Assembly: GCA_030220185.1 (NCBI GenBank) | Contig: JASPKZ010007424.1 | Span: 186,001-250,000 of the forward strand | Source of the DNA: Diploptera punctata | Lineage: Eukaryota; Arthropoda; Insecta; Blattodea; Blaberidae | DNA: 64,000 bases | Reading direction: 5' to 3' | Shown: piece by piece, positions 1 to 64,000 of the stretch | Layout: every line of letters begins with the position of its first letter | Position numbering within the stretch: position 1 is the stretch's first letter | The notes under the pieces: generated by a model | What the model saw: the letters and a program-made list of their open reading frames with translations, nothing else | Told to the model about the DNA's origin: nothing | Database searches by the model: none | Translations under genes and position numbers: made by a program

Positions 1-753
1 TTGAGTTAGTTATAAATAATTTGTTTAATAATTCACAGTAAACGTAAGTAACAGAGCTCTTTACTTCTCACTTCAGTAATAAAATTTGATAAATATCTAT
101 TGCGTAAGAATTAAAATATCGCCACTTTTATAAATTTACGGTACTGTTCCATTAAGCAGAAAATATAATAATCTATTCGATTTAATGGCAGTTGAAAAAG
201 TCACTGATGAAGCTCTTTCAATAAAGTACGCGCGCGACCTTGGTCGTGAAATGAATCTGCTGCGCCGTGGACCCGCGAGTTTTTTTTACGAAAATAGAAT
301 TAAAAAAACATTTATATTGTCTGAACTATTCAACTCTCCAAAAGGGTAATTGCTGGAAATTAATCCTTATTACGTGAATAGTATCCTGTATTTTTTCCGT
401 TTTCATTTTTTTATATGTACTTCAGTAAACCGCCATAAAACAGAAAATTGACACCGAAAATAAAAATATTCTAATTATAAAAATAACACCCTTAAACTAC
501 ATGATATCACCTATATAAATATGTTTGAAACAAATTTTTGCTGTTTACTGTTTCAGAAATATTAGTTAGTAAACGTTTTAGTTTATCATATTTACGATAA
601 TTTTAGATCATCATAACTACGAACCTATAAATGATAAAAATTAAATTTCTGTATTAATACGTTTATAAATGTATTCACTATACTTAGGGACACATAAAAT
701 TAAAAAAATAAATTGCAAGATTTTTTGCTCTCCGATTTGATATGGATTGTCCC
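1..753. other. AT-rich intronic or flanking DNA, nothing recognised
   Basis: No convincing coding frame, tRNA-like box or terminal repeat was seen. A short GC-rich island around 225-285 stands out from the AT-rich surroundings but matches nothing I recognise. The next PAQR exon (C-terminal membrane segments) was looked for here on the minus strand and not found. Confidence 0.5.
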
Positions 754-1147
754 GTACACAACATAATAATTGATGGATTAAAATTTACTCTTGGATTCTA
801 CATTATCAGTCCACAGCTAACAAAAAAATATTGATGACATTTTCTTGTAAAGTCATTATTTTTACCTCTAGAGTCCCGTGACTGACTGCTTTCCAACCTC
901 TCATTCATACTGCTTAATACGCATGGCACAGTAAGTTGCTTGCTGCACTCCACTGAGGATTAACATAAACATGGTTTAGAAAATCTGGTAGACTGTTTGG
1001 TTCAGCTGTTCCATAAAATAATTACAGACTCTACTTCTGTGTGAATTTGAGCTAAAAGGCAGTCAGCAGAAGCATTTAAATATGTTCAGGTAAACGTTGC
1101 AGTAAATGATAGTACTTGTAGATTTTTCAGAAAATTATACCTACAAA

Positions 1148-1462
1148 GGGGCACGCCATAGCATAGTGATTAAGGCACTGCACTACAAACCGGATGGTCG
1201 AGGATTCGAGTCCTAGTGGGGTCAGGATTTTTAAACTGACCCAATCAAACCCTCTGGCAGCACTATGGCCCTGAGGTCGACTCAGTCTCTAACAGAAAGA
1301 GTACCATACGCTTGTTCTGGGGGTAAAGGCGGTCGTCATGCAGGGCTGACAACCGGCTGACGTAAAGTGGATTGTCCAGAAAAAGTGGGAGCCTTAACCT
1401 CCTACTACCCCAAGGGCCTCCCAAGGCCTGTAGTGGGATCACTTTACCTTTACCTTTATACC
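1148..1462 (+). repeat. tRNA-derived SINE, family A, inside duplicated segment
   Basis: The head has an A-box-like stretch (TAGCATAGTGATTAAGG) and a B-box-like GATTCGAGTCC, followed by the family-specific body (GTCAGGATTTTTAAACTGAC, ...CTACTACCCCAAGGGCCTCC). The 3' tail is a TTTACC repeat. Family A recurs at 8700, 10186, 11449 and 57784. Such elements are transcribed by RNA polymerase III and moved by a LINE reverse transcriptase; which partner is not shown here. Confidence 0.85.
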
Positions 1463-1589
1463 TAAAAAGAATAAAATCATATCCAGGCAGTTCATTGGAA
1501 CAATAAGCATATCTCAATATTAACTGCTGTTGCCTAGTTTAGATGGAAGGTGACAATGAAATACAGAAGAAATACTATGTTCCAGTATT

Positions 1590-1796
1590 ATGTGGCACAT
1601 GGCACATAGTAGTAAAACTAAACAAGTAATAGTTCATGAGGTGACACAAAATGAGGTAGAAGAAGAGAAGAGATTTTTAGAAAAGAGATTTCAACAACTT
1701 GCAGCTATGCCGGCAACTCATGGAGCTCACCATGTGAAAATGTTGAAGCCATATGTCATAGAATGTGCACAAATTTCAAATGAACAATCAGTGTGA
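1590..1796 (+). pseudogene. Short conserved-looking frame inside the 2.5 kb repeat
   Basis: A 68-codon frame, rich in charged residues (EVEEEKRFLEKRFQQ core). It is present with few changes in the second repeat copy at 11848, where a small indel alters the C-terminus. I do not recognise the family. The charged middle could form a short coiled coil. Because it sits in a duplicated segment with a long AT-rich trailer resembling a 3' UTR, it may be the last exon of a copied host gene. A chance frame kept by recent duplication is equally possible. Confidence 0.3.
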
Positions 1797-3365
1797 AAAA
1801 TTCACAAGTTTCGTGTGTGAAAGAAAATTATATTTTTATTAGCGGCATTTAAATAATTCCTTGTTATGTGATTCTTCAATATGTATGTTATTAAGTGAGT
1901 CACTAGAGTATTGTGCTGTACCACAATTAAAAACAAGTGTGCGGGATTCTACGTGTTAGAAAATTATGGATGCATGTGGGTGATCATGTACTTGAACTAG
2001 TTTGACCTTCCACATGCCATGTGTGTCATACAGTTCCTTGCATTCCACTTTTTGAAACAGAATCCTGCATGTTGATTGCAATAACAGTTTTAAATCATGT
2101 GAAGTTACTTGTATAAAAAAATATCATTGGCATGGTGTATATGTAATTAAGTATATCCGGTAGTGTAAAGGAAAATTATTGTTGGGTGTAACATTATTTG
2201 GAAACCGACAGTGTGAAAATGCGTATGACGATGCTGTAATATGTGCACCAGCTGGGAACAGATATGTCAGTCATAAAGTAAGATTTTGTGTGTGCATTGT
2301 AAGAGAATTGTTTCAATTGTTTAGTTTAAAAATAGAACTCATGTCAGCAATGTAATTTGTAATCAGTTGTTTTGAAAGAATTATAACAGCATTTTCCACA
2401 TTAAAATAAAAATTTTAATAATTTGTATACTGTACTTTTTCGTTATTTCTGTGTCTTTAAAGTTGGGATGTGTGAAAGTTAATTTTAGTGTTCTGGAACG
2501 AACACTGCAAATTCCATATTGGTATTTTTATTTATTTCAATGGTTCAATCTAATAACAGCATCAGATAAATTGTAATCAGTTATTATGGATGTAATAAAA
2601 TTATACGCATGTTAGGCATATTTAACTATAGAGAAGGTCCTTTGTTATTAAGAAGTTAATATTTTCTTTATTTTATGAAATTTAAATAAATTATACTATT
2701 TATTTAATCTTTTTACAGCATATCAAATTGTACATTTCCTATACATGATAAAATATGTGTAGTTCTTTATTCATCTCCATATTATTGCTTTTTATCTATT
2801 ATTATTTCATATTATTTTGTAATATTTGTATAATATTTGTAGCTCCACAATATTAAATTCTTAATAAAATTCAGATATGTCAGTCAGTCAGTCACAGAAT
2901 GTAGTCAGTCAGTCACACATCACATATTAGGTTATAACTACAGTCTTAATTGTAATTTTTGTTTTGTTTTTTATCGAGAATATAACTTGAAATGTGCCCT
3001 CCAAACTGTATTTTGGAAAATCAAGTTAGGAATCACACTTCAGAGAATAATGTAGATGAACATGTTAAGCTGCATGATGAGTTGACATTTATGTCAGTCA
3101 GTCACACATACTTTGATAGATAATAAATAGTATTGTTTTTCTTCAGAAGTTGTATATTTATATACAGTCTTAATCACACACTTTTCCTCTATCATATCAC
3201 GTAGATAACATCCCTAATTTCAATCAATTGTAATATTTATGCAACCATTTTGCTGCAAAAGTGTATTATAAATGTCAGTCAGTCACATATGGAATTGCTC
3301 AATAATAACTTTTGGTCCCTGTTTGGTTTGTCTTCCGGGCTAAATGGCCGTGGTCCACTTTTCTC

Positions 3366-3414
3366 GAAACTCGACGTTTCATCTACTGCTGCAGTAGACC
3401 TTATCAGGAGTTTC
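3366..3414 (-). ncRNA. Decayed hammerhead-ribozyme-like motif (Penelope or retrozyme type)
   Basis: On the minus strand the order is stem I 5' strand (GAAACTC, 3414-3408), core CTGATAA (3407-3401), a stem II hairpin with TCTACTG pairing to CAGTAGA (3400-3381), GAAA (3380-3377), then CGTC and the stem I 3' strand (GAGTTTC, 3372-3366). The ACGU before the cleavable C is self-complementary, as in dimeric short-stem-III hammerheads. The core differs from the CUGANGA consensus at one base: the conserved G8 is A, which would be expected to abolish cleavage. Minimal hammerheads of this type are known from Penelope-like retroelements; no Penelope coding region is nearby. Confidence 0.5.
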
Positions 3415-3692
3415 TGCATGTTCTCTGTGAACTCCTCAGACTGAACCTACAATTGTAAATGACTTTCGGTTTTGCATGATATATTTTCTCTGTAGTTCGA
3501 CACTTTTAAATAAACTTGCATCAGAAATTGAGTTTCTTCAAAGTAACAAAAGAAATATATATTCACTAAGCCAAGCAAAACAGGCCATAAATTTGACTTG
3601 CTGAGGAATATGGTTAGTTTATGCAATTTCTGCAAGATAGACTTCTTAATATAATAATTTTTTTTCGCATTTAAAAAAGAAATTTGGAAAAT

Positions 3693-3715
3693 TATATATA
3701 TATATATATATATAT
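3693..3715. repeat. (TA)n microsatellite
   Basis: Uninterrupted TA dinucleotide run. Confidence 0.9.
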
Positions 3716-3859
3716 CCAATGCCACCAGATAACATTTCTGGTCTCTCCTGACATTGGCAGAATTGAAACATACTTCTGAGGTTAAGGCATAACCCTGATG
3801 ATATGATGGGTGATAACGAAGAGAGAGACCTTAATCATAAACTTAAACTAAATTCCAGA

Positions 3860-3985
3860 TCTTGATTGACCACAGGAATAATTCCCTATAAGAAACAATT
3901 CCATGGTCTAAGCAGGTACTAAACTTGGGACCTCATGAACTGTAATCAGAAGCTCTTGCCAAAAGACCAAGAGCCTGGTCGTAGT
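3860..3985 (-). repeat. Old tRNA-derived SINE remnant
   Basis: Read on the minus strand there is an A-box-like TTTTGGCAAGAG and a degenerate B-box (GGTCCCAAGTTTAGTACC) at tRNA spacing. Strongly diverged, so boundaries are approximate. Confidence 0.4.
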
Positions 3986-4104
3986 AAATAACATTGATTT
4001 TTCTGTCAGTTAGGTTTTTGATACAGATGTTAAATCCCTTCAATATATAAGACTAGATAAATTATATTTTAATTCTAGAATTATGAACAATTAGCTTTAG
4101 CAAC

Positions 4105-4240
4105 AAGTTGACTGAGTCAGTAGTGTTTAAGATTCACATTTTGGGAGTCATTGGTTTAAACCATGATGCCAACTAACCGTACTGGTTTTCTCTCAGTTTC
4201 CATTACCAATTCTGGTTGGAATTTCATTTTGTGGACATGT
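4105..4240 (+). repeat. tRNA-derived SINE remnant, family D
   Basis: An A-box-like CTGAGTCAGTAGTGTTTAAG is followed at tRNA spacing by a B-box-like GGTTTAAACC and then a TGGTTTTCTCTCAGTTTCC body typical of insect SINEs with a TTTTCC-rich body. Diverged; ends approximate. Confidence 0.55.
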
Positions 4241-5001
4241 TTCATTGTAATCACCATTTCAAAATATATTAAAAAAAATAATGAGTAGCTTTTACAAGAA
4301 CACATATCTACACAGCTTATTGAATAGGTGCATATAATTTTTTGATAAAATGAACAAATTTTAATTTTAATTTATCATATATTTAGTATATTATTTTAAG
4401 TTTTTTTTTTCCATAAAATTATGTATTTCATGAGATTAAGAATGTAGTGAGAAAGTGAAAAAAAATTATGTTGGCAGCTGTTTCAGAACTATAAAAATAT
4501 TGGTTGATCTAGTTGTGGCCCTGTAATGAGACTACTGAATCATAATAATAAAACCACTTGATATGAATCTTCATTAGAAATCCTATTCTGTGTATACAGA
4601 TAAAACAATAAACCAATATTACTTTATTTTATAAACTGCTATTTCTGTGTAAATAACAATATAGAAGTTTGAAACTTCTTCCTCTTCATTATCTTTATTA
4701 AATAATTATCTCTGAGCAGAATTTGTCACCTCTTTCATGCCCATATTTGAATTAGTGAGAGCTTCATTGAATAAAATAATAACATTTATGAAATACGGTC
4801 TAAGGCCAGTTGTAATAATGCAAGTGTTCTGGAAAATACATCAGGTTATTCTACAGGTTAACCTTTTCATGAGCATAAAAAAAACTATTGTCCAATTCAA
4901 TATATTTTGATTTGTTTTTCCTTAAATAATGGTTTGAAATTCCATCATTTGTTCTTGAAGACTCTGAGAGAAGCGCTGATTGCATGCATTATTTTGATTA
5001 C

Positions 5002-5105
5002 CTTGTAGAGACCCCAAATGCTGAGCAGACAGTAGGAGGATAGGATGAGCCACCGGCATGCCCAAGGCAGGCAGAACACAGATGCGTACACCATGGGCAG
5101 CGCGC
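5002..5105 (-). CDS. PAQR4-like: PAQR4-like receptor family protein, internal exon (downstream of the 47 kb intron)
   Basis: A 104-nt exon read on the minus strand. It is preceded by a pyrimidine-rich acceptor ending GTGTGCAG and followed by the donor GTAATC. It starts in phase 1, completing the Gly codon split from the exon at 52017-52235, and encodes 34 residues beginning ALPMVYASVFCLPW and ending at the phase-0 donor. The join reads SFG-ALPMVY, which matches the TM3-TM4 region of PAQR4-type proteins (human PAQR4 has LGALPI at the same place). PAQR proteins are seven-helix membrane proteins related to adiponectin receptors. Later exons were not found below 5002 and are probably outside the window. 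Confidence 0.85.
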
Positions 5106-5847
5106 CTGCACACAACAGAACAAGCAACACACACGGTAAGCAAGCAACAACAACATTCAGAAGCTATGCCCCTCCCCGTAGATTATTTAATGTTCACTTA
5201 TAAGAAAATATTGTAAATAAAAACCTGAAAAAGTGTCAGATGTATTTTTGCTGATTTTCAATATACTTCTTTTTTCTCAATTCAACGAGTACTTAATTGT
5301 ACAATTAGTATTATACAGTTTGAATTATGTATGAGGAAATATGCTAATATTAAAAAAAATAAATTAAGAAAGAATTGACATATGTTTATAGGTATTGCAC
5401 AAAAATAGAATATTAATAAGGAAAGCTGTAGCTTGGGGGGGGTAGATTTCCCTACAAGCAGTCACCCAAGCATTGATGGAAAAACCATAACTATTGTGAG
5501 AAAATGCCTCAAGAACTGAGGATAAAAGTGGGACAACTCTTACAAATTCCATTAAGCAAGACTAGCAACCTACTGGGTGGTACTATTATTTTTCATAGAA
5601 ACGACTGTACCTTGGACCTGTATGGATTTAAAAGGTTGTTGAAATATACAGGTCATTGCCCTGAACTAAAAAGAAAAATAAGAAAAATTATAAAAACATA
5701 ATAGAATGGCAAACTTAAATACTTAAGCCATTGGGGCTTGTGTAAGTTGGATCTGGTGTTTTTTAAACAATGGATTTGTGTGATTAACAAAATGATAACA
5801 TAACTTGTTCTTATTACCTGTGAACAGAGATCATCGTGAAAAGTTTT
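5106..5847. other. Intronic DNA, nothing recognised
   Basis: AT-rich. A 65-codon frame at 5504-5701 has no recognisable family and I do not consider it a supported gene. Confidence 0.4.
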
Positions 5848-7015
5848 ACTGTAGACAGTGACGGAGCATGGAATTTCGACAAGTGTTAGCCCCCGTTTTA
5901 TGGATATAATATTGTGTAAACCGGTATTATATTATTTTTAATAAGTAAATGAACTTCTAAAAAGAATGACATGCAATATTAGGAGTATGAAATATAATAA
6001 ACTACTATAGATATAGGGTTTAGGAAATGGAAGGAGGTAATTGGACATATTAATAGTTAATTAATTATATAAATACATGATTTTAAAACTCAGATATTTG
6101 TCTCCACCACCAGCTAGTTTCTATGCTTATCCATATTAACTTAATTTTGACAGCCCGGCTTCGGGACTCTTCAATTCTAGTGTTTCCAAAATTATGTAGC
6201 GCTATGTCACAGTTAACATGGGTTTCAACTAGTTCATTACTTTTTCAGCGCATGAAAACTATTTACATCAGAAACTCCTTTTGTTGTCTAAACATTTTTC
6301 TCCGTTGAAAATAGAAGGTGGGGCTAACAGAGATCCTGACTTCCTGCAGCCATATGTCATGTTCATACCAACCTTCATGTTCTTCGTTAAATGACATACT
6401 TTTGTTTTTGTTTGACTTATAATGATATTTAAATTAGGAGTTGGTTTATAACTTTTTTCTTTTTTATAAAGCTTGTGCAGGAAAAGGGATGACTTAACAA
6501 GTCTTCAATACCTCAAGCACATTGCCCTCTCATGATAATATTTATTTAGTGGTTTAATTATTGTATTTGATATGCTCAGAAGTACTATGTTTACATAGGA
6601 TTTACTCGGAGCAACTGAAGCCTCGCTGTTAGCCGTTTCTAGAGTGCTAACAGGACAGCTACAGAGTAGCATTGGACTCAGCTTGAAATGCAGCAGGATG
6701 TACTACCAATGAGCTTGAATGTGCCTGCGCAACATACTCTCATAGTCATCTTCCATGTTAGCCTCGGGAAATCGGCTAACAGTGTGGGCATTTAAAACAT
6801 TGAAGCACATGATATTGTATTGGAATGCTACAATATATACGCAACGCATACAATATATTATTATTACAACATTTAGACTGCTATCAATGCATTGTTGTAT
6901 CTCATTCCAGCATTATATTTCGTTTTAATTAAATATAAAAGAATTTAATTATAACTTTTGAAAGTGTTAGCCGGGCTAACAACAGTAACATGGACGCTCT
7001 GTCACTGACTGCAGA
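5848..7015. mobile_element. Non-autonomous hAT-like DNA transposon with 8-bp target duplication
   Basis: The element proper is 5856-7007. Its left end CAGTGACGGAGC matches the inverted right end CAGTGACAGAGC at 11 of 12 positions, and homology continues inward with gaps to the GTTAGCCC block. Flanking octamers ACTGTAGA (5848-5855) and ACTGCAGA (7008-7015) are a hAT-sized target duplication with one mismatch. Internal GTTAGCC/GGCTAAC inverted motifs recur (5886, 6319, 6629, 6773 and a palindrome at 6967). No transposase frame is present. Confidence 0.8.
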
Positions 7016-7639
7016 CACACCAATAGATAGCAGTTTTATGTAAATTGAATTGTGATGCAAAGGCAGATCTCTATATTGCTTTAATGTTCATTGAGTGTTT
7101 ACTTATACTAATGGCAAGAGCCATTTTTAATGTCACATGTCTTTTCAGGTTCTGGGAACTTTTGGAGAGCTAGAGAGCTGATGGCTGCATTGCCAAATGC
7201 TCAGCATTAGTAAACAAACATATTGTGACACTATTGCCTCGATTTTTCTTCTAGGTTATTTAGGCATAATAAGCGCAATGAATTTATTTAAAACTTTCAC
7301 TAAACAATTATTTTAAAGTTTTACATTTATGTGACAAAGGGTAAAAATTAGATCTTTTAGAAATTGTAGAGATAAATAAATTGAAGAATAGCAATAGGCT
7401 GTTTAATTCACAAACTAGATTTAAATGAATCGGCTCTTTTAAATTTATAATAGAGATTATAAAAAATATATATTTGTTTACATTCAGTTGCATAGTTACA
7501 GTTGTTATGTACTGATATAATAACAAAATTAATTAATTTGTAATCATGTCTGAAGAAGGTACAAAGTACCAAAATGGTTTTTACAAATTTATATTGTAAT
7601 AAATATGAAAATCATATAAAACTTTAAGCTTTATTTTTA
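7016..7639. other. AT-rich intronic DNA, nothing recognised
   Basis: Between the hAT element and the LINE remnant. A short stretch at 7545-7630 trails the LINE and could be foreign or part of its broken end. Confidence 0.4.
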
Positions 7640-8150
7640 TTTAATTAAAGAAATATGGATTTCCTCAAGTAAATGCCAAATCAATTGATTATTTAAACTC
7701 TTCCATTGTAAATACGGAATCATTATGAAGATGTAGTAGTTCAGAATTACTAGTAAGATACTGTTCATGTATATTAAGATGTTTAGGTCTTGTGGAGTTT
7801 TTGCCAGACTTTTTTGCATAATAATCATTTAACATTTCTGCCTTTTCACTGTTCTCTGTGATAAGATTACCATTATCCTTTAAACAGGGAATCACATCAT
7901 ATCCTTTACCCTCTATGGCTTTGAGTCTTTTCCAAACAGTTGAGGAGGGAGTGTTTGAATTCAATGAGGAAACAAATTCCTGCGAGCTTGCTGATAAAAG
8001 ATTTCACCTGAAAATTGCTTTTGTTTTGTTATAATATATTTTAGATTCAATGGTTCTAATTTCATCCATTGTCTTCGGGCTTTATGTTTAGCTTTTCTGT
8101 CTTCTGTTAAGACATTGTTCCACCAGATATTCATTGGTTTCTTGGGTTGT
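7640..8150 (-). pseudogene. Jockey/I-like LINE ORF2 remnant, part downstream of the piggyBac insertion
   Basis: Minus-strand translation shows the linker between endonuclease and reverse transcriptase of a non-LTR retrotransposon: an NIWWNN motif, basic residues, then an open 91-codon stretch with SNTPSSTVWKRLKAIEGK and ending at TMEEFK. It stops where the RT domain should start, so the RT is lost. Frameshifts lie near 7980-8040. The upstream half continues in frame at 9743-9965 across the piggyBac-like insertion. Confidence 0.75.
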
Positions 8151-8618
8151 TTAACCCGTCAGCGTGGAGCGACGTGACGTGTACGCAAGTTGAATTCTTC
8201 ACCCAATGCGGAACGACGTGACATGTACGCTAGCTACACGCACTGCTTTAAACTGTAATTATGACCTTTGTGTTTACATTAACTATTTACCGTGTATACA
8301 AATTTTATGTAGAGACTTCAAAGTTTATATTAGCGCATATATTAACTGATTACGGCCCTCAGTAACAAGTTAAAATAATTTTATATTTGCATTTATTCTT
8401 GCGGCCTCTGACATTTTTCTTAAATTTATAACTTGATAAAGGATTTCTTATAAAACTAAATTAGCCTTTTTTTGTAGATTAGCTTGTCTATCAAATTGAA
8501 TTTATTTTCAAATCTCTTCATTTTTAATAATAATCTCGCAAAATTCAGTATATATAAAGGCCCAACAAAGTTATTTCCGATTTACGCTATAGTACAGGAC
8601 CACAACAGTAAATTTCAG

Positions 8619-8638
8619 ATATATATATATATATATAT
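8619..8638. repeat. (AT)n microsatellite
   Basis: Short AT run inside the piggyBac-like element. Confidence 0.85.
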
Positions 8639-8699
8639 TTCAAATGACGATATCCTTACATTATGGAAAGGTAGTTAGTCTACAATTCAGTCAGTATCT

Positions 8700-8975
8700 A
8701 AAAGGTAAAGTGGTCCACTACAGACCTTAGAAGGTTCTTGGGATATTAGGAGGTTAAGGCTCCCACTTTTCTAAACTATCGGTACTTGATGTAAGCCGAG
8801 TACTTATTTCTGTCTGACGGCCCATAACAAGCATCTGGTACTCATTTCAGTTAGAGGCTGAGTCAACCCCGGGTTCACGGTGCCGCCTGAAGGTTTGGTT
8901 CAGTTTAAAAATCCTGATCCACCGGGACTCAAACCCTCGATCTTCCGGCTTGTAGCATGTTGATCTTTTAAGTCC
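8700..8975 (-). repeat. tRNA-derived SINE, family A
   Basis: Reverse complement of the family A consensus. The GGTAAAGTGG tail lies at the left, the GTTAGAGGCTGAGTCAACCC body in the middle, and the inverted B-box GACTCAAACCCTCGA near the right end. It interrupts the piggyBac-like element. Confidence 0.85.
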
Positions 8976-9742
8976 ACACCTCCGGTGAGAAACTATTATA
9001 GTCATATTTCATCAACTGTTTTTCGGTTTTTGGAAACCAGAAGAAAGGCATTGAAATTTAGGGTTGATGAAGGTCTTAGTACAACAGGTCTGATGTGTAG
9101 AAAGACCATTTTTTGAAGGCACACGACCTAAAATAATGTTTCCAAAGTGTTGGAAAGACACATTTGGAGAAGGCTGCCCCCCCCCTGCAAGAAAGAAGGT
9201 CAGCGCATAGAAGCAATGTGTTTGTAATAAACATGAACAAAGTAAACACAAGGGGAAAAAAATACACTTATTGTTGCCCGAGTGTCAAACAGCTGGTTTA
9301 CATTTTGAAGATTTATCACACCAATTTTTGAAGTTCATACTTTTTTTTTTTCAAGACCCTTTTCTTTGTGTAAATATTTCGTTTTGTTGTTAGGTAAAGC
9401 CGGTTCTCTGAATTCTTCAAAGAATCCCTAGTGCAACACACTGTGTCACTTATGTGAGAAGTTTACAAAAAGGACCTATTTCAACTGTGGCACAACAACC
9501 ATAAATAAGTCTGCAAAAAACGCAGAGATGTTACGTGAGAACCGTAACAAATTTAATTAATTAAATATTATATTAAGGGTTCACCATAAACGAATTGCAA
9601 AAACATTTAAATTACTCAAGATATATCAATTTAAATGCGTTATTGGAATACTGGCACTGAGCGGCTGAGTTTAAATACCGGTGAACTCCTCCCGCATCAG
9701 AGTATTCTCGGCCATTTAAATCCATCCACTCTGAAGGGTTAA

Positions 9743-9965
9743 TGATTGGGATGGACTGTTTTGCTGCTTTTATAAGAACATGTTATGTTACAGAGTTAAT
9801 ATTTTCTTTAGAATGAGTGTTACCATTTTGTAGTGTTATTGTAGTATCCTTTTTAAATGAAATCCAGTTTGTAGATTTAATTTTCCATTTGGTTCTAGGT
9901 AGAATATTCTCTTGTATACTTTGAGAGTTCTGACCAAATGCAAATTTTAAATTTGAAGTATTATT
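9743..9965 (-). pseudogene. Jockey/I-like LINE ORF2 remnant, part upstream of the piggyBac insertion
   Basis: Minus-strand translation gives the end of the endonuclease-RT linker (TKWKIKSTNWISFKKDTT ... IKAAKQSIPII) with one in-frame TAA. The last codons before the TTAA join directly to the KQPKKPMNIWWNN stretch at the other side of the piggyBac-like element. The 5' part of the LINE is missing. Confidence 0.7.
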
Positions 9966-10012
9966 CTGTTTTACATTTATGTTTTCTGCTCATGATATAC
10001 ATGTTTTATGTA

Positions 10013-10128
10013 TTAACTCACTGGCACTATTGAACTCCAAGATTCATGTCCATGCAGACATAAGCTCTTCATACATTCCTAATCTGAGCTAATGTTTTCA
10101 GTAAAGTTCATCTCCCTCAAATCATGGT
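10013..10128 (-). mobile_element. RTE LINE 3'-end fragment
   Basis: Reverse complement of the terminal about 110 bp of the RTE at 29533-32807, including the ACTCACTGGCACTAT end. Strongly diverged, with no open frame. Confidence 0.75.
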
Positions 10129-10129
10129 T

Positions 10130-10131
<2 letters not shown>

Positions 10132-10178
<47 letters not shown>
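10132..10178. repeat. (AT)n microsatellite, about 23 units
   Basis: Uninterrupted run directly upstream of a SINE copy. Confidence 0.95.
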
Positions 10179-10180
<2 letters not shown>

Positions 10181-10185
10181 GGTGC

Positions 10186-10405
10186 CGTAATATAGTTTGT
10201 TAAGGTAATACATTACAAGCCAGAAAGTTGTGAGTTCCAATCCCTATTGGGTCAGGATTTTTAAATGGGGTTAAACTTTCTGGCAGTACCATGGCCCTAA
10301 ATGAAATAAGTAGCAGATGAATGTACTGGAATCAAAGCAGCCACCATGCAGGGCTGACATCTCATATTGGTTGTCTGGAAAGGTAGACAAGGCTTTTAAT
10401 GGGAT
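10186..10405 (+). repeat. tRNA-derived SINE, family A, shortened
   Basis: Matches the family A head (GCCGTAATATAGTTTGTTAAGG ... GTTCCAATCCC) and the GTCAGGATTTTTAAA body, but the 3' half is shortened and diverged. Confidence 0.75.
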
Positions 10406-11051
10406 CATTTAATTTATATATATTTGATTTCAAAATAAGTCTGAGACATGTTAGTTACAATGAAGACTAGAATACACAGTTCTAGGAGAGACATGTTTTG
10501 TTTTACATAACTTGACTGCATTGAGCTAACTCATAAGGTTAAGTTGATCTCGTTTCACATGTTAGTCATGCTAAATGATTTATCATAGAAATTATCTTGA
10601 ATCTATTATAGAATTCAGAATTCATTTTTTTCTAAAAGTGAAAATTGGCAAAAGAGCGATTCCATGAAAATGTTATACTGAGGTGAACATTTTGAAATTG
10701 ACTCAGGAATAATTTTGATGGCATAATATATTTCTTTAAAGATCAAATTTTCTGTTTCTATATGATAATGTTTCAAAAGTGTATTATTTTAATCTAATAT
10801 TAGTGGTAGAACTCGTAATGTTCCAAACCTGTAAAACATGCTGAATTTTACCATTTTTATCCTAAAATGATTCGGTCCTCTTAATTAGTTTTATTTCACA
10901 AACTCTTTTGTTAAACCATACTCTGGCCCTCCTTAGTCGTAAATGTAATAATACTAGTTGCATTCTAATGTTCTAGATACCTTAAATGTGTCCTATAATT
11001 GTTACATGTAAGGTATGGTCATCCAGTCACGGAAAATGTATAAAAATTACT
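10406..11051. other. AT-rich intronic DNA, nothing recognised
   Basis: No coding frame, tRNA box or terminal repeat seen. Confidence 0.4.
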
Positions 11052-11448
11052 GTACACAACATAATAATTGATGGATTAAAATTTCCTCTTGGATTCTATG
11101 TTATCAGTCAACAACTAAAAAAAAATTGATGACATTTTCTTGTAAAGTCATTATTTTTCCCCCTAGAGTCCCATGACTGACTGACTTTTCGTCCTCTCAT
11201 TTATATTGCTAATATGCATGGCACAATAAGTTGCTTGCTGCACTCCGCTGAAGATTAACATAAACATGGTTTAGAAAATCTGGTAGAGTGTTTGATTCAG
11301 CTGTTCTGTAAAAATAATTGCAGGTTCTACTTCTGTGTCAATTTGAACTAAAAGGCAGTTAGTGGAAGCATTTAAATATGTTCGGGTAAACGTTGCAGTA
11401 AATAAAGCATCCGTACTTGTTGATTTCTCAGAAAATTATGCCTACAAA

Positions 11449-11735
11449 GGGGCATGCCATAGCTTAGTGGTTAAGGTACTGCACTACAAACTGGAAGGTC
11501 AAGGGTTCGAGTCCTGGTGGGTCAGGATTTTTAAACTAACCCAATCCCTCTGGCGGCACTATGGCCCTGGGGTCGACTCAGCCTCTAAATGAAATGAGTA
11601 CCATATGCTTGTTCTGGGGTAAAGGCGGCCGTCATGCAGGGCTGACAACCTGGCTGACATCAAGTGCAGATTGTCCAGAAAAAGTGGGAGCCTTAACCTC
11701 CTACTACCCCAAGGGCCTCCCGAGGCCTGTAGTGG
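11449..11735 (+). repeat. tRNA-derived SINE, family A, inside duplicated segment
   Basis: The cleanest family A copy: A-box TAGCTTAGTGGTTAAGG, B-box GGTTCGAGTCC, the GTCAGGATTTTTAAACTAAC body and the CCTCCTACTACCCCAAGGGC end. It shares its insertion site with the SINE at 1148. Confidence 0.88.
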
Positions 11736-11847
11736 GATATCCAGGCAGTTCATTGGAACAATAAGCATATCTCAATATTAACTGCTATTGCTTAGTTTAG
11801 ATGGAAGGTGACAGAGAAGTACAGAAGAAATACTATGTTCTAGTGTT

Positions 11848-12108
11848 ATGTGGCACATGGCAGATAGTAGTAAAACTAAACAAATAATAGTTCATGAGGT
11901 GACACAAAATGAGGTAGAAGAAGAGAAGAGATTTTTAGAAAAGCGATTTCAACATCTTGCAGCTATCCCGGCAACTCATGGAGTTCACCATGTGAAAATG
12001 TTGAAGCCATATGTTATAGAATATGCTAAATTTCAAATGAACAATCAGTGCAAAAATTCACAAGTTTCAGGTGTGAAAGAAAATTATATTTTTATTAGCG
12101 GCATTTAA
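11848..12108 (+). pseudogene. Short frame inside the 2.5 kb repeat, copy 2
   Basis: Eighty-six codons, nearly the same as the frame at 1590 for its first 55 or so residues. After that a small indel shifts the frame into different C-terminal residues. Function unknown. Confidence 0.3.
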
Positions 12109-13594
12109 ATAATTCCTCGTTATGCGATTCTTCAATATGTATGTTATTAAGTGAGTCACTAGAGTATTGTGCTGTACCGCAATTAAAAACATGTGTGCGG
12201 GATTCTACTTGTTTGAAAATGGTGGATGCGTGTGGGTGATCGTGTACTTGAACTAGTTTGACCTTTCACATGCCATGTTTGTCGTATTATTTCGGGGATC
12301 CACAATCCTATATTGCCACTGTTCCTTGCATTTGACTTTGTGAAGCAGAGTCTTGCATGTTGATTGCAACAAATTTTAAATCATATGAAGTTACTTATAT
12401 AAAAAATACCATCAGCGTGGCGTATATGCGATTAAGTATATCCGGTAGTGTAAAGGAAAATTATTGTTGGGTATAGCATTATTTGGAAACCGACAGAGTA
12501 AAAATGCGCATTTCAATGCTGTAATATGTGTGCCAGCTTGGAACAGACACATCAGTCATAAAGTTAGATTTCGTGCATTGTAAGGGGATTTGTTTTAATT
12601 GTTTAGTTTAAAAATAACACTCATGCCAGCAATGTAATTTGTAATCAGTTGTTTTGAAAGAATTATAACAGCATTTTCCACATTTAAATAAAAATTTTAA
12701 TAATTTGTGTACTGTACTTTTTTGTTATATCTGTGTCTTCAAAGTTGGGATGTGTGAAAGTTAATTTTAGTGTTCTGGAACGAACACTGCAAATTCCATA
12801 TCGGTATATTTATTTATTTCAATGGTTCAATCTAATAACAGCATCAGATAAATTGTAATCAGTTAATATGGATGTAATAAAATTAGATGCATATTAGGTA
12901 TATTTAACTATAGAGAAGGCCCTTTGTTATTAAGAAGGTAATGTTTTCTTTATTTTGTGAAATTCAAAATGTTACATGGTAACCAAGTTAAATAAATTAC
13001 ACTATTTATTTAATCTTTTTACAGCATATCAAATTGTACATTTCCTATACATGATAAAATATGTGTAGTTCTTTATTCAGCTCCATATTATCGCTTTTTA
13101 TCTATTATAATTTCATGTTATTTTGTAATGTTTGTTAATATTTGCAGCTCTACAATATTAAATTCTTAATAAAATTCAGATATGTCAGTCAGTCACAGAA
13201 TGTAGTCAGTCAGTCACACATAACATATTAGGTTATAACTTCGGTCTTAATTGTGATTTTTGTTTGTTTTTATTGAGAATATAACTTGAAATGTGGCCCC
13301 CAAAAGGTATTTTGGAAAATTGAATTAGGAATTACACTTCAGAGAATGATGCAGATGAACATGTTAAGCTGCATGATGAGTTGACATTTATGTCAGTCAG
13401 TCACACATACTTTGATAGATAATAAATAACATTGTTTTTCTTCAGAAGTTGTATATTTTTGTACAGTCTTACACACTTTTCCTCTATCATATCACGTAGA
13501 TAACACCTCTAATTTCAATCAATTGTAATAGTTATGCAACCATTTTGCTAAAAAAGTGTATTGTAAATGTCAGTCACATATGGAATTGCTCTAT

Positions 13595-14079
13595 AATGAT
13601 AATGATGAGGTGGTAATAATCAGCTTTCATTATGAAAAAGAGCTGCCAATTATGACAAAGAGTAACGCGACTTTAATATATGTACTGGGTGTTAATGAAT
13701 TAAACCGCAATAATTTCTGAATTTTTAGACAAGCAATTTGAGTTAGGAAACATGTGGTCAGTTGGTTCAAATGTGAGAGATATTATATGAAATTTGTAAT
13801 GAACGAATCTGCCACTCATTAATGAAATCGATACCTCGTAATAAATGGTAAAATTTTGAAGCAAGTACGTAAAGTTCTTCCTGCCAGTGAATGAGAACCA
13901 CTGTATGTATTAGGTTCGAGTCATGTTACCTGCATTTTTTATTCATTAAAATTATCTGCAATAGTTATCTCTGCTATTTATTTTTCATAATCTAAGTAAT
14001 TATAATGAAATTACTCTTAAATGTAAAAAATAAGTCATTCATATTTATGAAATGCTTTACTATTTAAATACTATACTAT
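13595..14079. other. AT-rich intronic DNA; possible SINE B-box
   Basis: A lone B-box-like GGTTCGAGTCATG occurs at about 13913 without a convincing A-box. Nothing else recognised. Confidence 0.3.
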
Positions 14080-15052
14080 AGAATTTTGTACAGTGATCTG
14101 TACTGGGAAATAAAATGAATGTAAATTAAGATATTTAACTGTAACGATATAAGTTCTCCAAAGGCTTTTTAGAAAATAAAAAAAGAGTAAAAATTTATAA
14201 TAAATCATCCTGGACCAAAACCATGTCACTACACACCAGGATGTAATTTCATATCAACGTGTATTGACAGAAAGACCAAAGATGTCCACATTAGATAAAG
14301 TCGGGAAATTGAGCTGCATAAGTGAAAGTGAAACATAGGTAAAAGTTTTTGAAAACGACAATAAGAAACCCCACATTTATGAAATGGAAAGTTAAGTGAA
14401 CTTTCCACCCGAGATTTCCCCGCGAATTAGAATTTTAGAAGGGAAAAAACAATCAATTAAATACTCGCGATGTTTTAAACGAAATGGAGTCTGGAGGCAG
14501 GGACTGAAGTGTTCACTTCAGTTTCCCTTCGGACCGGTGAATCCTCTACATGTGTGAGTATGGGCTTTTAATATCTTGGTGGATCATTTTAACTTCAAAA
14601 CTAAACGGTTCTATGAACCATTAAAACCTTTAGATTAATTTGGTTTACTGTGAATAACATGCATTGGCAAATAAGACCTAAGGGTCGAATTAAAATGTAA
14701 AAGTTTAAATTAATAATCTACAGTTGACTTAATTGAACTCTCTCATACATTCATACACATATTAAAGTTTTAAATCAATCTCGGCGCGATTCAATATGGT
14801 GACTTTAGCTTTCATGCTCAAGATATTTATATACTTTTTCTTGATTGTGTTTTATGTAATGTTGACTTTTATAATAAAGTGTTTTGTTTTATAGTTTTAA
14901 ATGTTTCTATGTACAATGTGATGCTCCCGCTAATTGCGATTATAGCACGCTTTTCCGCCTCGACCGAAGGCCAACCGCTAGGGCCAATGTCAATTAAAAA
15001 TATTGACTCTTTTTACGCTACTTTATGACCTATGATAATCTAGGTTATAACA
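14080..15052 (+). mobile_element. Old LTR of the tRNA-Leu-primed LTR family
   Basis: Aligns along its length with the LTRs at 19684, 24794, 33413 and 35739. Shared blocks are TCCTGGACCAAAACCATGTCAC, the GGCGCGATTCAATATGG block, the conserved GGCCAACCGCTAGGGCCAA motif and a TTTTACGCTAC near the end. It ends GTTATAACA at 15052. The 5' end is degraded, so 14080 is approximate. No partner LTR or internal region is adjacent. Confidence 0.75.
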
Positions 15053-15087
15053 TTAATAAATAATTGAGTTTGATCTGCCTTCATCTT

Positions 15088-15204
15088 ACATCATATTTGG
15101 TTGTTTCTTGTTAGACATTTTACAAAGCTTGTTTACTCCATCTTCAGTTGGTACAGACTGTAAGATGCTTTCAAACATGTCTTACAAGAAACAACAGATA
15201 TGAG
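15088..15204. repeat. Imperfect inverted repeat (hairpin, arms about 35 bp)
   Basis: The left arm around TTGTTTCTTGTTAGACAT (about 15101-15118) pairs with ATGTCTTACAAGAAACAA (about 15177-15194) with one mismatch, and weaker pairing extends on both sides. Loop about 40-58 nt. Confidence 0.6.
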
Positions 15205-15258
15205 GTATAAAGTCAGATATTTACCCACATTTAATAATAATAGGGATTACTTTATTTA

Positions 15259-15284
15259 ATATATATATATATATATATATATAT
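15259..15284. repeat. (AT)n microsatellite
   Basis: AT dinucleotide run. Confidence 0.9.
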
Positions 15285-15378
15285 CATTAATATTTTAATT
15301 GTTATATTCAAGGAAAATCAATTAAAATGTCATAAGTATGAATATGGAGAAATTCATATTTTTTTATATCATATAAGT

Positions 15379-15605
15379 CCACCGCTGCGGTCTCGAGGTA
15401 GCGTACTGCCTTGTCACACAGTGGGCTCGGGTTCTATTCCCAGTCGGGACAGGCTCCTGGATGAGATTTTTTTGGGGTTTTCCTCACCTGTAAGACAAAT
15501 GTCAGAAAGCGTAGGGCCCAACGGTTCCTGAAAATTATGAAAATGCTATGGTTGAAGTGAAAGACCTGCCGTCAGGCAGAATTACTATGGTAGGATAGAT
15601 ATCAT
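15379..15605 (+). repeat. tRNA-derived SINE, family B
   Basis: A-box-like GCGGTCTCGAGGTAGCG and B-box-like GGGTTCTATTCCC. The body reads GGGGTTTTCCTCACCTGTAAG then AAATGTCAG, and the end reads CCTGCCGTCAGGCAGAATTA. The same family is at 19131 with a longer body; this copy lacks the CATCATCACC middle. Confidence 0.85.
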
Positions 15606-16194
15606 ATAAAAAAGTGTAACTGAATAAGTTATTGTTGAGAGTAATATGTGGTTCTAAAAAATTTTAGAATCAGTTAATAATTTCAAAAGATTTTTAAATA
15701 GCACTGCCACATTTATTTTAAAGTGATTGGATAACTTGGATGTGTGTCAATCAATAGATGTGGTTAACCAATCAGATTTGAATGGCTTAATTGTTATAGT
15801 GTAGTGTGGGAAGGGGATCCTTCTTAAACTGAAACTTGCACTGGAAGATGTCATGGCGACAAGTCCTACATTATTATGTACTCGTAGGTAGCTCATGATT
15901 TTTGTAATATTGAGTATAAATTTGTTAATGAACGAAGGAATAGTGCATTACATTACTACATATGTACAGTTAATTTAAAGTCGAAATAATAGATTTTGAA
16001 TGGTATAATTTGTGACAGTTGAGTCTCCAATTGTATTTAATACTGCCATTATATAACGGTCAATATATTACTGATATTAAAGTGAAGAAATATAAGTTTA
16101 ATTTAAGTTAAAATAACTAAAAGTGATAATAAACGCAGAAGATACTTTCTTAAAGTTACTCAGTGTTTTTATTTGAGTGAATCAATTGTTTTTA
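15606..16194. other. AT-rich intronic DNA, nothing recognised
   Basis: No coding frame or structured repeat seen. Confidence 0.4.
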
Positions 16195-16270
16195 GACTTC
16201 CCTCTGCTCCCCTGAAGGGAAACTCATAGTCGTGGCAAACTGAAATCGAACCCAGGACATAAAGAAGGAT
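16195..16270 (-). repeat. tRNA-derived SINE remnant, family E
   Basis: On the minus strand a B-box-like CCTGGGTTCGATTTCAG is followed by TTGCCACGAC and a CTTCAGGGGAGCAGAGGGAAG hairpin-like body. A related copy is at 50790-50965. Confidence 0.5.
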
Positions 16271-16431
16271 TCCTACTACAAAAGAGTATGTGGAAAGTGA
16301 AGTGGCATCAATAACTTCTTCCTTCTTCAAATGGACATCACAACATGGTAACCCACAATCTGGACCTATTATCTACTTCAGGTAAGATGAAGGCAGACCG
16401 TATTTATTATTAAATAGAACCTCATTATGTT

Positions 16432-16571
16432 ACTTCCTATTGTATTTTCATAATACTTAATAAAATTGCAATAGGAAGTTCTTTTTAATAATTAATTTGA
16501 GTGTATCATCTTCACCTCAAAAGAACAAAATAATTTATGAGATGAGATGACAGACTCAAATTAATTAATAA
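16432..16571. repeat. Two neighbouring inverted repeats
   Basis: ACTTCCTATTG (16432-16442) pairs perfectly with CAATAGGAAGT (16469-16479). Next to it, about 27-bp arms around AATTAATTTGAGT and ACTCAAATTAATT (about 16485-16511 and 16545-16571) pair with a few mismatches. Confidence 0.6.
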
Positions 16572-16579
16572 ATCAGGAT

Positions 16580-17751
16580 ATTTAGCACATTATGTTCATG
16601 TTAAAGTAAATAAAGTGAAATAAATAAGGAAATAAAGATAACAGATCCTGTGTTCAAAGTGTCATTCTCCATCAACACAGCAGAGTTGGCATCAGCACAG
16701 TAAAGGTCATAGATCTCAATCTAATAATCCTGGCGTGTTATGAATGACATCACAGATTGCAATTATAAGAGCAACTAATTCCTCTCCCTTGACAACAGGT
16801 GTTCCATATACCATACTTAATTTATCCCCAGAAAAATGAATCAATAGGTTTAGGTATTCAGCACATGCTTGCTAGGGATCCAGTGGGCACGAAAAAATAG
16901 ATCCAAATGTTCTCTTATATAGAGGCTAAAATGTGGACGAGCTCCATCCTCCTAAAACCACATGTGGAATCATATATTTTGAGGAACATTATCTAAAAAG
17001 GTAGGCAGTACGTGCTGTAGAAACTGAAGAAAAATATGCCCATTTAGTCGAGGAGGAAGAAAAGAAATTATTCCAGCCCATATGTTAACAAAAAAATATA
17101 TGTTGGTGGCTCTTCTCTAGAACAGTTTGAGGATTTACACAGTCCCACACAGGGCTGTTTATTGAGTCCATCCCTAGTTAATGCGCTCTCATCCATAACA
17201 ACACTGAAAAGTTGTAATAAAGCTCAATTTACAAAACTATAAACGGTGGCCGAAGTCCGCCAGACCTATGGCTTGTACCTTTTGAAGGTGGAAGGGGTAC
17301 TACTCTTTGTGCAATAATTGTCATACACTAAGAGTAACATGGTTGCCAAGTGCACATGTGTAGGTAGAAATGTCCTCTGTAATCCTTGTACAAGATAATA
17401 TCTTTGAACTCCACTGTGCATAGCTACAGTTCATCTTGCACTGACATAATCCCTGTTTAATGTGAAAGTTCCAGATTTAAGTAAATGCCTGTAGGTTGAA
17501 AGATGTGGATGTATTTTCCTGTACAGTTATGCAGCTACTAAAGAAGAACTTGTTGATTCTTCATAAATGTGATGCATTTCTGCAAGTTTAGCAAAAGTGT
17601 AGGTATATATTCTCCATGTTGCTTTTGACAGTATTCTACACATAGCAAAATTAAAAAAAGAATTATTTAAAAAATACTTGACTCTGCAGGATTCATCTGA
17701 AATGAATTGGAAGTGAAGTAGATAGTGTGCCATCTTAATGTTTGTAATACA
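16580..17751. other. Intronic DNA, nothing recognised
   Basis: More balanced base composition than its surroundings, but no supported coding frame or repeat end. Confidence 0.35.
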
Positions 17752-17755
17752 TTAA

Positions 17756-18751
17756 CCTTTTGAACGCCATGCCCGGCATGCGCCGGTGAAAATGTGTCTA
17801 CAGCGGTACGCCACGCCCGGCAAGCTCCGGTTTTCAATCTTATTATTTTAAATATTTATTTCCTGAAGTTTTTACTTCAATAAACTAAAATTATTTTTCG
17901 TGCTGTGTTTGTACATCCTTTCTTAGCAATACTTTACACATCCCTCACAGAATAACGGTACAGGCTAGTTGTAAATGCGTTTACTAAAGGAGGGTGTACA
18001 TTCATGTTTCAAGGCCTTTTTTTTTCCTATGGAATATTGCAATTTCAGGATTTTCTCTTTATTTATTTTATTTTTAGTTGAAAAGATACCTGGCCAAGGG
18101 GTAGGTCGTGCTGTTGAAACACAGTGATTCATGTCCCGAAGTTGATGAAAATACAATACGCGAGTTTATTGTGTCAGTTTTATCAGAAGATAAGAGTGAC
18201 AGTAACATTTCATCAAAATGGTTATTCGTTTGACGAATGTGATAGTAGTCCTGTTTCTAAGAGAATATTATTACAATCTAAGCCTGTAAATAGTAAAGCA
18301 AGTGATGTAGACCTAAATGAACATGGTGTGAGTGACAGTGGTGGGTGTGTCGCGCCAGATGAAACACGTGGCATAAAACAGCTGTTTGACTGGAATGGAT
18401 TTGAACCCAGGAACATGAAAAATGTTCAACAATTTCAATATTATAAGTGCATAGTGATAATGCCATCAAAAATATTCAATAGGATAAATGTTTTAGTGAT
18501 AGTGATAACAAATTTCAATGAAGATACCGTGCTGAATTCGAACCTGGGATCTTTACAAGTGGAAGCAAAACCACCTAACCTTCAAATAAATGTATAATAG
18601 TGAGTTTAAATACAATTTAGCATGACATGTAGACAGTTAATTATACTTTATAAAGGTTTATATTATATAGAATGGCGTAGTACTTTAAATTAAAAAAAAA
18701 ACCTGGCACCCACAGCTCAGCTGGCAAAATGGAAACTCGGCGGGCAAAAGG
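17756..18751. mobile_element. Short piggyBac-like element, TTAA-flanked
   Basis: TTAA at 17752-17755 and 18752-18755. The terminal repeats CCTTTTGAACGCC and CCTTTTGCCCGCC agree at 11 of 13. A subterminal direct repeat of CCACGCCCGGCAwGC / GCCATGCCCGGCATGC type lies next to the left end. The 996-bp length is too short for a complete transposase gene (usually near 2 kb or more), so it must be mobilised in trans. Confidence 0.85.
18124..18597 (+). pseudogene. Broken transposase N-terminal fragment in piggyBac-like element
   Basis: A frame of 157 codons without a good ATG start, rich in acidic and serine residues in the middle. In an overlapping frame the start reads VDENTIREFIVSVLSEDKSD and then meets a stop. 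This arrangement resembles the acidic N-terminal tail of piggyBac transposases with a frameshift, but no catalytic region is present. The assignment rests mainly on the element around it. Confidence 0.4.
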
Positions 18752-18755
18752 TTAA

Positions 18756-19080
18756 AACAGATAACCCTTGTTCAATGGTGCACCGTCATGAAATTAACAT
18801 GATATTTTACAATTTTTCATATCATTGAATATTATAAACGCTGATGATGAGCTATTGAAAATCAGATTTTACTCATTCCCGAAGTAGGGTGCAAGATGTT
18901 CTAAGTCAAATTATCACTCTATTTCTCTTTGGAACTGATTTATTAACATCCAATGTCTACTTCTTTTTGACCATGTAACTCCATTATTTTTATTCTTAGA
19001 ACATTGGTTCCTTACCACAAATTTCTTGTCTAAGTCTCCTCTACAATACCTGAGATTATAGCAGTGTAATTCAATAACAC
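18756..19080. other. AT-rich intronic DNA, nothing recognised
   Basis: No feature seen. Confidence 0.4.
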
Positions 19081-19081
19081 A

Positions 19082-19125
<44 letters not shown>
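19082..19125. repeat. Compound (CT)n(AT)n microsatellite
   Basis: A CT run directly followed by an AT run, abutting a family B SINE. Confidence 0.95.
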
Positions 19126-19130
19126 TGAGA

Positions 19131-19465
19131 TCCGCCGCTGTGGTCTCGAGGTAGCGTTCTGCCTTGTCACGCAGCGGGCCCGGGTTCGATCCCCGGTCGG
19201 GGCAGTTTTTCTGGGTGAGGTTTTTATCGGGTTTTTCCTCACCTGTAAGACAAATGTCAGGAAAACTTTAAGGCCCAAACGGCCCCCGAAATCATATGGC
19301 CATCATAATCATTATCATCATCACCATCATCCTTTACCGGTGTGGAAGGCAACGGGAAGCTACCACACTTACAATTCCCTAGTAAAGCTGCAAGCATAGC
19401 AAGAAAATGCTATGATTGCAGTGAAGGACCTGCCTTCGGGCAGAATTATTATGGATGGATATATA
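19131..19465 (+). repeat. tRNA-derived SINE, family B, long form
   Basis: The head has A-box GTGGTCTCGAGGTAGCG and a perfect B-box GGTTCGATCCC. The body has TTTTTCCTCACCTGTAAGAC, a CAT-rich stretch and the CTGCCTTCGGGCAGAATTATT end. The head alone resembles a tRNA gene, but the body and the second copy at 15379 show it is a SINE. Flanked by AT-rich microsatellite on the left and GATATATATTGAG on the right. Confidence 0.88.
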
Positions 19466-19683
19466 TTGAGAATGTCTGACCTATCTTCCATTTGCTGTAG
19501 TAGTATCTCCTGTACCCTTATCCAGAGCAAAGGAAACTCAATTCCATCTGTGCTAAAACCTTCAACATGGTTGCCTTCCTCTTCCAAACTCCTACTCCAG
19601 GACAGTTGTGGTCTTCCACTTTTTTGGGGCCTTGAAGATTCCAAAACAGCTTGTCCCTAAGTATAATCCTGATTTATCCTGAG

Positions 19684-20725
19684 TGTTGCGACCACGACAG
19701 GGCATAACCGCAATGATAATAAAATATGATAAAAAACTATAAAACACATACGATATACACTCGTTCATTATACCGGAAGATAGGAAATAAATATTCACCC
19801 TGAAATACAAATTAGTCATGCTCAAAGTTCATACAAGGGCTTTTTTAAAATATAAAAAAAGCTAGTAATAATTTATGTTTTATATCCTGGATCAAAACCA
19901 TGTCACAACATTCCAGGATGTAAATTCATATCAACATATTTTGACAGAAAGACCAGAGATGTCCACATTATATAAGGGTGATATTGAGCTGCATGAAGTA
20001 AAAGTGGAACAAAGATTTCCATTTTGACATAGATGAAAGTTTTGAACTACATCATATGAAAGTTGTAAATGGGTTGGAAGTGAAAACCGATGGAAAAACC
20101 CCACTTGTATGGAAAGGAAAAGTTAACTTTCCACCCGAGTTTCCCCACGATTAGAAACTTAAAAACAATCATATACATATTCGCGATTTTTCTAACGAAA
20201 TCAGACTGGACTTGGGGACCGAAGCATTCGCTTCAGGTCCCCTGGGGACGAGTGGAGCCTCTCCATGGGCAAGATTACATTTGCTAATATTTTCATACTA
20301 GAAAGATCATGTTTTTTTTTTTTTCAAAATGATCAGTTCTAACTTTAGTAAATTTAGAACATGCTTTGGCAGAGAAGACGACCTAAGTGTCGAATTAAAA
20401 TTAATTAAAAAGTAACATTAATAATCTAAAGTTGTGTTAGTGGACTCTCTCTGAGTATTGTCAAGATTTCAATCTGTTCGGCGCGATTCAACATGGGATT
20501 TTTAGCTTCCTTTAATAACTTGTTTTATCTGTTTTGTTTTAATATATTTTTTATGTTTTGTTTTATTTGAAATAAATAATGTTTTATGGTTTTAATGTGT
20601 TTCTGTGTACAAATGTGATGTTCTCCCTCCAAAACCAAGGCCAACCGCTCGGGCCAAAGATCACTTAAAAAATAAAGACCCTTTTTACGCTACGTTATGG
20701 CTGAGATAAGTTCGGTTTACTGACA
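19684..20725 (+). mobile_element. Solo LTR of the tRNA-Leu-primed LTR family
   Basis: Begins TGTTGCG and ends TTTACTGACA, a TG...CA LTR of about 1042 bp. It contains the family blocks ATACCGGAAGATAGGAAATAA, TCCTGGATCAAAACCATG, GGCGCGATTCAACATGG and GGCCAACCGCTCGGGCCAAAG. Flanking pentamers (CTGAG and GTATT) differ, so either an internal region was lost by recombination between two insertions or the flanks have mutated. Confidence 0.85.
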
Positions 20726-21309
20726 GTATTGCCAATTCATTTCCCTTTCTTTCCTTTTATTTTGACATCAACGAGTTCTTCATTTGTTTGTTTCCATAGA
20801 TGGAAATAATATTTGGCATAAAATATTAAGGATATTCCTCAGACATTGTTTAAGAAGACCTGCTATCATTCAAGGTTTCACATCTGTACAATAACACTGA
20901 ATTAATGTTAGATCTGAAAATGTGGAGTTGGTCAATCTTGCAGTTTCTCTACATTTCCAAAGAGGGTATAGTTGGATAAAACTGCATTTTCCTTTGATAG
21001 AATAGTAGTTTATTAACATAAAATTACATTGAATTCATTGCATCATCATTGTACAAGGAGTACTAAAAAATACAAATTAAAGTAATATACAAAATAACAC
21101 CACAGAACTACAAGATATGATAGAAAAGTTTAAGTCAAAATCAAGGAAATTGGGTTAAAAATTGTTATGAAAAAGGCAAAGGTGATATTTTCAACAACTT
21201 TCGAGAAATCTGAAGATGGAGATTAAGAACAGAGAATTAGAGGAAGCTGATATAGATTTTATATAGGACAAAAATATACATAGATGTCAACATTAAAAAC
21301 ATTATTTAA
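20726..21309. other. AT-rich intronic DNA, nothing recognised
   Basis: No coding frame or structured repeat seen. Confidence 0.4.
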
Positions 21310-21550
21310 CCTTTTCACTGCTGAGATATTTCCAGCCTTTAAAACCCTCCTTACTCAATGCAGGGAGAAATATGGAAAAAGTTTATTTAGGTTCCTAGGA
21401 GATGGCAGTATATGCCTGCTTAGTTTGAAAGCAATGCAATACGTATTATATAACTAGCAGGCGTTTGGAGTTGAGAATGGATGTACACACCCATAGCTCA
21501 GCAAGCATTTTTTTTGCCAACGGATATACCCGTTCGTAGCAGTGTAAAGG
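21310..21550. mobile_element. piggyBac-type MITE, 241 bp, TTAA-flanked
   Basis: TTAA at 21306-21309 and 21551-21554. The terminal repeats CCTTTTCACTGCT and CCTTTACACTGCT agree at 12 of 13. No coding capacity. Confidence 0.85.
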
Positions 21551-21589
21551 TTAATTGATGTAAAAGAATAACTACAATCAGATGCAGGA

Positions 21590-22197
21590 AGAAATGAAAC
21601 ATAACCTGAACTCTGCAAACTCATATTACTATGCATAACAGGAACTCTTGTCATCCCAAATTCTCTCAAAAAAAGTTAAACTTAAAATATATAAAACTGT
21701 TATTCTTTCAGTTATTTTATATGGATGTAGATATAAATGGTCTCTGACTTTAAAGTAGAGGAAAGTATTTTGAATATTTGAGAATAATTTTCTCGGGAAA
21801 ATTTTAGATATAGTCAATTGTTATTTCAGAGGTACATCCTGAAAGTCCCAAAGACTGGTAATTTAGACAAATAGATGGGCGAAAGGAGAATCCTACATAA
21901 CAGTTAGCTATATGATCTTTATGGGAAAAAATTTGTAATAGGAACAGTTACTGTGATGGGTAGGTTATATGGCATGAATGGGGAATGAAAGAGGGGCATG
22001 AATACTTGCTGTAGGAAAACCAGAGGGAAAGTTCCAAGAATGAATGGGATGATAACATTAACCATGATGTGAGCGAGATGAATTAAACAGGGGACGATTG
22101 GAAAACATTAGCTCACGATAAGGATGTATGGAAATCTTATGTTCATGTGGCCATAATCATCTTGTTTTGATAGTGGCAGTTAGTTAGTTAGTTAGGC
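21590..22197 (+). mobile_element. RTE LINE, degraded 3' end
   Basis: Follows the C-terminal third of the RTE ORF2 at 29859 codon by codon (LNSAN-SYY, LPAVILYGC-like, CNRNSYCDG-region, GNDWKTLAHDKDVWKSY) but with many stops and frameshifts. It ends in a TTAG tandem tail where the full-length copy has GTAA repeats. Confidence 0.8.
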
Positions 22198-22499
22198 TGG
22201 TCTTAGTTTGGAAGAAATGACTTGATATTAAAAAGTAAAATGCTGATATGTTTGAAGTAGAAAGTTTCAGTGAGTGCATTCTAATGGATGAGGTGCTAAT
22301 CAAATCAGATATTCATTATGTTAACTATGGCCTACAGATGGCTCCTCTGTGTAAATTAATTTCCATATTATGTTCATAATTAGCTTATACAGGCTACAGT
22401 GTCTTCTTGAATTAGAAGCAACCATATTGTGTGAATAAAATTTCACTAATATGAGGATGCAGGGATTAAAGGGAGAGAAATGTGTACTTCATCCTGGAG

Positions 22500-22600
22500 G
22501 AGTGCCTAATTAGCTCAATGGTAGAGTGCCAGCATGTAAATATCGAGGACATGATTTAAATCCCGGCTCAGGTGGAACTTTTCCTATTATTTTATCAGAT
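22500..22600 (+). repeat. tRNA-derived SINE, family C
   Basis: A-box TTAGCTCAATGGTAGAG and degenerate B-box GATTTAAATCCCGGC at tRNA spacing. Related to copies at 35640 and 55095 and to the palindrome at 23562. Confidence 0.7.
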
Positions 22601-23561
22601 ATTTATTATTTGCAGACTACACAATAAATCTTGACTCTGCTAAAAATAACATACTAAAATATATTTTTTTTGGATCAGGAATGGAACATAAATGAAAGTT
22701 ACAGGAAAAGAATCAGATACGTCACTTTTTTTGTTACAATGGAATTTGAGGTGTCGTTAGCGACAAGAAGTGACCAAGAAAAGTCCTCACACAATAAAAC
22801 TCCATGGCCTACCTGCCAGCTGCTATCCACATATGCTAATTATAGTGTTGGATGATGATCCAGCCAGTGTAGAGTGTTATGAGGCCTTTAGAATAGCAAA
22901 GGTGTTTTTCTGACAACATATACTTTGAACCTTCCTTTTCATTCCTGTGAGTAAGAATTGTCAATACATCTCAGTAGTGAATGAAATGTCCGAAGTAGGC
23001 TAATGGCTTTCTGATTAACTTTAACTTTAATTCATTTGTACTTAGTTTGATTCTTACATTTTAAGAATACAATTATTGAAACTATTCATGTTGATATTTA
23101 TGTAATGTCATGCAATATAAATGAAACGTTGGTGAAACTTGAATGTGTTTTTCTTGAAACTAGTTTTATGCATATATGCCTTTGCTATTCTAAGGGCTCA
23201 TATGTGGTCAATGTGTCAGATCTTCTAGCTGTCTTATAGGTGGCTTTCTCAATCAGGAGCCACTGCCTATTGTAGTTAAGGAAATTCCTCATGATGCTGG
23301 TCTTATACCACAAGAAAATTTATTTTTGTTTGCTTTGTCCCAATGGATGATACTTTATGCTAGTCAGGGATTGTGCAGTACCCTCATACAAGATGGCAGA
23401 CAAAATCAAATAGGATTGTATAATTACATAGACAAAAATTAGTCAAGAGACAGATTGTGGAGAAGAGATAAGAGAGACCTTCATGCAGCCAGTGAATTCA
23501 TAACTGCTGTTCATATATATATGTTATAATTAAATGTTTAACATTGAGCAATGCAAGCTTA
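22601..23561. other. Intronic DNA with one short repeat fragment
   Basis: At about 23195-23275 a stretch (CATATGTGGTCAATGTGTCAG ... TTTCTCAATCAGGAGCC) matches 55695-55765, indicating an interspersed repeat, probably a SINE body. The rest shows nothing recognisable. Confidence 0.5.
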
Positions 23562-23661
23562 ATATGTTATGATAAGAAAAATAAATGCCTGGACGGGATT
23601 CGAACTCAGAGATCCGGGTTCGAATCCCGTCCAGGCATTTATTTTTCTTATCATAACATAT
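23562..23661. repeat. Perfect palindrome, 44-bp arms, built from SINE sequence
   Basis: The left arm 23562-23605 is the exact reverse complement of the right arm 23618-23661, with a 12-nt loop. Each arm contains the tRNA B-box GGTTCGAATCCC and the SINE trailer CCAGGCATTTATTTTTCTT, as in family C at 55095. A TA microsatellite follows the right arm (23658-23682). Confidence 0.95.
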
Positions 23662-23844
23662 ATATATATATATATATATAATGTGAGAATAATAACTTTT
23701 TTTAATAAAATAATTCTATAACCTTATTTGGAATAATCTTCTTAAAACCAATGTATTACACTCAAATAATTTAATTAAAAAAAGGAGAGGAAAGAAATAA
23801 GTCAACTCTTACAATATTTGTAAGAGGTTATACTAATATTATTG

Positions 23845-24185
23845 CAACTAACAGCTTTCTAAAAACTTCTTCACTTCACGGACTAGACAAATTGCCTCTT
23901 CTGCCTCACAGTTTTTCTGTCCATCTTTTCACTTGCCTTCCTACATTCCTTGAACCTCTTCGCTTGTAGTTAAATGTTGCTTTTGGTAATCTTGTTACAT
24001 TAATTCTTTCTACATGTTTAAACCATTTTTCTCTATATTCTTTGATTTTATCATTCAATGGATATATATATTTAACTCTGTTCTTATATCTTTATTCTTT
24101 ATCCGGTCCATTCTTGTGCAGCCTTTTGTTCTTCTAAGGAAGTTCATTTTTACACTTTGTATTCTACTTTGTAATCTCTAATCAG
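23845..24185 (-). pseudogene. LINE C-terminal tail remnant
   Basis: Minus-strand translation shows a LINE tail: NFLRRTKGCTRMDRIKN, EKWFKHVERINVTRLPK, NYKRRGSRNVGRQVKRW. This is the basic GRP-RW tail pattern shared with 40430-41650 and 58205-58545. Truncated and frameshifted. Confidence 0.65.
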
Positions 24186-24209
24186 GATTTACATAGGTAA
24201 AAAAAAGAA

Positions 24210-24272
24210 CATGCATATGATACTATTTCCAGTTAGAGGCTGAGTTAACACCCAAGGCAATGATGTTCTGAG
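24210..24272 (-). repeat. SINE family A fragment
   Basis: Contains the TTTCCAGTTAGAGGCTGAGT block of family A in reverse orientation, truncated on both sides. Confidence 0.5.
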
Positions 24273-24334
24273 AATGGTTAAAAATAATTAATTTAATATA
24301 ATTATTAAGATATTAGAAGACACAGATCATTAAG

Positions 24335-24360
24335 TGTGTGTGTGTGTGTGTGTATGTGTG
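24335..24360. repeat. (GT)n microsatellite
   Basis: GT dinucleotide run with one interruption. Confidence 0.9.
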
Positions 24361-24383
24361 TATTTTCCAGCATATCAGTGGAA

Positions 24384-24782
24384 TTACTTACTTACTTACT
24401 CACTGGCACTATCGAACCCGTATGTTCATGGCCGCACGGACATAAGCTCTCCATACATCCCTATCCTGAGCTAATGCTTTCCAATTGAGCCTTTGGCATG
24501 GGTTCCCTGAAGTAGTCCCCGCCCGGAGAACCAAATGGGGGACTATTTGACCTCCGGAAAATTTTACCCCAGTTGAACCCATGTCCGCATTTCTTGACGG
24601 TTCTATTTTTACGGTGAAAGATCGTCACTCTTTCGACCAAGGTACTTTTTTCGTCTGGCTTATCACCTTCGACAAGTCCGGCATGGGTAACCCTATCGGC
24701 AGCAATGCTACCGCCGGCATAGCTCTCAGGATCATTTAAGCACGCAAGCCACTCCACCACGACAAGGTAAAGAAACCATGGA
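24384..24782 (-). mobile_element. 399-bp internal-deletion derivative of the RTE LINE
   Basis: On the minus strand it starts at the same CCATGG end as the full-length RTE (29533) and follows its 5' region to GCCAAAGGCTCAA. It then jumps directly to TTGGAAAGCATTAG, the last 80 bp of the RTE 3' end, and finishes with the same GTAA tandem tail. About 2.85 kb are missing, with at most 1 bp of microhomology at the junction. The 5' part is less damaged than in the nested full-length copy, giving an open 110-codon frame (24793-24461 on the minus strand). It keeps both ends needed for reverse transcription in trans. Confidence 0.88.
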
Positions 24783-24793
24783 GCGGAATGCAT

Positions 24794-25837
24794 TGTTATA
24801 ATAGAGGTTAACCCTAGTCATACCGTAGCGTAAACAGGATCTTCATATATTACGTGATCTTTGGCCCGAGCGGTTGGCCTTGGTTTTTGGTGGGAGAACC
24901 TCGCATATAAACACAGTAAACAATAAAATACCATTATTTATTTAAATTAAAACAAAACATAAAGAGAAAGATTAAACAAAACATATGAGCAAAGTGATTA
25001 AAGCCAGTTAAAAATCGCCATATTGAAATGCGCCGAATAGAATAAAAACTTGATAATACTCAGAGGGAGAACCATTTAAAAACAACTTTAGGTTATTATG
25101 TTTGACCCTTTGGTCTTCTCATGATAAAGTATATTCTTAATAATTATCCAAAGTTATTCTAAGTTATTTGACCCTTTGGTCTTCCAATTTATTCTAAGCT
25201 ATTTTTCTCCAGAATCTTTAGACCATTTAAAAAACATATTCTTTTAGAATGATAATAGTATTATAATACATCTTACCCATGTAGAGGCTGCACTCCTCCC
25301 CAGGAGGAAAGCTTCGGTCCTCGACTCCATCCTCCATTCGTTAGAAAAAATCGCGTATATTTATATGATCATTTTTAAGTTTCTAATCAGGGGAAACTCG
25401 GGTGGAAAGTTAACTTTTCCCTTCCATACATATGGGGTTTTTTCCATCGGTTTTCACTTACAACTTTCACATGATGTAGTTCAAAACTTTCAAAACTATG
25501 TCAAAATGGAAAACTCTGCTCCACTTTTACTTCTTGCAGCTCAAATTCACCCTTATCTAATGTGGTCATCTCTGGTCTTTCTGTCAAAACATGTTGATAT
25601 GAATTTACATCCTGGAATGTTGTGACATGGTTTTGATCCAGGATATAATATATTATACATTTTTACTCGCTTTTTTTACATTTTAAAAAACCCTTGTATG
25701 AACTTTGAGCATGACTACTTTGTATTTCAATGTGGTTATTTATTTCCTATCTTCTGGTATAATAAACAAGTATATATTGTATATGCTTTATAGTTTTTAT
25801 CATATTTTTGCGGTTATGCCCTAGTGTAGGCGCAACA
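24794..25837 (-). repeat. 3' LTR of the complete element
   Basis: Nearly the same as 33413-34484 apart from scattered substitutions and one region (about 25075-25150) where the two LTRs differ in the number of TTTGGTCTTCTCATGATAAAG-containing units. Carries the conserved family motif, read here as TTTGGCCCGAGCGGTTGGCC. Confidence 0.9.
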
Positions 25838-25853
25838 TTCTCCCCCCCCCCTC
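25838..25853 (-). other. Polypurine tract
   Basis: On the minus strand GAGGGGGGGGGGAGAA lies immediately upstream of the TGTTGCG start of the 3' LTR. This is the position where the plus-strand primer of an LTR retrotransposon is formed. Confidence 0.85.
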
Positions 25854-28344
25854 AGACATGAGATTAGGTTTGAAAAACCGAATGTCATTTCTCCTTATAA
25901 GATATCTCTCGCCTCCCGGGGATTTTGTCCCGACGATTATCTACTGACTCAACTTTTAATGGGTATCGTTATGTGGAACCGACGTCATCAAAATGGCGAC
26001 TTCATCTGTAACCTGGAAGTATTTTGTTATCATTCCAAGAGGTTAGATCGTCTTTTAAATTTTTAGTTGCATCGGATAACCTTAATTGCGTCGAAATATC
26101 GGTAAGATCTGGTCACTTCGTGAGAACACTATACTTCTTATTAAAATAAAACAAGTATACCCTCCACAAAGATAATGTCCAATATTGCCTTATGAACTAT
26201 CACAAAAAAATAATTTTCCGCTTAGAAATCTTTATTGATTTCCGTCCTTTTTCTTTTTAAATTCTCTTGTGATTTCTTCTTAACGACGCACTATTCACAT
26301 TATTGACATCCGTCGCACTTAACACCAATTTTGTTTTTTCCTACTGTATACCTTTTTTATTTCCACTTCTAAAGTTTCATTTCGTGACCCGTACCACTTG
26401 AATATTTTCATTAGAGACTGCTGTGTCTGCTGTTGGTTGTATTTCCTGCTTGAAGGACAGGGTTCGTGTCCTCTTGGCTCCATCGATGATGCGCTGGTCT
26501 AAAGCTCGGGATCGTGGATCGTGTCAAGCCGCCGTTGGTCCAGGTAGGCTTTTGTTATTCTGTTTATGCATAGGTTAAGAAACAACACCCAGTTATGTCC
26601 AAGGAGAGCTCTTGGAAAGGTTTGATAGAAATCATTCTTGAAGTGGGCTTATCCTTATCCGATAGTTGCGAATTGCGGTATGAGGGAAGTTAGGTCAAGG
26701 TTGACGTCGGAGATAGTGTTTTTATAGTTGCCTGGGTTTGTTCTTTACTGCTTGTGAGGCGGTTGCCTCAGACTGGTTGAGAATCTGGACACTCATCCAT
26801 ATTATCCTTCTGTCACGAGATGTACATGGTGATGTAGCCGATCCTGGCAGCTCTTATGTTATTGTTCTCTTCATCAGATGTACAGGGTGTGCCGTGAGTC
26901 TGGGCAGTATAATCTTGCTCCCATCATGAAATGTGCGAGGTGTGCCGCAGGTCCAGGCGAGAAGCTGGTAGCTGGTAATTCTGCAATTCTTGGTAAGACT
27001 GGGAGGTCAAACATCGATTCCTGGGTTGGTGGGTGTATTGCTCGACATGGGTTTGCATTATATTACATCATCATTCTTTATCAAAAATGGCCAGATTCTG
27101 AGCGTTATCTTATCATATAGTTATGTCGTCCTCGCTAACATGCTTTGAGGGATCCTCGCCTAGCTATTTTGTTTCTGACAGTATTATTCTGAACCCTGCC
27201 TTCTAGACGTCCTGGCTTTAGGCCTTATTACTGTTATACTACATTCTATTATTTCGTATTATTTAGTTTTATTATGTGCACACGTTCACCTATGTGTCTC
27301 ATCTCTTATTATTACTAATCTCATGTTGGAAGAAAAGGAAATGCTCTTACATTATGATTATCGAGGATCATCCATGCCCTTATTGCAATTCAGGTTTCAC
27401 TGGATTCAAAAAAAAATACTCTGTTCATTTATCTTATCGTATCATTACCATTTGCTTTAAAAAATTTCCATTGCTTGGATAAAATTACAATTGTGCTTCT
27501 CCTTTTATAAAGTCCTGAGTTCGATCGAGTGCGCTCGTCTACACATAAATCGAAGGGGCTTTAAGATGTAAATACTACTTGGTACAAGTATACCTTATTA
27601 TCATGCAACCTGAATTCCGGATATCATTCCCTCGTGAGATCCTGATTTTGAGAGCATTCCTTTTCTTACTATCACTCTCTATCCTTGATGCTTCTTTGCA
27701 TCTTAAATTCCCTAGTTTCTAAACTATCTGACAAATTTCCGTTGCTACAGCCTACAATAGTTAACTTTACAAAAAATATTTCTTTCATTCCTACCAATGG
27801 TGTTGTTAACTTGAGTCCTTCCTAATTCGTTTGGCAATATCTCATAACTGTTCTCTTGAATTTCTTTAAATAAAATTTTACATTACTTCTTGTTACGTGT
27901 AGACTTATTTCCCTGCTTATTTTATTTCCCTATCTTATCTGTGGGTTTAACCTCTCCCTTCTTGTCATCTCCTACTCCTTTACTTCCCTCTTAACTTCCG
28001 TTTATGTTTTGGGTCAGTTCCTGGTTTAAACTTTAGACTGCTTACGTTACTTCAACTTATCTATACTACCTTATGGGTTTAACCTCTCATTTTATGTACT
28101 ACCTTATGTGTTTAACCTCTCATTTTATTGTAATCTCCTACCTAAGTGAATCTGTCTCTCTTGGCTCTATTCGTCGATCGCACAATCGTGTGTATGTGTT
28201 TCCCTCACTATTGTTCCTATAGTGCCCTAATGTTTCTGATGTTCTTTGCTAGTATCTGTTGTCTCTTCGTTATGACCATATTTTACGTGAGCGTACGTCT
28301 TTCTCTTTGCGGTTTTGCTTCACGCTTGCTTTCCCCACCGGTGG

Positions 28345-28346
<2 letters not shown>

Positions 28347-28397
<51 letters not shown>

Positions 28398-28402
28398 TCT
28401 CT
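28347..28402. repeat. (CT)n microsatellite, about 27 units
   Basis: Long CT run inside the LTR element's internal region. Confidence 0.95.
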
Positions 28403-28464
28403 GGCATATTCATTTAGTGGGAGGCCCTAGACACCTCTTCGGGCGCGCCCTCGAAGGCGGGGGT

Positions 28465-28649
28465 GGGGTTTCGCATCCACTTGGTGGCTCGGATGGTTCA
28501 GTGCGCGTCCTCAAGGGGAATAACGAACGTGGCTGCCTCCTTTCTTGTGCATCCCGTTGCACTGCTACACTGGGTGGGGACTGGGGTTCGCATCCAACTT
28601 GGTGGCTCGGATGGTTCCGTGCGCGTCCTCAAGGTGGATAACGAACGTG
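28465..28649. repeat. 67-bp direct repeat, two copies
   Basis: Copies at 28465-28531 and 28583-28649 share GGTGGCTCGGATGGTTC and GTGCGCGTCCTCAAGG, with a few differences. Confidence 0.85.
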
Positions 28650-29352
28650 ATCAAACCCCACCCTCTCTAATTCTGTTGTCTCAGAATTTTCGGTCTCGAT
28701 GTTAACCTTAGGGAGAGCTTTTTGTGCTCATCGGACACGCCCTCATCAAATGAGTGGATTGAATCCTATTTTCTTTGATGGTGGTCCCACTATTGTCCTC
28801 ATCACTCCCTAAACCCGGCTATCACTGATGTTTCCGTGGGTCTCTCTGCCCGTGATTGCTCCTGTGGGTTTCTCTGCCCGTCATTGCTTTGTGTTTTCGT
28901 TTGTCTCTAGTTTCTCGGATGCCTATCTCTCTCTAAACGATGTTGTTCCGCATGGTCCTTAACGTCAGTGCCAAGCCGGCAAGGTTTTATGGCCAGTGCC
29001 CCAAGATCATTGTGGAGTTCTCTGTCTCTAGATCATGTCATAACAGGGGTGTCCCACCTTCCGAATTGCACATCCCTAGCTTCCTTCCTAGCATGTTGGC
29101 GAAGTGTTCAGGCAATGCGCCAAATTGACGAGGGCAGAAACCCTCCCCAAAAGGGTCCTTAGTCCTTCCCAACTTGTATCTCTTTGTGCGATTGCGTCAA
29201 TGTTTATTTCTGTGTGGGTTTGTCTAACGTCTTCTAGCCAAGATTGACCTAAGTTGCAGCCTATCCTCTTATTTTATCCTTGTAAGCCTAAATACGAAGA
29301 GTCTTAAGCGATCTAGTTTTCATCTATTATCTTAATATCCCAAATTCCATAT

Positions 29353-29368
29353 GTGTGTGTGTGTGTGT
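29353..29368. repeat. (GT)n microsatellite
   Basis: Short GT run in the LTR element. Confidence 0.85.
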
Positions 29369-29532
29369 CTACTTCTCGACTGGTCACTAGCCCTTACTGA
29401 CATGGAACGAGGCCTGCAGGTTAAGAAAGCCTAGGCGCCTTTAGATTCTCCTAATCTTTCCCAGCTCGTCAATTTCAGCAAAACCCACTGCCTGTAGAGT
29501 GTATTATTTGTTGTGTAATACTCAGTAATCCC

Positions 29533-32500
29533 TCCATGGTATCTTTACCTTGTCGTGGTGGAGTGGCTTGCGTGCTTAAATGATCCTGAGAGCTATGCCG
29601 GCGGTAGCATTGCTGCCGATAGGGTTACCCATGCCTGACTGGTCGAAGATGATAAGCCAGACAAAAAAGTACCTTGGGCGAAATAGTGACGATCTTTCAC
29701 CGTAAAAATACAACCGTCAAGAAATGCGGACATGGGTTCAACTGGGGTAAAATTTTCCGGAGGTCAAATAGTCCCCCATTCGGTTCTCCGGGCGGGGACT
29801 ACTTCAGGGAACCCATGCCAAAGGCTCAAACACAGGGACGTGTTCCTAGGAACATGGAATGTTAGGACTTTATACAATAGCGGGGCAATTAACGCGGGAA
29901 TTTGATAAATCGCCCTTGGATATAGTCGCTTTACAGGAAGTTAGGTGGCCAGGAGAAGGTAGTCAGGAATCAGGAAGCTTTGCATTATACTACGGGGGTG
30001 CAGAAAGACCTGCATTCGGAACGGGTTTTTTAGACAGAAGGAGGATCCTATCCGCTATCCGAGATATTAAGTCTGTTAGTCATAGGGTATCATACATAAT
30101 TCTAAAGGGTAAACAACATGATTTTATAATGGTAAATGTACATGCCCCCACAGAAGATTAAGATGACAAGATCAAGGATGAATTCTATGAAGAATTGGAA
30201 TGCTTATTTGATAGCCTTTCACGATATCATATGAAAATTATCTTAGGAGATTTTAATGCAAAAGTGGGGCGGGAAGATATATTCAAACCTACAATAGGCA
30301 AATTCAGTCTTCATGAAGACAGTAACGACAATGGGGTTAGATTAGTCACATTTGCCACATCAAAGAATCTCATTGTTAAGAGCACAGCATTTCAGCATAA
30401 GGATATTCATAAATACACCTGGACGTCCCCAGATGGAGAAACTCGGAACCAGATAGATCATGTATTAGTGGATAAACGCTGGCACAGTAGCATCATCGAT
30501 GTTAGATCAGTTAGAGGGACAGACTGCAATTCGGATCATCTGGTCAGAGTGAAAATCAGACAACGGCTATCGCTTATGAGAGGAACAAACGCTAAAGATG
30601 ATTCTGTAAAATTTGAATTAAAAAACTTGAAAAATGATGAAATGCGGCAAGAATACCAAATCAAAATTGCTAATAGATTTTAAGTACTGGAATCTTCAGA
30701 TGACAATGTGGCAAATGAAGAAGAAACTGATATAAATAAAGAATGGGAGGCTATAAGAGATACTATTAAATTGTCAGCATCAGAAAGCATTGGTTGTTTA
30801 AAAAAGAGGCAAAACAAGAAATGGTTTGATGAGGAATGTGCCGACATTGTAAAGAAAAGAAAGCTAGCAAAAATGAAATGGTTACACGAGCCAAATGAGG
30901 TAAATTTAGAGCAATTGGGTAGTATTAGACGGGAAACCACCAAGTTACTAAAGAGTAAAAAGAGGGAATATTTGAGAGAGAAGATTAATGATCTTGAAAT
31001 GAATGCAAAAAATAGGAACATTAGAGAATTATATCAGGGAATTAGTATAGAGAAGAAAGGGGTTCAGGCTAGAACAAACATAATTCGGAATGAAAATGGG
31101 GATATTATTGCAGATTCCAGGAGTATATTAAATAGATGGAAAAGTTACTTTAATCAGCTATTAAATGTACATACAGAACAGGACATTGAGGAGGATAATT
31201 TACAGACAGCAGAAATGCTAGTCGCAGAACCAAGTGCATTAGAGGTTGAAATGGCGATTGAAAAATTGAAGATGTATAAAGCATCAGGTTCAGATGAGAT
31301 CCCAGCAGAACTGATAAAATCAGGGGGAGAAAAATTGATGGACAAGATACGTTGGTTGCTTAGTATGATTTGGGAAAAAGAAGCTCTTCCAGATGAATGG
31401 AAGGAATCAATTATCGTACCAATTTATAAGAAAGGAGATAAAACTGATTGCAACAACTACAGGGGCATCTCATTACTTTCAACTTCGTACAAAATTCTAA
31501 CAAATATATTAGTAAGCAGAATTACTCCCTATATTGATGACATTCTAGGAGATCATCAATGTGCATTTAGAAGAAACAGGTCTACAACAGATCAGATTTT
31601 TAGTATAAGACAGATTTTAGAAAAGAAATGGGAATATAATGGTACTGTACATCAACTATATGTAGACTTCAAAAAAGCATATGATTCAATTAAGAGGGAG
31701 AAGTTATATAGTATCCTGCTGGAGTTCGGAATTCCTAAAAAGTTAGTTAGACTTATACGAATGTCTCTAAATGGCACAAAGAGTAGGGTGCGTGTAGGCA
31801 AACAGTTTTCGGACACTTTTGAAATCCAGAATGGATTGAAGTAAGGAGATGCACTATCTCCTCTACTATTTAATTTTGTACTAGAGCATGCCATTAAATC
31901 TTTGGAGAATGAGGAAGGCTTACAACTGAATGGTATTAATAAGCTGTTAGTTTATGCTGATGATGTAGTATTGTTGGCCGATAGCGAGGAGATACTAAAG
32001 GACAATTCGCACACACTGTTGAGTAACACTAAGAAATTAGGACTGGAAGTAAATATCAATAAAACTAAATATATGGTCACATGTAGAAATTCATTATATA
32101 ATGGAAATGGACAGCTAATGACAAATGAGGGAAATTTTGAGGAAGTGGCTGAATTCAAATACCTAGGAACAATAATCACAAATAGGAATGAGATGCACAA
32201 AGAAATTAAACATAGGCTCAATTCTGGAAATGCGTGCTATTATGCATTGCAGAGACTCTTGATGTCCCAACTCCTTTCAAAAAACGTTAAACTGAAAATA
32301 TATAAAACTATTATTCTACCAGTTATATTATATGGGTGCGAAACATGGACTCTTACTTTAAGGGAGGAAAGGAGATTACAAGTATTTGAGAATAAAGTAC
32401 TTAGGAAAATTTTTGGACCAAAGAGAGATGAACAGACAGGTGAATGGAGAAGACTACATAACAATGAACTACATGGTCTTTATAGGAAGCCAGATATAAT

Positions 32501-32807
32501 AAGAACAGTTAAGTCTCGTAGACTGCAATGGGCAGGACATGTTGCCCGTATGGGGAATGGAAGACTTGCATGGAAGCTTCTTGTAGGAAAGCCAGAGGGG
32601 AAACGACCAGTTGGTAGACCAAGAATGAGATGGGAGAATAACATTAACTATGATTTGAGGGAAGTAGATTATACAGGGAATGATTGGAAAGCATTAGTTC
32701 AGGATAGAGATGTATGGAGAGCTTATGTCCGCGCGGCAATGAACCTACGGGTTCGATAGTGCCAGTGAGTAAGTAAGTAAGTAAGTAATTAAGTAAGTAA
32801 GTAAGTT
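29533..32807 (+). mobile_element. Full-length RTE-type LINE nested in the LTR element
   Basis: About 3.3 kb, the usual size for RTE elements. The 5' end coincides with that of the deletion derivative at 24782, which argues that the copy is not 5' truncated. The 5' region has a short open frame (29674-29865) overlapping the start of ORF2, as in other RTE elements with a small first ORF. It ends in GTAA tandem repeats (32763-32807) rather than poly(A), typical of RTE. It interrupts the internal region of the LTR element and is therefore younger. Confidence 0.9.
29859..32759 (+). pseudogene. RTE ORF2: AP-like endonuclease plus reverse transcriptase, three stops
   Basis: One frame of 967 codons with three in-frame TAA codons (30159, 30681 and 31842) and a one-base insertion near 29884 that separates it from the true N-terminal GTWNVRTLYNSGA. 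Endonuclease motifs: IVALQEVRW, GDFNAKVG, NQIDHVLVD and SDHLVRV. RT motifs: YVDFKKAYDS (A), NGLK-stop-GDALSP (B, where a Gln is usual) and VYADDVVLL (C). The tail has LQWAGHVARM and RPVGRPRMRWEN. The endonuclease would nick target DNA and the RT copy the element RNA at the nick. The damage is light, so the insertion is probably recent. Confidence 0.92.
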
Positions 32808-33389
32808 ATCCTAATGAAAGTTGAGTTATTAACAAAAACCATGAGATATTGCCTTAATTAACACAAAAATTAATTCAATTCCATTACTACATCAAAATTA
32901 AACTTCCTGTTACTTAAACAGTATAATTCTACAAATATTCAAGTTCTGAAAAAAAAAATAACATAACCTAGAAAAGAATATAGCATCTGAATGTAACTAA
33001 AAAGGAAACATCTGTATGAATTATGTAAAAAAAATAAACATCGACAACACCAAAAGAAACATCTGAATATAACCTAAAAAAAATCTGTATAAGTTATATA
33101 TCCCAACAAAAATAACCACCAACATAAAAGTACACGATGGTGGAAAAAAAAAATATATATATCCTAAAGCCAGTTAATTAATATCCTAATGTTGCATTTT
33201 CTGGACTCTCCTCTGTTTAAAAAAAGGATATTGTTTATTTATTACTACTAATGTGATTTTTATCTTCCCGATCTTTCTCATGTAAAAACCACATTTAGAT
33301 TATTACTGTATACGAATTGAAAGTTAATTTTGGGGTCTAGGGTTCGTTTCCTTATCCGTGAGTATAATAGAATATTGTGTTCAGGAATC
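32808..33389 (-). other. Internal region of the LTR element, second part (5' leader side)
   Basis: Non-coding, A-rich. On the minus strand the block CGAACCCTAGACCCCAAAA followed by TTAACTTTC and TATACAGTAATAA matches the leader after the LTR at 47416-48060 (CGAACCTTAGACCACAAA) and again about 48885, showing that these belong to one LTR family. Confidence 0.7.
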
Positions 33390-33409
33390 CCAGCCGTCGC
33401 TGCCATCCA
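33390..33409 (-). other. Degenerate primer-binding site
   Basis: Three bases after the 5' LTR on the minus strand the sequence TGGATGGCAGCGACGGCTGG resembles the tRNA-Leu site TGGTGGCAGCGGTGGGAT at 48064, with small insertions. It sits at the same distance from the LTR. Confidence 0.55.
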
Positions 33410-33412
33410 CAA

Positions 33413-34484
33413 TGTTATGATGGAGGTTAACCCTAGTCATACCGTAGCGTAAAAAGGATCTTCAAATATTACGTGATCTTTGGCCCGAGCGGTTGGCCTT
33501 GGTTTTTGGTGGGAGAACCTCACATATAAACACAGTAAACAATAAAATTCCATTATTTATTTAAATTAAAACAAAACATAAAGAGAAAGATTAAACAAAA
33601 CATATGAGCAAAGTGATTAAAGCCAGTTAAAAATCGCCATATTGAAATGCGCCGAATAGAATAAAAATGTGATAATACTCAGAGGGAGAACCATTTGGTC
33701 TTCTCATGATAAAGCATATTCTTAATAATTAACAAAATTATTCTTAGTTTTTTTACCCTTTGGTCTTCTCATGATAAAGTATATTCTTAATAATTATCCA
33801 AAGTTATTCTAAGTTATTTGACCCTTTGGACTTCCAATTTATTCTAAGCTATTTTTCTCCAGAATCTTTAGACCATTTAAAAAACATATTCTTTTAGAAT
33901 GATAAAAGTATTATAATGCATCTTACCCATGTAGAGGCTGCACTCCTCCCCAGGAGGAAAGCTTCGGTCCTCCACTCCATCCTCCATTCGTTAGAAAAAA
34001 TCGCGAATATTTATATGGTCATTTTTAAGTTTCTAATCAGGGGAAACTCGGGTGGAAAGTTAACTTTTCCCTTCCATACATGTGGGTTTTTTTCCATCGG
34101 TTTTCACTTACAACTTTCACATGATGTAGTTCAAAACTTTTATCTATGTCAAAATGGAAAACTCTGTTCCACTTTTACTTCTTGCAGCTCAAATTCACCC
34201 TTATCTAATGTGGTCATCTCTGGTATTTCTGTCAAACACGTTGATATGAATATACATCCTGGAATGTTGTGACATGGTTTTGATCCAGGATATAAAACAT
34301 AAATTTTTACTCGCTTTTTTTTTACATTTTAAAAAACCCTTGTATGAACTTTGAGCATGACTAATTTGTATTTCAATGTGGTTATTTGTTTCCTATCTTC
34401 TGGTATAATAAACAAGTATATATTGTATATGCTTTATAGTTTTTATCATATTTTTGCGGTTATGTCCTTAGTGTAGGCGCAACA
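33413..34484 (-). repeat. 5' LTR of the complete element
   Basis: TGTTATGATGG...GTAGGCGCAACA on the plus strand; partner of 24794-25837. Slightly longer because of an extra partial unit around 33695-33760. Confidence 0.9.
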
Positions 34485-34489
34485 TGCAT

Positions 34490-35738
34490 GGAGCAATTTC
34501 AAGCAAACTTAATACTATATATATGACTTATAATCTGAAAAAAATATACTATGGAGGGTAAGAGACCCTTAAAATCATAGTGGGATATGACATGTAAATA
34601 TAATAACAATAAATGATGATACTGTCAAATCCATAGCTTTTGGCTTGCTGAGATGAATAGTGACACTCCTGATATTGTTTAAGTCCAATTACAAGTCCCA
34701 TCTATATAGGGGTGAAAAAATGTTCAAGAGAACCACGATCTGTGTCAAAAGTCCATACTTTTCTAGGTTGGTAAGTTGATTGGTGACAGTCCCTAGGACA
34801 TTTTATCTCCAATTTTAGTAAAATTATTGAATATAACCCTATAGAACTTCCGGAAATGTTTAGAATAAAATAGAACTGTGTGGAACCTTCTACAATATTG
34901 TGGAAATTAATAGAACTCATTATTAGTAGAATCTTGTGGAGAACTCTGTAGAAAGATTGTATAAATGCATAAATTTCACTTTGGCTAATCAACATTAATT
35001 TTCGGACCAACAAAAAAAAAATTGATAATGTTATATGAGGATGATCAAATTTATAATATACTAGTATAAAGGAAATTTTAAATCACAAATATTGGTGTCA
35101 TATTGATAGAACTTATAGTTAGTTAGTATTTTGAACTTTGGATCATTAGTTTCACAATTGAAAAGTGGGCATTAAAGAGCTAACAATTTTGCTCAGAGAC
35201 CTATTATTTCAGACTTTAGGTTCTTTTACATGCTATAAATATATAAGACAGCTTTACTTCCCTTCTAAAAGAAGCCATGATAGGGTTTTACACCCTGAAA
35301 TATCCATCATCTCCTGTAAAAATTTGAACCCGTGATCTTTAAGCACAAGTCTACTAATCATACTGATAGTTTTTAAAGAATATGAACATATAAAATTAAT
35401 ATCTGTAAGGTACAGTCATCCTCAACTTGATTAAAACTTTATTCTATAAACATTTCCATCCTTAGAGAAGTGATGATATAGCCAATAGGTGGGCCAGCAT
35501 ATCCAAAAATGTGAACATGGGTTTGGGGTTTGTGGAACTTACTCCAAGTTTTACAAATCGTAACATTAGAACCATAGGATTCCATCTAACTTTTTTAAAT
35601 TTTTCAGGAAAACAATTTAAACATTCATAAATTAAAGCCAAATGTCCTGGGTTTAAACTCTGGTCTGAGTGTATATTTTTTCTCTTCAAATATAATTCTT
35701 AAATTAATTAAGGGAAATAACATTATGAGATTTTCAAT
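34490..35738. other. Intronic DNA with two SINE remnants
   Basis: A minus-strand SINE at about 35265-35375 has B-box GGGTTCAAATTT and GACAGGAGATGATGG-type body. A plus-strand family C copy at about 35640-35700 has CCTGGGTTTAAACTCTGG then TTTTTTCTCTTCAAATATA. The rest shows nothing recognisable. Confidence 0.5.
35640..35700 (+). repeat. tRNA-derived SINE, family C, 3' part
   Basis: The B-box-like stretch and the TCTCTTCAAATATA trailer match the copy at 55095-55210. The A-box half is too diverged to place. Confidence 0.6.
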
Positions 35739-36734
35739 TGTTACAATCGACATTATATAACGTAGCGTAAAAAAAAGGATTCAATTTAATTGACCTTTGG
35801 CTCGAGAGGTAGGCCTTCGTTTTGGCCGGAAAACATCACATTGTACATAGAAACATATAAAACCATAAAACAAAACATATTTATTTTAACAGTCAACAAT
35901 ACACAAAAATATATATTCAAAAACAAAATCAGTTAAAATATTTTGGTCAAAGAAGCTAAAGTCGCCATGTTGGATTACGCCGAACTTTGATTTGAAACTT
36001 TAATATGTGTATATGAGAGTCAATTAAGTCAACTGTAGTTTATTAATGTTAATTTTTAATTATTAATTTAAATCGACCCTTAGGTCTTCTTATTTGCCAA
36101 GGCATGTTCAATTTAATCTAAGTTACTAATATTGCAAAGAAACGACCATTTTGAAATAAAAAACGATCCCTTTATGATGAAAATATTAGGATGATTATGC
36201 TTACCCATGAAGAGGATCCACTTGTCCCACTGGAGACTGAAGTGACCACTTTAGTCCCCACCTCCTTTCTGCTTTCGTTAAAAAAATCGCGAATATTTAT
36301 ATGATCATTTTTAAGTTTCTAATTCTTGGGGGAAAACTCGGGTGGAAAGTTAACTTTCCATTTCCATACATGTGGGATTTTCTCATTGTCGTTTTCACTT
36401 CCAACCCACTTACAACTTTCACCTGATGTAGTTCATCTATGTCAAAATGGAAATCTCTGGTTTTCCTATCAAAACATGTTGATATTTTGAACTACATCCT
36501 GGTGTTATTGTAACAGATTCCAACAAATAAGTCCCGGATATCATACATTTTTACTCGTTTTTTACTTCCTAACAGCCCTTGTATGAACTCTGAGTATGAC
36601 TTAATCAGCATTATAAAGGTGATTATTTATTTCCTATCTTCCGGTATAATAAACAAGTATATATCGTATATGTTTTATAATTTTTTATCATATATTTATT
36701 ATCATTGCGATTATGCCCTGTCATAGTCGCAATA
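35739..36734 (-). mobile_element. Solo LTR with 5-bp target duplication
   Basis: Family LTR of 996 bp starting TGTTACAATCG on the plus strand. It ends GTCGCAATA, where the expected AACA has mutated to AATA. The pentamer TCAAT is present at 35734-35738 and 36735-36739. Contains the family blocks TAACGTAGCGTAAA, GCCATGTTGGATTACGCCG and the diverged conserved motif TTTGGCTCGAGAGGTAGGCC. Formed by recombination between the two LTRs of one former insertion. Confidence 0.88.
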
Positions 36735-36739
36735 TCAAT

Positions 36740-37894
36740 TAATATAAATTAATTAATAAGTCATATATCTTCTTATATTTCATGTTCTTCAAGCATGGAA
36801 ACTGGAGTTTTCAATATGGATCCCTCCCATTTTCAGACATCATCACAAGTCAATTTGAAGTTTACAGTTAACATAGGATAAGGTATGTATAGTAAAGATA
36901 CAATATTCAGAGATTATATACATTATGGACAAAATGACTCTTAACAACCATTTCATTTATTACAAAAAAGAAAAAAAAAAGAAAAAAAAGTAAGTAGAAT
37001 CTTATGGTTCTAATCTCTCATAATTATGCTAATTTCTCCCATCACAATCACATCTGCAGAACAGACATTTTCTGCAGTATGACGAATAAAAACACCAGGA
37101 CAACCATGTCGAGTGCAATGCTTTGTAAATGTAGAAATTTTATCCACTGAGAGGGAGAAATTATGGGATTTGTTGATGGAGCCATCATCAATGATGATCA
37201 TATTAATTGCTAGGAAATCTCCATTTCACCACATGATTGATTTATCATAAGTTTGCATGTTATTAAATAAGACTTACAAGAATGAGAACTGAAGACAGTG
37301 CAGGACTGTCCCACACTAGTGAGCAAAGTTTGTTCTGGTAAGGATCTGAGAGGCCTACAGCATTTTGAATATTTGAGGACGACTGCACCTTAAAGGTATT
37401 AATGTTATATTTAAAATTGTATACGGCTACCTGAATGGTATTTTATTATTCAATTTATTAGTGTATAACTTGAGAAAGCTGCTTGTTTTCCCTTGTAAGT
37501 TATTACTCTCCTACTGTTTGAGACAGTACTGATTGGATGTGGATGAGTGACACTATTGAAGGAGAGAAAATTAGCAATTATAATGTACAATACATTACAA
37601 AATCATTGATTCGCCCATATCACAACACTTTACAATGAAGTCTTTTGTCAGCACTGCTGCTGCTCCAGTGTTGCTGTAGCTGATGTCTACTACAGTGTTG
37701 CCGTTCAGTAAAATTATTATATTGTCCACTATTGAAGCACTATATTATGTGCACATTTGTACTGATTCTTCACTTTCAGAATATGTTGGTAGTCACCTCC
37801 CAATCTTGTTTCGTTATTGACTCTAGAGCTGATTTGGTCAGTTCTTTCAGTCTTTTTTTAAAGACAAATCTCCTGTCATCTATTTTTCATCACT
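36740..37894. other. Intronic DNA, nothing recognised
   Basis: Includes an A-rich run at 36964-36991. A 63-codon minus-strand frame at 37010-37201 has no family I recognise. Confidence 0.35.
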
Positions 37895-38270
37895 AAACTA
37901 ACTAACACACTGACTCTATCAAACCCATAGGTTCATGATCGTGTAGACATAAGCTTTCTATACAACCCTATCCTAAGTTAATGTTTTCCAATTATCCCCT
38001 GTATAATCTACTTCCCTCAAATCATGGTTAATATTATTCTCCCACCTCATGCTTGGTCTACCAATTGGATGTTTTCCCTCTGGTTTTCCTACAAGAAGCT
38101 TCTATGCCCATCTTTCATTCCCCATTTGTGTCACATTTTCTGCCCATTGCAGTGTATGTGACTTAACTGTTTTTATTATATCTCGTTTCCTATAAAAATG
38201 ATGTAGTTTATATATTAAGGGACAATAATAGTTTAATGTATTTTGAGTTTAACGTTTTTTTTTGAGAGAA
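37895..38270 (-). mobile_element. RTE LINE, degraded 3' end
   Basis: Reverse complement of the last about 370 bp of the RTE, readable through the equivalents of RPVGRPRMRWEN and LQWAG. Frameshifted; ends at a diverged AACTAACTAAC tail. Confidence 0.8.
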
Positions 38271-38284
38271 ATTTTCTCACTGTT

Positions 38285-38374
38285 GGAACTTTATTCTCAA
38301 CAACATAATATTGTTTTTGATAACATCATCATCGGAACTTTATTCTCAACAACATAATATTGTTTTTGATAACA
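38285..38374. repeat. Tandem duplication, 41-bp unit, period 49
   Basis: Units 38285-38325 and 38334-38374 are the same (GGAACTTTATTCTC ... TTGTTTTTGATAACA), separated by TCATCATC. Confidence 0.92.
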
Positions 38375-39689
38375 GTCTATCAAAATCCACATGTACAGGC
38401 TGAGATCAAGTTGGATGTATGTTTCCGGAAGTTGAGAGAGTTCACCAGGTCAGTCACAGTTTATTTCCATTCTCTTTCCTTATTTATTTCACTGTATATT
38501 TCACTAATCCTGTATAGTATGCCACTCAGTTGGTAGGTGCATGACCAAATGAGTAAGGCATTTTGTTTTTTGCCTCTTCATTGCATATGCCTCTCAGTGT
38601 GAATAAATTTATATTTTTATTAGGATTTGCCATTGTTTTATACACTTGCAATTAGTTTATACTTAAATTATATACAAATATTACACACGATAGTTAATAC
38701 ATATTCAAATTTAAAAACTAATCAAATATTTATACTTAAAACTTAAATAAAAAATAAAATTAGAAGTATTAAACTAAATCCTGTCAATAAAATATGTATT
38801 CTAGACATTGTACACAGGCAATGCATCAACTGCATAGCCATTATTCAGCTCCAGATGCTGTTAATCTGGTGACAATAGAGTGTTGTAAAGTACCATTACA
38901 CACGTCACATCTTGCTCTAAACTTAACTCATTGTCTAATAAGCACTCAACTCAAACAAACAAGTGTCATATCAACAAATATAGAACTGCATGAGGGACAG
39001 TGAAGTGTCTCTTCTCCCTTGACCTACCTTCATGGGATGCAACTTATTTTGGAATGGAACCATGTCACAGTGGTATAATTATTCCATCAAGTTTAGAGGA
39101 AATGCTAATGTATAGTTTTCTCAGGAGCTCACTGATCTACTTCCTTCTTGCCAGCAACTAGTCAGAGCAAAACTAAATTACTTTCAAATCTGCAAAATCG
39201 TTGGGACAGCCAAGTAAGTGAATGTCATAACAGTTAGTTGAGGACTACAAACATGAAAAGAAGAAGATGATGATCAAAGTCTATAAGAGTTAAAACATTT
39301 TGATATTCAATACTGACTCATTGTTTCTTTGTAACAAATATAAAGTTCAATATATATGTGTGTAACATGTTTTAATGCATAATTTGTCATTTTTCCCCTT
39401 CACTTGTTTTGAGGACTATTGTGTTAACTGGATAATAAATACCATTTATAAATAAACTCCATTTTAGCAAACACACATTTGAAACAAATTTAATTAACAC
39501 AGCAGAATAGAATAATAGAGTAAACAAGGTATTTCAAAATGACACTCAACAAACACAATTTTCTATGCACTTTATGACCTATTATCTTTTTCATAGTTAT
39601 TTACGCAAGTTTCAACAAATACGTACATAAACATTGTATGTCATGTGTTTCTATTTCTTTGACACATTTTACTAAAATTAAATGTTAAA
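38375..39689. other. AT-rich intronic DNA, nothing recognised
   Basis: A frame of 69 codons at 38794-39003 has no recognisable family. Confidence 0.35.
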
Positions 39690-40015
39690 AAATAATGGCA
39701 ATATCAATGTTGCTTTATGGTTCAGAATTTTCTACCCTGACCAAGAAAGAATAAATGGTAGAAATATATTCTTAGCATTAGTATAGGCTACACCTTATTG
39801 GATAAGAAATGAAGTGAAGAATAAACAAATAGATAGAATAAAACAATACAGAAATGATTGAAAACAATACATACGAAGAATGAAAGAACAACTCATACCA
39901 AAACTGATTATGAGAGAAATCAAAAGGTAGAAGAAAGGTTGGTGGACAGAAGACAGGACGGGCTCAATAATGTTAAAATAATGGAGACAGGAACAAGAAG
40001 CTGCTGCTGATGATG
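39690..40015 (+). pseudogene. LINE C-terminal tail remnant
   Basis: Starts at MAISMLLYGSEFSTLTKKE, the post-RT region of many LINEs, and ends with a RRKVGGQKT basic tail. Many stops. Confidence 0.6.
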
Positions 40016-40429
40016 ATCAGTTTAGTAGATTCAATTTTAATGATGTATAAAATAATTATTATGATGAAATGGAACCTGGTAGAACCTAACATTTACTTAA
40101 CAATTCTGTGGCACCATGCATAAAACCCATAATCCTCAAATAAAAAAAAAAAGTTAATATTATTAATGTAATATTGGAGCTGTCATTTATCATCCCTCAA
40201 ATTTTGATTGCTGTACAATTAGTTAAACAGAAGATCCAGAGCTGGACAACACATTGGAGGTTCACTTCAGATAGGAAACCTCCATGCATGAATCTTCATT
40301 TTCTCAGAACTACTTAATTGAGGGTTATTGGTTTCATGCATGGTGCCACAGAATTGAGAAAAATGAGAAAAATGTGTCTATCAGGTTGACTGGCTCTTAG
40401 GGACCACTCAAACACTAATATCTGAGTAA

Positions 40430-41650
40430 AATAAATTAGTAAATGGATATAAAATTTATGCTAATATAGTTAAGAATAAATTGAAAAAAAATTATGAAAA
40501 TATAATTGGAGAAGAGCAGAATGGATTCAGAAAGGGTAGATCTTGTACAGATGGATTCTTCACTCTAAAACTCCTATTAGAAAAGCACTAGGAATTCAAT
40601 ATAAAAACTCATATTGCCTTCGTTGACTTCTTAAAGGCTTTTGACAAAGTAGACAGAAATATATTACTACAAATTTTAGCTGATGATAACGTTCCACAAC
40701 AATATATTACTAATATCTTCAACATCTATAAAGATAATGAAATCTCTGTTAAACAAGATGGCAAATTATCTTCTTGGGAAACGATCAACACTGGAGTAAA
40801 ACAGGGATGTGGACTTTCACCAGTGCTTTTCATTATATATATATATATGAATAAATTAATAAACAAATGGAGGAAAACACAACGAGGATATATACACATC
40901 AATAGGAACCTCAAACTCGATGCTATTCTTTTTGCAGATGATTTAGCTCTTCTGGCACTTTCTGAAAATGATTTGCAATGATCAATCTATAATTTACAAA
41001 AAATAGGTGCCAAATTTAATATGGAAATATCAATTAACAAAACTGAAATTATGACATTTCATGGGAAGGACCCCATACAAAGTAAAATCTGTCTCCAGAA
41101 TAAAATTTTAGAGAGATCTAATCAATTTAAATATCTTGGATATTATCTCTCTATCTGGGATGAAAAGGATATCCCTGAAAAAATTACTAGTTATAATAAA
41201 AGTTTGGGAATTATTAATCAAGTTATGAAACCATTCCTTGTACAAAAAACACCAGATTACGTTTATATAACACTTTGGCTAGACCAGTGTTGACCTATGG
41301 TAGTGAAGCATGGACACTAAAAAGACAACATGAAAGCAGAATAACGGCTTGTGAAATGAGATTCATGTGCAGAACAGCGGGTTACACCAGATGGGATCGG
41401 AAAAGGAACACCGATATCTTATAAGAATTGAAGACTACGCCAATTTTGGAATATATTAAACAGTATCAACTAAATTGGAAACACCATCTAGAAAGAATGA
41501 GTTCAAATCGGATCCCCAAAGCTGTTTATAATTATATACCAAGAGGACGAAGATCACTGGGCCGTCCTATGAAACGCTGGAGGGAAAATTTTCAATAGGA
41601 TTGTAACAGGCCTTGGCCTAATACTTAGAAGGAAGAATAAGAAGAAGAAT
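40430..41650 (+). pseudogene. LINE reverse transcriptase remnant, 5' truncated
   Basis: Begins inside the RT domain (GYKIYANIVKNKL, EEQNGFRKGRSCTDG), then AFVDFLKAFDKVDRN (motif A), TGVKQGCGLSPVLF (motif B), ILFADDLALL (motif C, FADD), INKTEIMTF and a LNWKHHLERM ... RGRRSLGRPMKRW tail. Stops at about 40589 and 40981 and frameshifts near 40850 and 41280 break it. A TA run interrupts the frame at 40839-40848. Non-LTR clade not settled. Confidence 0.8.
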
Positions 41651-41787
41651 AAATTAGTATAATGTAATGACGTCATTAAGGATATATGATACCTAAAAAC
41701 CTAATAAAAAATAATAAATATTATGGTAAAATTTTCAATGTTTAAAAGTCATATTCATGAGTTGGTTTTGATAACCAAGATGTTTGA

Positions 41788-42534
41788 CAAGTATGTCATG
41801 AATTTATATTGAGAACTAAGGAAAACACCCATCGGAAAGAAGTGCGCTTCGACCGAAGAAGGAACGAAAGATCAAAACATGATGATAGACACGGAGATGA
41901 TAGTAAAATCCAACGCCCAGAAAAGTCAAACTTAACTCACTCACGACTTACAGACACAGAACTAGAGAGAAAAATAATACACAAAATAAGCCAGCAGATG
42001 CAAAGTATGATGCAAAACATCACAACCAGCAACAATAAGATGATAAAGGAACAAAGACAAGAAGGGGAAAACACAGCTTGCAGCAGCAACTCGCATCCTT
42101 TGACACACGTCACCACAGGAAAGGAGATCGATGGAGACGTAACACAAGGAATAATTGAAAATGAATATAACCATGAAAACCAGGAGAGCTGGACTGAAGT
42201 TTGAAGAAGACACAGAGGCAATACGCGCATCACGGGGACCGGAGAGAACAGGGAGAACACACTTAGAGCAGCAGACCGGACAGCGTGGCTATACATAGGC
42301 CGCCTCCACCAGACAACCGAGTGTGAGGACCTGATAAATTATATGAATGCTAACGGCATGAATGGGGCGATAGAATGTGAAAAATTGGAGGTAATCGGCC
42401 GTAACAGGGCATTCAGAGTAGGAATCCCCTTTGACTTACAAGACCAGGCAAAACAACCACAAATATGGCTGAAGGGAGTTATCGTGAGGCAGTATATTTT
42501 TCGGAGACAACAAAGGCAAGGGATACGACTATAA
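41788..42534 (+). pseudogene. LINE ORF1 (nucleic-acid-binding protein), one stop
   Basis: One frame with a TGA at 42202-42204. The first half is basic, then Gln/Asn-rich and helical. The second half (AAWLYIGRLHQT-like through YMNANGMNGAIECEKLEV to WLKGVIVRQYIFRRQQ) matches the C-terminal region seen in ORF1 of I/R1/Jockey-type LINEs. It has no good ATG at its start, so the element is probably 5' truncated near 41800. ORF2 follows about 110 nt downstream. Confidence 0.7.
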
Positions 42535-42644
42535 CAAACAATCATGTAACGGAAATCCAAAATCAGCAACAACAATAAAGACCCCTGCAAACTTAAGGAA
42601 TGTAATAAACGCGGTACCGTGCCCCGGATAACACGTTACGAACG

Positions 42645-45600
42645 GTGAACAACAACAATAACGCGAATGACCACGTCAAAATAATGCAATGGAACGTGGA
42701 AGGACTGAACTCCGTATTAACCGCGATGCCCATAATTACATTTCAAGAAAATGATATACTATTTTTCTCAGAAACTTTCTGCATGGAAGACACAGAAATA
42801 TCCAACTTTTATGGAATTCACTCCCCAGCCAAAAAATGAGACAAAGGTCGTCCCTCAGGGGGACTAAGCTGCTTTGTAAAATCGCATATACAACCCCTCA
42901 ACGGTATCATCTGTACCGAGAACACATTAACGATATCCACCAGAATAGTAAACAAAATTGGTGCATACTTCGCGCCCAACACTGAACCCGAGAGCATCAT
43001 ATATGACCTAGGAAGGGCTCTGGAGAACATAGACGACGGTAAACCAACCATTCTAATGGGAGACCTCAACTGTCGCATAGATAAGTGGAACACAAAAACC
43101 CAAGCGGTAATAGACTTCCTCCTAGACTACAGACTGCGACTCCTAAACCGAGAACAGGAATTTACCTATATAGCTCCAAACGGGAGTAGTACAATCGACC
43201 TGGTCTTCACAGATAGCCAGGGACAAGCCCAAGTCAAAGTAGTATGCAATTAGAAAACACCTACCAGTAATAACTAAACTCCAGCTGAGTCACCTAAGAC
43301 AGCCAAGACCAAACTGCAACCATAGAACAAAAATATCACGACACATCGACGAGGAAAAATGGCAAGCAAGCAAAGCAGAAATACCGGCAATAATAAGTAT
43401 GATGAGACAGGGAAACCTAGACGGAGCAACAGCAGCCTTGACCGAGAACATCGCATAGGCCACCAATAAGGTAACCAGGGCCACACGCACGGCGAAGCCA
43501 TGGTTCGACGAGGAATGTTATTTATCAAGACAAAGAACTCTACAGCTCCTCCACGAAGTCAGAAAACCTGAAAACATCGCACTAACGGACTACACAGAAC
43601 AACGCCGGGAGTACAAACGCCTACTAAAAGAAAAGAAGACAGCCTATGATCTACACCTAGAACAAATCCTAATCGCCGAAACAGAAATTAAGCCATATAA
43701 TATATTAAGGACTTCCAAGAAACGTCACCCAACTCCTTTCGTGAATCTGGAGCAATGGGAAACCCACTTCAGAAACCTACTAGGAGAGAAGGGCGAAACA
43801 GCAGTTGATCCAGCACCGCACATGCATAATACAAGAACGCAACTCGACGACCCAATCACTCCTGACGATGTAGCCCGGTCCATAAGCAATACTAAAAACA
43901 ACAAGGATGCCGGTCCGGATGGGATATTCGCAGAACACCTGAAAACCTTGTCTCAAGATCTGGCAGTGTCGCTAGCCCTCCTATACAACGAATGCCTTAC
44001 GAACAGCACAATCCCACAACAATGGAGAAAGACAATAATAGTGGTACTCCACAAAGGCAAAGGCAGGAAAGACGACCCAAATAGTTACAGGGGAATCGCT
44101 TTGGAGAACATAATGTTCAAACTATTCTCCAAAATCATACTAGAGCGCATCGAGCTAAGATTACGAGCAAACATCCCCACGAATCAATTAGGATTCACTC
44201 CAGGCAGATCGACTTTACATGCAGTACAAGAAATCCTAGTTGATATAGAAAATAGCATGGCACAACCAAACACCCCCCCCCTGTATGTAATATTCATAGA
44301 CTATTCAAAAGCATTTGACAGCATTAACAGAAAGTTACTTTGCCACAAGCTGGAGAACGCACTGGGCAGGTCAAGTCGCGAACTGGAGACAATAAAATCG
44401 ATTCTCAGCACCAACTATGTAGCAATCTACGATGGCATATCAATGTCAAAACAAATTGCTCAAACACGAGAAGTCCTCTTTAACATTATGACGGCCGATA
44501 TTGGGCAAACTATAAACGCAAGAAATATAGATCTATTAATGTATGCCGATGACATGGCCATCCTTTCCAAGAGTCCTGAAGATCTGCAGGAGGCCATGAA
44601 GTGAACCGAAAGTGCCTTTCTGCGGTTCAGTATGGTATCTTTGTTCTCCTCCCTACTACAGAACATTTATGAAATATGCCAATGTCCTGTGTTCCTTGTG
44701 CCTACCCCTCCTCTTTTTCATCCATTCTCCCGCGCATCTCTACGGCGCATATCCCCTCTACTTGCGAACCTTTATATACATTGTACTCTTACCGAACATT
44801 ATCATTCGATCAGCCTAGCAACCGGCGTTTGGTTATTTAAAGACGGATTCAAAGATGGAATCCAGTTCTAGCTCACCATGCGACTGGAAGGTTAATATGG
44901 TGGTCTATATAGACAAGTTGATTGAGGCCGAGAAGAAGTCTGTTTTGAGTTAGTCCAGCAATGTACGGAAGAAGTGATTCCTAAAGCTTGGACACGAGTG
45001 TGAGTGTGGTATTATGTATGGTATGTTATTTATTCAGTTATTTTTACAGCTATGCTTGGTCGTTTGATCAAGAATCATCTTTTGTTATTAATTTATTGTT
45101 TTATTTAAAACCAACTTGTTTATATTAAAAGGTTATCTTTTTAAACAACGCCCCTCTGTTATTATTCAAGTCTAAGTAGTTGTTCACTCTCCTATACAAA
45201 AATCACTCACTGTATGCTTTTAATAATCTGTATCTATATATGTATATATGTTCATCTGGGAAAGAAAGATGAATTAATAGCTGCCTTTCATGGGCCCGAG
45301 GCAAGCTGCTTTCTTACAGATAACTTCTTTGAATATCAGGACCACATTAATAAATACAGTAAATTACAAAGCCCGATCCCGGACAAGTGTTACGCTGAGC
45401 GTGGTTTGCTTTTCTAAACCCACAAATGGTAGCAGTAGCGTAGTGTGATTCACTTACTTACCTACAAATGGTAGCAGTCAGCGTGGTTTTCAAAACTTAC
45501 TTACCTACAGACGAATATCAGAAAATGGGCGTCAGAAAATTCAATGGAAATAAATAGCTCCAAAACAAAAGCAATGAAGTTCAGAAGAGGAGGGAGATTA

Positions 45601-46314
45601 TCAAAAAATGACCACTTTATGTGCGGCTACTCAGCCCTAGAAATAGTTCCCAACTTTAGGTACCTGGGAGTGACGCTGCAGACCACTGGAACCACGTTCA
45701 CCATGCATATACAAGACAGGACCACAGTGGCAATAAATTCGATGTTCGACATCCCCAAGCTTGAGAGACTGTCCCTGCCAACGGCGATGGCACTGTTCCA
45801 ACTCAAGGTAGCACCAGCGGCCACATACGGTATTCAGATAATTTGGATTCACCTAACAGCGAAAAACCTCAAGAAATTGGAGAATGTCAAAGCCAGATAT
45901 CTCAAGAGGGCCTTGTCACTCTCAAAGTACACAAGAAACAGCTACGCCTACAGAATAGCACATGAACCCTACTTCATTGAGGACATCAAGCTACGCTTCA
46001 ATCTACCAGAAACCCAGGCATATAAAGACGCCATCAAAGAGAGACAAAACAAAGCCAATGCAATACCGATGGAAATAATGGACACAGAAACGATGAAAAC
46101 TGATGTGTGGAAAGGACCGAACTTCCAATTTCGCCACCTATACACACGCTTCGCCGCGCATGGTTTCCACGGGAAAATATGTCAGAATCCGTCATACCAC
46201 AACCCCAAGGAGGACTGCAGATGTAAGCTTTGCGACGATCCATGCTCCAAGTACCACCTAATGAAATGCAAAAGCAGAACTCAGCCTCTCACCAAAATTA
46301 CAAAAGACTGGTGA
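42645..46314 (+). pseudogene. LINE ORF2: endonuclease, RT and CCHC tail, interrupted by an 891-nt insertion
   Basis: Endonuclease: KIMQWNVEGLNS, GDLNCRIDKWN and GSSTIDLVFTD. There is a TGA at 42837, a one-base frameshift near 43250, a TAG near 43457 and a TGA at 44602. RT: KDAGPDGIF, NSYRGIAL, FIDYSKAFDS (A) and LLMYADDMAIL (C). Motif B is damaged: TREVLFNIM lacks the usual QGDPxSP. After the insertion the frame resumes at KWASENSMEINSSKTKAM and ends with CRCKLCDDPC...HLMKC, a CCHC knuckle. R1/Jockey-like by these features. Confidence 0.85.
44632..45522. mobile_element. 891-nt insertion in the LINE, possibly a degraded LTR element
   Basis: The LINE frame is continuous if these 891 nt (297 codons long, but not coding) are removed. 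The insert holds TATA-rich and T-rich sequence. Near its right end are two copies of AAATGGTAGCAG (TGGTAGCAG at 45427 and 45469), which match the start of an initiator-Met-tRNA primer site. This suggests an LTR followed by primer sites. A 55-residue frame ending PIPDKCYAERGLLF (about 45250-45417) is unrecognised. No clear TG...CA ends or target duplication were found. Confidence 0.6.
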
Positions 46315-46329
46315 AAACTCAAAATGTAC

Positions 46330-47415
46330 ACATTGTGTTTAATAAAATCAATTTATATATTTGTACTTATGAAACAAAATATACCCTTTGGCAGTAATAG
46401 GACTAGATTCATATTCACAATAAAAACAATATACTGTTAGGCAATCTAGTTCTGGAAAGATCCAGAACAAAAGGGTAGCCTCAGGCTGAGAAAGCTGGGG
46501 TTTCACACTAACTTGGAAAGTTGAAAGTAGAGAAAAAGAATATATATATTGAGGAGTTAGGCCCTAAAGTCAAGCAGAGGGCTGCAGACAGTAGTAGCGC
46601 TATACATTCATCTGGTAATAGAGTTTTCTCTCAACTTATGTGAGTAAATATTATTAATTTTCCTAATCAGTTTGAGGTGGAAATAATATAAATGAACTTA
46701 GCATTTCTTTTACAAGATAAATATTAACTTAAAATATCAACATTGCTTTTACAAGATAAATATTAACAAACAAGATTTATTTTACAGGATAAGTTTAACT
46801 TGAAACGTAACTTATAAAAAATAGACTTGAATTAAAAAGAGAACATAATTCTCTACAATATATAACTTATAAACTAGAAATACAGTCTTTATATCAATTG
46901 ATGAGTATAAGAAATAGCAAATAGGAAAAGTTAATTAAACTGAGCTCTCTCATGGTTAAGACTCGAGTCTTATGACTAAAATTCATATTTAGCACCATAA
47001 ATCATTGTGTTTTCCATAGTATTTCAACCTGTGTTAGACTGGGTTTAGGTTAGGGCATTTAATTGTAATATTTTGATTCTTTTATTATTTGTGAGATTTT
47101 GTCTGTTGTTAATAAATCTGGATTGCTTTTCATATTGCATTTCAAGGCTTTCAGAGTACATAACATTTCAACATAAATAACGGATCTTTGTCAGCATCAC
47201 TCACCACCTATTACTGTTAGCGTCTAAAAATAGCTCCCAGCATTCCTGCTAATCTCTTGGACTATTACAAATACAAAGGGTCTAATTACAGATATCATAA
47301 AAAATAAAGACATTTGTTAATAATTCTATTAATATAGTTAATAATTCTTGGTAAGAGAGACTTGTAGTTTAGAAATTTGTAATCAATTGTTAAACATTTC
47401 ATGATGAACAAACAT
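46330..47415. other. Intronic DNA; heat-shock-element-like palindrome
   Basis: GTTCTGGA (46449-46456) and TCCAGAAC (46461-46468) form a perfect inverted repeat. The array TTCtgGAAagATCcaGAA resembles alternating heat-shock-factor half-sites with one mismatch. Nothing else recognised. Confidence 0.4.
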
Positions 47416-48060
47416 TGTTATCATGGGTCAAAGTAGGAATGGTGATGGCTTGTCAAACCCAAGTTGCATCATCCTGACCTTAGATGTGAAATTGTTACTA
47501 AAGATGACATCATGATAGCTGGGACTGGGATGATAGATTATCTGATTTTTCGATATGTATAAAGAAGAGTGTTTGGAATAGGGGAATGGGTCAGCAGCGG
47601 GACTGAGTGCGGTCCCCTCAGGAGGGCCCAGCGGGCCGGTGGCGTCTACATGGGTAACGTATGGTCATTCTGTCATTTCTTTGGTCATTTTAATACTTAG
47701 AATCAAATACGGGACCAAATGGTCCGAGGAAAAATTAGGATATGAAACAAAATTGAATATTTTAAAATAATGGATATCTCTCTAACTATTAGCATTTTAG
47801 TAACAGAATATTTTTTGACGTTTTACAATGTGGCGATTTCAGCTGAATTAAATAACAGTGTTTTTTTGAGTTGATTTCTTTATGTTTGGTTTTTATTTTA
47901 ATAAATAATGTTATTTTTCGTTTACTATGTTTTTATTATGTTAGTTGTAGAACTCCTACTCCAAAATCAAGGCCAACCGCTCGGGCCAAAGACCACTTAA
48001 ACAATAGTGAACTTAACGCTTATCGTTACGCAGGGGCTTAACGGACGCGCGCGCGTAACA
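47416..48060 (+). mobile_element. LTR (5') of a short LTR-PBS-LTR remnant
   Basis: Shares GGGACTGAG...GGTCCCCTCAGG, GACGTTTTACAATGTGGCG and GGCCAACCGCTCGGGCCAAAG with the other family LTRs and ends CGCGCGCGTAACA. The start at 47416 (TGTTATCATGG) is uncertain because U3 is diverged. Confidence 0.75.
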
Positions 48061-48063
48061 TTC

Positions 48064-48081
48064 TGGTGGCAGCGGTGGGAT
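48064..48081 (+). other. tRNA-Leu primer-binding site
   Basis: TGGTGGCAGCGGTGGGAT begins three bases after the LTR end. It is the exact complement of a common animal tRNA-Leu 3' end including CCA (ATCCCACCGCTGCCACCA), as expected for minus-strand priming. Confidence 0.88.
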
Positions 48082-48242
48082 ATTCGTGAAAATAAGTTTA
48101 TTATTATAGTCACGAGTCACGAATAAAAGATATCGAACCTTAGACCACAAATTAAACTTCAATTCACATACAGTAAAAATTTATATGTTTTTTTTTTCAA
48201 TTGGGAAGAGAAGAGTCACATTGAATAAACTACGTCTTTTAA
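48082..48242 (+). other. Residual internal region between two LTRs (about 160 bp)
   Basis: Contains the family leader block CGAACCTTAGACCACAAA and then T-rich sequence. The rest of the internal region is missing. Confidence 0.7.
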
Positions 48243-48616
48243 TTTCTTTGGTCATTTTAATACTTAGAATCAAATACGGGACCAAATGGTCCGAGTAACT
48301 TAGAATATGAAACAAAATTGAATATTTTAAAATAATGGATATCTAACTATTAGCATTTTAGTAACAGAATATTTTTTGACGTTTGACAATGTGGCGATTA
48401 CAGCTGACTTAAATAACAGTTTTTTTGAGTTGATTTCTTTATGTTTGGTATTTATTTTAATAAATAATGTTATTTTTCGTTTACTGTGTTTTTAATATGT
48501 TAATTGTAGAACATTTCCTCCAAAATCAAGGCCAACCGCTCGGGCCACAGTCAACTTAAACAATAGGGAACTACCCTACCAATACGCAGGGGCTTAACGG
48601 ACGCGCGCGCGTAACA
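48243..48616 (+). mobile_element. Partial LTR (3'), 5' truncated
   Basis: Direct repeat of 47670-48060, from TTCTTTGGTCATTTTAATAC to CGCGCGCGTAACA. It lacks the left half of the LTR, so the internal deletion ran into the 3' LTR. Confidence 0.85.
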
Positions 48617-49454
48617 TGGACCAAGTTCCTAGATATTCACTGATTATATTCCAAGACATTTTATGATAAATTGGCCTTTTTACTCAACCCCTTTGATTAG
48701 GTGATAGATTGTAAATCTTTTAAGGAGATAAAACTCTTCTACTAGAAAAGTTCTATATTGAAAAATGATAACAGATTGCAATTCTGTAGGAGTAGCAAGC
48801 TACTAACGCAGTTATAACAAAATTGAGTGGCAGTTGGGCGGAATTTCGAAAATATAATATTTTATTATATTTTCGAAAAAGAAACGAACCCCTAGCACCA
48901 AAACTAACTTCTCTAAATTAAAAATCTCAGAAATAAACATCACATTAGTATTAATTACCAATTAACAATTCTATCTATTTTTTTTCATCTACTTAAATAG
49001 GTGATTGATTGACAACCTATGACAAGAGAGAGGTCAGGAAATTGACTGTAAGTTATTAAATTAATTAACATTTTTTTTCGAGCATTTGCTTAATATAAGG
49101 AAATATCGTGTTTAACAGTATTGTTAACATTTGTGTTTATTTTATTTTATTCCACAAGAATAGTCTAGTATAATTGTGTTTGATGATATTTTATTTATTT
49201 ACAGGAAATTTTTATCTTGTGTCTATTTAAGTGAAGGGAATATTTATTTTATAAATAACATATATGTGTAATTCATAGATTTGTCAAGTAGAAGTTTGAA
49301 AAATGGCTTAAAAAATCGAAAATTTTGCACAAGTACAATAAGTTATTATATAACTATATATATATATATATATATATATAACTTATTAATTTAGAAAAAG
49401 CAGTATTTATTAATGTATTACTCCACAATTGTAACGTGATTGCTTCTGTTCCAG
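48617..49454. other. AT-rich DNA with a family leader block and a 35-bp palindrome
   Basis: About 48880-48900 repeats the CGAACCCCTAGCACCAAAAC leader of the LTR family, so this may be internal sequence of a further, lost copy. Palindrome arms 48844-48859 and 48863-48878 (TTTCGAAAATATAATA) are perfect with a 3-nt spacer. A TA microsatellite lies at 49357-49379. Confidence 0.6.
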
Positions 49455-50378
49455 TGGGCCATTCAATTCAAATGAGTGAAGCCTATAGTAATATGGACCG
49501 TTTGTTAACTGCCGTGAAATATGAAAATCACAACTGGAAGATATGTGGGGACTTAAAGGTATATTTTTGAGCTTAATACACTGTATGCTTAATGTTTTAA
49601 TTTTGTAAGTAAGTTATACCATACACGGATACAAATTCATACTATTTGTTACAGGTTCTGCCATACTGCTGGGTCTACAAGGTGGCTACACTAAATATCC
49701 ATGCTTCCTATGCCTGTGGGACAGTCGAGCAGATGAGAAGTGCTACGTGCAACACATCTGGGAAGCAAGACCTCCCCTGACACCAGGTTCGCACAACGTG
49801 AAGTCACAAGCTCTTGTGGATCCTCAGAAAATTCTCCTCCCACCGCTGCACATTAACCTTGGCTCGATGAGATCCTTTATAAAGGCAGTGAACAAAGAAA
49901 GTAGGGCTTCTACTTTCTTAAAACATAAATTTCCACTTATCAGTGAGGCCAAACTTATTGCAGGTATTTTTTATGGTCCTCAGATCAGGGAGCTTATGAA
50001 AGATTCACAATTCGATGAGAGTATGGAGGATAAAGAGAAATATGTCAGGTTAGCATTAAAAGCAATAATAAAACACTTTCTTGGCAACTATAGGAGCCCA
50101 GAGTATGAAACTGCTATCAAGGAACTTCTGCAAAACTTCCAGCTTTTTGGTGCTCGTATGTCAATAAAGATGCACTCTCTTAGCTCACATTTAGATTGTT
50201 TCCCTGACAACTGTGGAGATTATAGTGAGAAGCAGGGTGAACATTTTCATAGAGATGTTAGAGTAATGGAGGAGAGGTACCAGGGTTGCTTGCAGACTAT
50301 TGTTGGTGCCTCAAGAGAGACATTCCAGAAGCAAAACATGTACAAAAGTCCTTGAATAGAGCTTTTCTTCCATATTAA
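49455..50378 (+). pseudogene. Spliced gene fragment of an unnamed arthropod family, two frameshifts
   Basis: Exon 49455-49558 (acceptor TTCTGTTCCAG upstream) encodes GHSIQMSEAYSNMDRLL ... WKICGDLK. A 96-nt GT-AG intron (49559-49654) follows, then exon 49655-50378. A one-base loss after 49657 shifts the frame. Then LLGLQGGYTKYPCFLCLWDSR, ILLPPLHINLGSM, FYGPQIRELMKD, HSLSSHLDCFPDN and KQGEHFHRDVRVMEERYQG are readable in one frame to 50280. A small deletion shifts into LADYCWCLKRDIPEAKH, ending at TAA 50376-50378. I recall this family as repeatedly found, uncharacterised, in arthropod genomes. A transposon origin is possible, and function is unknown. The intron rules out a simple mRNA retrocopy. 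Confidence 0.65.
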
Positions 50379-50789
50379 TGATGTTAATAGTGTTAGTGTA
50401 TGACATATTATACATAATTTAGACGTTATCCACATGTAAGAATGTTTTAAAACCACAAACAACATATATTGTATTTTATAAAAATTCTTAAATGTCATAT
50501 TTTAAAAAGTGAAATAGCAATAAAACCTGACCTGACGCAACAAAATGAGTTACTTATCTGATTTCAACGTGCACTAAATATTAAAAATCAGCTTAAAAAA
50601 CTTTGACCTAAAAAATGACGCAGACCAGTGTAATAAAGGCTGCATAGATTGTACGCCCATTTAGAACAAACTCCCAGCAGACACACAACAGTACATTTTT
50701 CATGCATGGGACAACCTAACAGTATTATATTTAATGACGCTCTTTAACAGCTCAGGTCAATTACGCAATTCAAAGCTGCATTTGAAAAT
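50379..50789. other. AT-rich intronic DNA, nothing recognised
   Basis: No coding frame or structured repeat seen. Confidence 0.4.
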
Positions 50790-50965
50790 ACTGACAATTA
50801 TTCTTCAGATGTCTTTTACGTGCATTAAAACTATGACACGGAACCAAAATCTAACTTCCTTTCAAAAGAAAGACATTCACAGGACTTTTATGCACATGAT
50901 TTGAACCAGCAAACCTTGGATCAAGAGGCAAGCATGATAAGCACTGGACTCTTTGTAATTGAAGA
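50790..50965 (-). repeat. tRNA-derived SINE, family E
   Basis: On the minus strand: TCTTGATCCAAGGTTTGCTGG with B-box GGTTCAAATC, then a CTTTCTTTTGAAAGGAAG hairpin and GGTTCCGTGTCATAG body. Related to 16195-16270. Confidence 0.6.
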
Positions 50966-51474
50966 CCATAGTGCTTTGTCCATATCACAACATTTTTCAA
51001 GAGAGCAAATTCGAAGTTTGACTTTAGTACTTTCTTTCTTTGTATTGTCACATGACCAGTTTAAACTACAAACAATCCTACATCACATAACATGCATAAG
51101 TCATTTCTAGAAAAATTCCATCACACAGAAGCTGCGTAAACTAAGCAAATTCCTCAGCAAATTAAAGTTATGGTCTGATTTGATGGTTTGTTATATCTCT
51201 CTTTTATTAATTCTTAAATTGGAGAAACTCAATTTCTTATGGCAACTTATTTTAATGTGTAGTGAAAACAAACCAACCATAACCATAAGTTAGCTTATTA
51301 CCTGTTGCATCTTATTGTATGTGTTGAAATAATTTATACTGATTCATTTCCATTACTTTTAAAAGTATTAAATTAATAAAACTCGTGTATAAGATACATT
51401 ACCAATTTAAGGTTAATTGAATTGTAGTGTATACAGATACATTGCAATGAAGAAACATGATGGCTGTTAGAGCG

Positions 51475-51690
51475 ATTCTTTTTTAAATGTTGGGTTTCAG
51501 CTAAACCTCCACTTCTAATTATCGGATTTTCTCATTTTATTCCAAGAGCATGTTTGTCTATTGAGTATGATTGTAAAAAAAAAAAGTAGGGAATTGTTGC
51601 TGCTAGAATGATTTTTTTTAATTTACGTTTCACATGAACTCCTACTTTTAATGGTCTGATTTTGCTGTTTACTTTTCTAATTGATTCCTA
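51475..51690. repeat. Interspersed repeat fragment related to 62650-63300
   Basis: Shares the GCTAAACCTCCACTTCTAATT and CACATGAACTCCTAC-type blocks with the Helitron-like repeat near the right edge of the window. Confidence 0.5.
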
Positions 51691-52016
51691 TATTCCAAGT
51701 TTGGTTCTGAATAAAAAGAAAGAAAAAATTGTGAACTCTAGAGGGTTAAGATATATATTTTTGCCATGATCATTTTGGTATCTACTAGATACGATCGGTG
51801 AAGATCTGGAATTTTTTTTATAGCTTTATTTCTTCGGAATAAAAGTGTGAAGACATCATGTTTTTTCTTTAATCTTCAGTGTCAGTGAGTGTCATTTTAA
51901 AATACAATTTATAGACATTGAAAGTGTTTTGTAACATTCAACATGAACATATATTGAATGAAAGGACACAAAGAAAGAAAAAATATATATATTGCATGCT
52001 TTTTATGTGTTTTTAC

Positions 52017-52235
52017 CAAAGCTCTGACTGATCCATATTCCAAGCATGTCCAGCTGCAGCAGCTTGTAGTAGACAACCTCCCCACGCTCCAGGTTCATGA
52101 ACAGGTGGTAAACAAAACTGCCAATCCACGGACTGACAGCACCCACAATGTGGCACCATGGTAGAAATCTTGATTCAATATGATCCCAGGGCATTAAACC
52201 CGGTACTGTCACCAGTATGTACACTATCGGAATTC
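52017..52235 (-). CDS. PAQR4-like: PAQR4-like receptor family protein, internal exon (upstream of the 47 kb intron)
   Basis: A 219-nt exon on the minus strand with acceptor TTGTTGTTTTACAG and donor GTAAAAACA, phase 1 at both ends. It encodes 73 residues from IPIVYILVTVPGLMPW through a second hydrophobic segment to SQSFG. The PAQR signature is visible: a Ser-x3-His in SFVYHLFMN (metal-site His of helix 2) and the Asp of LQLDMLGI in helix 3. The order and spacing match human PAQR4 (SVLYHLFMC, LALDMCG). Members act in membranes of the secretory pathway and several have ceramidase-like activity; activity of this protein is inference. The preceding exon, expected to end near NIYTHG, was not found between 52236 and 64000. 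Confidence 0.88.
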
Positions 52236-52524
52236 CTGTAAAACAACAATACATACATAATTCACTTTTTGTTATGTTACCTTATTGCACACAGCATTAT
52301 ATCATCACCATCAACAACATGATTTATTCCTGTTGGCCTGTCCTGATCTATCCATCTCTTGTTTGTTGGTTTGCAATGTAAAATCTTTTTGGGGAGTCAC
52401 TGGTCATTCAGTCTTAAAAATGTTTTCATAATACAAATGAGTTCTGTTTTCTCGTTAAGAATGAATGTGTTAACTCTTTTCTGATGGATTAATATTAGCA
52501 CACAAATGATTAACAAACAAAAAT
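52236..52524. other. PAQR4-like intron sequence, nothing recognised
   Basis: Start of the intron upstream of the 52017-52235 exon. No feature seen before the LINE. Confidence 0.4.
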
Positions 52525-54330
52525 AGACCTTCCTCAAGGCTCAGTACTTAGCCCAACACTATTTAATATTATGATAAATTACTTACCATTAGAGTTAAGT
52601 AAAAATGAAAACATTAACTGCTGTACACTCTATGCTGATGACTTAACAATTTGGACAACCACACCTAAAAATATGCAACATAAACTAACCCCACAAATAA
52701 ATAAAGCCATTGCCTCACTGGAACAGTGGTGCAGGGATAACTGCATGAAAATTAATACTAACAAAACTGGTTATAAGACCAGAGCTCTGCCTCCAAATCA
52801 ATGGTCAAAACATACAACATCAAGATTATGTTAAATATCTAGGTATACAATTTGATACAAAAATGAAATGGGAATATCATGTCAAAACTACAACAGAAAA
52901 GGTGAACAAAAGATGCAACATTTTACAGAGATTAGCAAGAACAAAATGGGGATGTTCCAGGTCCGTATTAAATAATACATACAAGACTACATAAAACCTA
53001 TATTACTATACGGAAGTGAAGCCTTGATCACCTGTAATAATAATACCCTAAACAAATTTGAAGTAACCCAGAATAATGCCTTACGACCGATAACAGGTGC
53101 AACCAAATCTACACCCATAACAGCAATGCAGATACTTACTGAAAATAATTCAATAGCCCATCAGATTCACAAACAGGCCTTAATACAATATGAAAAATTA
53201 ATAAGAATCCCACATGTTAACTACTGGATAAACTATAAAGACAGAAAGAGAAACCTTAAAACTCAATAAAACTTCATACAGAAAGCAATCAAACTACAAA
53301 AACAGTATAACCCAAATCAAAATCCAGAAAAACTTCTCTTACCAGTATCACCTCTGGAAGATATAGATACTGCTTTTAACACAAATTTAATCAAACGTGT
53401 TTTAAAAAGTGAAATGACCCCAGATGAACTAAAACAAATCACATTGGAAACCATTCACAGTCTATATCCTGAACCACAATGGGTACATATCTATACAGAT
53501 GGATCCAGAATGGAAATAGAAGACGGAGCTGGAGCTGGAATTTACTCAAAACTGTTTAGCTTCTATGTTGCAGGAGGGAAAAATTACACACACTTCGATG
53601 GAGAAATTCAGGCAATAGAGTTAGCATGTATTTATTCTGTAGAGGAGTTGTGTTAGTGCTAACTCTAACACAACTCCTCTACAGAATAAATACATTTCAG
53701 AGAGCAGTTGTACTAAGTGATTCAACATCAGCTATACAAGCTATAACAACATATAACTCTCCAATCTCCAGAAAAGTGTTGGAAATAAAAAAGAGCATAA
53801 GATTACTGACCAAACAAAATAAAATTATCCAGATCCAATGGATCCCCTCTCATTGCAGGGTACATGGAAATGAAATGGCGGATCTTTTAGGAAAAAAAAA
53901 GGCACCAAAATTTTACAGAAAACAAATCAATCCCTGCCCTACCATTCTGCAAAACTTATAATTAAAAGAAACTTCCAGAAAGAACTGATGGAGCACTTCA
54001 AATCACAAAGTAATGAGAAACCATGGGCAGCTATCTCGCAGAATAAAAACTTAATACCCTGAACAACCAAGACATGAAGCAGTAGCAACATTCAGACTGT
54101 TAACAGGCCATGACTACCTGACAGCACACCTCCATAAAATTGGAATCTTCAACTCTCCAAATTGTATCCTGTGCCAAGACAATAACACTACCATGGACAA
54201 AGATCATCTTGCTAGCTGTGAGGCTCTGAAGATGTGACCTACAAGAACTCTGGCAGGACTCTACTGGGAAGCAAGAAAGCAAATGGAACACATCCAAGCT
54301 AATGGGCATTAGACTACTTACTACTACTAC
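52525..54330 (+). pseudogene. I/Jockey-like LINE: RT end, RNase H and C-terminal CCHC, broken
   Basis: 5' truncated inside the RT at DLPQGSVLSPTLFNIM (motif B), then LYADDLTIW (motif C, YADD). The RNase H shows its active-site set: YTDGSRMEIEDGAGAG (Asp), FDGEIQAIELA (Glu), VVLSDSTSAI (Asp) and WIPSHCRVHGNEMAD (His, Asp). The C-terminus has CILCQDNNT...DHLASC. It ends in a TAC-repeat tail (54311-54330). Frameshifts occur near 52830 and 53000, a stop at 53269, and an inverted 38-nt insertion inside RNase H (53627-53665) splits that domain. Confidence 0.88.
53626..53695. repeat. Perfect 31-bp inverted repeat created by a template-switch insertion
   Basis: Arms 53626-53656 and 53665-53695 with an 8-nt loop. 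The inserted 53627-53665 is the exact reverse complement of the LINE's own local sequence spanning GAGTTAGCA and the next 30 bases (now 53666-53695). Removing 38 nt restores the RNase H frame as IELA-LTQLLY. Confidence 0.93.
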
Positions 54331-54958
54331 TATATTAGCACAGTTGTTATTCGTTACAATATTATGTTATATAATGTCACAAAGGGTGTTTCAGTATTCC
54401 ATTTATGTTGTGAGGGATGATAGAATAGGTCAAGAGAAACATTTTGTCACATAAATCAGTTCCAACTGATATCTCCTATCCTCTATAACAATTTTTGTAA
54501 ATTAATTTTTAAAACACTCCATATATATGTTATCGTTCATCCAGCTTATCTTCAAATTGTTGTGAGGAATTTGAGCAGATTACTAGTCTACCTCGAGGTA
54601 TTTCCAGTGATGAGGCTAGCACTTTTCAGTCTTTTGGACAGGCATTAAAAGTGTTCCATTATCAACCTGAAGGTCACAGAGACCTATATAATGCTGGAGG
54701 AAGCAAGAACATCTTGATACATATAAACAGGTTCCCGATTTCAACACCCTCATATAATCATAAGAATTTTCTTTAGATATGTGATCTCGAATGAGATGCA
54801 CTCAGCCTTGTGAGTAACTTCTTCACACGAGAAGCAGAGAAATTTGGTTTAAGGAAACTACATCTAAGTCACTCTAACCACATGACTTCTCTTTTACTCT
54901 CTTGTGCTAGATAGTGACAGCAAACATTTTAGTCAGCATTGGATCTCTGGACATATTT
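54331..54958. other. Intronic DNA; unrecognised minus-strand frame
   Basis: A 61-codon minus-strand frame at 54616-54801 (HLIRDHISKENSYDYMRVLKSG...) looks protein-like but I do not recognise it. It could be a fragment of a mobile-element protein. Confidence 0.3.
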
Positions 54959-54982
54959 AATAATAATAATAATAATAATAAT
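54959..54982. repeat. (AAT)n microsatellite
   Basis: Eight trinucleotide units. Confidence 0.95.
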
Positions 54983-55094
54983 GTAGAGTTGTCAAGAGGC
55001 CAAGGGGGATACAGATGCAATGATCCATTTAATTAATTGTACATGGGTAACTTTTGTTACAGAGGTGGTTTCATGATACATTTTAGAAATTAAA

Positions 55095-55210
55095 TAAATA
55101 ATTGAATATATTTGAAGAGAAAAATATTTGCCTAGACCAGGGATTCAACCCAGGACCTTTGGATCTCTATGCCAATGATCTAACCACTGAGCTACTTAGG
55201 TCTCCAATCT
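55095..55210 (-). repeat. tRNA-derived SINE, family C
   Basis: On the minus strand: A-box GTAGCTCAGTGGTTAGATC and B-box GGGTTGAATCCC at tRNA spacing, then the trailer TATTTTTCTCTTCAAATATA. The best preserved family C copy. Confidence 0.82.
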
Positions 55211-56779
55211 AAATGCAAATTTTTCTCTTATTCATAGTTAATTTCCGAGTGTCAAATGCTACAAACCATTGCTCGATTACACAAATGGTGGTTTATTTTT
55301 AAGAAGACTTTTTATTGGGAATTTAAACACTACTTCATAGAAGACTACTACATAAAAATGTGAATACTTTTTTCATTGTCATTTATTTTGTGAGTATCTC
55401 ATATGTACATTGAAACTAAACTTCATAACTATTAGTCTTTAGCAAAATTAAATGTTTTATCATAACTTTACCCTACAGTATGTTTCAGAAAATATGCTTT
55501 TTTCTTAAATCTTGTGAAATACCCATTAAAAATCATTTCATTGGATAGATAGACATTATGTAGGCATGAAAATATATCAAAATCCATGTAATTCACTCAA
55601 AGTGCCACAGGTCTACAAGACGATGGTTTGCCAGCTGGCTGCTATCATAAGTGACAATAATAGAGATGGGTGATAATGCAGGCAGTATAGGAGTGACATG
55701 TGGTCACTATGTCAGATCCCCGACCAATTACAGCTGGTTTTCTCAATCTGGAGCCGTTACTTATCATATCTGCCCAAATTCTTCACCAGTCCAAACACTG
55801 GGCAAAATTCCATGATAAAATATTTTCTTTTATATAATTATATTCAAACAAGTGCAGCTCTCGTATGAAGACAGAATGCCTTAGACCACTCAGCCACTTT
55901 GTGGGACAATCCTCATTTATACTTACTTCTACAATACTCATAACTTAGTATGTTTTGAGGTTTAATAGAAACAAAATTCCTTTCTATTCCTGGCTTTTCC
56001 CAATAAACTTTTCTGTTCTTTAGAAATTCCTGAATACTAACATCCTCTGGGTCTACTTTTACCTAGTTAACTTATTTTGGCTTCCCATACTTATTTTGTT
56101 ACTTATAATTCATTCAGTTTATTGTGGTCAGACTATCTGAGTTAAGATTGATGCATATATATGCATATTATTTTGCAGAAGTTGAACATCCAGTCTTGTT
56201 CTTATTGTTATTTATTCCACAAATGGTAAGCACATTGAAAAAATATATTTGGTAAATTAATCCATTGGTTTTTAATATCACTTGGTTGTAGTCCAGGACA
56301 GGATAGAAGGTAAGCTTGGTCCATTTTCATGTCATGAGTATGCTACTTGCAGTTAGGAGACAACAGGGTGCCAAACCAATGCAAATGTTTAGTGAGGATA
56401 TTGTTTCTTTTCAGGTGAAATATCACAAATGCTTTCATTCTTATTGTTTGATTTTGAACTTATCCACACACACACTTATGGTGACCACAGGTCCAAAAAG
56501 CTTTATTTTCTTGTAAGAACACTTTCTCAGAATTACATTCAATTTTTATGCGACAAGTGTTAGGACACCCCATAAGGAAAATTGGGTAAGAAAAATAGAC
56601 TCAACTATGAAATGTATGGTAATTTTGAAGTACTGATAGGAGCCATATGTATTAACATATGATTACATATTATGTTAAGGTTACTTTTATTTGTTGAAAT
56701 GAATATGAATAGTTCTGGAATAAGGTCTTTTGTCAATGAATGAAAATCAGGAAACAAAATAAACAATTCCATGATTTTC
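55211..56779. other. Intronic DNA with small repeat fragments
   Basis: 55605-55800 contains a repeat body (CATGTGGTCACTATGTCAG ... TTTCTCAATCTGGAGCC) shared with 23195-23275. At 55855-55905 the minus strand has TGGCTGAGTGGTCTAAGGC, a tRNA-Leu/Ser-like D-arm without a clear B-box, so it is a SINE or tRNA remnant. The rest shows nothing. Confidence 0.5.
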
Positions 56780-57075
56780 ATTGTCTTAATGGGAAACCAT
56801 ATATAATAACAACAGTTAAATCTCATAGAAGCAATGGGGAAGCCATATTGCACAAACAGAAAATGAAAGAGGGGCAAGGAAACTTATTTAGGAAAAACAG
56901 AAATAAATCGCCCAGTAGTTAGGCTAAGAATGAGGTGGGAGAATAACATTAATCTTGATTTGAGGGAGGTAAATTGTACAGGGAATGATTAAAAAATGTT
57001 AGTTCAGGATTGGAATGCGTAGGGAGCTAATGTCCTTGCAGCTATGGACTTCAGGACAGTGAGTTAGTTGGTTAT
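56780..57075 (+). mobile_element. RTE LINE, degraded 3' end
   Basis: Follows the last about 290 bp of the RTE ORF2 (RRSNGEAILHKQ, RPVVRLRMRWENNINLDLREV, GND), then a GTGAGTTAGTTGG tail. Stops and frameshifts throughout. Confidence 0.8.
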
Positions 57076-57783
57076 GAATTTTATTGTTCATCCAAACTTA
57101 ATAAGAAAAATTATTATTATTTATTGTTGTAACACAATTTCTTCCAATCATTTAAAATTATTTCAAATGTCCAGTCGACTAAAGCCCCTTCTGCATGGGA
57201 CTACTTTATAATTTATATATTCTTGCTAATAGAGACCAGACCAAACAACAAGTAAAATGATTATTATTTTTCCAAGCAAGAATGTCTTCAGACCCGAACT
57301 GAGTTCTTTTGTGTACAACTTTCTTGAAACAGCCTTTGATGCAGCAACCCCAACTGATACAATTTCCAACGTTGTTTCGATTTCGAGAATTTTGTGACTA
57401 TACACCTTTCTATATTAGGAGATTCGCATAATAGTTTTGGTGATACCATGCTCGCCACTGGTTCCGAAGTTGGCAGGTCCAAGTATACACATTTTTAAGA
57501 GGGTAGAATCCTGAGTATGTTTTCGTCGGAAGGGAATTAAAGTAATGGGTCCCGTATCGTAGACAGTACGTAAAAGAACCTCAAATAAGATCCCTATGTA
57601 AAAAAATTGTGGATCCTCTCGCGTCCAGATTTAAATTGTGCCGCTAATCACCTGTGTTGTTAAAGAGCGTCATTGAATAAATCACTGACTACCGTAGAAG
57701 TTATTTTATCGGTCATGACGGAGGCGGAGCTGTTCTGAATACCTGGATGTGAAAGGAATAAATTTGTTCAGTATTGTATTTAT
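57076..57783. other. Intronic DNA, nothing recognised
   Basis: No supported frame or repeat end. The minus strand was scanned for the upstream PAQR exon without success. Confidence 0.35.
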
Positions 57784-58040
57784 TTGAGGGACGCCGTAGC
57801 GTAGGTAATACGCTACAAACCGGAAGCTGAAGGGTTCGAGTCCCGATGAGGTCAGGATTTTTAAACTGACCAAAACCTTCTGGTGGCACCATGACCCTGG
57901 GGTCGACTTAGCCTCTAACGGTGATGAGTACCAGACGTTTGTTCTGGGGTAAAGGCGGCCGTCACGCAAATACTGATTGTTTAGGAAAAGTGGAAGCCTT
58001 AACCTCCTACTACCCCAAGAGTCTGCTATGGTCTGTAGTA
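57784..58040 (+). repeat. tRNA-derived SINE, family A
   Basis: Head GCCGTAGCGTAGGTAATACG with B-box GGTTCGAGTCCCG. The body has GTCAGGATTTTTAAACTGAC and CCTAACCTCCTACTACCCC-type end (AACCTCCTACTACCCCAAGA). Internally shortened near 57970. Confidence 0.85.
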
Positions 58041-58204
58041 TTGTATTTGACCATCACGAGCTTCAAGGATTGGTTCGATCCGACTCTAGAATGCTTAGCT
58101 TGAAATTTATTTCAGTTGCCTGATACATTCACACATTTGTTTGTTGTAAAATGCAAATCAAGCTTTATTTTAACGGGGGGATGGTTGTGAAAAAACAACT
58201 TGTA

Positions 58205-58545
58205 TGACCTTCTTCTTCCTCTAACAAGGATTAAACCTTTTTGGTTTGTTCCGGCTCCAAGTATCACAGCTGCTATGTCCACCTCTTTCGTGGGCGACCC
58301 CGATCTCTTTTTCCTCCTCTTGGTTGACAGTTCAGACTTTTCCTAGGCAATCTGTTGGTATCCATTCTGCAAACATGTTCATACCATTTTCTCCTATACT
58401 CTTCTATTTTATCTGTCAAACTGAATATTTGTAGTTCTTTACGGATATCTTCACTTCATTTTTTATCCATTAAAGTATATCCTGCCACAAATCGTAAATA
58501 TTTCATTTCTTCGGCTTCTATTATTTTAATTGACTGTTTATTCAG
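58205..58545 (-). pseudogene. LINE C-terminal tail remnant
   Basis: Minus-strand translation gives ENGMNMFAEWIPTDCLG-type sequence, a KRRKRDRGRPRKR basic tail and a trailing VILGAGTNQKGLILVRGRRRS stretch with frameshifts. The same tail type is at 23845 and 40430. Confidence 0.6.
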
Positions 58546-58641
58546 AGTAATATTTCTGAGTCGTACAATATTGCAGGTACAGCCAATCTAATTATTCAGA
58601 GTACATATTCCTGAGTCATACAATATTGCAGGTACAGCCAA
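58533..58641. repeat. Tandem duplication, about 54-bp unit
   Basis: Two units share TTATTCAGAGTA, CTGAGTCRTACAATATTGCAG and GTACAGCCAATCTAA, with a few differences. Confidence 0.85.
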
Positions 58642-58656
58642 TCTAATGTATAAAAA

Positions 58657-59828
58657 TGTTTGTTTGTTTGTTTGTTTGTTTGTTTGTTCGTACTTTATGC
58701 GCGGCATACCGTTGATCCGATTGTGATGGGGCTTTTTGCAAAATGTTCAGGAGAATCCCGGGATGAACATAGGTTATAAGAAAGTTGTGATACTCAACTC
58801 CTACGCCCTTAAAAATCGCCATTTGTAGTGGAAAACGTGAAAAAGTAGCTTTTTGGACGCTTAAATGGCTTACGCTGCCTATACCATAAGAAATACACAA
58901 AAGTAATGTACACAGAATTGAATATCTAAAAAAGTTCTACAAAAAGTCCGCGATAACATATCGCTCATTTGCTGCAACAACGTCATAACTCAAACAACAT
59001 AGTTTTTCAGGAGAAGCTTTGGAATCCACATACCTTTGCCTGTATTTGTCATAAATATCAAATTACTATACCAACTCATTGTGTACAATAGCTTATGTCG
59101 TTCTTCCTGAATACAGAACTGAGTTTTGTCTTTCATGTAGTACCAATAATTCAAAATCGACCATTTTTTAGTTATGACGTTGTTGCAGCAAATGGGCGAT
59201 ATGTTTATCTCTTACGGATAACTCACAATAACCATTTTTGTGTTTCATTGATGCCAAGAAGATCGAGACAAGTACGTAGATTCCAGTGGAAACATAGCAG
59301 CATATGGCGGGTATTCTTTTACGGATAACTCACAATAACGAATTTTGTCTTTTAGCTCATTTATGCCAACAAGATTGAGATAAGTAGATTCCCGGGCAAC
59401 ACCGGGTAATCAGTACGGGGAATCTTAAAATAATTACGATTTTTATAATTATTTTTAATTCTACTTATTCAACTAATCATAAGAAGTACATTAATTTTTG
59501 TCTTTCAGCTCATTTATGCCAAGAAGATCGGGATAAGTAGATTCCCGGAAAACGCCGGGTAAACAGCACAGGGTATCTAAAAATAATTAAGATATAATTT
59601 TTCCTTACACTTATTTAACAAACATAAAACACATTCATTTTCGTATTTTAGCTCATTTATGTCAAGAAGATCACGATAAGTAGATTTCTGGGCAACGCCG
59701 AGTAATCAGCACGGAGTATAGGCTATAAAAAATATAAATTTATAATTCTTTTTCCTTATTCATTCAAACATAAAAACACGTTAATTTTCATTTATTTAGG
59801 CGGAGCAGCGCACGCCAGGTATTAGCTA
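58657..59828 (+). mobile_element. Helitron-like non-autonomous element with internal tandem units
   Basis: Starts with a TTTG microsatellite (58658-58689), followed by a CCGTTGATCCGATTGTGATGG block typical of a widespread arthropod repeat. It ends GCGCACGCCAGGTATTAGCTAGT, a short GC-rich hairpin-like stretch followed by CTAGT. Between them are four tandem units of about 145 bp (near 59240, 59355, 59509 and 59651), each with TTTATGCCAAGAAGATC and GATTCCCGGGCAACRCCGGG. No target duplication is seen. The CTAGT end and hairpin fit Helitron/Helentron ends, but an unclassified repeat is possible. Confidence 0.5.
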
Positions 59829-60323
59829 GTACTTTATAAAATTTTAAATGTGTTTCTTTTCTTACTTTCTTTCCCAGTGTTCTTTTAAGTGTGCCACATA
59901 AATATTGAAATATTAGTAATTTATTATTTATGTATTTTTCTCTATTACAGCCTAAAGATACACCTATATGTATGACATTAATTATTTATAACTCATGGCT
60001 GGCACATTGATAACTGTCATTTGACAAAAATCCTCAAATACAATAACAAATATACAAATAAATTCAAATACACAAATTAAATAATTAAATAATGAGACCG
60101 TGCTAGTTGTTAGGGAATAAATGGCTGATATAACATAGATTTGAACAGCTTCTCATAAATGTGTTCTACTTTTATAATGAAGCTGTCTATGTGTTTGCTG
60201 CTTTTAATTTTATTAGTAAATTATAAGACAGGTCAATTATTATATAAAATAATAATTTATTATTTTAATAAGCTGAAATATTATGTTATGTTAACATACC
60301 AAGTCAAGCCCTTGTTTCATATA
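59829..60323. other. AT-rich intronic DNA, nothing recognised
   Basis: No feature seen before the Tc1 element. Confidence 0.4.
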
Positions 60324-61853
60324 CACTGCTCAAAACAATTAGAGGAACACTATGAAATATGCAAATATTTTTTCATTGGATAAAGGTACAAACATGAAAT
60401 TAATAAAGTACATTATTTGTGGTTATTTATTTATTTATTTATTGCTCATGTCAGTAAAAACAAATGAATAACGCTGACAATTAACTTTTCAAATAATTCC
60501 GCTATGTAAGCAATTGAATATTGTGCTTATTTTCCAAAGCTAAACACTCGTTATATAGAGTTAGTATCGTGTATGGCCTCCATGACATTCGATGACGCTT
60601 TGGCACCTTCATGGCATGCTCCCAATAAGATTCTGGATTTCCTCTTGCGGGATATTCTCCCATTCCTCCTTCAGAGCATCTCCAAGTTGCTGCAGAGTTT
60701 GTGGAGCTTGATGTCGGTTCCTGACCTTCCTGTCTAGAAGATCCCACAAGTGTTCAATAGGGTTGAGGTCTGGGCTGACCGCTGGCCACTCCATTACCTC
60801 AATTTCATTCCTCCTCAGGAAATCCCTAGTGACAGCCGCAGAATGTGCCCTGGCATTATCCTGCATAAACAGAAATCCAGGGCCTACACCAATGGCAGCA
60901 GGTACTACATGCTCTTCCAGAACGTGCTCGATATACCGGATAGCATTCAGTCGCTGGGGCACAAGTACAAGGTCCGTACGATTGTTGTACATAACTCCGG
61001 CCCACACCATTATGGAACCTCCTCCGAATCTATCAATTTCCTGTACAGCCTCTGCAGAAAATCTTTCTCCTGGCCGTCCCCACACCCTCAATCGACCATC
61101 ACAACGTGTAATACGATACCTGGATTCGTCCGAGAAGAGCACAGATTCCCACTGGTTCAGGTTCCAATCACCATGGTTTTCAACATACGTACGTCTTGCT
61201 GCCTTATGCCCATTTGTTAAGCGTGGTTTTTAACGGGCCTTTTTGGACGAATATTCTCTTTCCTTAATCCGTTCCTTATGGTTTGGTCTGAAACCCAGAT
61301 TCCGGAAGCCATATGAAGGTCATTCTACAGGTCTTTTGCAGTTTTTGTACGCTGTCGAAGAGCAGAAAGAACAACGTATCTGTCATCTTGGGGATTTGTT
61401 TTAAATTTACGGCCCTGGCCACGTCTTCTACAATACTGACCTGTCTCTCTGTGCCTGTTGCGTAACCTGGACACCACGGAAGGAGAAACCCCACTTGTCG
61501 CAGAGATTGACCTTGTCGTAAAAGATGTAGGGCATGATACACTTCAAACTCATTTTAAATGCCTCATTTTGTCAGAGACTTCAATAAACAAGGCAATAAT
61601 ACATTCGTCACTATAGCAACATCAGGAAGCTTACCAATTAGAAGTGGTCAGTGCCTTCCAAAATAAAAACATTCTCTATATTTGTTATTTGAGGTAATTT
61701 CTCTGTATTTAGGCCATGGATCTTTAAAATTTGTTTCCAATGATAAAATTAATAATTCAATTTACATATTGTCCAACTTTCAGCATCACAGCTTTAAAAA
61801 ACAATTACTTATTCAATTTATTACAAGTGTTCCTCTAATTGTTTTGAGCAGTG
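60324..61853 (-). mobile_element. Tc1-type DNA transposon with perfect 28-bp TIRs
   Basis: The terminal inverted repeats 60324-60351 and 61826-61853 (starting CACTGCTCAAAACAATTAG) are perfect over 28 bp and flanked by the TA target duplication (60322-60323 and 61854-61855). The element is 1530 bp and carries one transposase gene on the minus strand, broken in its N-terminal half. Confidence 0.95.
60609..61553 (-). pseudogene. Tc1 DD34E transposase, N-terminal half frameshifted
   Basis: The catalytic half is open from about 61200 to 60609: LFSDESRY (first Asp), MQDNARAHSA (second Asp) and SPDLNPIEHLWD (Glu), with 34 residues between the second Asp and the Glu. The N-terminal DNA-binding half (LHLLRQGQSLRQVG, SPSVVSRLRNRHRETGQ) needs frameshifts near 61540, 61490 and 61200 and contains a TAG and a TAA. 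The enzyme would cut at the TIRs and insert at TA; this copy cannot make a whole protein. Confidence 0.92.
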
Positions 61854-61855
61854 TA

Positions 61856-62644
61856 TCTTGATTCATAAGCACATTCAAAATTCACTACATTTTCACAGTT
61901 GTTTGAAATAATTTTAATTTATTTTCATGCACCATACTTTTGATGATTTACCCTCTGTGATTGCAGTACACAGAAAGCAGAAGATACTTTTTATAAGGCA
62001 ATTTAGAAGAATGATTTCTTTTGAATGTCTTGTCTTTTTAAAACAATCTGAATGTAACAATACTAATGAAAACAAAAAAACAACAATGGTGCACATTTAG
62101 AAATCATGACTGACCACATATGTTAAAAATTGCAATCACGCTAGTAAACAGGGTATGTTTTACAATGTTCATCGATGGATTTTAAATTTAACACTAGTGT
62201 CACATTTTGCATCTTTGTTGTCAGTATCGGTTGTATTCTTTGGTGGCATTCAAATTAGGGCATTGTTGAAGGTGTTATCAATCCATGTCTTATTGTCGAT
62301 GACACAGGAGATTCTGTTATTCCAAATTTATGGAGATGTTTTGCTAAGCACTTGAGTGTCCTGTGCGCAGCAGGAAAAACGCAACTCTGAGCCAATCAGG
62401 TAAGTCTTGAATTGAGGTGTTGCACTGTTTTCTGTGACGTACTGTTTGTTACCTGACATTATTATTTGTGTTCATAATAATTATACACATATTCAGCTTC
62501 AATAATACAATATACAGTTTAGATATCTTAAACGAATCTAAAATGATTTAAGTTTGGTCACCACATACGTATACTGAGTACAATTTTCTCATCTCCTGCA
62601 ATAAATAATAAAGTTAATTTTTTAACAAAATTAGTCATTATATT
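61856..62644. other. Intronic DNA, nothing recognised
   Basis: No supported frame or repeat end. Confidence 0.35.
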
Positions 62645-62649
62645 ATACT

Positions 62650-63300
62650 AGCGACCCGGCAGACGTTGTCCTGCCCGAAAGTTCAATTTTCGTGTTATAG
62701 CCGGACTATTAAGTTACTTTTTTACCGTAAAATTCATTAATTAATAAGTTCGCAAGAAAACTCCTACTGCCATCTGTCGTGGCACAAGAAGCATGCATTA
62801 TGACGTCAAATTGTTGTCGCGCGGAATATGTCGATAATGAAGATGACTATAGGCCTATATCTGACATAAAAAAATCTTATAACGCGTTCTCATCGCCACC
62901 TACCGGGTCCAATTGTTAATCCAAACCATCCAGGAACCCACTCTAACATATACACAAAATTTCATCAAAATGGGTGCAGTCGTTTAGGCAGTTTTTAATT
63001 TCGCATTTCAAGTAAATTTTCATTCTTTTATATATTTATATTTTAATAGGATATAGTGAGTTTCGTTGTGAAACATCCAAACATCTTTGACCGCTAGAGT
63101 GACTTTTAATTTTCACTTCATGTGAACTACACCTAATGGTTTCATAGAGTCCAATTGTGAATATAAGAAAAGACATCCAAGGACCCAATCAGACACACAC
63201 AAAAAATGTCATCAAAATCGGTCCAGTCGTTTAGGCAGTAATTCATTTCGGATTTCAAGTAAACCTCCACTTCTAATTGTCCGATTTCGCTCATTTTTGG
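62650..63300 (-). mobile_element. Helitron-like or unclassified repeat, minus strand
   Basis: On the minus strand it ends GGGCAGGACAACGTCTGCCGGGTCGCTAGTA, in two parts: a GGCAG...CTGCC hairpin, then CTAGTA, the same kind of end as at 59828. The body has two diverged units sharing ACTGCCTAAACGAC and TTGAAATSCGAAAT, a pattern common in insect genomes. The other boundary near 63300 is set by the neighbouring RTE tail. Confidence 0.5.
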
Positions 63301-63307
63301 ATAATAC

Positions 63308-64000
63308 CTTACTTACTTACTCACTGGCACTATCGAACCCGTAGGTTCATGGCCGCGCGGTCATAAGCTCTCCATACATCCCTATCCTGAGCTAATGCTT
63401 TCCAATCATTCCCTGTATAATCTACTTCCCTCAAATCATAGTTAATGTCATTCTCCCACCTCATTCTTGGTCTACCAACTGGGCGTTTTTCCTCTGGCTT
63501 TCCTACAAGAAGCTTCCATGCAAATCTTTCATTCCCCATACGTTCAACATGTCCTCCCCATCGCAGTCTACGATATTTAACTGTTCTTATTATATCTGGC
63601 TTCCTATAAAGACCATGTAGTTCGTTGTTATGTAGTCTTCTCCATTCACCTGTTTGTTCATCTCTCTTTGGTCCAAAACTGTCCTAAGTACTTTATTCTC
63701 AAATACTTACAAGTCTTGTAATCTCCTTTCCTCCCTTAAAGTAAGAGTCCATGTTTCGCAACCATATAATATAACTGGTAGAATAATAGTCTTATATATT
63801 TTCAGTTTAACGTTTTTTGAAAGGAGTTTGGTACATCAAGAGTCTCTGCAATGCATAATAGCACGCATTTCAAGAATTGAGTCCATGTTTAATTTATTTG
63901 TGCATCTCATTTCTATTTGTGATTATTGTTCCTAGGTATTTGAATTCAGCCACTTCCTCAAAATTTCCCTCATTTGTCATTAGCTGTCCATTTCCATTAT
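63308..64000 (-). mobile_element. RTE LINE 3' part, cut by the window edge
   Basis: Reverse complement of the last about 690 bp of the RTE at 29533-32807, including the TTAC tandem tail at 63308 and the RPVGRPRMRWEN region (open from 63539 to 63330). Frameshifts near 63680 and 63820. The rest of the element lies beyond 64000. Confidence 0.9.

Follow-up and report, generated by a model that had tools for sequence, protein, structure and literature searches.

A 46.9-kb retrotransposon-bearing intron at an apparently old position in a PAQR4-like gene of the cockroach Diploptera punctata

Two minus-strand exons that lie ~47 kb apart in the 64,000-base stretch of the Diploptera punctata genome analyzed here (hereinafter, the window) appear to encode adjacent parts of one PAQR4-like protein. 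The best joint reading of the evidence, to which we assign a probability of roughly 0.93, is that these exons, A and B, adjoin at a phase-1 intron site of old origin which, in this cockroach, would be occupied by a 46.9 kb intron with many retrotransposons and further repeats, and that this intron is removed by ordinary GT-AG splicing.

Exon A (52235-52017, minus strand, 219 nt) is flanked by an AG acceptor at 52237-52236 and a GT donor at 52016-52015, is in phase 1 at both entry and exit, and consists of 72 full codons between two split Gly codons. Exon B (5105-5002, minus strand, 104 nt) is similarly bordered by AG at 5107-5106 and GT at 5001-5000, with entry in phase 1 and exit in phase 0. 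Joined, the two exons yield 323 nt with 107 stop-free codons, the junction splitting a Gly codon in phase 1, and stops are present in both alternative frames. The interval between them (52016-5106, minus strand) spans 46,911 bp and has the GT donor, the AG acceptor and the compatible phases of a GT-AG spliceosomal intron; the donor of exon A reads GTAAAA, short of the best consensus. The exon coordinates given in the initial annotation of this DNA are exact to the base, its splice borders and matching phases are confirmed, and the contiguity of the encoded PAQR sequence (SFG followed by ALPMVY) is supported: the sequence forms a single open frame and has relatives that align to it without a gap at the junction. 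The statement that the window is essentially this intron amounts to 46,911 of the 64,000 bases, or 73%. There are no N in the intron or anywhere else in the 64,000 bases, and hence no assembly gap in the interval.

The joined fragment can be identified as PAQR4-like, a conclusion supported by sequence homology. A protein search with the 107 residues yielded 43 candidates, all 43 of which are relatives, and some of these are named PAQR member 4 of insects. The fragment also matches the Pfam family HlyIII (PF03006) over residues 18-105 with an E-value of 1.8e-4 and 21.7 bits, under the curated cut-off of 26.2, a low score that is attributed to the query being a fragment; the match spans the exon junction, and neither exon A nor exon B gives a match alone. 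Among the PAQR4 proteins of other insects, those of Anopheles melas (P0031) and Trichogramma pretiosum (P0035), both named PAQR member 4 at the source, and of Lucilia cuprina (P0022), with a PAQR name that is incomplete as printed, are 62-73% identical to 65-71% of the query, that is, the exon A part. No structural relatives were found by sequence among solved structures. The PAQR4 literature, among the matches listed, consists mostly of human cancer studies.

When two homologs that cross the junction were compared with the window using tblastn, P0002 matched exon A with 118 bits and exon B with 53.5 bits, and P0007 matched these exons with 101 and 52.8 bits, respectively, the 101-bit alignment extending beyond exon A into the intron. 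For comparison, 50 windows generated by a first-order Markov model with the same composition gave best scores of 25.0 bits for P0002 and 26.6 bits for P0007. These homology searches detected no convincing further PAQR exon between A and B. Within the intron, one match alone might be interpreted as another PAQR-like trace, namely, the third-best P0002 stretch (40173-40060, minus strand), with 25.4 bits; this stretch is taken as a chance match because it contains an internal stop, is only 27.5% identical and scores 20.8 bits with P0007 and 19.6 bits with the window's own protein.

An old age of the intron site is suggested by how the relatives read at the junction. The end of exon A is reached by 39 of the 43 homologs, and four of these (P0001, P0002, P0006 and P0007) run directly into ALPMV, with no gap at the junction in the alignments of P0002 (71% over 107 residues) and P0007 (66% over 95 residues); the P0006 junction was judged by eye rather than aligned. 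In 31 of the 39, the residue after the Gly is K (18), E (8), M (2), or R, T or N (one each), as expected if these proteins read through a phase-1 GT donor, although two of those counted under K (P0016 and P0018) read GKLPII after SFG, which is possibly an altered ALPII instead. The rest either diverge in other ways (P0022, P0031 and P0035) or terminate at the Gly (P0033). In the four remaining homologs (P0040-P0043), the similarity starts at exon B, which is 91-94% identical, and each has a similar stretch ahead of this exon that reads through the acceptor. Thus, given the donor-like ends and the exon-B starts, the intron position looks old and shared, and a boundary after SFG looks common to most of the 39 homologs that extend this far. 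By the same comparison, the A-B intron seems to be absent in P0002, P0006 and P0007. After LYK, P0002 and P0006 continue with VSV, which fits a GTAAGTGT donor, so these two sequences look like genomic frames that lack the A-B intron. The contiguous frames of the relatives also lend indirect support to splicing of the intron in vivo, which we consider likely.

One of the relatives is a deposited model from the same species, a blaberid cockroach. P0001 (‘hypothetical protein L9F63_021285, partial [Diploptera punctata]') is identical to the query over all 107 residues, so the deposited model already makes the A-B join. The model differs from the joined exons of the window by 39 additional N-terminal residues, of which 29 can be placed at ~53.0-53.5 kb on the minus strand, within a retrotransposon or next to it: residues 2-14 at 53535-53497 (92% identity, E 2.5e-4), residues 23-31 at 53108-53082 (100%, E 0.009) and residues 27-38 at 53043-53008 (83%, E 0.009). 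The first of these pieces lies opposite the frame 53270-53656, which matches no Pfam family and is retrotransposon-like by eye, and the other pieces adjoin this frame; it adjoins, in turn, an RNase H match outside the intron (PF00075, 53560-53961, plus strand). By eye, the extra residues bear no likeness to the PAQR4 N-termini of P0031 and P0035. Taken together, these sequence comparisons suggest that the 39 residues are probably a false start rather than the first exon of PAQR4; a distant location of the true first exon is the probable reason why the model is partial. Both the partial, predicted nature of P0001 and its probably false 5' end were counted against the main reading.

The PAQR family is characterized by a seven-helix core with an N-terminal LHNE...TH motif and a C-terminal HQ..H motif. 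Exons for the parts that carry these two motifs were not found in the window and are presumably located outside it. The N-terminal pieces of P0031 and P0035 gave best scores of 18.9 and 17.3 bits against the window, below the respective control maxima of 24.6 and 23.5, and neither motif scans nor a human protein used as query revealed further PAQR4 sequence in the window. Given the absence of the other exons, the gene is probably longer than 64 kb and extends past both sides of the window.

The repeat content of the intron was assessed by self-comparison, by eye and by Pfam scans that covered, among the window frames, 20 of 34 with at least 100 amino acids and, among those overlapping ~5,000-52,300, 30 of 115 with 62-99 amino acids. 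In the scanned frames, transposon domains within the intron belong to a single order, LINE, and are located at 29532-32784, 40592-40981 and 42840-44604. The first of these elements (29532-32784, plus strand), with ends drawn from self-comparison, is a near full-length LINE with an endonuclease and a reverse transcriptase in a single frame that is broken by three stops into four consecutive reading frames; PF00078 was detected in two of these, PF03372 is over the cut-off in one, and PF14529 is just under it. Its 3' ends recur at several places, and an internally deleted copy (24384-24783, minus strand) joins the 5' 299 bases directly to the 3' 102 bases. A spliced origin of this copy was considered and rejected: the borders of the deletion are not GT/AG, the 5' part breaking after CTCAA and the 3' part starting with TTGG, so this is a plain internal deletion. 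A second LINE is drawn by hand at 41788-46314 (plus strand), with Pfam support for endonuclease and reverse transcriptase limited to 42840-44604; its frames 41788-42204 and 45475-46314 match no Pfam family and are assigned to the LINE by eye. The third is a fragment at 40592-41421 (plus strand), in which PF00078 (E 1.2e-14) is confined to 40592-40981 and the remainder, including the frames 40982-41293 and 41218-41421 that have no Pfam match, is assigned by eye. Four matches under the cut-off to non-transposon families (PF18215, PF13789, PF12435 and PF07729) were taken as chance, and a DDE_3 transposase (60609-61229) lies outside the intron.

A 2.5-kb repeat is present in two copies that are 87.8% alike, on either side of exon B (11052-13597, plus strand, and 754-3306). 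A ten-kilobase segmental duplication around exon B was considered as the source of this pair and dismissed: exon B is single and self-comparison detected no long duplication of the intervening 7.7 kb, so that the pair represents a dispersed repeat or a short duplication. Self-comparison also revealed a family of ~1 kb repeats with five copies that start at 14151, 19681, 24791, 33410 and 35757. Matches to the tRNA-type box B motif with no more than one mismatch number seven in the window, compared with 0.23 expected, and four of these matches fall within a repeat at 1183, 8701, 11474 and 57803, which is therefore likely to be a SINE; a box-A-like pattern is not above chance (6 versus 5.75 expected), and two copies of the repeat carry both boxes. 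No Rfam family reached the gathering score and no tRNA was detected in the window. A 248-amino-acid frame without a Pfam domain (49609-50355, plus strand) encodes a repeat-like protein that is widespread in animals, with 511 proteins at E <= 1e-3, of which the best 120 were listed. Altogether, repeat intervals delimited by hand account for 20,533 of the 46,911 bp (44%) of the intron, a figure that counts stretches assigned by eye, including 7640-8158 and 49382-50501, along with repeat families without a class, so that more than half of the intron is outside these intervals. The initial annotation had posited at least five transposon orders in the intron; LINE is borne out by domains and a SINE-like element by box B, but the count of five was not confirmed in the frames scanned, noncoding elements being without domains.

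The intron was also proposed as a case of growth by nested insertion, for which there are two suggestive places. The reverse transcriptase of the second LINE ends at 44604, the end of its frame, with PF00078 matched up to position 171 of 205, and the protein resumes, by eye, at ~45,480, so that ~0.87 kb apparently interrupts the element; no shared word of at least seven bases was found at the two borders of this interruption. The SINE-like stretch occupies approximately the same position in each of the two 2.5-kb repeat copies and therefore probably predates the copying of this repeat. Growth by nested insertion is thus plausible: the two cases fit but leave its share of the growth unproven. 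Transposon insertion probably produced most of the length of the intron.

Several alternatives to this reading have to be weighed. The exons could be contiguous in the mRNA whereas the 46.9 kb between them was inflated or scrambled by assembly error through the repeats, so that the true length differs. The interval does contain the usual sites of misjoins, namely, repeat pairs some of which are 93-97% alike, with 300-base blocks up to 98%. However, the long pairs differ by 3-12% over their whole lengths and should be separable by long reads; the absence of N argues in the same direction, although a gapless sequence may still hide a misjoin, as does the deposited model, which joins identical exons but may derive from the same assembly. 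On balance, such an error appears improbable. Slightly less credit still goes to an extra, alternative or micro-exon within the interval, which would mean that certain transcripts have the interval divided into at least two introns. Exons that are very short or specific to a lineage would escape a homology search, and the weak match at 40173-40060 to the exon A protein is just over the control maximum with P0002, but it is under the corresponding maximum with P0007, and the proteins of the relatives require no residues between SFG and ALPMV. Least of all do we favor the derivation of exons A and B from two tandem duplicates of PAQR4, with the partner exons lost or hidden and no splicing between the two, a scenario that is hardly credible given that each exon has a single strong match in the 64 kb, that the exons are on the same strand, in the right order and with matching phases, and that the continuous frames of relatives cross the junction without a gap, in addition to the join in the deposited model.

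With splicing across a single long intron thus preferred, its length is to be viewed against other large insect genomes. In Periplaneta americana, the median intron length is reported as 3 kb and the repeat content as ~60% (PMC5861062); intron lengths in two mantises average 12.77-14.97 kb (PMC10415354), and expanded LINEs with low LTR content are reported for Blattodea (PMC12774602). Transposon-lengthened introns of cockroaches, mantises and the locust are likewise long and reside in large, repeat-rich genomes (PMC5861062, PMC10415354), and given these medians and means, a 47 kb intron in the upper tail is not surprising. There is nothing distinctive about the A-B intron in this comparison except, probably, its upper-tail length: it is a real 47 kb LINE-bearing intron but an ordinary one for a cockroach-sized genome. 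Judging by titles, no literature that joins the Diploptera punctata genome, introns and transposable elements was found. We consider it quite unlikely that the length of the intron itself matters, for example, through a delay in or a limit on PAQR4 expression or through the supply of transposon sequence to alternative transcripts.

The coding region of PAQR4 comprises ~270 codons, which in this cockroach would be spread over more than 64 kb, compared with other insects some of which seem to lack the intron altogether. The deposited model illustrates an annotation hazard, in that it recovers a 47 kb junction and yet apparently begins in or beside a retrotransposon. In this clean, checkable case, what looks like an old intron position holds tens of kilobases of sequence in a cockroach and apparently no intron in some other insects.

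The deposited Diploptera punctata model L9F63_021285, which joins the two PAQR4-like exons, begins with 39 additional residues, and 29 of these map to the minus strand at 53008-53535, in or beside a retrotransposon, so that the 5' end of the model is probably false. Within the intron, the minus strand at 40060-40173 yields a weak PAQR4-like match to P0002, a homolog of the joined exons, with a score of 25.4 bits, slightly above the maximum of 25.0 bits in 50 first-order Markov windows of the same composition; this stretch contains an internal stop and is probably a chance match.

The reading frame of 248 amino acids at 49609-50355 on the plus strand, in which no Pfam domain was found, has 511 relatives at E <= 1e-3, and the named ones among the best 120 of these include crustaceans, a moth, a fly, a hagfish and a sponge. 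Its product is probably a mobile-element protein. The LINE copy at 24384-24783 on the minus strand consists of 299 bases of the 5' end fused to 102 bases of the 3' end, with no GT/AG at the borders of the internal deletion. The window also has a near-perfect (94%) palindrome of 100 bp at 23562-23661, containing a tRNA box-B-like sequence. At 59343-59736 a unit of ∼150 bp occurs three times head to tail, and its copies are 72-87% alike to the first over 98 bases.

Judging by their sequences, P0002 and two other relatives whose proteins cross the exon junction, P0006 and P0007, seem to lack an intron at this site; some insects would then either have lost the intron or never have acquired it.
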